Source: Robiginitomaculum sp.
GTDB taxonomy: Bacteria; Pseudomonadota; Alphaproteobacteria; Caulobacterales; Maricaulaceae
Assembly: GCA_026982415.1 (NCBI GenBank)
Contig: JALSHE010000115.1
Location: 1 to 39,406, forward strand
DNA length: 39,406 bases
Direction: 5' to 3'
A model generated the notes under the pieces. That model was not told the DNA's origin. It made no database searches and worked only from the letters and a program-made list of their open reading frames with translations. Both the position numbers and the translations under genes were made by a program. How positions within the stretch are numbered: position 1 is the first letter of the stretch; each line of letters begins with the position of its first letter. This document shows positions 1-39,406 of this stretch, piece by piece.

Positions 1-651
1 GCCATATTTTACGTCTACTAAATCACTAAGCACACCCTCCTCCCAATCATCCTCCGCTTCTTCTATGAACCATTGGCGGAAGAGGGTTTCGGCTAGGGCT
101 TCTAGGGTTTTGTTTTGGCGGTGCAGCAGGTCAATTTTATCATCCAAAGCCGACAACACCCCCGCAATCGCCTTTTGTTCTGAGAGAGGTGGGAGGGGGA
201 CTGGAATAGTTTTAATATTGTAGAGTGGAAGTTTTGGTTGGGTGGATCCAACATTTCTTTTCAGTATTTCGAACTGCCCAAGTTTACTTGTCAGGTAATA
301 AAATAAGAATACTTTATCAAGTAGAATGTTCTTTACATCTACAATCTTTGCACAATTTTCAGTTAAGCTGGCAAGATGCAAAGATTTTGGAATTTGGGCA
401 ACAGAACCGATAGTTCCCACTATTGAAATTATTACATCAAACGCATCGACAGTGTAATTTTGAATTTGTGGGAAGGCGCTATTGGGAACGAATAAAAGTT
501 CCGATTTTGCAATTTTGTTACCTTTGATATCTCGTGTTCGAATATAAGGGTGATTTGTTTTCTGGTTAGAAAGTGAGGCACCTTTTGGTAGACGTTTTCC
601 CCCCTTTATTGATGAAATTTCGCAAAGTGGCATTGACTTCCAAATGCTCAC
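1..651 (-). CDS. hsdS: Type I restriction-modification specificity subunit HsdS, 3' end missing
   Basis: HsdS chooses the DNA sequence recognised by a type I restriction-modification complex (HsdR2M2S). The frame is open for 217 codons from a GTG at 651 to the left edge, so only the N-terminal part is present. Visible are a first target-recognition domain (about residues 1-145), then the conserved helical spacer containing PLPPLSEQKAIAGVLSALDD and ending LFRQWF (about 150-195), then the start of the second target-recognition domain. The GTG start shares four bases (GTGA) with the hsdM stop, which indicates translational coupling; an in-frame ATG lies six codons further in. The recognised sequence cannot be read from the protein. 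The family call is firm; whether the second domain is intact is unknown because it lies outside the window. Confidence 0.93.
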   Translation of the reverse strand, partial: MSIWKSMPLCEISSIKGGKRLPKGASLSNQKTNHPYIRTRDIKGNKIAKSELLFVPNSAFPQIQNYTVDAFDVIISIVGTIGSVAQIPKSLHLASLTENCAKIVDVKNILLDKVFLFYYLTSKLGQFEILKRNVGSTQPKLPLYNIKTIPVPLPPLSEQKAIAGVLSALDDKIDLLHRQNKTLEALAETLFRQWFIEEAEDDWEEGVLSDLVDVKYG

Positions 652-2180
652 GACGATTCCACCTTCGCCAAATTATCCGCAATCAGCTCATTCAGCTTGG
701 CTTCTTCCTCAAGCTGTCCTGCGAACTCCGCTTTCAAACTGGCGAACCGCTCGCCAAAATCAAAATCATCCTCCACATCCGCAAGGCCAACATAGCGGCC
801 TGGGGTGAGGACATAGTCTAGGGCGGCGACCTCCTCCACACTGGCGGATTTGCAAAACCCCTTTACGTCTTCATAATCGCCTTTGGGATCGCACCAATTA
901 TGATAGGTGCGCGTAATCTCCTCTATATCCTCCGCCGAGAACACGCGTGTGCGGCGGTTAATTAAATGTCCGTGTTCGCGGGCATCTATGAACAGGATTT
1001 CTTTGCGGCGATAGGTTTTCTCCCGCGTCAAGAACCAAAGACTGGCCGGGATTTGGGTGTTGAGGAACAGCTTGGCGGGCAGGTTAACAATACAGTCCAC
1101 CAGCCCTGCCTCTATGATGGCTTTGCGAATGTCCCATTCGCCGCTGGATTTTGTGGTCAGTGCGCCTTTGGACAGCACAAACCCGGCCTTGCCGCCGGGT
1201 GCCAAATGATAGAGAAAATGCTGTATCCAAGCGTAATTGGCATTGCCCGTGGGCGGGGTGCCAAATTTCCAACGCCCGTCATTCCTGAGCAATTCCCCGC
1301 TCCAATCGCTGTCGTTAAACGGAGGATTGGCGATCACATAGTCCGCCTTTAAATCTTTGTGGGCGTTATTCAGGAACGAGCCTTCATTATTCCATTTCAC
1401 TTGGCTGCTATCTATGCCGCGAATGGCAAGGTTCATTTTGGCCAGCCGCCAAGTGGTCTGGTTGCTCTCTTGGCCGTATATGGAAATATCATTGATTTTG
1501 CCTTGGTGGGCTTCGACGAATTTCTCTGATTGTACAAACAACCCGCCAGAGCCGCAACACGGATCAAACACCCGGCCTTTATAAGGCCTGAGCATATCCA
1601 CCAAAACTTTGACCACGCTTTCAGGTGTATAGAACTGCCCGCCTTTCTTGCCTTCGGCCAGCGCAAATTCCCCGAGGAAATATTCGAACACGCGCCCCAG
1701 CACATCGGCGCTCTTGGCTTTGGCATCGCCCATGGCAATATTACTCACCAGATCAATCAGCCCGCCGAGATTGGTTTGATCCAAATTCCCCCGCGCAAAT
1801 ACTTTGGGCAATACGCCGCGCAAAGACGGGTTCTCGCGTTCAATCGCGTCCATGGCTTCGTCCACGGTTTTGCCAATAGTGGTTTGCTTGGCGTGGCTTT
1901 GCAGAAAGCTCCACCGCGCCGACGGCGGCACGAAAAACACGTTTTCGGCTTTATACTCGTCTTTGTCCTCAGGGTCAGCGCCGTCATATTCGCCTTCGCC
2001 CGCGCTGAGTTTTTCGTAGAGGTCTTCAAAGGCATCCGAAATATATTTCAAAAAGATAAGCCCCAGCACCACATGCTTATATTCCGCCGCGTCAATGTTC
2101 TTGCGTAGCTTATCCGCCGCCTTCCACATCTGCGTCTCGATAGTTTTTAAATCGTCTTTTGTGCTGGCGGCTTTAGCCAT
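648..2180 (-). CDS. hsdM: Type I restriction-modification DNA methyltransferase HsdM (N6-adenine)
   Basis: The product methylates adenine at N6 using S-adenosylmethionine and forms the core of the type I complex with HsdS. It is 510 aa. An HsdM N-terminal helical domain (about residues 12-170) precedes the methyltransferase fold with motif I DPCCGSGG (about 206-213) and catalytic motif IV NPPF (about 285-288). The start was set at the ATG at 2180 because AGGAG lies five bases upstream; the longer frame to 2204 adds eight residues with no better ribosome site. The gene overlaps hsdS by four bases. No hsdR is visible, so it must lie to the left or be absent. The sequence shows no damage. Confidence 0.96.
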   Translation of the reverse strand: MAKAASTKDDLKTIETQMWKAADKLRKNIDAAEYKHVVLGLIFLKYISDAFEDLYEKLSAGEGEYDGADPEDKDEYKAENVFFVPPSARWSFLQSHAKQTTIGKTVDEAMDAIERENPSLRGVLPKVFARGNLDQTNLGGLIDLVSNIAMGDAKAKSADVLGRVFEYFLGEFALAEGKKGGQFYTPESVVKVLVDMLRPYKGRVFDPCCGSGGLFVQSEKFVEAHQGKINDISIYGQESNQTTWRLAKMNLAIRGIDSSQVKWNNEGSFLNNAHKDLKADYVIANPPFNDSDWSGELLRNDGRWKFGTPPTGNANYAWIQHFLYHLAPGGKAGFVLSKGALTTKSSGEWDIRKAIIEAGLVDCIVNLPAKLFLNTQIPASLWFLTREKTYRRKEILFIDAREHGHLINRRTRVFSAEDIEEITRTYHNWCDPKGDYEDVKGFCKSASVEEVAALDYVLTPGRYVGLADVEDDFDFGERFASLKAEFAGQLEEEAKLNELIADNLAKVESS

Positions 2181-2206
2181 GACATCTCCTAAAGTGATAT
2201 ACAACC

Positions 2207-2235
2207 TTTATTCGACCTTAGGGCGGCGGAGTCAA
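2207..2235 (-). promoter_or_regulatory. Candidate promoter of hsdMS
   Basis: On the minus strand TTGACT (2235-2230) is followed after 17 bases by AATAAA (2212-2207), a fair sigma-70-like pair. Transcription would begin near 2200, about 20 bases before the hsdM start and just before its ribosome site. This would let the methylase pair be expressed separately from the recombinase gene 65 bases upstream. Motif match only. Confidence 0.45.
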
Positions 2236-2245
2236 TAATGGGTAA

Positions 2246-3331
2246 CTAAATTTTGCCGCCCAACAGGCGTTTTAAATCCCCCATGGTCACAGGCCGATCA
2301 TCATCGTCTTGGGTGTTTGGCCTTTCGTGTAACTCCAATATCAGCGTCTTTTGCCGATCCAGTGAAAGTTTGCCGTAGCAATTAACGCTGGTGTCCAGTT
2401 TTTCATGCCCCATGTTCTGGCTCCAGGCTTTCAGGGCTTCGGGGGATAATTTAAATTCATAGGCCAGTGCCATCAGCGTATGGCGGAAACTGTGCGGGTT
2501 GTAATAGGGCAGGCCAGAGGCTCTAAACGCCGCTTTGAATATCCCGCGCATGGGCTGGGCACTTGCCCAATGGCGTTTTGTTAGGCCGTCTGAGATAAAG
2601 CGGTCGTTTTCATCTTGCGCTTGATTTGTAGCCGGGAAAAGCGGATCATCATCACCAAACCCCAATTCGGTTTTCAAGTAGTCGATATAATCTGCGACTT
2701 CGGTCATAATCTCATCACCCACCGGATAAAACCAAGTATGGATCAATTTGCTGGCTTTGGTGTTCACCTCGTCCGGGTGTTGGTGAAACTCTTTACCTGC
2801 CAAATCCACATGTCCGACATTCATGGAAACAATCGCTCCGTCCCGTGCGCCGGATAATAGAGTTACGGCGATCAGGGCGCGGTTACGGCGCTCTATGGCG
2901 CTGGTTTGGGGGGCGTTGGTCTTGGGCATAGCCAGTATGGTTTGGGTGATGTGTGCGACTGTGGCGCGTTTCACTTGCCTTTGTGACTTTGCGGCGCGTT
3001 GTCCTTTGCGGGTAAGGCGTAGGGCTTTAATCGGCAAGCGGGCTTGTTTACCCTTAAGGCGTTCGCTCATCACCATCCATTCAAAAAATGCTTTTACGTT
3101 GTTCACGCAAGACGCGCGGGTGGCGTTGGATATATCTCGCGTCATAACGGCATCCAGAAAGGTCTTGGCGTGTTTACGGTTCAAATCGGTAAAACTTGCA
3201 AAACTTGTAGCCTGCTCAAAAGTATCCAATGCTTTGAGTTTTTGATCTACAGTGCTAGGCGCGTATTCTGCTTCTAATTCATCAATCCAAGCCATCTTTA
3301 CACGCTCATTTTCTGCGTTCACTTTAATCAT
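2246..3331 (-). CDS. Tyrosine recombinase (phage integrase family), beside hsdMS
   Basis: This 361-aa protein cuts and rejoins DNA through a tyrosine nucleophile. The catalytic set is visible: Arg163 (LLSGARDGA), the HSFR box (His280, Arg283), His309 (NMGHE) and Tyr319 (NCYGK). The N-terminal half (about 15-105) resembles a core-binding SAM-like domain. It is unlike the DUF4102 integrase at the tRNA end of the island and lacks that arm-binding domain, so it is a different recombinase lineage. Its start overlaps the zinc-ribbon frame by eight bases, with AAAGGA upstream, so it is translated as part of that small operon. Its substrate is unknown. Options are excision of a smaller nested element or rearrangement near hsdS; the sequence does not decide. 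Confidence 0.9.
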   Translation of the reverse strand: MIKVNAENERVKMAWIDELEAEYAPSTVDQKLKALDTFEQATSFASFTDLNRKHAKTFLDAVMTRDISNATRASCVNNVKAFFEWMVMSERLKGKQARLPIKALRLTRKGQRAAKSQRQVKRATVAHITQTILAMPKTNAPQTSAIERRNRALIAVTLLSGARDGAIVSMNVGHVDLAGKEFHQHPDEVNTKASKLIHTWFYPVGDEIMTEVADYIDYLKTELGFGDDDPLFPATNQAQDENDRFISDGLTKRHWASAQPMRGIFKAAFRASGLPYYNPHSFRHTLMALAYEFKLSPEALKAWSQNMGHEKLDTSVNCYGKLSLDRQKTLILELHERPNTQDDDDRPVTMGDLKRLLGGKI

Positions 3332-3593
3332 CTTCTTTTCCTTTCTGAACTATATCATTACGGGGCGTAATGCCTTTGCTAATATGTTCAGTTGGCGCTT
3401 CGTGATGATGAGAGGTGTTTTGCGTAAATTGTCGTTTTAGTGCCTTTCGGTTTGCCTGTACATCAAAGCGGTAAATCGTTCTGGCACAATCCTCACACTC
3501 GCCTTGCGCCGTGATTTTGAGAGTATTGCTGGGGTTTATTCTAAACGTATTGGGCTTAATTTTTCGCGGGCCGCCGCATGCAACGCACGGCAT
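3324..3593 (-). CDS. Zinc-ribbon half of a split HTH/zinc-ribbon protein
   Basis: If translated alone this is an 89-aa protein with two cysteine pairs, CVAC near the start and CEDC about 30 residues later, as in a small zinc ribbon, followed by a hydrophilic tail. It lies in the same reading frame as the upstream HTH frame and is separated from it only by a TGA and six sense codons. The intervening codons read SCGDGE, which continues the motif seen in single-chain homologues of this type (recalled pattern: HTH, then CGxGE, then CxxC). The ATG at 3593 has GGTGA too close to be a good ribosome site, so re-initiation after the TGA or readthrough are the likelier ways to express it. It overlaps the recombinase start by eight bases. 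Confidence 0.6.
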   Translation of the reverse strand: MPCVACGGPRKIKPNTFRINPSNTLKITAQGECEDCARTIYRFDVQANRKALKRQFTQNTSHHHEAPTEHISKGITPRNDIVQKGKEDD

Positions 3594-3611
3594 TTCACCA
3601 TCGCCGCATGA

Positions 3612-3827
3612 TCATTTTCGCTTGGCTTGCCATTCCTTCATCCACTCGCGAATCAGAACACCCTTCATGACAAGAGGGCGATTTGTATCAACTACGGCAC
3701 AAGATAATCCATGTTGCTTTATCCAGCCTCGGACGGTCGCTTTCCCAACGCTAAATAAAATAGCGAGGCTTTCCACCGTATAAGGACGATTGCCCTTTAA
3801 TTTCCTATAGTCATATGTGCGCTTCAT
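3612..3827 (-). CDS. HTH half of a split HTH/zinc-ribbon protein
   Basis: This 71-aa basic protein has a MerR/excisionase-like helix-turn-helix: YTVESLAILFSVGKATVRGW (about residues 16-35), a short wing with VDTNRPLVMKG, and a C-terminal helix rich in Lys and Arg. Such proteins bind DNA and sit next to tyrosine recombinases in alphaproteobacterial mobile regions, so a regulator or recombination-directionality role is an inference. It starts 18 bases after the AlpA-like gene ends. It ends at a TGA after QAKRK, but the same frame continues into a cysteine-rich domain; see the separate finding. It could be a complete short protein or a truncated one. Confidence 0.7.
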   Translation of the reverse strand: MKRTYDYRKLKGNRPYTVESLAILFSVGKATVRGWIKQHGLSCAVVDTNRPLVMKGVLIREWMKEWQAKRK

Positions 3828-3845
3828 TGGTTCGCTGTAGCAATG

Positions 3846-4049
3846 CTATGCCGAACCTTCATAAAGAGCCCGCACATCTTCGGCTTTCCAAACGGTTGTA
3901 CGTGGCCCCAATTTTTGCGGCGTTGGAAAGCGTCCGTCCTTAACCCCCGCCCACCAAGTCGATTTGGAAACAGGAATGGGGCCATTGGGGGCAAGAATTT
4001 GGGAAAGGCGTACAAAGCCTGTTTTGGGAAATTTATTACTATGCGACAT
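3846..4049 (-). CDS. AlpA-family regulator / excisionase-like protein
   Basis: This 67-aa protein has the AlpA pattern: VRLSQILAPNGPIPVSKSTW, then WAGVKDGRFPTPQKLGPRT and a C-terminal WKAEDVRALYE. AlpA proteins are small winged-helix DNA-binding proteins that control integrase expression or act as excisionases in P4-like islands. GGAG lies eight bases before the ATG. The gene heads a tight minus-strand run (AlpA, HTH, zinc ribbon, recombinase) with 18-base or negative gaps. The natural partner may be either recombinase in the island; position favours the adjacent one, while family custom favours the DUF4102 integrase. Confidence 0.88.
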   Translation of the reverse strand: MSHSNKFPKTGFVRLSQILAPNGPIPVSKSTWWAGVKDGRFPTPQKLGPRTTVWKAEDVRALYEGSA

Positions 4050-4145
4050 GGTTTTACTCCGTTTGTTAGCGTCGCATAACAGTTGCTCAAGAATGAGCCT
4101 GAGAATAGGGGGAAGGATATAGAAAACTTGAGGTAAAATGGTGTG

Positions 4146-4163
4146 TAACCTAGGGGTAGGTAA
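4146..4163. repeat. Short inverted repeat upstream of the AlpA gene
   Basis: TAACCTA and TAGGTAA flank GGGG, with six of seven positions pairing. It lies about 100 bases upstream of the AlpA start and 30 bases before a small plus-strand frame. It could be an operator for one of the island regulators or a weak hairpin. There is no other evidence. Confidence 0.3.
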
Positions 4164-4191
4164 TCGCGCAACCTTCTTAAAAGGAGAAATA

Positions 4192-4281
4192 ATGACATTT
4201 ATTCAAAGAATTAAAAGGGTATATCCTCATCAAGGTCAAAGGCAGAATTATCTGGCAAAAGGTCTTTGTTTTCTTCTTTGA
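4192..4281 (+). CDS. Possible 29-aa small protein antisense to the island operon
   Basis: A strong ribosome site AAAGGAG stands five bases before an ATG that opens a 29-codon frame beginning MTFIQRIKRVYPHQ and ending at a TGA. It is on the opposite strand to all other island genes and overlaps the last 71 bases of the 232-aa gene. The product would be basic with a hydrophobic end. The ribosome-site match is the only support; it may be chance in an A-rich stretch. Confidence 0.2.
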   Translation: MTFIQRIKRVYPHQGQRQNYLAKGLCFLL

Positions 4282-4909
4282 CGGATAAATTTACTGAGGG
4301 TTTTGTCTTTTTTATCGCCAATTTTCCTGTTGGTGTAGAAGGTGCCCCACCTTTTGGTTGCCAATTAACAATTTTTGATATTTCTTCAATTGCTGTTTCT
4401 TTTGGTTTTCCATCGTCGGCACTGAGATCAAACTCGCTCGCATTTAATCGCAACCATTTTTGTACTGATTGTTTGGCAGTCCCTTTGATCAGGCCTGGAT
4501 CATCAAGTGCTTGCCAAGCCTTGATTGCGGCAGCTAATTTAGGCGCATACCTAGGGTGATTAGGGTCTAAAAATTCCCCTTGAGGCTCATCTGGGAAAAA
4601 GAAAAAATGCTCTTGAAACCCTCGTCCTTTAAGCCACTCTTTTAAAGAATTAACGGTTATAAGCGTACTGTTTTCATCAATGTAGCTATCTCCCGTTCTT
4701 TCATCAAGCTCTCGCACTTCTTTTCCAACAAGTGATTTATTGCGATATGAGGAAAGAAGTGCATGTTTAATAGCATCATATCCCTTTGGTCGTTTGCTTT
4801 GGCGCTCAATATCAAATTCCCTACCAGCAGGATCAATACCGCAAATCAATAAAGTTGCTTGAATTATCGTAAGTTCATCACTTAATCGCCAAAAATCTAT
4901 CTCTTTCAT
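4211..4909 (-). CDS. Island protein of unknown function with an SSB-like C-terminal tail
   Basis: I do not recognise a catalytic domain in this 232-aa protein. The N-terminus (FWRLSDELTIIQATLLICGI) resembles the opening of hypothetical proteins often found near integrases. The middle is Lys-rich and mixed in charge, the last 60 residues are low in complexity (Thr, Pro, Lys, Asn), and the chain ends FDLDEDIPF. That ending closely matches the acidic tip of bacterial single-stranded DNA-binding protein (DDDIPF), which recruits DNA repair and replication partners. GGAG lies five bases before the ATG. The gene sits between the integrase and the AlpA gene and is more AT-rich than the flanks. A role in DNA replication or repair of the island is an inference from the tail. 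Confidence 0.75.
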   Translation of the reverse strand: MKEIDFWRLSDELTIIQATLLICGIDPAGREFDIERQSKRPKGYDAIKHALLSSYRNKSLVGKEVRELDERTGDSYIDENSTLITVNSLKEWLKGRGFQEHFFFFPDEPQGEFLDPNHPRYAPKLAAAIKAWQALDDPGLIKGTAKQSVQKWLRLNASEFDLSADDGKPKETAIEEISKIVNWQPKGGAPSTPTGKLAIKKTKPSVNLSVKEENKDLLPDNSAFDLDEDIPF

Positions 4910-4963
4910 GAAATCTCCGCGCTTTCCGTTTCGTGACCTTAGCGTTTAATAAGGAAATAGCCT

Positions 4964-6145
4964 TTAATGCAACCGTCTAAGTGTTTCACTCCACCAATCC
5001 GCCATCCTAACCCGCTCATTCCAATATAGGCTCCGGTTATAGGCACGGCGTACTGTGTTTCTGTCCATGCGGGCGCAATAGGCTTCTATGGCGTCGGGGT
5101 TCCAAAGGCCACTTTCATTGGCAAATGTGGAAAATGTCGAGCGAAAGCCGTGAGAGGTGACTTGATCCGCTGTAAACCCCATGCGCCGCAAGGCTTGGTT
5201 CAGGGTGTTTTCGCTTATGGGCTTCTTAGATGATGTTTGCGCTGGGAATAGAAGTTCGCCCCAGCCAGTCAATTTTCGCAAGTCTGATAACATAGCCAAG
5301 GCAGTATCAGGTAAAGGCACACTATGGGGCTTGCGCATTTTCATGCGGCTGGCTGGAATATGCCAAACTTTGGCGGCATAGTCTATTTCATCCCAGTGCG
5401 CATTTCTTAGTTCGCCGGGGCGGGTCGCAAATTGGATTAAAAGCTTGAGCGCAATAATGGTTGTGCGCTGCCCAGAATAGATTTCTATCTTTTTGAGTAA
5501 ATCAGAAAGCCCGTCTTTATCGGTAATTGCGGCGCGGTGGGTGACTGTTGGGCTAATCAAGGCGTCTTGCAGTGAAAAGGTTGGATCGGCGTCCACAATG
5601 CCGCTTGCAACCGCGTAGCGAAAAACACCGCCAATACGGGAGCGCATCCGCCGCGCTGTTTCATAGTGTTCCAGTTTTTCGCGCTTTATGAGCGTTTTAA
5701 GAATAATGGGCGCGGTTATATCTGTAATGGGCATGCGGCCAAAATCTACCCGTGCATCCTTTAAGAGCCATGCAAGTTTGGAAAGCGTTGCTTTGGAACG
5801 TCCCTCTTTGGTCATTTTTTCAATGAAGCGATCCGCAACCTTGTTAAAGGTGTGCTCTGTTTTGCCTAGCGTTTCGGCTTTAGCCGCCTGTTTTACCTCA
5901 GCGGGGTTAAGTCCACTCGCCAGTTGAGCTCGCGCCTCATCCCGTAAATCACGAGCGGCTTTTAATGATGTTGCTGGATAGGGGCCAAAGGATAGCGAAC
6001 CCTCCTTGCCATTAAAGCGGTATTTAAGCCGCCAAAGCTTTGAGCCATTGGCCGGAATGTATAAATAGAGCCCGTCAAAGTCCGAAACCTTGTAAGGCTT
6101 TGCTTTGGGCTTAAGTGCCCGGATTTTTGCATCTGTTAAGGCCAA
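4964..6145 (-). CDS. P4-type tyrosine integrase (DUF4102 arm-binding domain) next to tRNA-Thr
   Basis: This 393-aa integrase would insert the island into the adjacent tRNA gene. The N-terminal DUF4102 domain is clear (ALTDAKIRALKPKAKPY, LYLYIPANGSKLWRL), followed by a core-binding domain (about 95-195) and a catalytic domain with Arg242 (TRPGEL), the HGFR box (His332, Arg335) and Tyr369 (RRAYNRS). The start is placed at a TTG at 6145 because AAAGGA lies six bases upstream and the DUF4102 domain begins there; the frame stays open to another TTG at 6241 with no ribosome site. At residue 359 the family's second catalytic histidine (usually in LAH before the Tyr motif) is an arginine, CGC instead of CAC. 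The enzyme may be impaired. Confidence 0.93.
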   Translation of the reverse strand: MALTDAKIRALKPKAKPYKVSDFDGLYLYIPANGSKLWRLKYRFNGKEGSLSFGPYPATSLKAARDLRDEARAQLASGLNPAEVKQAAKAETLGKTEHTFNKVADRFIEKMTKEGRSKATLSKLAWLLKDARVDFGRMPITDITAPIILKTLIKREKLEHYETARRMRSRIGGVFRYAVASGIVDADPTFSLQDALISPTVTHRAAITDKDGLSDLLKKIEIYSGQRTTIIALKLLIQFATRPGELRNAHWDEIDYAAKVWHIPASRMKMRKPHSVPLPDTALAMLSDLRKLTGWGELLFPAQTSSKKPISENTLNQALRRMGFTADQVTSHGFRSTFSTFANESGLWNPDAIEAYCARMDRNTVRRAYNRSLYWNERVRMADWWSETLRRLH

Positions 6146-6161
6146 AGCCTGTCCTTTAATA

Positions 6162-6218
6162 TGGGGGCAGAAATAAATACCCCCAATTCTACCCCCAAAT
6201 CCGTAGGATATACCCCCA
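6162..6218. repeat. Repeated TACCCCCA boxes, candidate integrase arm sites
   Basis: TACCCCCA occurs at 6178-6185, 6190-6197 and 6211-6218, and an inverted TGGGGG at 6162-6167 makes a hairpin with the first copy just upstream of the integrase ribosome site. The same C-run appears in the tRNA-Thr acceptor (GTGCCCCCACA). Spaced short repeats between an integrase and its tRNA target are what arm-type binding sites look like. The hairpin could also limit integrase translation. Inference from pattern and position only. Confidence 0.45.
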
Positions 6219-6277
6219 CGACGCTGGATTGCGCTGGACAAGTAATAGTGTTATAATCCTCATATATCAAGGTTTTT

Positions 6278-6297
6278 CGGACTATATCGGACTATAT
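6278..6297. repeat. Tandem 10-bp repeat next to the tRNA
   Basis: CGGACTATAT is present twice head to tail, 13 bases from the tRNA 3' end and between it and the integrase. It may be an accessory protein site in the attachment region, for example for the AlpA-like protein. No other copies were noticed. Confidence 0.4.
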
Positions 6298-6309
6298 AAA
6301 ATAAGGAAA

Positions 6310-6385
6310 TGGTGCCCCCACACGGACTCGAACCGCGGACCCCCTGATTACAAATCAGGTGCTCTACCAGCTGAGCTATAGGGGC
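6310..6385 (-). tRNA. tRNA-Thr(UGU)
   Basis: This 76-base tRNA includes an encoded CCA end. The acceptor stem pairs GCCCCTA with TGGGGGC (one G-U), the D arm has AGCTCAGCTGGTAGAGC, the anticodon arm is CTGATT-TGT-AATCAG (anticodon TGT, reads ACA threonine), and the T arm contains GGTTCGAGTCC. The tRNA is intact after island insertion because the island lies on its 3' side and restores the 3' end. A duplicated 3' segment is expected at the other island end, left of the window; none was found inside it. Confidence 0.97.
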
Positions 6386-6412
6386 GACTTGCGTGCAAGT
6401 CTTAGGATGCGG

Positions 6413-6441
6413 GTGATACTGCGCCGCTCTTTAAAATGCAA
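6413..6441 (-). promoter_or_regulatory. Candidate promoter of tRNA-Thr
   Basis: On the minus strand TTGCAT (6441-6436) and TATCAC (6418-6413) are separated by 17 bases, which places the start about 20 bases before the mature tRNA. The rest of the gap to metG (6442-6622) shows no clear further feature. Confidence 0.45.
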
Positions 6442-6622
6442 GCCTGTAAATACATGTTTTTGAAAAAATATAGGCCGCAGGGGATAGCGCCTCATTTAAC
6501 AATATTTACAATGCTCATTTGGGTTTATAAGCCCGTTTTTGGCAACGAGGATAAAATCTTGCAAATATTCGCCAATGACTTAGGTAGTCGTTTAGGAAGC
6601 TAGAGAGACCTAAGGGGATATT

Positions 6623-8353
6623 ATGGCGCGTATACTTATCACATCGGCACTGCCCTATATTAACGGGGTTAAGCATCTTGGTAATTTGGCCGGCTCTATG
6701 TTGCCTGCGGATGTGTATGCGCGGGCTATGCGTTTGCTGGGGCATGAGGTCTTGTACATTTGTGCGACCGACGAACACGGGACGCCGGCAGAATTAGCGG
6801 CGGCAGAGGCGGGCATGGAGGTCTCGGCCTACTGCGATAAAATGCATGATGCCCAGCGGGCGGCGGGGGCTGATTTTAAAATGAGCTATGATTATTTTGG
6901 CCGCTCCAGCACGCAGTCCAATCATGAGTTGACCCAGCATTTGGCGCATATGTTGGAGAAAAACGATCTGCTTGAAGAGCGGGTCTCAGAGCAGGTTTAT
7001 AGCGTGGCAGATGGTCGGTTTTTGCCAGACCGTTACGTGGAGGGCACTTGCCCCAATTGCGGCGAAGACGGTGCGCGCGGTGACCAATGTGATGCTTGCG
7101 GCAAGCTGCTTGATCCGGCGGATTTGATCGAGCCTTATTCTGCTGTGTCCGGGTCAAAGGACGTGGAAATCCGCGAGACCAATCATTTATATCTCAAGCA
7201 AAGCGACATGGCGGACAGACTGCGCGCTTGGATCGACAAGGCGGAAGGCTGGCCGGCTTTGGCCAAGTCCATTGCCTATAAATGGCTCGACGAAGGTCTG
7301 CACGACCGCGCCATTACCCGCGATATGAAATGGGGGATTCCGGTGGCCTATAAGGGCGTCCCGCGTCCCGGTTTCGAGGACAAGGTTTTCTATGTCTGGT
7401 TCGATGCGCCCATTGAATATATCGCGGCCACCAAAGACTGGGCCGAAGAGAATAATGGGGATTGGCAGAGCTGGTGGCGCACGGATAAGGGGGCGGATGA
7501 TGTCACTTATGTGGAGTTTATGGGTAAGGACAATGTGGCTTTTCATACTTTGTCTTTCCCGACCACGCTCATTGGCTCAGGTGAACCTTGGAAATTGGTC
7601 GACAGGCTCAAGGCCTTCAACTGGGTCACTTGGTATGGCGGCAAGTTCTCAACGTCCCAGAAACGCGGCGTGTTTATGGACCAAGCCATTGACCTCGCAC
7701 CCAGCGATTATTGGCGCTGGCATTTGACAGCCAACGCGCCGGAGGGGTCGGATGCAGGCTTTACGTTCGAGGATTTCCAAGCCCGGATTAATTCCGACCT
7801 GGCCAATGTGCTGGGCAATTTCGTCAACCGGATTACCAAATATTGTGTGGGTAAATTTGATGGCAAAGTACCAAGTGGTGGCACATGGGGGGAGGCCGAA
7901 GACACATTGGTGGCGGAGCTGGCGACGCGCTTACCCAAACTTATCGACTATTACGAAACTATGGAATTTCGCAAAGCCGCCGCCGAGACCCGCGCTATCT
8001 GGGCGACTGGCAATGAATATTTAACGGTTGCTGCCCCGTGGACCCAATATAAAACCGACATAGACCAAGCCGCTATTGGTGTGCGTATCGGGCTTAATTT
8101 GGTGGCGCTGTTCGGTGTTTTGGCGCAGCCCATAGTGCCGGACGCGGCGGATAAAATTTTGGACGCCATGAATATCCCGGCGGAAAACCGCACGTGGAAT
8201 TATTTTGACAAGGGGGATTGGGAAATGCGCGTGAAATCTATCCTTGATGCACTCCCCCACGGCCTAGAAATCTCTGCGCCCGAAGTGCTGTTCGCAAAGA
8301 TAGAAGATGCAAATGTGGAAGAATGGAAAAAGCGGTTTAGTGGAGCGGGTTGA
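6623..8353 (+). CDS. metG: Methionyl-tRNA synthetase
   Basis: This cytoplasmic class I synthetase attaches methionine to initiator and elongator tRNA-Met. At 576 aa it lacks the C-terminal EMAP/tRNA-binding extension of longer forms such as that of E. coli. The HIGH-like box is HLGN (residues 18-21) after [11 protein letters not shown] zinc knuckle CPNC-CDAC lies around residues 140-160. The KMSKS-like loop reads KFSTSQKRG, a variant I associate with a subset of bacterial MetRS. AAGGGGA precedes the ATG by about five bases. It is a single-gene unit on the chromosome side of the tRNA-Thr gene. Confidence 0.97.
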
Positions 8354-8472
8354 TATGCGCCTAGTGCATTACTACTCTTTCTAAAATACTTATAGGGATT
8401 TTGCTTTACTTACTTGTTCTTTTCGTTATTGTTTATCAATAAGTAAATTTTGATACAGTTTGGGGAAATAAA

Positions 8473-11328
8473 ATGAGAAAATTTCTATTAATGAGCGTCA
8501 CCGTTTTGGCACTTGCGGCTTGTGAACCGAAAACCACAGCGCCTGATGTCATTGTAGATGGGTTTACCAAAGTTGAATCTGTATCTGCGAATGCAGGTGA
8601 AATCGCCATACCCTTCAATAAATACGTACTTGATAATGGACTTACGGTTATCCTAGCCCCGGATAGTTCTGATCCGCTTGTGCATGTGGATGTGACATAC
8701 CATGTCGGTTCAGGGCGCGAGGAAGCCGGACGATCTGGTTTTGCGCATTTCTTTGAACATATGCAGTTCCAAGGTTCCGAGAATGTAGCGGATGAGCAAC
8801 ATTTTAGCTTGATTACCGAGAGCGGCGGCACGCTTAATGGCTCCACCAGTACCGACCGGACAAATTATTATGAAACCGTGCCCAATAATCAGTTGGAGCG
8901 TATGTTGTGGCTGGAAGCAGACCGTATGGGTTTCTTTCTGGACGCTGTAACCAAAGAAAAATTTGAAAATCAGCGCGAAACCGTCAAGAACGAACGCGGC
9001 CAGCGTGTTGATAACCGTCCTTACGGATTGCTCGGCGAGCGAATTGGGGAAGCTATGTACCCCGAAGGGCATCCTTATTCCTGGTCAGTTATTGGCTATA
9101 TGGTTGATTTGGACCGCGCCGATTTAAATGATTTGAAACGATTTTTCCTACGCTGGTACGGCCCCAATAATGCGTCCCTCACCATTGGCGGGGATTTTGA
9201 TGAGAAGCAAACGCTGGAATGGGTCAAGAAATATTTCGGCGGTATTCCGCGCGGCCCCGAGGTTAAATCACCAGTCTACACGCCTGTAACACTGGACAAA
9301 GACCGTTATATATCGTTGGAAGACAATGTTGCTTTACCGCTATTGTATATGTCATGGCCGACCGTACACGTATATCATGAGGACGAAGCTCCGCTGGACG
9401 TTTTGATGGATATTATAGGCTCTGGCAAAACGTCATTGTTATACAAAAACCTGGTGAAACCTGGTCTTGCGGTGCAAGCCAGTGCCGGGCACGGCTGTGC
9501 GGAACTTGGCTGTACATTTACCATGTTGGCCTTGCCAACACCGGGTAATTCGCTTGCTGAACTAGAGAAAATAGCTCGGGCGTCATTGGTCGAGTTCGAA
9601 GAAAGCGGCGGTGCCAGCGATGATGCTATTGAACGGGTAAAAGCCGGTATAGTGTCGAGCATGGTATTTGGCCTCGAAAGTGTGTCAGGCAAAGTATCGC
9701 AATTAGCGCGCTATGAATATTTACGCGGCGACCCGGATTATATCAAAAAAGATATTGCCCGCTATGAAGGTGTGAGCAAAGACGACGTGATGCGTGTCTA
9801 TAAAAAATACATCAAAGACAAAAATGCCGTGGTCATGTCTATTGTACCCAAAGGTAAACCGGAAATGATTATCAAACCGGATACATGGACAATGTATGAG
9901 CGTACTATCCCGGCAAGCTCAGACGGCGAGGGGCTAGCCTTACGTCCCGGCACATCCGACTTTGACCGTTCCGTTGTCCCGACGCCGGGGCCAAATCCGA
10001 CCATAAAAGTCCCCAATGTCTACACTGCGAAAACGGCCAACGGTATTACTATTACGGGGGCTGTGAATGCGGAGGTTCCGACCACGACTATTCGCCTCAC
10101 CATCCCGGCTGGGCAAACACGCGAGAGCCTGGATAAACTTGGGTTGGCGGAATTGACTGTCATGATGATGACCGAAACCACTAAGCGTCATAGCATAGAA
10201 GAATTGTCCAATGAGCTGAACAAGCTTGGCTCTTCGGTTAGTTTTGGTTCAGGTGATAAAACGGCGACTTTGAATGTCCGCTCATTAACAAAAAACCTTG
10301 ATAGGACTTTGGAAATTGCACTTGAGAAATTGACCGAACCAAAATTCACTCAAGAGGACTTTGACCGCGTAAAAAATCAATCTATTGAAGGCATTAAGAA
10401 CGATAAGAAAAATGCCAGTACAACAGCCACAAACGCATTTACAGAATTGCTTTTCGGCGCTGACAATAGCTTCGCCCATGCCAATAGTGGCACGATTGAA
10501 AGCGTCAGCGCATTGACACTTGATGATGTGAAAGAATTTTACAAAGAGAATTATGGCCCGCAGGGTAGTAAAATTTTGGTGGTTAGCAACCTACCGCGCA
10601 ACCAAATTGCCAAGCGCTTAAATATATTTGGCGGATGGCAGGGCGGTAATACGGAACAACCTGCGCTTAAGCCGTTTCCTGACCTAAAAGCTGGAACACT
10701 GTATTTCATCGACAAGCCAGACGCTGCCCAAAGCGAAATTCGCATTGGTAAGCGCGGGTTAAACTTCGATGCTACAGGTGAGTTTTACCGCAATGAATTG
10801 ATGAACTATAATCTCGGCGGAGCCTTTAACTCGCGGATAAATTTGAACTTGCGTGAAGACAAAGGTTATACCTACGGTGCGCGTTCATTCTTCTACGGCA
10901 ATGATTTGCGCGGCGCTTTTAGGGCGCAAGCTGGTGTGCGCGCCAATACTACAGCCGATTCTATACGCCAATTTGTTTTGGAAATTAGCAATTTCCAAAA
11001 AAACGGCATGACCGACAAAGAGCTTGCCTTTATGAAGGGCTCTCTCGGTCAGCGCGATGCCAGAAGCTATGAAACGCCGCGCCAAAAACTTAGCTATCTC
11101 TCGGAAATCGCGCTTTATGGTTTGTCGCCAGATTATGTGGATACACAAAATGAAATTCTGCAGGACATTACCAAAGATGAACTAAATGCACTGGCTGCAA
11201 AGCACTTAAAACTGTCAAATATGATCACCGTTGTGGTCGGTGATAAAGCCAAAGTAATGGAAGAATTACGCGCACTGGATTACCCGATTGTGGAGATAGA
11301 TGCGGACGGGAATGTTGTTGGCGATTAG
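8473..11328 (+). CDS. M16 family zinc metallopeptidase, probable lipoprotein
   Basis: This is a pitrilysin/insulinase-type peptidase of 951 aa built from two tandem M16 halves. The active half carries the inverted zinc motif HFFEH (His92, Glu95, His96), with the third ligand expected in the glutamate-rich ETVKNE segment about 75 residues later. The second half (from about 520) lacks the motif, as is usual. The N-terminus MRKFLLMSVTVLALAAC is a lipoprotein signal with Cys17 as the lipid site, so the enzyme should be membrane-anchored outside the cytoplasm. Substrate unknown; the family degrades peptides in the periplasm. GGGGAAA lies close before the ATG. It ends next to a palindromic repeat and faces the convergent dctM. 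Confidence 0.95.
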   Translation: MRKFLLMSVTVLALAACEPKTTAPDVIVDGFTKVESVSANAGEIAIPFNKYVLDNGLTVILAPDSSDPLVHVDVTYHVGSGREEAGRSGFAHFFEHMQFQGSENVADEQHFSLITESGGTLNGSTSTDRTNYYETVPNNQLERMLWLEADRMGFFLDAVTKEKFENQRETVKNERGQRVDNRPYGLLGERIGEAMYPEGHPYSWSVIGYMVDLDRADLNDLKRFFLRWYGPNNASLTIGGDFDEKQTLEWVKKYFGGIPRGPEVKSPVYTPVTLDKDRYISLEDNVALPLLYMSWPTVHVYHEDEAPLDVLMDIIGSGKTSLLYKNLVKPGLAVQASAGHGCAELGCTFTMLALPTPGNSLAELEKIARASLVEFEESGGASDDAIERVKAGIVSSMVFGLESVSGKVSQLARYEYLRGDPDYIKKDIARYEGVSKDDVMRVYKKYIKDKNAVVMSIVPKGKPEMIIKPDTWTMYERTIPASSDGEGLALRPGTSDFDRSVVPTPGPNPTIKVPNVYTAKTANGITITGAVNAEVPTTTIRLTIPAGQTRESLDKLGLAELTVMMMTETTKRHSIEELSNELNKLGSSVSFGSGDKTATLNVRSLTKNLDRTLEIALEKLTEPKFTQEDFDRVKNQSIEGIKNDKKNASTTATNAFTELLFGADNSFAHANSGTIESVSALTLDDVKEFYKENYGPQGSKILVVSNLPRNQIAKRLNIFGGWQGGNTEQPALKPFPDLKAGTLYFIDKPDAAQSEIRIGKRGLNFDATGEFYRNELMNYNLGGAFNSRINLNLREDKGYTYGARSFFYGNDLRGAFRAQAGVRANTTADSIRQFVLEISNFQKNGMTDKELAFMKGSLGQRDARSYETPRQKLSYLSEIALYGLSPDYVDTQNEILQDITKDELNALAAKHLKLSNMITVVVGDKAKVMEELRALDYPIVEIDADGNVVGD

Positions 11329-11332
11329 AGGT

Positions 11333-11379
11333 TAATTTTGTAGGGTGGATTAGCGTCTCTTGCGCGTAATCCACCTTAC
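11333..11379. repeat. REP-like palindromic repeat, single unit
   Basis: A hairpin pairs GTAGGGTGGATTA with TAATCCACC plus TTAC around a short GC-rich loop. The same unit, including the preceding TAATTTTG, occurs at 30529-30570. It lies between the convergent ends of the M16 gene and dctM, so it could end or protect transcripts from either side, though there is no T-run. Confidence 0.85.
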
Positions 11380-11393
11380 GATTCTTTGAAAAA

Positions 11394-12977
11394 TTAACCC
11401 GCCATCATCTTGGGCAACGTCGTGGCTATCTGCGGGAAAAACGCGACCAATAGTATCACGAATATCTGGATGCCTATGAACGGGATTACGCCTTTGTATA
11501 GCGCCGTTGTAGTGACTTCCGGCGGGGCAACACCGCGCAAATAGAACAGAGCGAAGCCAAAAGGCGGGGTCAGGAAACTGGTTTGTAAGTTCAGCGCCAT
11601 CAATATGCCGAGCCAAATTGGGTCCATACCCATAGCCATAAGCGGCGGCGCGACGAGGGGGACTATAACAAATGTGATTTCTATAAAGTCCAAGAAAAAA
11701 CCTAGGAAAAACATCACTATCATCACCAATAATAATGCGCCAACCGGGCCTCCGGGTGCAGCAGATAACATCCGGCCAACCAGTTCATCTCCGCCAAATC
11801 CGCGAAATACCAGGCTGAACATAGTCGCGCCGATGAGGATAACGAACACCATAGACGTGATGTGCATAGTTGAACGCGAGACTTCGGCCAGTTGGCCATT
11901 TCCCCTCAGATAAATCAGGGCGGCAAGCGTACCGAGAATAGCAAGGCCGCTAAACAGCAATGCAAGCGTAACGGCAATACGCTCACTTATCACCCACCCG
12001 TCTTGATTAAACCGCATATCAACCCCGGTCAGGTCGATAGCAATCAGAGCCATGAGGCCAAGGGTTGCCGCCATTATGAGTTTGCGTACACCCGGTTTGT
12101 CCTCGGCCAATTTATATCCTGCGAGGAATATCGCCCCCAAAGCCCCTAATGCCGCGCCGCGTGTCGGGGTGGCATAACCTGATAATATTGAGCCAAGCAC
12201 GGCCATTATTAGCAAAAGCGGCGGCAGCATGGCGTACAAAGTACGGCGGATAAACTGCCCCATATGCACGTCTTTATCCCAACCAGTAGCCGGAGCCATT
12301 TGGGGTTTTGCTATGGCGACGATGGCAATATAGAGCGCGTAGAGCATGACCAGAATAAGACCCGGGAGCAGGGCGCCTGCGAACAAATCGCCCACGGATA
12401 CTACGCCGTCAGTAGTCAGTCCGTGACTGCGCTGTGCTTCTTGGTAAGCATTGGAAAGTTGGTCGCCCAATATCACTAATACGATAGACGGCGGAATAAT
12501 TTGTCCGAGCGTCCCGGATGCTGCGATTGCCCCAGACGCGAGGGACGGCGCATAGCCGCGCTTCAACATGGTAGGCAAAGACAACAGCCCCATCGTCACC
12601 ACCGTAGCCCCGACAATGCCCGTGGATGCGGCTAATAATGCCCCGACCACCACGACAGAAATTCCAAGACCACCGCGTAAATTCCCAAATAAATCCCCCA
12701 TGGCTTCGAGCAAGTCTTCGGCAATACGGGATTTTTCCAACATCACCCCCATGAACACAAACAAGGGCACAGCCATGAGAATTTCCCTTGTTATCAATGG
12801 GAAAATCCGACCGGGCAAAGCCAGCAAATAGCTAGCTTCAAACTGGCCCGTAAACACGCCTATTGCCGCAAATATCAAGGACACACCGCCGAGGGTAAAT
12901 GCTACGCCGTACCCACCCATGAGCGCCGCACAGGCGACGGCAAACATCAGTAGGGCAAGATAATCGTTGGGACTCAT
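11394..12977 (-). CDS. dctM: TRAP transporter large permease subunit DctM
   Basis: DctM is the sodium-coupled channel subunit of a tripartite periplasmic transporter. The 527-aa chain is almost wholly hydrophobic, with around 12 or more membrane segments, and has family features such as VFMGVMLEKS, ATVVTMGLLSLP and the C-terminal FLTPPFGFALFYLRG. A middle region (about 300-370) adds extra membrane segments, making it longer than the usual 425-aa form. It overlaps dctQ by four bases (ATGA), so the two membrane subunits are translationally coupled. With the binding protein upstream it forms a complete system, most likely for a 2-oxoacid or other organic acid. Confidence 0.96.
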   Translation of the reverse strand: MSPNDYLALLMFAVACAALMGGYGVAFTLGGVSLIFAAIGVFTGQFEASYLLALPGRIFPLITREILMAVPLFVFMGVMLEKSRIAEDLLEAMGDLFGNLRGGLGISVVVVGALLAASTGIVGATVVTMGLLSLPTMLKRGYAPSLASGAIAASGTLGQIIPPSIVLVILGDQLSNAYQEAQRSHGLTTDGVVSVGDLFAGALLPGLILVMLYALYIAIVAIAKPQMAPATGWDKDVHMGQFIRRTLYAMLPPLLLIMAVLGSILSGYATPTRGAALGALGAIFLAGYKLAEDKPGVRKLIMAATLGLMALIAIDLTGVDMRFNQDGWVISERIAVTLALLFSGLAILGTLAALIYLRGNGQLAEVSRSTMHITSMVFVILIGATMFSLVFRGFGGDELVGRMLSAAPGGPVGALLLVMIVMFFLGFFLDFIEITFVIVPLVAPPLMAMGMDPIWLGILMALNLQTSFLTPPFGFALFYLRGVAPPEVTTTALYKGVIPFIGIQIFVILLVAFFPQIATTLPKMMAG

Positions 12978-13660
12978 AGACCGCTCTCCAAATGCTCGAT
13001 TTCAAATGGTTCTTCCACTTCGCCTGGTGAGTTATCTGTATTACGACTACCTATTAACAGCGCCGCTCGCCCAGCTATAGACAGGCCTTGAGCTAGCATC
13101 ATGACCGCAAATATAGAGACGAAAGTTTTCAGTATGAACACGCCGCGTATGCCGTCTGATTCTGCTGAACCTTCTAGTGAGACCCATGACAGTCCGACAA
13201 AACTTTGTGCGTTCCAGAGCAAGATAATACAAAACGGAATAAGCAAGGCGTAAAAGCCAATGAAATCTACGAGGGCTTTTGATTTTGGCTGCATTTTGGA
13301 ATGGAATATATCCACCCGCACATGCTGTCCCGCGAGAAGTGTTGCAGCAGACCCTAGCAATATGACAGTCGCGTGGAAATAGGTGGCGCTTTCGTCGTAT
13401 TTGGTCCATGCCTGCCCGAATATAGACAGAGCAATGACGCCAAAGGCGACAGTGACTACGAGAGCAGGCAGGAGCCATTTCACCGTTTCGCCAACCAAAA
13501 GGTTAAAACCGTCTATGGTGCGGGATAGATTTTTTTGAAACCCGGCGATGAACTTTGATTTTGGGAAAAACAAGCAAAGCAAAGGCGTCAATAAGAACGG
13601 CAAAAACACCCAGCCTATGGCTTGGAAACTACGCCCGGATATGTCTAATAGATCAATATT
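12974..13660 (-). CDS. dctQ: TRAP transporter small permease subunit DctQ
   Basis: This 228-aa membrane protein is the small partner of DctM. Hydrophobic segments lie near residues 10-30, 60-85, 95-115, 140-165 and 185-205; the segment GQHVRVDIF is typical of the DctQ family. An open frame extends upstream to 13726, but those 22 codons fall inside a repeat element, so the ATG at 13660 (MNIDLLDISG) is preferred even though its ribosome site (AGAG) is weak. The gene lies between dctP and dctM. Confidence 0.9.
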   Translation of the reverse strand, partial: NIDLLDISGRSFQAIGWVFLPFLLTPLLCLFFPKSKFIAGFQKNLSRTIDGFNLLVGETVKWLLPALVVTVAFGVIALSIFGQAWTKYDESATYFHATVILLGSAATLLAGQHVRVDIFHSKMQPKSKALVDFIGFYALLIPFCIILLWNAQSFVGLSWVSLEGSAESDGIRGVFILKTFVSIFAVMMLAQGLSIAGRAALLIGSRNTDNSPGEVEEPFEIEHLESGL

Positions 13661-13672
13661 CATCTCTAAAAA

Positions 13673-13767
13673 CCGCTCACCCCTGCGGACGCAGGGGTCC
13701 ACCTGTGAACTAATGGGTATCGCCAAGTTATCCTGCTATGGATACCTGCATGCGCAGGTATGAGCGG
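13673..13767. repeat. Cloverleaf-like structured repeat, copy A (before dctQ)
   Basis: The ends CCGCTCA and TGAGCGG pair. Inside are a perfect 8-bp hairpin ACCCCTGC/GCAGGGGT (13679-13698) and a perfect 8-bp hairpin ATACCTGC/GCAGGTAT (13742-13761). Layout and ends match copies at 31635 and 34004, but the stem sequences differ. It separates dctP from dctQ and ends up in the dctQ leader, where it could affect the ratio of binding protein to permease. Confidence 0.8.
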
Positions 13768-13805
13768 TGTATTTGACCAGTTATTTGATGCATAGATTAT
13801 TTTCA

Positions 13806-14942
13806 TCACCTAAGCGCCGCCGCTCTTGCTGCGATATAGGCACCGTCGCTGATTTCTGTCCATGTGCGGTAGTTGTTGCGAGCCTTGATATAGCTTTCAT
13901 AAATTGCGCGGGTAGTTTTGTCGGAATTACCGACCTCGGCGACAGCTTCTTCACTGAATTTTCCTATCTGGTTCCAAATTTCTCTTGAGAACACGCGCGG
14001 TTCAATATTGTGTTTTTCTTTGAGCGTGATCAGGGCATTGGCATTTTCGTGGGTGTATTCACCAATGCTAAGATCATTTGCACTGCGGCCCGCAGCCAAG
14101 AATATGGCTTGGTCAATTGTTGATAAACTGTTCCAGACATCGAGATTAACACCAAGTCCAAGCGCCGCACCAGATTCGTGGAAGCCGGGGCCGTAATAAT
14201 AGGGGGCTTCGCGGTAAAAACCGAAAGCATAATCATTCCATGGCCCGACCCATTCTGTTGCATCTATGGCACCGGATTGTAGGGCTTGGTATATTTCGCC
14301 GCCGGATAGTTTCACCGCCGCCCCGCCGAGCCTGCGAATGACCTCGCCGCCAATGCCGGGTATGCGCATTTTCAGACCCTTGAAATCTTCTAGAGTGTTG
14401 ATTTCTTTTTTGAACCAGCCGCCCATTTGGTGACCAGTATTGCCTGCGTGGAAAGCCTTGATATTAAATTTAGCCGAGAGATTATCCCAAAGCTTCTGAC
14501 CGCCGCCAAAATCTACCCAGGCGGCTATTTCGGTAGCAGTGAAGCCCATAGGTACAGCGGTAAAGAACGAGAAACCCTTGGCCTTGCCTTGCCAATAATA
14601 CTCCGCCGAATGGTACATGTCTGCACCGCCTGTCGATACCGTATCAAAAACTTCGCCTGCACCGACAAGTTCTCCAGCCGAGAAGACTTTAATCTCGATA
14701 CGGCCTTCGCTCATAGTGTTGACAAATTCAGCAAAGCGGTTTGCCATAATACCTAGACCCGGAAAGTCCTTAGGCCACGAGGTGACGAGTCGGAGTTGCC
14801 GACGGTTTTTACTGATGGCAGGCGCACCCGGTACGGCTTGCTCTATGGCTGCAGTTTTTTTCTGCTTACCACCGAGTACAGCCACTGTCGTGGCTCCGGT
14901 TGCCAGTGCGGCAGCGGCAGTTAATATTTCACGTCGTTTCAT
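13806..14942 (-). CDS. dctP: TRAP transporter substrate-binding protein DctP (TakP-like)
   Basis: The 378-aa periplasmic receptor begins MKRREILTAAAALATG, a twin-arginine-style or ordinary signal region. The body has the DctP fold pattern: LVTSWPKDFPGLGIMANRFA, the SAGELVGAGEVFDTVSTGG segment, the signature MRIPGIGGEVIRRLGG, and ATEWVGPWNDYAFGFYREAP. The last is typical of TakP-type receptors that bind 2-oxoacids; that substrate is inferred from family resemblance. It is followed by a structured repeat, then dctQ and dctM on the same strand. It begins 24 bases after bpt ends. Confidence 0.94.
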   Translation of the reverse strand: MKRREILTAAAALATGATTVAVLGGKQKKTAAIEQAVPGAPAISKNRRQLRLVTSWPKDFPGLGIMANRFAEFVNTMSEGRIEIKVFSAGELVGAGEVFDTVSTGGADMYHSAEYYWQGKAKGFSFFTAVPMGFTATEIAAWVDFGGGQKLWDNLSAKFNIKAFHAGNTGHQMGGWFKKEINTLEDFKGLKMRIPGIGGEVIRRLGGAAVKLSGGEIYQALQSGAIDATEWVGPWNDYAFGFYREAPYYYGPGFHESGAALGLGVNLDVWNSLSTIDQAIFLAAGRSANDLSIGEYTHENANALITLKEKHNIEPRVFSREIWNQIGKFSEEAVAEVGNSDKTTRAIYESYIKARNNYRTWTEISDGAYIAARAAALR

Positions 14943-14966
14943 AATCTCCCCATTATGGTGCGTCTT

Positions 14967-15686
14967 TTAATCTACATTACACCAGCCAACTTTGCGTAGA
15001 ACCTGGTGTGGTTTGAACTTAGCTTTGTAGGACATTTTAGGGCTTTGCTCGACCCAATACCCTAAATAAAGAAATGCGAACCCAGCTTGTTTACAGATAT
15101 TGATATGATCCAAAATCATGAAATTACCAAGGCTGCGCTTGGTCTCGTCTATGTCGAAAAAGCTATACACCATAGAAAGCCCGTCGCGGAGGGTGTCGGT
15201 TATGCAACAAGCAATCAGGTGGTCACCTGCATTTCTATATTCAATGATTTCGGTCCGTGATGCACAGTCCTCGACCATCATCTCGTAGCGCTCGAAATCC
15301 ATTTCCGCCATGCCGCCGTCCGGGTGACGGTTGGTCAGGTATCTGTTCAGAAGGTCGAATTGTTCCTCTGTTGCAAAGGCTTCATTGACTGTACGGATAA
15401 GGTTGGCATTATTTTTCAAGGTGCGCCGGAAACTTTTGCCCGGTGTAAATTCAGCCGCTTTTACGCGCAAAGAATGACACGCATGGCATGTCTCACAGGC
15501 CGGGCGGTAAATAACATTTTGCGAGCGACGGAAGCCTGAATGGGTCAGATAATCATTTATATTCGGGCCTTTCAGCGGGTCGAGCGGTGTAAAGATTTTG
15601 CGTTCCATCTCGCCGTCCAAATACGGGCAGGGGGCGGGCAGTGTAATATAAAACTGCAAATCGTTTGGGTCAAAATGGCGGCTCAT
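14967..15686 (-). CDS. bpt: Aspartate/glutamate leucyltransferase (Bpt, bacterial Ate-type)
   Basis: This 239-aa cytoplasmic enzyme moves leucine from tRNA-Leu onto proteins with N-terminal Asp or Glu, marking them for ClpAP through ClpS. Family features are the cysteine-rich YRPACETCHACHSLRV segment (about residues 60-75), FRRSQNVIYRP, the acyltransferase region with ACCITDTLRDGLSMVYSF, and the C-terminal LYLGYWVEQSPKMSYKAKF. Length fits the family. It starts nine bases after the SLC13 gene stop and precedes dctP, so it is likely read in the same transcript although no functional link to transport is evident. Confidence 0.95.
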   Translation of the reverse strand: MSRHFDPNDLQFYITLPAPCPYLDGEMERKIFTPLDPLKGPNINDYLTHSGFRRSQNVIYRPACETCHACHSLRVKAAEFTPGKSFRRTLKNNANLIRTVNEAFATEEQFDLLNRYLTNRHPDGGMAEMDFERYEMMVEDCASRTEIIEYRNAGDHLIACCITDTLRDGLSMVYSFFDIDETKRSLGNFMILDHINICKQAGFAFLYLGYWVEQSPKMSYKAKFKPHQVLRKVGWCNVD

Positions 15687-15695
15687 AAAAACACT

Positions 15696-17525
15696 CTAGC
15701 CAATATTAAACACAAAGGGAAGCAGGACTATATAACTAACCCAGATAATCAAGATGAGCGGAACCCCAAAACGGACATAGTCAATAAATTTATAATGCCC
15801 CGGCCCCATGACCAGTAAATTGGTCTGGTAGGCGATAGGGGTCGCGAACGAACAATTTGCAGCAAACAATACAGTTAAGATAAGGATTTTCGGATCTATT
15901 CCAGTTTGACTTGATACGCTAATGGCAATGGGCGCAAATAGAAGTGCCGTGGCGTTGTTAGACAACAAATTGGTCATTAGTGCAACCAGCAAGAACAGCC
16001 CCGCCAAGAGAACTTGCGGCCCATATCCTTGCAAAACATTCACCACTTGCCCGGCTACATAGCCAGCGCCGCCTGTGGCCTCCAGTGCGATGCCCATAGC
16101 GAAGGCCGCACCGATGAGCATGAAGACTTTGCGGTCAAGCGAACGTATGGCTTGACGCACATTCAAGCATTTTGTGGCTATCATTAAAGCTGCGCCCGTG
16201 AATGCTGCATGGACGATTGGTAGAATACCCGTCGCGGCCAACAGGATAACGCCCGCAAAAATAATCCGCGCGATATTGGCTTTGCGAATATCGGGGAGGT
16301 CTTGGGTTGCCCAGTCGAGCAAAAGAATATCATGGTGGTCGCGCATGGCTTCTATTTGCGGCACATAACCAAATAATAAAAGCACATCACCGGCTTGCAA
16401 ATGGATTTTCAACATACGGTCGCGCATCATGCGCGAACGTCGTTGGATACCAAGCACCAAGCAGCCATGCTCACGCTGGAATCCGGCTTGCTCTATGGTT
16501 TTGCCTATCATTTGCGAGCCGGGTGCAATCACGGCTTCACTAATCACCATACGATCCGTACCGTCCTCTTGTTTAAAACCTGGTGTGGATAACATGCCTT
16601 TGAGATATTCTGGGTAGGCGGAAAGAAGTCCGGTTAAGGCTTTTCGGGTTGCCGCGACGGTTAAAATATCATCTTGCTTGAGGGCGGTTTCAAATGGGGG
16701 AAACAATTGTTTATCGCCGCGCTGTATAGAGCGCACAGTCATCATCCGCAAATCTCGAAACAGGCCTGCGATAGGTTTAGCCCCATTGAGCGGATGGGTT
16801 TCAGTAATGCGGATAGGGGCGATATATTGCCGTCCAGATACAGATTGTGTTCCGGGTGCTGGGCCCCGGTTTGGCAACAGCCATTTTGATGTCAGCACAA
16901 TGTAAATAGCACCGATAGCGGCTAAAATTAGTCCTGGAAATGCCGGGTCGAAAAACGCGACGGTAGCGTCAGTTGAACGTGCGAGGGCGCCTGCTACCAA
17001 AATATTGGTCGAGGAGCCTATAAGCGTTGTCATCCCGGCTAAAATACAGATAAAGCTGAGCGGCATCATGAATTTAGATGCATTCCCGCGCAGTTGCAGT
17101 GCCATAGCTGACAATACAGGAATAAACATCACCACAACCGGCGTATTGTTCATGAACATAGACGTGACGAAAGCTGTGATAAAGACCAATGTCAATGTGC
17201 GTTTTGGGGCTTTGTCTAGGTAAGAATTAAGCTTGCGTGTTGGGGTTTCCAGTGCACCTGTTTCGAAAATACCCTGTCCAATAACCAATAATGCCATGAC
17301 GGTTATCAAAGCCGGGTCGGAAAAACCTGATAACAGTGTACGCGCATCGACCTGCATAGAGCTTTCGCCCATAAATAGTTGAAAAAACAAAAGTAATGCA
17401 GCAATAATGCCGAGGGAAATCAGCTCTATGGAATATTTTTCCAAGGCGTAAAGCACGACCCCGATGATAACAATCCCGAAAACGGCCCACATTTGCCAAC
17501 TGGTTTCTAATATTTGTCCGTCCAT
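15696..17525 (-). CDS. SLC13-family permease with two TrkA-C domains
   Basis: This 609-aa inner-membrane protein has two hydrophobic halves, each with the reentrant loop typical of divalent anion/sodium symporters (NNTPVVVMFIPVL and NLLSNNATALLFAP). They flank a soluble middle containing two RCK_C/TrkA-C domains (about residues 215-300 and 305-390; for example VISEAVIAPGSQMIGKTI). Such proteins import sulfate, dicarboxylates or similar anions, and the TrkA-C domains probably bind a small ligand that gates transport. The exact substrate cannot be told. It heads the minus-strand block with bpt and the TRAP genes. Confidence 0.93.
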   Translation of the reverse strand: MDGQILETSWQMWAVFGIVIIGVVLYALEKYSIELISLGIIAALLLFFQLFMGESSMQVDARTLLSGFSDPALITVMALLVIGQGIFETGALETPTRKLNSYLDKAPKRTLTLVFITAFVTSMFMNNTPVVVMFIPVLSAMALQLRGNASKFMMPLSFICILAGMTTLIGSSTNILVAGALARSTDATVAFFDPAFPGLILAAIGAIYIVLTSKWLLPNRGPAPGTQSVSGRQYIAPIRITETHPLNGAKPIAGLFRDLRMMTVRSIQRGDKQLFPPFETALKQDDILTVAATRKALTGLLSAYPEYLKGMLSTPGFKQEDGTDRMVISEAVIAPGSQMIGKTIEQAGFQREHGCLVLGIQRRSRMMRDRMLKIHLQAGDVLLLFGYVPQIEAMRDHHDILLLDWATQDLPDIRKANIARIIFAGVILLAATGILPIVHAAFTGAALMIATKCLNVRQAIRSLDRKVFMLIGAAFAMGIALEATGGAGYVAGQVVNVLQGYGPQVLLAGLFLLVALMTNLLSNNATALLFAPIAISVSSQTGIDPKILILTVLFAANCSFATPIAYQTNLLVMGPGHYKFIDYVRFGVPLILIIWVSYIVLLPFVFNIG

Positions 17526-17639
17526 ATGCGCTTTCTAGCAGGTAAATAAACGCAATACAGTAAAATTCTCCTTTACGTGAAAGATTATTGGGGCGAAAAC
17601 GATAATTGGCCTTTACAAGGACAATTGAGGGAGAGTTTT

Positions 17640-18497
17640 ATGGCGCAATTAGCATTTTTGGGACTGGGGGTCATGGGATATCCTATGGCCGGGCATTTGG
17701 TGCGTGCGGGGCATGATGTTTGCGTGTGGAACAGGAGTGCGGCTAAATCCAAATCTTGGGTGGCTGAATATGCTGGAGACGCGGCTGATACTATTTCACA
17801 AGCGGTAAGCGCGGCTGATTATGTTATGATGTGTGTGGGCAATGATGATGATGTTTATGCCGTTGCCAAGGCCGCAATTCCATCCATGCAGTCCAGCAGT
17901 ATTTTGGTTGACCACACCACGGCTTCAGCCAAATGCGCCCGACATTGTTACGCCCAAGCCAAGGACGCACATATCGGATTTATAGACGCACCAATTTCGG
18001 GCGGAGAAGCCGGGGCGGTCAACGGCGCTCTGACCATAATGTGCGGCGGTGATGGAGATATTTATGCCCGAGCGGAACCCGTAATGGATGCCTATGCCAA
18101 AGCCGTAAAATTGATGGGGTCGTCCGGTGCAGGCCAACTCACTAAAATGGTCAACCAGATTTGCATTGCGGGCACATTGCAGGGTCTATCAGAAGCCGTG
18201 CATTTTGCCAAGCGTGCCGGACTGGACGTGGACGAAGTGGTGCAGGCTATCGGGCAGGGCGCCGCGCAAAGCTGGCAAATGGACAACCGCGCATCGACCA
18301 TGGGACGAGGCGAGTTCGATTTTGGCTTTGCCGTAGACTGGATGCGTAAAGATTTGAAAATTGCCATAGAGGCCGCAGAAGAGAACGGCGCTAACTTGAC
18401 TATGACTAAAATGGTAGACAAGTATTACGCAGAGGTTCAAGACATGGGCGGCAACCGCTGGGATACGTCTAGCTTACTTAAAAGATTGGAACCATAA
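17640..18497 (+). CDS. NAD(P)-dependent dehydrogenase of the 3-hydroxyisobutyrate dehydrogenase family
   Basis: The 285-aa protein has a Rossmann fold starting AFLGLGVMGYPMAGHL (NAD(P) binding), the substrate-binding signature DAPISGGEAGAVNGAL (about residues 118-133), and the catalytic lysine in GAGQLTKMVNQ. It oxidises or reduces a 3-hydroxyacid such as 3-hydroxyisobutyrate or tartronate semialdehyde; which one is not decidable here. The ATG at 17640 follows GGGAGAG and matches the start of the fold, while the frame opens 21 codons earlier. The stop shares one base with the next ATG (TAATG), so it is coupled to the EEP gene. Confidence 0.93.
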   Translation: MAQLAFLGLGVMGYPMAGHLVRAGHDVCVWNRSAAKSKSWVAEYAGDAADTISQAVSAADYVMMCVGNDDDVYAVAKAAIPSMQSSSILVDHTTASAKCARHCYAQAKDAHIGFIDAPISGGEAGAVNGALTIMCGGDGDIYARAEPVMDAYAKAVKLMGSSGAGQLTKMVNQICIAGTLQGLSEAVHFAKRAGLDVDEVVQAIGQGAAQSWQMDNRASTMGRGEFDFGFAVDWMRKDLKIAIEAAEENGANLTMTKMVDKYYAEVQDMGGNRWDTSSLLKRLEP

Positions 18498-19522
18498 TGC
18501 GCCGTGTTCTGAAGCAACTTTTCCAAATTATCCTGCTACTGGTTTTGCTCGCCGCAGGTATATTAGCGCTTAATTATTTCAATAATGGCCTGAAAAACAA
18601 ATCTGGGGCAGGCGCGGACTTAGCCAATGCGGACGCTGCAATTTCTGTTCTTAACTGGAATATAGGCTATGCGGGGCTTGGTAAAGAATCCGATTTTGTC
18701 ATGGATGGCGGCGAGAACTTATTGCCGCCAAGTATTGAAATCGTTGAAAAAAACTTGGCGGGCATCCAGAAAATTTTACGGGACAATAAATCCGATTTAT
18801 ACCTCATTCAAGAAATTTCAGAGCCAGATATGCTTAATCTCGGGGTTGATGTTTTGGGTGGGGTTCAGCAAGCCTTGTCCGGTACTGACTGGTTTTTCAG
18901 CTATGATTTTCGCACACAATTTATTCCGCGTAGTTCATCATTAAAGCACGGCCTTGCTTCATTTGCATGGATTAAGACACAGCCAGTCACACTTATTCGC
19001 CTACCTAATGAGCCGACTAGGTTGCAAGGTCTAATACAGCGGCAATATCACATACAGGCACGGGAGTTTACGGATGCAAATAGCAATCCATGGGTAGTCA
19101 TGAACATTCACCTATCCGCATTCGACGAGGACGGGAATGTGCGTGTTCGACAATACGAAAAATTATTGGAAATTGCCAGCAAATATTATGCAGACGGCAA
19201 GCGTGTGGTTATTGGTGGGGATTGGAACATGCAATTAACACTGACAGACTTTCCCCACACCACCAAAGAAAAGGATCTATTCTGGCTTAAAATATTGCCA
19301 ACGGAAAGCCTGCCAGCCGATTGGCAAATAGTTGTTGACCCAAGTGTAGCGACTGTTCGCACCAATGAACGCCCCTTTATAAAGGGCGAAAATTACACGA
19401 CGATTATTGACGGCTATCTGGTTTCGCCCAATGTGGAGGTGGTTAGCGTCAAAGGATTAGACACCAATTTCGAATTTACCGATCACCAACCAACATTGGC
19501 AAGATTCAAGAGCCGCCCATAA
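18497..19522 (+). CDS. Membrane-anchored endonuclease/exonuclease/phosphatase-fold hydrolase
   Basis: A single N-terminal membrane helix (about residues 7-27) precedes an EEP domain in this 341-aa protein. Metal and catalytic motifs are visible: LNWNIGYAG, LIQE, GGDWNMQ and the terminal TDHQP, matching the Asn, Glu, Asp-Asn and Asp-His set of the DNase I-like fold. The family includes DNases, phospholipid and sphingomyelin phosphodiesterases, and phosphatases; substrate is unknown. The anchor suggests action at the outer face of the inner membrane. The last 17 bases overlap the convergent nnrU. Confidence 0.88.
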   Translation: MRRVLKQLFQIILLLVLLAAGILALNYFNNGLKNKSGAGADLANADAAISVLNWNIGYAGLGKESDFVMDGGENLLPPSIEIVEKNLAGIQKILRDNKSDLYLIQEISEPDMLNLGVDVLGGVQQALSGTDWFFSYDFRTQFIPRSSSLKHGLASFAWIKTQPVTLIRLPNEPTRLQGLIQRQYHIQAREFTDANSNPWVVMNIHLSAFDEDGNVRVRQYEKLLEIASKYYADGKRVVIGGDWNMQLTLTDFPHTTKEKDLFWLKILPTESLPADWQIVVDPSVATVRTNERPFIKGENYTTIIDGYLVSPNVEVVSVKGLDTNFEFTDHQPTLARFKSRP

Positions 19523-20078
19523 TAGGTACGCCTATTGTCAATTCGTGTAAATGCTTGACAAACAGAACATAAATCGCGGTTCCAATAATAACAGCGTATA
19601 AATCACCAGCGATACTGGCTTTTTTAACGGGTAAATTACGGCTACTCACGGCTATTCTGTCAATGATCACATAGGCCAGAAAACTGCCGAACAAGATCAG
19701 GGAATTAAGCTCGCCGTTGGCTAGCAAATGGCCAAAACTCCACAACATAACCGCAAGAAGCATGGGGTGTTTTATAGTATGTTTAATATAACCGCGCGGT
19801 ACATAGGCGGCCATGAGCAAAATCAGGGCAGGGAGCATCAAAGCCATTGTTACATGCACACCCCAGTCAGGCGGCGTAAAAATTTGCGGGGAGGGTCGCG
19901 CCAATCCATAGCCCCAAAGCATAAGGGCAAAACCAAGCCCGGAGACGAGCGAATATAGCCCCATATATTTCATTGTTCCCATACGTGCGCGGATGTCGCG
20001 TCCGGGCACACGCGTCCGAAAGCTTGAATAAAAATGTGCGGCAAAGAACAAGATGGTTCCGGCAATAAGAAAATACAT
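19506..20078 (-). CDS. nnrU: NnrU-family integral membrane protein
   Basis: The 190-aa protein has about six membrane segments and the NnrU pattern: AAHFYSSFRTRVPGRD, GLYSLVSGLGFALMLWGYGL, and HPMLLAVMLWSFGHLLANGE. NnrU was first noted beside nitric oxide reductase genes, but the family is widespread without them, and no denitrification gene lies here, so a general membrane role is likely. The ATG at 20078 is preferred over 20114 because AAGGGG stands five bases upstream. Its 3' end overlaps the EEP gene. Confidence 0.92.
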   Translation of the reverse strand: MYFLIAGTILFFAAHFYSSFRTRVPGRDIRARMGTMKYMGLYSLVSGLGFALMLWGYGLARPSPQIFTPPDWGVHVTMALMLPALILLMAAYVPRGYIKHTIKHPMLLAVMLWSFGHLLANGELNSLILFGSFLAYVIIDRIAVSSRNLPVKKASIAGDLYAVIIGTAIYVLFVKHLHELTIGVPIMGGS

Positions 20079-20241
20079 AATAACCCCTTTTAATAGTTTC
20101 CGCAATCTGGACAAATGTCGATAATATCTGGTGTCGATAATGTCTGGTCTTGCGCTTAATATGGATTAGTCTATACAACCGCACCCATAACAACAAGTGC
20201 CAGCTTTGCGAAAGCTTGCACGCCAAAGCACGGAAATAAAC

Positions 20242-20616
20242 ATGAAGGCCGACATCATCCTGTCTCGCAGCTTCACATTTGAAGCCGCCCATTCCATTGA
20301 TCTGCCTGACGGTACGGATCCAGGGTATAAGCATTTGCACGGCCATTCATTTAGCGCCAGTTTGTCAGTTAAAGGCCGCCAAGAAGATATTGATAAATGG
20401 CTCATGGATTTTGGTTCCCTAGACCCGGTCATAAAGAAAATCCGCGACAAGCTCGACCATGCCTATTTAAACGACATAGAAGGGTTGAAATACTCAACCT
20501 TGGAAAACCTCTGTACTTATATTTTCAAACTGGCAGAACCCATGGTGCCCGGCCTACATGCAGTGGAAATTTCCCGCCATACATGCGGACAAACCTGTCG
20601 GTTGCAGATAGATTGA
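20242..20616 (+). CDS. 6-pyruvoyl-tetrahydropterin synthase / QueD-like protein with altered active site
   Basis: This 124-aa protein has the PTPS fold signature: the zinc ligands are His17 (FEAAHSI) and the HLHGHSF pair (His33, His35), and the Asp-His pair is in LDHAYLND (Asp72, His73). In E. coli QueD a catalytic cysteine stands four residues before the HGH motif; here that position is Tyr29. The substrate-anchoring Glu of QueD (KETC) aligns with His113 (RHTC). It may be a diverged family member with a different pterin reaction, or an inactive relative. No other queuosine gene is nearby. The start at 20242 follows GGAAA and matches the fold start. Confidence 0.85.
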   Translation: MKADIILSRSFTFEAAHSIDLPDGTDPGYKHLHGHSFSASLSVKGRQEDIDKWLMDFGSLDPVIKKIRDKLDHAYLNDIEGLKYSTLENLCTYIFKLAEPMVPGLHAVEISRHTCGQTCRLQID

Positions 20617-20924
20617 CAGTAGAATTTATATGCCCGCCGATAATACCCCAATAAATTTAGGGGCATTACCGCATAAAGAAACAATAGAATCGATTCACCA
20701 AGAGGTATTCCCTTTGGTCATTGTCACCAGAACCCGACATACTTTTAGTCGGGTTGATTATCGTTTCGCTACCCGTTCCAACACCATAGCTTTCGTTTGC
20801 TCGCGTCCCAGGTGTTTTTGTTTTCTGGCTCTTCAACTTTTTTAGGAAAACGAAATGTGTGTACATTTTTTGATTGTTTGAGAGTTCTACATGAGGACGT
20901 GCAATTCAGACCATTTCCAATGTC
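20617..20924. other. Intergenic region with two weak hairpins, no gene
   Basis: These 308 bases show no convincing coding frame. A hairpin pairs ACCCGAC with GTCGGGT (about 20732-20755) without a T-run. A second, AAATGT/ACATTT at 20853-20868, is followed by Ts and could be a weak terminator for plus-strand transcription. A small RNA is possible but nothing recognisable was found. Confidence 0.4.
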
Positions 20925-21707
20925 TCACCCATCCAACCGTGCCTTAATCGCCAACAAATCCCGCCATGCGTCTTTTTTTAGCTCTGGTCTCCTCAGTAAA
21001 AAAGCTGGGCGGTATAGTGGCATTGCGGGGACAGTCTCGCCGTTTATATCTAGCTCTTGCCAGTTGCCTCTGGTTTTCATAATGCCGGTTTTTCCGGTTA
21101 GGGCTAAGAGGGATATTCCGCCTACTATTATGATTAGTTTGGGGGCTATGAGTTCTATATGGCGGGTTATGAACGGGGCGCACATAGCTAGTTCGTCCTC
21201 AGTCGGATGGCGGTTGCCCGGCGGGCGCCAGTTGCAGACATTTGTTATGTAGAGATTTTCCTCGCTCAAATTGATAGCGGCGAACATTTTGTCCAAGAGT
21301 TGTCCGGCGCGGCCGACAAAGGGTTTGGCGGCTTCGTCCTCGGCGCGGCCCGGTGCTTCGCCTATGACCATGATGTCGGCGTCTGGATTGCCCCGTGCGA
21401 AGACGACATTTCTGGCATGGTCGCTGAGGACGCCTGCGTCGAAACCCTCGATGATGGTTTTTAGGGCTTCAAGCGTAGGGGCGGCTTTTGCCTGTTCGGC
21501 GGCTTTAATGAGTTGTTCGGATGTGTCGATTTCTTGCGGCGCAGGTGTTGATTTGGTTCCAGGGATTTTGCCAGTTTTACGCGCTTTCTTGGCTGCTGAT
21601 GGGGGGGCAACTGGCACTACTGGAATGTCCACGCCCATATCGTCCCACCAAGCATGGCTGGCTTGCAGGGCGGCTTTCAATGCCTGTTCTGTGCTTGGTG
21701 CTGTCAT
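20925..21707 (-). CDS. Uracil-DNA glycosylase family 4-like protein lacking usual key residues
   Basis: Family-4 UDGs remove uracil from DNA and normally bind a [4Fe-4S] cluster through four cysteines. This 260-aa protein has an 80-residue Ala/Lys/Pro-rich N-terminal extension, then motif A GEAPGRAEDE (about 117-126), WRPPGNRHPTEDELAMC, and the motif B region LYRPAFLLRRPE. It contains only two cysteines (158 and 176), so the standard cluster cannot form, and the motif B histidine (HPAxLLR in the family) is Arg233. It may be a repurposed or inactive member. It lies 14 bases after the RimB-RimK fusion gene, same strand. Confidence 0.88.
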   Translation of the reverse strand: MTAPSTEQALKAALQASHAWWDDMGVDIPVVPVAPPSAAKKARKTGKIPGTKSTPAPQEIDTSEQLIKAAEQAKAAPTLEALKTIIEGFDAGVLSDHARNVVFARGNPDADIMVIGEAPGRAEDEAAKPFVGRAGQLLDKMFAAINLSEENLYITNVCNWRPPGNRHPTEDELAMCAPFITRHIELIAPKLIIIVGGISLLALTGKTGIMKTRGNWQELDINGETVPAMPLYRPAFLLRRPELKKDAWRDLLAIKARLDG

Positions 21708-21721
21708 ATTAGTTTGCCATT

Positions 21722-23095
21722 CTATTTAGAGCGTATCACAGAACGTACATTGGCTTCAATAGACTGGATGATGGCACCGGCTATGTCTTTGCCCGTGGCG
21801 GTTTCGATGCCTTGTAGGCCGGGGGAGGAGTTGACCTCCAGGATTTTAGGCCCAGAATTGCTGCGCAACATATCGACGCCCGCAACATTTAGCCCTAATA
21901 TTTTGGCGGCTTTGATGGCGGTGCGGCGTTCTTCTGTGGTGGTTTTTATTTTCTCGGCTTTGCCGCCTTGGTGCAGGTTAGAGCGAAATTCTCCGGCCTG
22001 TGCCGTGCGCTGGATAGAGCCGACAACCTTGCCGTCTACTACCAGCAGGCGAATATCGGTGCCGGAGGCTTCTTTGACAAATTCTTGCACGAGGAAATGT
22101 GCGCGCAGGCCGCGAAAGGCTTCGACCAATGCGGACGCGGCTTTTCTGGTCTCTGCCAAGACCACACCTTTGCCTTGGGTGGACGAGAGCAGTTTGACCA
22201 CGACAGGTGATCCGCCAGCAAGGTCGATAATCCCGTCCGTATCGCGCGACGACATGGCGAAGGCGGTGTTGGGCATGCCGAGCTTGTGTTGCGCCAGCAT
22301 TTGGTGGGCGAGGAGTTTATCCCGCGAAGCCCCAATAGCGGCGGCGGAGTTCAGGCAATATGTGCCCATCATCTCAAATTGCCGCACCACGGCCATGCCG
22401 TAAAACGTCATGCGTGTGCCGATACGCGGAATGATTGCGTCGTATCGGGGCAGGGCTTGGCCGTCATAATGCACGGCGGGGGAATGTTCGTTAATGGCCA
22501 TATAACAGCGCCCCGTTTCGATACACTCGATAACATGTCCTCGCACTTCGGCGGCTTCTATCATTTTGCGGTTGGAATAATTGCCCGGCTCGTGGGTGAG
22601 AATACCGATACGCAGGGGGCGGCGGGTTGGGTTCTTTTTGCGGCGTTTCTTGTAAACATCATAGGAAAGCTCTGGCTGTAGAAAGGATTCGGACGGGTTG
22701 ATATGGCTCAATTCGTCAATAGCAGATCGCCCCAGCAACATACGATAGCCCATATTGTCGCGGTTGGTCAGGGTGATTTCTATGGGCCAGCTAAGGTCGC
22801 CAATAGTGATCGGGGTTTCGATAACATAACGGGATTCGCTCTCGCCGTTGGAGCTAACTACCGAACGGCGGCCAATGACGCGGGCGGAGCAAACAACTTC
22901 GATGTGCGGGTCGTCCGGGTCCGGGTGCATGATGAAGCGCACTTGCGGATTGCTTGCGCTACCGAATGGTTCAATGGCGACGGCGTGTAGAGCGGACGTC
23001 CGGGCGCCCGTATCTATTTTGGCTTTAATAGCTGGCAGACCGAGGCTAGAGAGGGAGACCCATTCCGCCCATCCTAATCTAAATTCATCACTCAT
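21722..23095 (-). CDS. RimB-like retropepsin-fold domain fused to RimK-like ATP-grasp ligase
   Basis: In 457 aa, residues 1-135 form an ATP-dependent zinc protease/RimB domain with the aspartyl-protease triad DTGA (Asp28-Thr-Gly-Ala), and residues 150-457 form an ATP-grasp ligase of the RimK type (LRIGILTHEP, YDAIIPRIG, VVVKLLSSTQGKGV, ILEVNSSPGLQGIE). RimK adds glutamates to the C-terminus of ribosomal protein S6; RimB-type proteins are linked to trimming such tails. A fusion would join adding and trimming in one chain. ATG at 23095 is preferred over a TTG five codons upstream. It is divergent from etf-QO by 90 bases. Confidence 0.92.
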   Translation of the reverse strand: MSDEFRLGWAEWVSLSSLGLPAIKAKIDTGARTSALHAVAIEPFGSASNPQVRFIMHPDPDDPHIEVVCSARVIGRRSVVSSNGESESRYVIETPITIGDLSWPIEITLTNRDNMGYRMLLGRSAIDELSHINPSESFLQPELSYDVYKKRRKKNPTRRPLRIGILTHEPGNYSNRKMIEAAEVRGHVIECIETGRCYMAINEHSPAVHYDGQALPRYDAIIPRIGTRMTFYGMAVVRQFEMMGTYCLNSAAAIGASRDKLLAHQMLAQHKLGMPNTAFAMSSRDTDGIIDLAGGSPVVVKLLSSTQGKGVVLAETRKAASALVEAFRGLRAHFLVQEFVKEASGTDIRLLVVDGKVVGSIQRTAQAGEFRSNLHQGGKAEKIKTTTEERRTAIKAAKILGLNVAGVDMLRSNSGPKILEVNSSPGLQGIETATGKDIAGAIIQSIEANVRSVIRSK

Positions 23096-23185
23096 ATTTT
23101 CAGTTTCCAAATCTGTGTGAATGCTTTACGCAGTCCGTTGAACCGTTTAACACTTAATAGACTAGAACAGCAATCGGGAAAAAAT

Positions 23186-24838
23186 ATGCAAAATCGTGAA
23201 AGCATGGAATATGATGTGGTTATCGTCGGGGCTGGGCCCTCGGGTTTATCTGCGGCCATTCGTTTAAAACAACTGGGCGGCGATGATATAAATGTCGTTG
23301 TGCTTGAAAAAGGCTCGGAAGTGGGCGCACATATCTTGTCGGGCGCAATTCTGGACCCTAGCGGGCTGGACGCGCTTATCCCCGATTGGAAAGACAAGGG
23401 TGCGCCGATTAAGGTCGAGGTCAAGGAAGATAAATTCCTGACCCTGACGGAGACAGGCACAAAAACCATTCCCAATTTTATCATGCCGCCTTTGATGAAC
23501 AATCACGGTAATTATATTGTCTCCATGGGCAATGTTTGCCGCTGGATGGCGGAACAAGCGGAGGGGCTGGGCGTAGAAATATTCCCCGGCATGTCGTGTA
23601 CGGAACTTGTCTATAATGATGACGGTTCGGTCAAAGGTGTGGTTGCGGGCGAATTTGGCCGTGGCCGCGCTGATAGCACCGAAACTCCGGGCTATGAGCC
23701 GGGCATGGAATTGCACGGGAAATATGTGTTTTTGTGTGAAGGCGCGCGCGGTTCCTTGAGTAAGCAGGCGATTGCCAAATTTGCTTTGGACAAAGATTGC
23801 GACGTTGGCAAATATGGCCTGGGTATTAAAGAAATTTGGGACATCAAGCCCGAGAATCATATTGAGGGCAAAGTCCTGCACACGTCCGGCTGGCCTTTGG
23901 AGGACAAAGCAGGCGGTGGCTCGTTTATGTATCACGGCGAAAACAACCAAGTATTTATTGGTTATATCATCGACCTCAGCTACGAAAATCCTTATGTTTA
24001 CCCCTATATGGAATTCCAGCATTGGAAGCACCACCCCGAAATCGCCAAGGTGTTAGAGGGCGGCAAACGGGTATCTTACGGCGCACGCGCCGTGACCAAA
24101 GGCGGCTATCAGTCTATCCCGAAAACCGCATTTCCGGGCGGGGCTTTGCTCGGTTGTTCGGCGGGTTTGGTGAATTTGCCGCGCATTAAAGGTAATCATA
24201 ATGCCATGCATTCCGGCAAGGCGGCGGCTGAGGCGGCCTATAGGGCGATACAGGCCGGGCGGTCATCAGACGAACTTACGGATTATGACGCAAATTTGCG
24301 CTCCGGCCCTGTGGGCAAGGACTTGAAACCAGTGCGCAATGTCGCGCCGCTGAGTAGCCGTTTTGGTGCCAAGCTCGGTGGTATGATGCTGGGCGGTATG
24401 GATATGTGGTTCGCGACCATATTCCGGTTTAATCTGTTTGGGACGCTCAAACACGGCAAAACCGATGCGCAAGCAACCGGACTGGCCAAAGATTTTCCGG
24501 CTATCGAATACCCGAAACCTGACGGTGTGCTATCTTTTGATCGCCTGACCAGTGTTAGTTTCTCTGCTACCAACCACGCGGAAGAACAGCCTTGTCATTT
24601 AAAACTGGCGGATCCGGATATTCCAATAACTATTAATTTGCCGAAATGGGCGGAACCTGCACAGCGTTATTGTCCGGCAGGGGTTTACGAAATCATCGAA
24701 GAAAACGGCGACAAAAAGTTTCAGATCAATGCGCAAAACTGCGTCCACTGCAAAACCTGCGACATCAAAGACCCAAGCCAGAACATCAATTGGGAATGCC
24801 CCGAAGGTGGCGGCGGCCCTAATTATCCGAATATGTAG
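23186..24838 (+). CDS. Electron transfer flavoprotein-ubiquinone oxidoreductase
   Basis: This membrane-associated flavoprotein passes electrons from ETF (fatty acid and amino acid oxidation) to ubiquinone. The 550-aa chain starts with an FAD-binding Rossmann motif VVIVGAGPSGLSAAIRL, contains the ETF-QO body (GCSAGLVNLPRIKGNHNAM is the conserved FAD/quinone segment), and ends with a ferredoxin-like domain carrying CVHCKTCDIKDPSQNINW, the [4Fe-4S] ligands, with a fourth Cys in the preceding YCPAGVYE or following WECPEGG. The ATG at 23186 follows GGGAAAA; the frame opens 23 codons earlier. ETF genes are not in the window. Confidence 0.97.
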   Translation: MQNRESMEYDVVIVGAGPSGLSAAIRLKQLGGDDINVVVLEKGSEVGAHILSGAILDPSGLDALIPDWKDKGAPIKVEVKEDKFLTLTETGTKTIPNFIMPPLMNNHGNYIVSMGNVCRWMAEQAEGLGVEIFPGMSCTELVYNDDGSVKGVVAGEFGRGRADSTETPGYEPGMELHGKYVFLCEGARGSLSKQAIAKFALDKDCDVGKYGLGIKEIWDIKPENHIEGKVLHTSGWPLEDKAGGGSFMYHGENNQVFIGYIIDLSYENPYVYPYMEFQHWKHHPEIAKVLEGGKRVSYGARAVTKGGYQSIPKTAFPGGALLGCSAGLVNLPRIKGNHNAMHSGKAAAEAAYRAIQAGRSSDELTDYDANLRSGPVGKDLKPVRNVAPLSSRFGAKLGGMMLGGMDMWFATIFRFNLFGTLKHGKTDAQATGLAKDFPAIEYPKPDGVLSFDRLTSVSFSATNHAEEQPCHLKLADPDIPITINLPKWAEPAQRYCPAGVYEIIEENGDKKFQINAQNCVHCKTCDIKDPSQNINWECPEGGGGPNYPNM

Positions 24839-24848
24839 GAAACTGCGA

Positions 24849-26567
24849 ATGGTAATAATAAAATTCTTTATGAAAGCCTCGGCTTTGGTGTTGACGTTGG
24901 TTGCTTTGTCCGGCTGTGCGACGACTATGGGCGGAAGCTCGGCTGAACGCGGGCAGTCTTTGTCGCCTGATGCACAGCTTTATGCAGATTATGTATCGGC
25001 GCGCTATGCTAGTAATTTAAACGATGCGGCTTCGCGTTCGGCGTATTTTTCCCGTGCCTTTGCCCGCCGCCCGAACGATTTGGATTTGGGACAAAAAGCC
25101 TTGGCCGCCGCGATTAATAACGGCGACAGTGCGCTGGCGCGTGTTTTGTCCATTGAAATCTTGGCGCTAGACGAAACGGATGGTACTGCCCGTGCCGTTA
25201 TGGGGGCAAATGCTCTTGCCAAGGGGAAATATAAGAAAGCTTTGGAATATTTAGCCGACGCAAATGCTGGTATCGGCATTGAGAATTTTAACGCCATGAT
25301 GCGCGGCTGGGCGCAGGTCGGTCTCGGCGATAGGAGTGCTGCAAAAATAACGTTCGGGGATATGAAAGGCGGCAAATATTTTGAGTTTCTCGGCAATATG
25401 CAACTGGCTATCATCGATTTGCAAGAAGGCGATAGTGAAGCCGCCGCCAAAATATTCGCCACAATAGACGAAGTAAATTTGGCTCCCATAGAATCTACCT
25501 TGGCGCAAGTACGCGGTTTTATGGCGCTCGGTGACAAAGACAAGGCTTTGGCAATATTAAACACCTATGCAGACGCCAACGGCGGTGCTTTAACCGGGCC
25601 AATACGTTACACATTGGATGCAATAAATGCGGGGCAAAAACTGCAATGGAAATTAACCCCCGCACAATCGGCATCGCGGGCTTTGACCGAGCCAGCATTC
25701 CGTTATTATGGGGCGCAGCAACAATTCGAATCCGCCGAAACATTTTTGCGGATTGCCCTCGAACTTGACCCCGAAAATGACAAAGCCCGATTATTCCTCG
25801 GCAGTATTTTGGAGCAAGTCGATAGGGACGAAGATGCCATGACCCAATACGCGCAAATCGGCCCACTATCACCGTTTTCCGTGTCGGCGCGATTATCGGA
25901 ATCCGATATATTGTTCGGCGATGATAAAAATGCGGAGGGCATCAAAGTCCTGCAATCAATTCAGAAAACCCATCCCTCACGGGTGACGCAAGGCTCGCTG
26001 GGGCGGGCTTATTTAATCATGGAAGATTATGAAAAAGCCTTGCCGTATTATGAGGCCTTGATTGCGGATATGTCGGACGAGGAGCTTAAGGAAAACCCGC
26101 AGGTTAATTACCTGCGCGGTATTTGTCTGGAGCGGCTAGGGCGTTGGGAAGATGCTGTGGCGGATTTTGAATTCGTTTTAGAAAACAAGCCGGACAATGC
26201 CGACGCGCTCAATTATCTGGGATATACTTGGGTCGATAAAGGTGTGAATTTGACCAAAGCTTTCGTTATGATCGAAAAAGCGGTTGAGTTAGAGCCGACA
26301 AGCGGCGCGATTATCGATAGTCTTGGTTGGGCGCATTATAAGCTTGGTCGCTACGGGCAAGCGCGGATAAATCTTGAAGAAGCGGCAGAGCGCTCCCCGA
26401 CAAGTGCGACAATTATCGACCATCTCGGCGATGTATATTGGAAATTGGGGCGCAGGAAAGAGGCCGGGTATCAATGGGAACGCGCCGCAACCCTCGACCC
26501 GACCGATAAAGAGCTGAAAGCGATTAAAGCCAAAATTAAAGGCGGGCTTAGAGCCGTAGTTCAGTAG
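24849..26567 (+). CDS. TPR-repeat lipoprotein
   Basis: The 572-aa protein carries a lipoprotein signal ending LVALSGC and then a long array of tetratricopeptide repeats. These are clearest from about residue 335 to 560: FRIALELDP-type, YEALIADM, LGRWEDAVADFEFVLENKPD, MIEKAVELEPTSGAI and LEEAAERSP units. It probably acts as a protein-binding scaffold at the outer or inner membrane; no enzyme domain is seen. The ATG at 24849 has AGGAA upstream; an alternative ATG at 24870 lacks one. It begins 10 bases after etf-QO and ends four bases before ispE, suggesting one transcript. Confidence 0.92.
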   Translation: MVIIKFFMKASALVLTLVALSGCATTMGGSSAERGQSLSPDAQLYADYVSARYASNLNDAASRSAYFSRAFARRPNDLDLGQKALAAAINNGDSALARVLSIEILALDETDGTARAVMGANALAKGKYKKALEYLADANAGIGIENFNAMMRGWAQVGLGDRSAAKITFGDMKGGKYFEFLGNMQLAIIDLQEGDSEAAAKIFATIDEVNLAPIESTLAQVRGFMALGDKDKALAILNTYADANGGALTGPIRYTLDAINAGQKLQWKLTPAQSASRALTEPAFRYYGAQQQFESAETFLRIALELDPENDKARLFLGSILEQVDRDEDAMTQYAQIGPLSPFSVSARLSESDILFGDDKNAEGIKVLQSIQKTHPSRVTQGSLGRAYLIMEDYEKALPYYEALIADMSDEELKENPQVNYLRGICLERLGRWEDAVADFEFVLENKPDNADALNYLGYTWVDKGVNLTKAFVMIEKAVELEPTSGAIIDSLGWAHYKLGRYGQARINLEEAAERSPTSATIIDHLGDVYWKLGRRKEAGYQWERAATLDPTDKELKAIKAKIKGGLRAVVQ

Positions 26568-26571
26568 TTTT

Positions 26572-27447
26572 ATGTCTAAACCCGAAAATTTATTGGTTGA
26601 AACCGCTTGGCGGGAAACGGCGCGGGCGAAAGTAAACCTGACCCTGCATGTGGGTGCGGCGCAAGATAACGGCTACCACCCTTTGCACAGTCTTGTGGTA
26701 TTTGCAGATTTCGGCGATATGCTAGACGGGCAAATCGCCGAGGATTTCAGCCTGAAAATGATCGGGCCATTTGCGGGAGATACGCCGGGGGGGGGTGATA
26801 ACCTTCTCATGACCGCTGCCCGTGTCATTGCCGAGAATAACTATGTTGAAGCGCGCTTGGCCTACAAGCTGAATAAAAAACTGCCCGTCGCGTCCGGCAT
26901 TGGCGGGGGCAGTGCCGATGCGGCGGCGGCGCTACGGCTTTTGTCGCGCGCAGACCATGTGGATTGGTCGGAACATGCGGAAAGCTTTTTGCCGTTTGGC
27001 GCGGATGTGCCCGTGTGTTTTTTGTCGCGCACCTGTATTATGGAGGGGGTAGGCGAGCAAATAATGCCGTGGCCGGGTTTGGGGCAAGTCCCGGCTATTT
27101 TGGTCAATCCGGGCAAGAGCCTCAGTACCAAAGATGTGTTTGACAAATTTGATATTGTCGGTGTTTCTTCAAAATTTTCTCTATCAGCAGGGTCTTTGCT
27201 GGACATGGCCAAGTCTGGACGCAATGATTTACAGGCCATTGCAATTCGTGAACTGCCTGTGATTGAGACTGTAATCGACGAAATTCGCGGACAGGCAGAT
27301 TGCCAATTATCGCGTATGTCCGGTTCAGGTGCAACTTGTTTTGGTCTGTTTTCAAGTCAAGCAAAAGCGAAATTAGCAGCCAAAATCATCAAGAAGTCCC
27401 ATCCGGATTGGTGGGTGGTCGCGACCATGCTCGGGGATATGCCGTGA
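26572..27447 (+). CDS. ispE: 4-diphosphocytidyl-2-C-methyl-D-erythritol kinase
   Basis: IspE phosphorylates CDP-methylerythritol in the MEP route to isoprenoid precursors. The 291-aa GHMP kinase has ARAKVNLTLHVG with NGYHPLHSLV at the N-terminus, the ATP loop LPVASGIGGGSADAAAALR (about residues 103-121), and the C-terminal motif MSGSGATCFGLF. It begins four bases after the TPR gene and shares GTGA with the next gene. Two neighbours use or elongate isoprenoid phosphates (the WecA-like transferase and the polyprenyl synthase), a sensible grouping. Confidence 0.96.
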   Translation: MSKPENLLVETAWRETARAKVNLTLHVGAAQDNGYHPLHSLVVFADFGDMLDGQIAEDFSLKMIGPFAGDTPGGGDNLLMTAARVIAENNYVEARLAYKLNKKLPVASGIGGGSADAAAALRLLSRADHVDWSEHAESFLPFGADVPVCFLSRTCIMEGVGEQIMPWPGLGQVPAILVNPGKSLSTKDVFDKFDIVGVSSKFSLSAGSLLDMAKSGRNDLQAIAIRELPVIETVIDEIRGQADCQLSRMSGSGATCFGLFSSQAKAKLAAKIIKKSHPDWWVVATMLGDMP

Positions 27448-28514
27448 GTTTTGATAGCCCTGTAATGATTATGATCCATGTGGCTGGCTTTGCATTTTTT
27501 GTCTCCGTGGCCATTAGCGGCTTCATGGTATTTGCCGGGCTTTTGGATAGGCCGGGGCAACGCTCCAACCATAGCAAAATTGTCCCAACGGCAGGCGGAG
27601 TCGGCATTGTTGCAGGTTTAGGCGCGGGCATGTTGGCGCTGGCTTTGCTCTATCCGGCTTACGGCAATCAAAACCTGTTGGGATCGTTGGCGGCGCTTGG
27701 TGTGGGTACGGCCTTACTCGGCTTGTTCGACGATATTTTTGATGTGAATTCCAAGGTTAAATTTGGACTGATTGTCTTGTTGGCTAGCGCTAGTGTTTAC
27801 ACGGTCGGCGCACCTGAATTATTCCCCTCAATTGCAGGGGGCGGGCTAAAAATACCCTATTGGCTCGGCTTTTTAGGCGCAGTGTTATGGGTGTTTGTCG
27901 TCACCAATGGGGTGAATTTTATGGACGGTGCCAACGGTTTGATGGCGAGCAGTATGGCACTATCATTTTCGGCGCTATGCTTGATTGCCGTCTTGGTTGG
28001 TGCCAGCGATACGGCGCTGATAAGCCTTATTATGGCCGCAGCTCTGTGCGGGTTTTTACTGTATAATGCAGGTAATCAGGCCAGGATATTTAGCGGCGAT
28101 GTTGGCTCGTTGTTGGTTGGGTTTCTTTTTGCCAGCGCCACATTATTATTGCTCACAGAAGCCCCCGCATTTGGGCTGCTTTATGTGGGGCCATTGCTGA
28201 TATTACCATTCCTCACCGATATTTTACTGACCTTGTTTTTACGGGCGAGAAGGCGGGAAAACCTGCTGGCAGCCCATAGTTCGCATCTCTATCAGCGTAT
28301 GATACGCGCTGGGAAATCCCATGTGTTCATTAGCTGGTTATATGCATTTGCCGCTCTGATTATGGGGGCGGTTACGTTAGGGGCGCTTTGGTACGGTATG
28401 ATAAAATCACTATCGTTTTTGGCCTTATGGGTTTGCGTAATGACGGTGATTTATTTGCTGATACACAAAAAGCTTAGCTCACTCGCGAAACCACAAAGTC
28501 CGCAAGACGAATAA
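27444..28514 (+). CDS. WecA/MraY-like polyprenyl-phosphate sugar-1-phosphate transferase
   Basis: The 356-aa membrane enzyme belongs to the glycosyltransferase-4 family that loads a sugar-1-phosphate onto undecaprenyl phosphate to start surface polysaccharide. About ten membrane segments are seen, with LDRPGQRSNHSKIVPTAGG near the start, the acidic LFDDIFDV, the signature NGVNFMDGANGLMA, GDVGS and the HSSHLYQR motif near the C-terminus. The start is taken as GTG at 27444, whose GTGA overlaps the ispE stop; the long open frame upstream lies inside ispE. The sugar is not determinable. The 3' end overlaps the convergent polyprenyl synthase by 41 bases. Confidence 0.92.
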   Translation: MSFDSPVMIMIHVAGFAFFVSVAISGFMVFAGLLDRPGQRSNHSKIVPTAGGVGIVAGLGAGMLALALLYPAYGNQNLLGSLAALGVGTALLGLFDDIFDVNSKVKFGLIVLLASASVYTVGAPELFPSIAGGGLKIPYWLGFLGAVLWVFVVTNGVNFMDGANGLMASSMALSFSALCLIAVLVGASDTALISLIMAAALCGFLLYNAGNQARIFSGDVGSLLVGFLFASATLLLLTEAPAFGLLYVGPLLILPFLTDILLTLFLRARRRENLLAAHSSHLYQRMIRAGKSHVFISWLYAFAALIMGAVTLGALWYGMIKSLSFLALWVCVMTVIYLLIHKKLSSLAKPQSPQDE

Positions 28515-29508
28515 GCGCGGTTTTCCATTCCCTGTTTTGGGCATCGTCATCAAAAATATCCAGAGCAGACTGCGCGGTTTTGACATGGGCGCGTGCCGCG
28601 TCCAGTGTAGCCTCCAAGGCATTTTCGGATTTCAGGAATGCGGTGGCCACGGCTAAATCATCTTCGCTTTGGTCGTGGTGCGTAATCACACGTTTCCAAA
28701 AAGCGAGGGCAGTGCTATCACCGTTTTTCACGGCATTGGCGTAAGCGATAATAACAGGTAAAGTCATTTTGCCCTCGCGGAAATCATCACCGATAGATTT
28801 ACCGAGAGAGATTTCAAAACCGCCATAATCCAGCGCATCGTCGACCAGTTGAAAGGCTAGGCCCAGCTCTTGGCCGTAGGTGCGCAGGGCCTTTTGTTTT
28901 GCGGCACAACTCCCCGCGAGTACGGGTGATACTTCTGCGGCGGCTGCGAACAATGCGGCGGTTTTCGCACCAATTGTTTGCATATAAGTCTCGACGCTCA
29001 TCTCCACATCGCGCAGTCCTGCCAGTTGCCTAACTTCGCCCTCTGCGATGACGCTGGACGCCGTGGATAAAATCCCGAGGGCTTCCATACTACCCGTCTC
29101 GACCATGAGATTAAATGAGCGGGCGAACAGAAAATCCCCGACCAAAATACTGGGCGCATTGCCCCATATTAAATTGGCGGCTTTCTTGCCCCGCCGTTTG
29201 GCGCTGAGGTCTACCACATCATCGTGCAACAATGTCGCGGAGTGAATGAACTCGACTGCCGCCGCCAGCTTATAATGATTCTCGCCTTTATATCCGCATA
29301 AATGCGCCGCCGCTATGGTCAGGAGAGGTCGCAAGCGTTTGCCGCCCGCTCCGACCAAATGCTCGGCCAAGTCCGGTATCATGCCCACAGGGCTTTGCAT
29401 GCGCTCGCGAATTATCGTATCGACCTTGGCCATATCGTCAGAAGCCAAGGCAAGCAAATGCTCGATGGGGGATAGGTCAGGGGATGTTTTTGTCGCAGTC
29501 AAGCTCAC
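28474..29508 (-). CDS. Long-chain trans-polyprenyl diphosphate synthase (IspB-type)
   Basis: The 344-aa enzyme extends farnesyl or geranyl diphosphate to the C40-C50 tail used for ubiquinone. Both aspartate-rich motifs are present: LHDDVVD (about 95-100, followed by KRRG) and QLVDDALDY (about 237-245), along with GGKRLRP near residue 56. Product length cannot be fixed from sequence; alphaproteobacteria usually make a decaprenyl tail. It is divergent from the DUF2007 gene and convergent with the WecA-like gene. Confidence 0.94.
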   Translation of the reverse strand: MSLTATKTSPDLSPIEHLLALASDDMAKVDTIIRERMQSPVGMIPDLAEHLVGAGGKRLRPLLTIAAAHLCGYKGENHYKLAAAVEFIHSATLLHDDVVDLSAKRRGKKAANLIWGNAPSILVGDFLFARSFNLMVETGSMEALGILSTASSVIAEGEVRQLAGLRDVEMSVETYMQTIGAKTAALFAAAAEVSPVLAGSCAAKQKALRTYGQELGLAFQLVDDALDYGGFEISLGKSIGDDFREGKMTLPVIIAYANAVKNGDSTALAFWKRVITHHDQSEDDLAVATAFLKSENALEATLDAARAHVKTAQSALDIFDDDAQNREWKTALIRLADFVVSRVS

Positions 29509-29600
29509 AATTCTCTCTCATTTTTGCCTTATTTACGCACAGAGTAACACAGCGGCAAGTAAGTATAGTATTTTTATTGTTCTCTTGTTAGAGAAGCCAA

Positions 29601-29825
29601 ATGATAGCTATTATTAAAACCAATAATCCCGTAACGCTGAGCTATGCCCAATCGGTACTCAACGACCACGATATTGGTAGTTTTATCGCTGATGGACATT
29701 CGGGAAGTGCATTGGGTTTTATCGGATTGATCACCAGTCGTTTGATGGTCATTGATGAAGACGTGGCCGAAGCTCGCGAGCTTTTGGCCGCCGCAGGATT
29801 AGAGGACGAGTTTTGCCCTATTTAG
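29601..29825 (+). CDS. DUF2007 small protein
   Basis: This 74-aa protein matches the DUF2007 'signal-transducing' family pattern, with the first strand IAIIKTNNPVTLSYAQSVL and the ending LMVIDEDVAEARELLAAAG. The biochemical role of the family is not established. Its last 13 bases overlap the next gene, and the pairing of this family with a trmN6-type methyltransferase looks like an operon. TAGAGAAG lies before the ATG. Confidence 0.88.
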   Translation: MIAIIKTNNPVTLSYAQSVLNDHDIGSFIADGHSGSALGFIGLITSRLMVIDEDVAEARELLAAAGLEDEFCPI

Positions 29826-30538
29826 ATGTAAAATTCTTTGATGGCCAAGTTGATGTCAAGCAACCAGGCGCGGGCTACCGGGCGGGCACGGATGCTATCT
29901 TGCTGGCCGCAAGTCTGGACGCCAAACCGGGTGCGCATATATTGGAGCTTGGCTGCGGTACGGGCGTGGTCATGCTGCTGGCGCGGCACCATTTGCCAGA
30001 TTGTCGATTTACGGGACTGGAGAAAAGCGCGGACATGTTGGCGCTGTCCCGTGATAACACAGACCATGCTGATAATATAGAAATTGTCGAGGGGAGTATC
30101 CGGCGTATTCCCAAAGACTGGCATTTGCAATTTGATCAGGTCGTCGCCAATCCGCCCTATTTTGATAACCGCCGCGCCGTGCGTATGTCGGGCGCCAAGG
30201 AAAGTGCTTTCGTCAATAAAGGCTTGAGGCTGGACGATTGGATTGCGGCTATGTTGCTGGCGCTGAAACCACGCGGCATAGGCACACTGATTTACCGGGC
30301 GGACGGGCTGGAGAAAATCTGCTCTACGCTTTCTGGCAAAGCCGGGCGCTTGCGCATTCAACCCATACATTCTTACGCCGACACATCTGCAAAACGCATT
30401 ATCGTGCAGTTTCGCAAAAGCGTCAAAAGCGAGAGCGCTTTGCTACCAGCCCTCATAATGCACGAACGCGGCACGGACGAAAAATATGCACCAGTTGCAG
30501 AGCAAATACTCACTGGCAAGGGAAGGCTAATTTTGTAG
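29813..30538 (+). CDS. tRNA1(Val) adenine-37 N6-methyltransferase-like protein (TrmN6)
   Basis: A 241-aa class I methyltransferase with motif I ELGCGTG (about residues 45-51) and catalytic NPPY (113-116), preceded by the GYRAGTDAILLAAS signature of the YfiC/TrmN6 group, which methylates A37 of tRNA-Val. The start is a TTG at 29813 inside the DUF2007 gene with AGAGGA about eight bases upstream; no later ATG keeps the conserved N-terminus. The last codons and the stop TAG fall in the repeat element that begins here, so the C-terminus ends in repeat-derived sequence. Confidence 0.92.
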   Translation: MPYLDVKFFDGQVDVKQPGAGYRAGTDAILLAASLDAKPGAHILELGCGTGVVMLLARHHLPDCRFTGLEKSADMLALSRDNTDHADNIEIVEGSIRRIPKDWHLQFDQVVANPPYFDNRRAVRMSGAKESAFVNKGLRLDDWIAAMLLALKPRGIGTLIYRADGLEKICSTLSGKAGRLRIQPIHSYADTSAKRIIVQFRKSVKSESALLPALIMHERGTDEKYAPVAEQILTGKGRLIL

Positions 30539-30619
30539 GGTGGATTAGCGCCTTTGCGCGTAATCCACCATTGGCAATCACCTCATGGTGGATTACGCAA
30601 AGACGCTAATCCACCCTAC
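30529..30619. repeat. REP-like palindromic repeat, inverted pair of units
   Basis: Two copies of the unit seen at 11333 face each other: one from GTAGGGTGGATTAGCG to TAATCCACCAT and a second from ATGGTGGATTACGC to CTAATCCACCCTAC (30535-30619), with 13 bases between. The whole can fold into one long hairpin. It lies between trmN6 and glyQ and includes the trmN6 stop codon. The remaining 97 bases to glyQ show no clear feature beyond an AT-rich promoter-like stretch. Confidence 0.9.
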
Positions 30620-30716
30620 GGGACTACAGGGTCGATTTAGTCATAATCACAACTTGATTTTAACAAGTCCACTCCATAGGTTCCGCCATTATAGACTATA
30701 GCTATTAGAGATTCTC

Positions 30717-31613
30717 ATGGGTTCAAAGCCTTTATCATTCCAAGACCTCATCCTAACCCTGCAACACTATTGGGCAAAGCAAGGCTGCGCTATTCTCCAG
30801 CCTTATGATATGGAGGTCGGGGCAGGGACTTTGCACCCCGCAACCACTTTGCGCTCGCTTGGGCCAAAGCCGTGGAATGTTGCCTATGTGCAGCCGTCCC
30901 GCCGCCCGGCAGATGGCCGCTACGGCGAGAACCCGAACCGCTTGCAACACTATTATCAGTTTCAGGTATTGCTCAAACCCAACCCGCCCAACATTCAGGA
31001 TTTATATCTGGGTAGTCTTGAGGCCATTGGTATTGATATGGACCTCCACGACATCCGTTTTGTGGAAGATGATTGGGAAAACCCGACCGTGGGTGCCTGG
31101 GGGCTGGGCTGGGAAGTGTGGTGCGACGGTATGGAGGTTAGCCAATTTACCTATTTCCAACAAGTCGGCGGCCTTGATGTGGAACTGGTATCGGGCGAAT
31201 TAACTTACGGCCTAGAACGCTTGGCCATGTATGTGCAGGGCGTCGATAATGTTTATGATTTGGCTTATAATGATGCCAAGGGAAAAGATGCTGTATCTTA
31301 CGGTGATGTGTTTCACCAAAATGAGGTCGAGCAATCCAAATTCAATTTTGAACACGCCAATGTAGAGCGCTTGGAAAGCTGGTTCAAAACTGCCGAAGAA
31401 CAGTGCCAAGCTTTGCTGGAACTAGACCCGCCATTGCCACTCCCCGCCTATGAACACGCCCTTAAAGCCGGGCATTGCTTTAACCTTTTGGATGCACGCG
31501 GCGTAATTTCGCCGACGGACAGAGCGCGGTACATAAAAGCCGTGCGCGATTTGTCTAAGGGTTGCGCCGAAGCTTGGGTCGCAACCGAAGCAAAAAGAGC
31601 GGAGGCGGGGTGA
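30717..31613 (+). CDS. glyQ: Glycyl-tRNA synthetase alpha subunit
   Basis: GlyQ is the catalytic subunit of the bacterial alpha2-beta2 glycyl-tRNA synthetase. The 298-aa sequence is typical throughout: [58 protein letters not shown], and the class II motif regions around YQFQVLLKP and [13 protein letters not shown]-like [12 protein letters not shown]. It is followed by a structured repeat and then glyS. Confidence 0.98.
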
Positions 31614-31634
31614 TGTGGAATAATATTTTAATTT

Positions 31635-31737
31635 CCGCTCATTCCCGCGAAAGCGGGAATCCAGTTTCTTGCAAGAATGTGCGAGCTTTGCCCGCTCTTT
31701 ATGCGCTGGATACCGTGTCGTGGCACGGTATGAGCGG
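31635..31737. repeat. Cloverleaf-like structured repeat, copy B (between glyQ and glyS)
   Basis: Outer ends CCGCTCAT and ATGAGCGG pair, and ATCCAG pairs with CTGGAT further in. Three inner hairpins are ATTCCCGC-GAAA-GCGGGAAT (31641-31660), GCGAGC/GCCCGC with one mismatch, and TACCGTG/CACGGTA. It sits between the two subunit genes of one enzyme, and the glyS ribosome site AGAGGA starts right after it. Confidence 0.85.
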
Positions 31738-31755
31738 ATTGAGAGGATTAGTGTA

Positions 31756-33804
31756 ATGTCTGAACTCCTATTAGAAATCCTATGCGAGGAAATACCGGCG
31801 CGGATGCAGGTTAAGGCGGGGGCGGATTTGGCGCGTCTGCTGGGCGCGGCATTGACCAAGGCCGGACTTAGTGTTGACAATGTGCGCAGTTTCACAGGCC
31901 CGCGCCGTTTGGTGTTTGTGGCCGATGTGCCAGCACGAAGCCCCGATGTAAGCGAAGAACGCAAAGGCCCGCGCGTCGGTGCGCCGGAGCAAGCGCTGGC
32001 AGGGTTTATGCGCGGGGCGGGGCTGTCTGATATATCCCAAGCCGAGACCCGTAGCGATAAAAAGGGCGCGTATTATGTGGCCGTTTTGGAAAAACCTGGC
32101 AGGGATGCGGGTGCTATAATCGCCGAGGCCGTACCCGAAATTATGGGCAAATTCCCATGGCCGAAATCTATGAAATCGGGGGCTACCACATTCCGCTGGG
32201 TGCGGCCTTTGACTTCAATCCTGTGTGTGCTGGACGGTAAAGTCGTGCCATTTAGTGTTGGCGGTATCGACAGTGGCAATATCACCCACGGTCACCGCCG
32301 TATGGGCCCAGGGCCGTTTTCTGTGACCAGTTTCAAGGCCTATAGACAAACGCTGGAAAGCAAAGGCCATGTGATTTTGGATGCTTGCGAGCGTAAAGAG
32401 ATTATCTTGCGAGATGCCCAAAAAGTCTGCGCCGATGCGGGGCTGGTATTGGTCGAGGACGAAGGTCTGCTGGCCGAAGTCGCAGGCTTGGCCGAATGGC
32501 CGACGGTTCTTTTGGGCGATATGGACGCGGCGTTTCTCGAACTGCCTGCGGAGGTCATTCAGCTGTCCATGCGCACCCACCAGAAATATTTTGCGGTCAA
32601 TGATAAGCAAGGAAACCTAGCCGCAAAATTCGTTGTCGTCGCCAACCAAGTGGCACCGGACGGCGGTATAGAAATCGCCAAAGGCAATGCGCGGGTATTA
32701 TCAGCCAGACTAGACGATGCCCGTTTCTTCCAAGCCGAAGATGTAAGGGACGGCAAGAAACTCATAGATAATTACGACAAATTAGACGGCGTAATTTTCC
32801 ACCAAAAACTGGGCACGATAAAAGACAAGTGTGAGCGCGTCGCGGCCTTGGCCAGAGAACTCGCCCCCAAAGTCGGCGCAGACCCAGAAAAGTGCGAACG
32901 AGCGGCTAAACTCGCCAAATGCGATTTGGTGACAAATATGGTGGTAGAATTTACCAGTCTTCAAGGCAAAATTGGGCGGCTAATGTACGAAAAAGAGGGC
33001 GGTGATAAGGACATAGCCCAAGCCATAGAAGACCATTACAAACCCCAAGGCCCCTCAGACCGCGTGCCAACAAACCCGGTCGCCGTAGCCGTGGCACTAG
33101 CCGACAAATTAGACACGCTCGTAGGCTTCTGGGCCATAGACGAAAAACCAACAGGCAGCAAAGACCCATATGCGCTCAGACGGGCGGCGCTTGGGGTTGT
33201 TAGGATTATATTGGAGAATGGAGTTAGGTTAAACTTGATTCCTTTGTTCATTATTCAGCAACGGGAATTTCCGAATATTCATGCTAGGGTTATGAACCTC
33301 CTCGCTTTCATCCTAGACCGCCTAAAAGTCCACCTGCGCGAACAAGGCATATCTCACGACCACATAGATGCGGTGTTCGCGCTGGGCGGAGACGATCTTG
33401 TCGATATTACCAACCGGGTGAAAGCATTAGGCGCATTCCTCTCCACCGATGATGGGGTGAACCTTTTGGCTGGCTATAAACGGGCGGCGAATATTTTGAA
33501 GGCTGAAGCTAAAAAGGGTGACTTGCCGGAGGTGGAGCCGCACGCTGGTACATTGCCCCAAGAAGCTGCTTTGTTTAGCGCTCTTGAAACCGCCGAACCT
33601 TTGATAGAGAAAGCTCTCGCATCCGAAGATTATGCCGGGGCTATGACGGCGTTGGCCGGATTGCGGGCGCCTATTGACGGATTTTTTGAGGATGTGATTG
33701 TTAATTCTGATGTGGCGTCTGAGCGCGAAAATAGGTTGGGGCTGCTCATAAAAATCCGTAACCTCGCGGGGCAGGTTGCAGATTTTGATAGGGTTGAGGG
33801 TTGA
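31756..33804 (+). CDS. glyS: Glycyl-tRNA synthetase beta subunit
   Basis: The 682-aa beta subunit binds tRNA-Gly and is needed for activity with GlyQ. The N-terminus LLLEILCEEIPARMQ and the body features FTGPRRLVF, KGPRVGAPEQALAGFMRG, MRTHQKYFAVND and DARFFQAEDV are family hallmarks; an anticodon-binding domain with HD-like helices occupies the last third. The ATG at 31756 follows AGAGGA; the 29 in-frame codons before it are translated repeat DNA and are discounted. Confidence 0.97.
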   Translation: MSELLLEILCEEIPARMQVKAGADLARLLGAALTKAGLSVDNVRSFTGPRRLVFVADVPARSPDVSEERKGPRVGAPEQALAGFMRGAGLSDISQAETRSDKKGAYYVAVLEKPGRDAGAIIAEAVPEIMGKFPWPKSMKSGATTFRWVRPLTSILCVLDGKVVPFSVGGIDSGNITHGHRRMGPGPFSVTSFKAYRQTLESKGHVILDACERKEIILRDAQKVCADAGLVLVEDEGLLAEVAGLAEWPTVLLGDMDAAFLELPAEVIQLSMRTHQKYFAVNDKQGNLAAKFVVVANQVAPDGGIEIAKGNARVLSARLDDARFFQAEDVRDGKKLIDNYDKLDGVIFHQKLGTIKDKCERVAALARELAPKVGADPEKCERAAKLAKCDLVTNMVVEFTSLQGKIGRLMYEKEGGDKDIAQAIEDHYKPQGPSDRVPTNPVAVAVALADKLDTLVGFWAIDEKPTGSKDPYALRRAALGVVRIILENGVRLNLIPLFIIQQREFPNIHARVMNLLAFILDRLKVHLREQGISHDHIDAVFALGGDDLVDITNRVKALGAFLSTDDGVNLLAGYKRAANILKAEAKKGDLPEVEPHAGTLPQEAALFSALETAEPLIEKALASEDYAGAMTALAGLRAPIDGFFEDVIVNSDVASERENRLGLLIKIRNLAGQVADFDRVEG

Positions 33805-33833
33805 TATTTTGACGCATCACATAGACATTCAAG

Positions 33834-33967
33834 CCCCTCACCGCGCTGTCGCGCACCTCTCCCCAAGGGAGAGGTTAAGGGAAACCCGCGCTGACAATGT
33901 TTTTGGAAAAACGAAGATAGATGAGGCAACGTCTCCTCTCCCATGGGGAGAGGAACAAGGTGAGGGG
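33834..33967. repeat. Long palindromic repeat with two CCTCTCCC hairpins
   Basis: CCCCTCACC (33834-33842) pairs with GGTGAGGGG (33959-33967). Inside, two hairpins share stem CCTCTCCC/GGGAGAGG (33856-33874 and 33935-33953), and a small GCGC/GCGC hairpin sits near the left end. This is a different family from the cloverleaf element that follows it. No gene lies in 33805-34125. Confidence 0.8.
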
Positions 33968-34003
33968 GTAAGTTGTATTGGGTTTCACACAGCACTCTCA
34001 ATC

Positions 34004-34105
34004 CCGCTCATTCCGGCGAAAGCCGGAATCCAGTTTAAACAGGAATGTGCGAGCTTTGCTCGCTCTTTATTCGCTGGATACCCAGTCGTGGCCGGGTATG
34101 AGCGG
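34004..34105. repeat. Cloverleaf-like structured repeat, copy C (before ppdK)
   Basis: Same ends and order as copy B: CCGCTCAT/ATGAGCGG outside; hairpin ATTCCGGC-GAAA-GCCGGAAT; a perfect GCGAGC-TTT-GCTCGC hairpin; and TACCC/GGGTA. Against copy B the first hairpin has a C to G change matched by G to C on the other arm, so the pairing is kept. The ppdK ribosome site AGAGGA follows nine bases after the element. Confidence 0.85.
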
Positions 34106-34125
34106 ATTATTTAGAGGACAAACAC

Positions 34126-36807
<2,682 letters not shown>

Positions 36808-36926
36808 TCTTCAAATTATTTGATTTTTCGCATATCCTGCGTTTTGGCACGGGTCTTGCGTGATATATCTCACGGAATGCCTGCGATTAGTATGCTAATT
36901 CTAATCAAACGCAGTACGTGAACTTG

Positions 36927-36978
36927 TAAACTAACTGTTAAGTAACCATCTGGCAGGCTTGTAACACTTGCACGAATC
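36927..36978 (+). promoter_or_regulatory. Possible CtrA box and GANTC site upstream of the SleB-like gene
   Basis: TAAA-N7-TTAA at 36927-36941 differs at one base from the CtrA consensus TTAA-N7-TTAA, and a CcrM methylation site GAATC lies at 36974-36978, 28 bases before the ATG. In alphaproteobacteria these mark cell-cycle control, which would fit a cell wall hydrolase. Motif match only. Confidence 0.3.
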
Positions 36979-37005
36979 GCTTTATTGTCTATATGAGGGC
37001 GCGAA

Positions 37006-37740
37006 ATGACGAAGACCTATCACATATTCCTCGGTTGGGGACTTGCTGCCACAGTGGTGCTGGCCACCGTTATCGGTTTGCCTAAACTCGCTGGCGCATC
37101 TACCGATTTTAAAGATCAGGCTAAATGGCAAGCCCGGGCTAGCAATCTACACAATGTCGGTTTGGAGTATTACTCTACATCCAACCTGGCCAAATCATTG
37201 TCCGACCAGCATTTGGACGTAACAATTACTAACCCATATATGCTGGACTATAAATCCACATTCGACATCCCACAAAATGCAGGCACAATGATTGCTCGCG
37301 CTAAATATGCGGCGCAGGAAACCAATTGCTTGGCTGAAGCTATTTACTACGAAGCCCGCTCCGAAACCATCGCTGGCCAAAAAGCTGTGGCCGAAGTCGT
37401 GCTTAACCGTGTAGGTCACAAAGCTTTCCCGAGCACCGTATGTTCAGTTGTATACCAAGGTGCAGAACGCACTACAGGTTGCCAGTTTTCATTTGCGTGC
37501 GATGGCTCTAATGCCAAACTGCCTTATGGCAAGCATTGGGCAAAAGCGCAAACTATTGCCAAACATATGATGATGGGTGCTAGCGCCCCGATTACCAACC
37601 GGGCTACCCATTACCACACTACGGGCGTCAGCCCAAAGTGGGCGCCGTCTTTGCGCAAACTCCGCCAATACGACACCCATGTGTTTTACCGCTTCATGCC
37701 GCGTAAGCGCCGCCTTCGCCCTGTAAGCGTTGCGCCTTAA
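37006..37740 (+). CDS. SleB-like cell wall hydrolase
   Basis: The 244-aa protein starts with one membrane helix or signal (about residues 7-28) and carries a Hydrolase_2/SleB domain from about residue 104: CLAEAIYYEARSETIAGQKA with the catalytic Glu, then AEVVLNRVGHKAFPSTVCSVVYQG and CQFSFACDG. These enzymes cut peptidoglycan glycan strands, probably as lytic transglycosylases, in the periplasm. In a non-sporing bacterium it would serve growth or division. GAGGGCG precedes the ATG. The stop overlaps that of the convergent aminotransferase. Confidence 0.93.
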   Translation: MTKTYHIFLGWGLAATVVLATVIGLPKLAGASTDFKDQAKWQARASNLHNVGLEYYSTSNLAKSLSDQHLDVTITNPYMLDYKSTFDIPQNAGTMIARAKYAAQETNCLAEAIYYEARSETIAGQKAVAEVVLNRVGHKAFPSTVCSVVYQGAERTTGCQFSFACDGSNAKLPYGKHWAKAQTIAKHMMMGASAPITNRATHYHTTGVSPKWAPSLRKLRQYDTHVFYRFMPRKRRLRPVSVAP

Positions 37741-38933
37741 TTTCCAGAATTTAAAAATTGTTTGAGGTTGCGGGCGGCTTGCCTTATGCGTTGCTCGTTT
37801 TCGACTACGGCCATGCGAACATAGCCCTCTCCGTTGGCGCCAAAGCCGACACCTGGGGAAACCGCGACACTGGCCTCTATCATCAAGCGTTTGGAAAACT
37901 CCAATGATCCCAGAGACTTATAGGCATCAGGTAATTTGGCCCAGACAAACATAGAGGCATCGGGCGGTGTGATTGCCCATCCGGCGCGGGCAAAACTATC
38001 TACCAAAACATCCCGCCGGGCCTTGTAGGTTTCTCTGGCTTCAGCGACGCAGTCTTGCGGCCCGTCGAGTGCTGCGCAGGCGGCCACTTGAATGGGGGTA
38101 AAGGCACCGTAATCTAGATAGGATTTTACCCTTGCAAGGGCGGCGATTAGCCGTTTGGAGCCGACGGCAAACCCCATGCGCCAACCGGCCATAGAATAGG
38201 TTTTGGATAGGGATATGGTCTCAACCGCAATATCGCGGGCGCCGGGTATTTGGAAAATAGACGGCGGCGGTGCGGTGAAGTAAATCTCGGAATAGGCCAA
38301 GTCGGACAGGATTAATATGCCGTGGGTTTTGGCAATGGCGACGATCTCGGCGTAGAAATCCAGATCAGCAACATGCCCCGTCGGGTTGGACGGGAAGCAG
38401 ACTACAATGGCGATAGGGCGTTTATCAGCGCGCGCCAAAGCAGCCTTTATTCCGGCCAGATATTCATCTGCTGTTATCGCCGGGATAGCCTGAATTTCAG
38501 CGCCTGCTATGATGAAGCCGTAGGCATGAAGCGGGTATGACGGGTCGGGCGCATAGATAATATCGCCGGGTGCAGTGATAGCTTGTGCTAGATTGGCGAA
38601 CCCTTCTTTGGAGCCGATCGTCGCGATGATCTCGTCTTCAGGGTCAAGTTCCACATCAAAGCGCCGCTTGTAATAACGGGCGCAGGCTTGGCGCAGTCCC
38701 AAAATGCCGCGCGAAGCTGAATAGCCCGTAGTGTTTGGTTTTTGCACAGTTTCGATCAGCTTATCAATCACATGCCGTGGTGTCGGTAGGTCAGGATTGC
38801 CAAAACCAAAATCAATAATATCTGCGCCCTCGCTCCGTAATTTGGCCTTCAGGGCATTCACCTCCTGAAACACATAGGGCGGCAGTTTTTTGATGCGGTA
38901 AAATTTGTCTTGTATGTCTGGTGCTTTGGTCAT
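37737..38933 (-). CDS. alaC: PLP-dependent aminotransferase, AlaC/DapC-type
   Basis: This 398-aa fold-type I aminotransferase probably transfers amino groups between alanine or another amino acid and 2-oxoglutarate. Hallmarks are FYRIKKLPPYVFQEVN near the N-terminus, IDFGFGNPDLPTP, the PSNPTGH loop, SDLAYSEIYF and the PLP lysine in SLSKTYSMAGWRMG (Lys244). The ATG at 38933 matches the conserved family start; a longer frame to 39032 adds 33 non-conserved residues. LL-diaminopimelate or methionine aminotransferases are close relatives, so the substrate is not certain. Confidence 0.9.
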   Translation of the reverse strand: MTKAPDIQDKFYRIKKLPPYVFQEVNALKAKLRSEGADIIDFGFGNPDLPTPRHVIDKLIETVQKPNTTGYSASRGILGLRQACARYYKRRFDVELDPEDEIIATIGSKEGFANLAQAITAPGDIIYAPDPSYPLHAYGFIIAGAEIQAIPAITADEYLAGIKAALARADKRPIAIVVCFPSNPTGHVADLDFYAEIVAIAKTHGILILSDLAYSEIYFTAPPPSIFQIPGARDIAVETISLSKTYSMAGWRMGFAVGSKRLIAALARVKSYLDYGAFTPIQVAACAALDGPQDCVAEARETYKARRDVLVDSFARAGWAITPPDASMFVWAKLPDAYKSLGSLEFSKRLMIEASVAVSPGVGFGANGEGYVRMAVVENEQRIRQAARNLKQFLNSGN

Positions 38934-39140
38934 GATGGTCTCGGTGTGGTCTCGGTTTTGGGTACGGGAAATAGCGATTCGTAAGTTATGTAGACGTGAT
39001 TTTCCATAGCTTTCCTTAAGAAATCCTTGCAAAGGCGCTTATTGAGTTGCCCCCAGTAGCAATTGCGCCATATCCGGATGGATTGACGGTTTGTTCTTGG
39101 CGCGTTGCCATTGCCAGCCAGAGTCCAGCCAGGGTGCCAG

Positions 39141-39406
39141 CTAGGGCGGTTTTTTCTTGTCTGGAAGTGGGCTTGTGTCGGTCTGGCTTCTTTTCACCAC
39201 AGCTTCGGGCGGTGGGATAATTATTATTGCGCCGACCTGCTCAGCCGCCACTTCAGTTTCCGCCGAACCGATAGCCATTTCGGGCGTCAATTCATCGGGG
39301 GTGAAACAGATGGGTTTCATGGCGCGATTGCTACGCGGCATTCTGCTTATATTCCTATCTTGAATATCCACACCCCAAAGCTTGAGATGGGCGGCGCGGC
39401 TTTGTT
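39141..39406 (-). CDS. Unidentified gene, 3' end only
   Basis: A minus-strand frame is open from the right edge to a TAG at 39141. The 87 or so visible residues include HLKLWGVDIQDRNISRM and a Pro/Lys-rich end (SPLPDKKKPP). There are possible internal GTG and ATG starts, but no stop before the edge, so this is more likely the tail of a longer protein. I do not recognise the family. The 108 bases between it and the aminotransferase frame hold nothing clear. Confidence 0.45.
   Translation of the reverse strand, partial: QSRAAHLKLWGVDIQDRNISRMPRSNRAMKPICFTPDELTPEMAIGSAETEVAAEQVGAIIIIPPPEAVVKRSQTDTSPLPDKKKPP

Follow-up and report, generated by a model that had tools for sequence, protein, structure and literature searches.

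A CCGCTC-tagged intergenic repeat in Robiginitomaculum: probable inverted-dimer REPs related to the CGTC superfamily

Three structured repeats lie between genes in the window (the whole 39,406-nucleotide stretch of Robiginitomaculum sp. contig JALSHE010000115.1 that was analysed), and all three are very probably dispersed, non-autonomous copies of an inverted-dimer REP element, a lineage variant of the CGTC superfamily that carries the tag CCGCTC. The whole explanation, which joins this identity to an action at the level of DNA, is probable. The structure is real and well kept, and it comes with a signature in the flanking sequence that is unexplained and worth following up. A role for the three copies as dedicated control switches of the adjoining genes is not supported. 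The copies are as follows:

13673..13767, minus strand: copy A, subtype II, 95 bp, an inverted REP dimer between dctP and dctQ
31635..31737, plus strand: copy B, subtype I, 103 bp, middle hairpin present, between glyQ and glyS
34004..34105, plus strand: copy C, subtype I, 102 bp, between glyS and ppdK

Copy A is flanked by the end of the dctP stop codon at 13806 and the dctQ ATG at 13663 (both genes on the minus strand), B by the end of glyQ at 31613 and the glyS ATG at 31756, and C by the end of glyS at 33804 and the ppdK ATG at 34126. Pfam matches support these gene names: DctQ, DctM and DctP around A, the glycyl-tRNA synthetase alpha and beta subunits around B, and the beta subunit and pyruvate phosphate dikinase around C. 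The first-pass annotation of this DNA placed the copies in leaders just upstream of dctQ, glyS and ppdK, which is incomplete: A and B sit inside same-strand gene pairs (dctP-dctQ and glyQ-glyS), and all three follow a stop codon, at 38 nt (A), 21 nt (B) and 199 nt (C). The coordinates, ends and arms that it gave agree with the sequence letter by letter. Matches to CCGCTCA-N60..90-TGAGCGG number three in the window against 0.01 expected from shuffles, and copy A scores 43.7 bits with one covariance model (R1) and 86.2 bits with another (R2). RNA folds of all three copies are strong on both strands (z-scores of -5.2 to -5.8 against shuffles), but for C on the plus strand and A on the minus strand the minimum-energy fold is a single long hairpin, with which the cloverleaf competes.

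Each copy is an inverted pair of REP units of about 30 bp, and each unit consists of the tag CCGCTC, an 8-bp stem, a loop of 4-6 nt and the tail CCA. The parts of copy B are:

31635..31664, plus strand: left REP unit of B (tag CCGCTC, stem ATTCCCGC/GCGGGAAT, loop GAAA, tail CCAG)
31681..31695, plus strand: middle hairpin of B, lying in the spacer and typical of subtype I (GCGAGC-TTT-GCCCGC, with one mismatch here)
31706..31737, minus strand: right REP unit of B, inverted (tail CTGG, stem ATACCGTG/CACGGTAT, tag GAGCGG)

Stems are mostly 8-9 bp and usually start with AT, and loops are mostly 4-5 nt; the exceptions are the right-hand hairpin of subtype II, which starts with AC, and the right-hand loop of subtype I, which is 6 nt if a G-U pair at its neck is left uncounted. 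All 29 own-genome copies aligned keep the CCA that follows the left stem, and it can pair with TGG in the partner unit. Copies examined are inverted dimers with tags outward and tails inward (the search models themselves require dimers), an arrangement that would correspond to “HH” as the text of the REP survey uses the term (PMC3733652). Subtype I, to which B and C belong, is about 100 bp long with tails CCAG/CTGG and the extra middle hairpin (most commonly GCGAGC-TTT-GCTCGC). Subtype II, represented by A, is 72-95 bp long with tails CCAT/TGGA, and typically one of its arm pairs is ATACCTGC/GCAGGTAT and the other ACCCCTGC/GCAGGGGT. Copy A is inverted relative to the usual drawing. Because A differs from B and C in both subtype and orientation, its hairpin 1 matches their hairpin 3, and an earlier comparison of hairpin 1 across the three copies had set different hairpins together.

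The family is far from confined to the window. Searching with B at the DNA level gave 17 places in the organism's own genome (2.73 Mb, 122 contigs) at E below 1e-4, and a covariance model built from 14 of these, the genome-wide search that the first-pass annotation had called for, raised this to 36 distinct places including A (150 of 973 candidates scored). Two of the 36, on C30 and C31, are contig-end repeats of the C16 copy, equal to it in sequence and flank; together with two damaged places (C96 and C3 524-630) they were left out of a set of 141 copies used for most comparisons. The set comprises 32 copies from the own genome, 29 best-per-genome loci and 80 top-listed hits, and it is biased towards good pairing, the 80 hits being drawn from the best ~150 of a longer list. 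The family was matched at E 1e-4 in 44 of 61 genomes of relatives, including the own genome and all 14 of the genus; class-wide it was matched in 42 of 193 genomes, again with the own genome included; by GlyS comparison the window is close to Robiginitomaculum and Hellea genomes. The tag CCGCTC (last four letters GCTC) is present in nearly all own-genome copies and at 53 of 58 ends across genus, family and order (29 loci, one per genome). Outside the order, the identical model, which was built on CCGCTC copies, found 28 new loci with CGTC or TGTC at 50 of 56 ends, CCGCTC at four (in two genomes of one genus) and other letters at two. That a single model finds CCGCTC within the order and CGTC/TGTC outside it argues for one CGTC superfamily whose tag was altered mainly in this order.

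Some copies in the set depart from the standard layout. Four of the 141 carry an insert of about 27 bp in the loop of one hairpin (L046 at C50c 1926-2037, L052 at C34, L031 at C1b, and L290). The insert takes one of two forms, CCCTCTTGGAAGTGCCCTTGGGGTGCG or TGCGACCGCAGGAAGTCCCTCTTGGGG, and may be a nested repeat that enters hairpin loops. Two others (L009, the C52 copy, and L049, the C4 copy) have lost the right end at an identical point, after which both continue with TGCCCTAAAGGATAAA, and this suggests that they either share a truncation or are joined at that point to another element.

Compensatory change in the stems is real. In an alignment of 29 own-genome copies (A2, three insert-bearing copies excluded), 95.2% of cells are paired and 99 cells differ on both sides of the pair, where shuffles give 31.1; sliding the alignment lowers pairing to 28-39%. 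The middle hairpin behaves in the same way, with 96.4% pairing and 8 double-change cells against 1.9 (14 copies). These cells count sequences rather than events, and two of the five covariation measures for the 29-copy alignment do not rise above shuffles (double-change pairs, 10 against 8.5; pair types, 24 against 24.7). Summed over the per-pair table, the two arm helices hold 87 cells that are double-changed and paired, 8 that are one-sided and paired, and 13 that are unpaired. The earlier claim that pairing is kept despite sequence change is thus confirmed, and arm changes that break pairing no less often than they preserve it, the pattern named in advance as its refutation, were not what the table contained. 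Upkeep of pairing is not immediate, however: in 19 pairs of alike elements at the same junction in two genomes (pairs that are not independent), the 303 stem positions include 18 double changes with pairing and 15 changes of other kinds.

The copies have a distinct place among genes. Neighbouring genes of the 141 copies are tandem in 90 cases, convergent in 28 and divergent in five, with one side uncalled in 18, while ordinary gaps in the own genome (20-400 nt, from 439 kb) are tandem in 117, convergent in 27 and divergent in 45 of 189. Divergent gaps are therefore rarer at elements (5/123) than ordinarily (45/189; p 1e-6), with the qualification that the ORF callers used for elements and gaps were crude and unlike each other, and that some of the five “divergent” cases are doubtful. 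Where a gene ends at an element, the median distance to its stop codon is 30 nt (159 sides).

At the corresponding junctions of relatives, B and C are mostly missing. Copy B was found at the glyQ-glyS junction of none of 15 relatives read (in one, G007, the two genes overlap as ATGA), and C at the glyS-ppdK junction of one of 15 (G007); the remaining relatives have nothing or other sequence in their place. B and C are thus not conserved leaders. Among the 141 copies there are 46 between-genome pairs, in 19 junction groups, that have both flanking regions in common: the elements are alike in 19 of these pairs, unlike in 23 and intermediate in four. Replacement of one subtype by another in place was suspected and then weakened, since the immediate flanks of the unlike pairs exceed background in just 5 of 23, which makes separate insertions into one gap as likely as replacement. 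Either process may have been at work. The best case for replacement is L054, of subtype I, and L290, of subtype II and carrying a nested insert; the two have a common left flank. The junctions around glyS also hold other material. A further repeat-like stretch (CCTCTCCC...GGGAGAGG, GGTGAGGGG) occupies 33850-33970 of the window, between glyS and C, and stretches similar to it fill the glyQ-glyS gap in G011 and G002, so that the glyQ-glyS and glyS-ppdK junctions gather mixed repeats. In G005 the glyQ-glyS gap (L188 989-1504) contains a small DUF559 gene (Pfam PF04480, E 1e-34; also REase_MTES_1575), and stretches resembling it by eye occur in L197 and L190; the gene indicates that this junction takes foreign inserts of several kinds.

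Do the copies act as RNA or as DNA? Structured mRNA elements (a 3′-end stabiliser, a processing site or an attenuator) with a selected RNA fold would explain the strong covariation in three hairpins and the likely transcribed placement, with its few divergent-gene sites. The authors of the REP survey favour RNA roles, and its text reads the frequency of GT pairs in the stems of REPs as pointing to a function in RNA (PMC3733652). One orientation relative to transcription is also somewhat commoner, at 25 sense to 15 antisense for subtype I and 12 to 5 for subtype II, but both orientations occur. Selection on RNA should spare G-U over A-C mismatches, and the count on the transcribed strand gives no such excess. 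In the two outer stems of the 90 tandem-gene copies, oriented by transcription, there are 1386 Watson-Crick pairs, 9 G-U, 11 A-C and 3 others, whereas the acceptor and T stems of 30 tRNAs from the same genome have 334 Watson-Crick pairs, 24 G-U and 2 A-C (54, 4 and 1, with 4 others, in a first, smaller tRNA set). The G-U/A-C ratio differs between element and tRNAs at p 7e-4, in a test that comprises 20 element mismatches from mostly top-scoring copies, with hairpins under the score threshold skipped. Pairing therefore looks equally kept on both strands, that is, at the level of DNA, and the G-U count for the CCGCTC family disagrees with the GT-pair argument as the survey's text presents it (PMC3733652). 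An Rfam search of the window at the gathering threshold matched a tRNA alone and no regulatory RNA family, and B and C are missing at most relatives' junctions. Selection on an RNA fold is accordingly unlikely, and of the two options in the first-pass annotation, a regulatory leader or a mobile-DNA substrate, the latter is the better half: the leader half goes unsupported both by the near-absence of B and C at relatives' junctions and by the lack of a G-U excess. The same comparison of junctions bears on old, fixed repeats that are immobile and decay or convert in place. The 19 alike pairs fit such repeats, as they imply that some copies persist over genus-level time (which function would also fit), but B is missing in all 15 relatives read and half of the shared-junction pairs (23/46) hold unlike elements, which makes a fixed origin quite unlikely. 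More generally, intergenic palindromes of bacteria can covary strongly without this proving that a functional RNA is made; here the count of G-U against A-C on the transcribed strand set the family apart from tRNAs.

If the copies are mobile, what moves them? Transposition of the IS200/IS605 type is not expected to leave a target duplication, and none of 2-11 bp rose above shuffled level at 29 copies. This would suit a REPIN moved by a RAYT (a Y1 tyrosine transposase) in the manner of GTAG repeats, as would the inverted dimers of small palindromes and the single Y1 gene in the genome, and a linked REP-associated transposase had been proposed as a thing to look for. That one Y1 match (C120), however, lies between copies of another repeat, GTAGGGTGGATTAG, and the element is absent from the flanks (up to 1.5 kb) of all 23 Y1 loci in the own genome and relatives. 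Y1 matches occur in 17 of 61 genomes (own included), as against 44 of 61 for the element, and four genomes rated 100% complete (G002, G005, G026 and G052) lack any Y1 match and have 43-56 hits of the element, counted over both strands. On these grounds the proposed RAYT link was rejected, and a RAYT-moved REPIN is highly improbable. A MITE, derived by deletion from an insertion sequence of the DDE type whose terminal inverted repeats are CCGCTCA, would account for the short terminal repeats, the size of about 100 bp and the many copies; the missing target duplication counts against it, as do the subterminal palindromes, which vary yet stay paired. Such behaviour is unusual for MITE ends. IS110 (PF01548), which has no match in the own genome and matches in 18 of 61, was rejected as a general mobiliser, and a MITE is on the whole very unlikely. 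A search for empty sites with the joined flanks of the 141 copies gave none in 2.06 Mb. With no empty site, no target duplication and no enzyme, mobility is deduced from distribution.

The repeat beside the Y1 gene is a separate system. A GTAG-type repeat, GTAGGGTGGATTAGC...GCTAATCCACCCTAC, stands on both sides of the RAYT-like Y1 match (around C120 6868-7200, L028), and the GTAGGGTGGATTAG repeat also occurs in the window, at 11329-11358 and 30524-30619. A GTAG-type REP system coexists with the CCGCTC family in this genome.

The flanks of the CCGCTC family carry a signature of their own: the first 11 nt outward from either end are nearly free of C. In the window it is seen at:

31738..31748, plus strand: right outward collar of B, 11 nt without C
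34106..34116, plus strand: right outward collar of C, 11 nt without C

C is missing altogether from 53 of the 64 sides in the own genome and from 135 of the 167 in the genus. For comparison, ordinary stop codons are followed by such a stretch in 39 of 381 cases, and the GTAG repeat is bordered by one in 5 of 33. The collar is weaker outside the genus (6/12 in the family, 13/38 in the order and 8/50 in a class sample); its consensus is roughly GGTGTnGGGG, with a G peak at +7 to +9. A Shine-Dalgarno origin was rejected because the collar is the same at gene-end sides (158) and gene-start sides (104). The flanks were also tried and rejected as a single palindromic target (offset complementarity 144 against 155 shuffled), and their duplex energy is slightly stronger in cis (-12.38 against -11.69, sd 0.30). 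It may belong to the element, or it may reflect a preferred kind of target. A C-free collar outside both ends is apparently new relative to the text of the REP survey, in which insertion inside palindromes is described for a few species and a collar of this kind was not found (PMC3733652).

Putting these observations together, we infer that the unit acts as DNA. Its hairpins, folded in single-stranded DNA, would serve as the substrate, and copies would be moved or converted in trans by a putative enzyme. Their arms would be complementary for the reason that copies derive from pairing-competent copies, and template switching during replication of a short palindrome could rewrite one arm from the other; replication template switching is described as yielding multibase compensatory change (PMC8794818). 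Together, template switching and pairing-competent source copies would produce compensatory changes without selection on RNA. This DNA-level account of how arm pairing is kept up is tentative, its chances being somewhat short of even. Effects on glyS, ppdK or dctQ mRNA would be a by-product of tolerated insertion sites. A more speculative proposal, and a rather unlikely one, is that the unit extends beyond the known REP dimer. The collar of 11 nt, which on each strand is free of G at the 5′ side and free of C at the 3′ side, would be part of the unit or a mark of its target, and a symmetric, non-Y1 DNA recognition system would move or exchange the hairpins at favoured intergenic sites, in which one subtype could take the place of another. 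If true, the family would offer a route to the missing mobiliser of CGTC REPs.

How does the family compare with known systems? Literature searches by topic found no description of it, and searches by its end strings found none by title among the matches listed. GTAG REPs and REPINs are likewise intergenic, inverted pairs of short palindromes, but they have a GTAG tag and a linked RAYT, and the CCGCTC family has neither. The dRS3 repeats of Neisseria have the core palindrome ATTCCC...GGGAAT, and the CCGCTC family has a core of this kind; dRS3 differs in its tag and is found mostly in large clusters in Neisseria, a different class of Proteobacteria. Nearer by taxonomy is C. crescentus, which belongs to the same order as the source organism. 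In the text of the survey by Di Nocera, De Gregorio and Rocco (2013, PMC3733652), C. crescentus is named as CGTC-positive and dRS3 is placed in CGTC-1; the CGTC REPs are described there as mostly alphaproteobacterial, with no dedicated transposase reported. As far as that text goes, the features in common with the CCGCTC family are many: an 8-9 bp stem that nearly always starts with AT, a short loop (4-5 nt) and a CCA tail; heterodimers and conserved or structured spacers; an intergenic position by the 3′ ends of convergent or unidirectional genes; and independence of a linked transposase, observed here at 23 Y1 loci. Inverted dimers predominate among the CGTC REPs, and the copies examined here, drawn from models that require dimers, have that arrangement. 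The family differs in its tag, CCGCTC instead of CGTC, TGTC or CCTC (a comparison with the survey's text; its Figure 2 consensuses may include a CCGCTC family), in the G-free/C-free collars at both ends and in the middle spacer hairpin of subtype I. Taken strictly, the tag therefore places it outside the superfamily's definition. Repeats of the CGTC type occur widely among alphaproteobacteria; with its tens of copies, sharp tag and flank signature, the present family opens the question of their mobiliser to testing.
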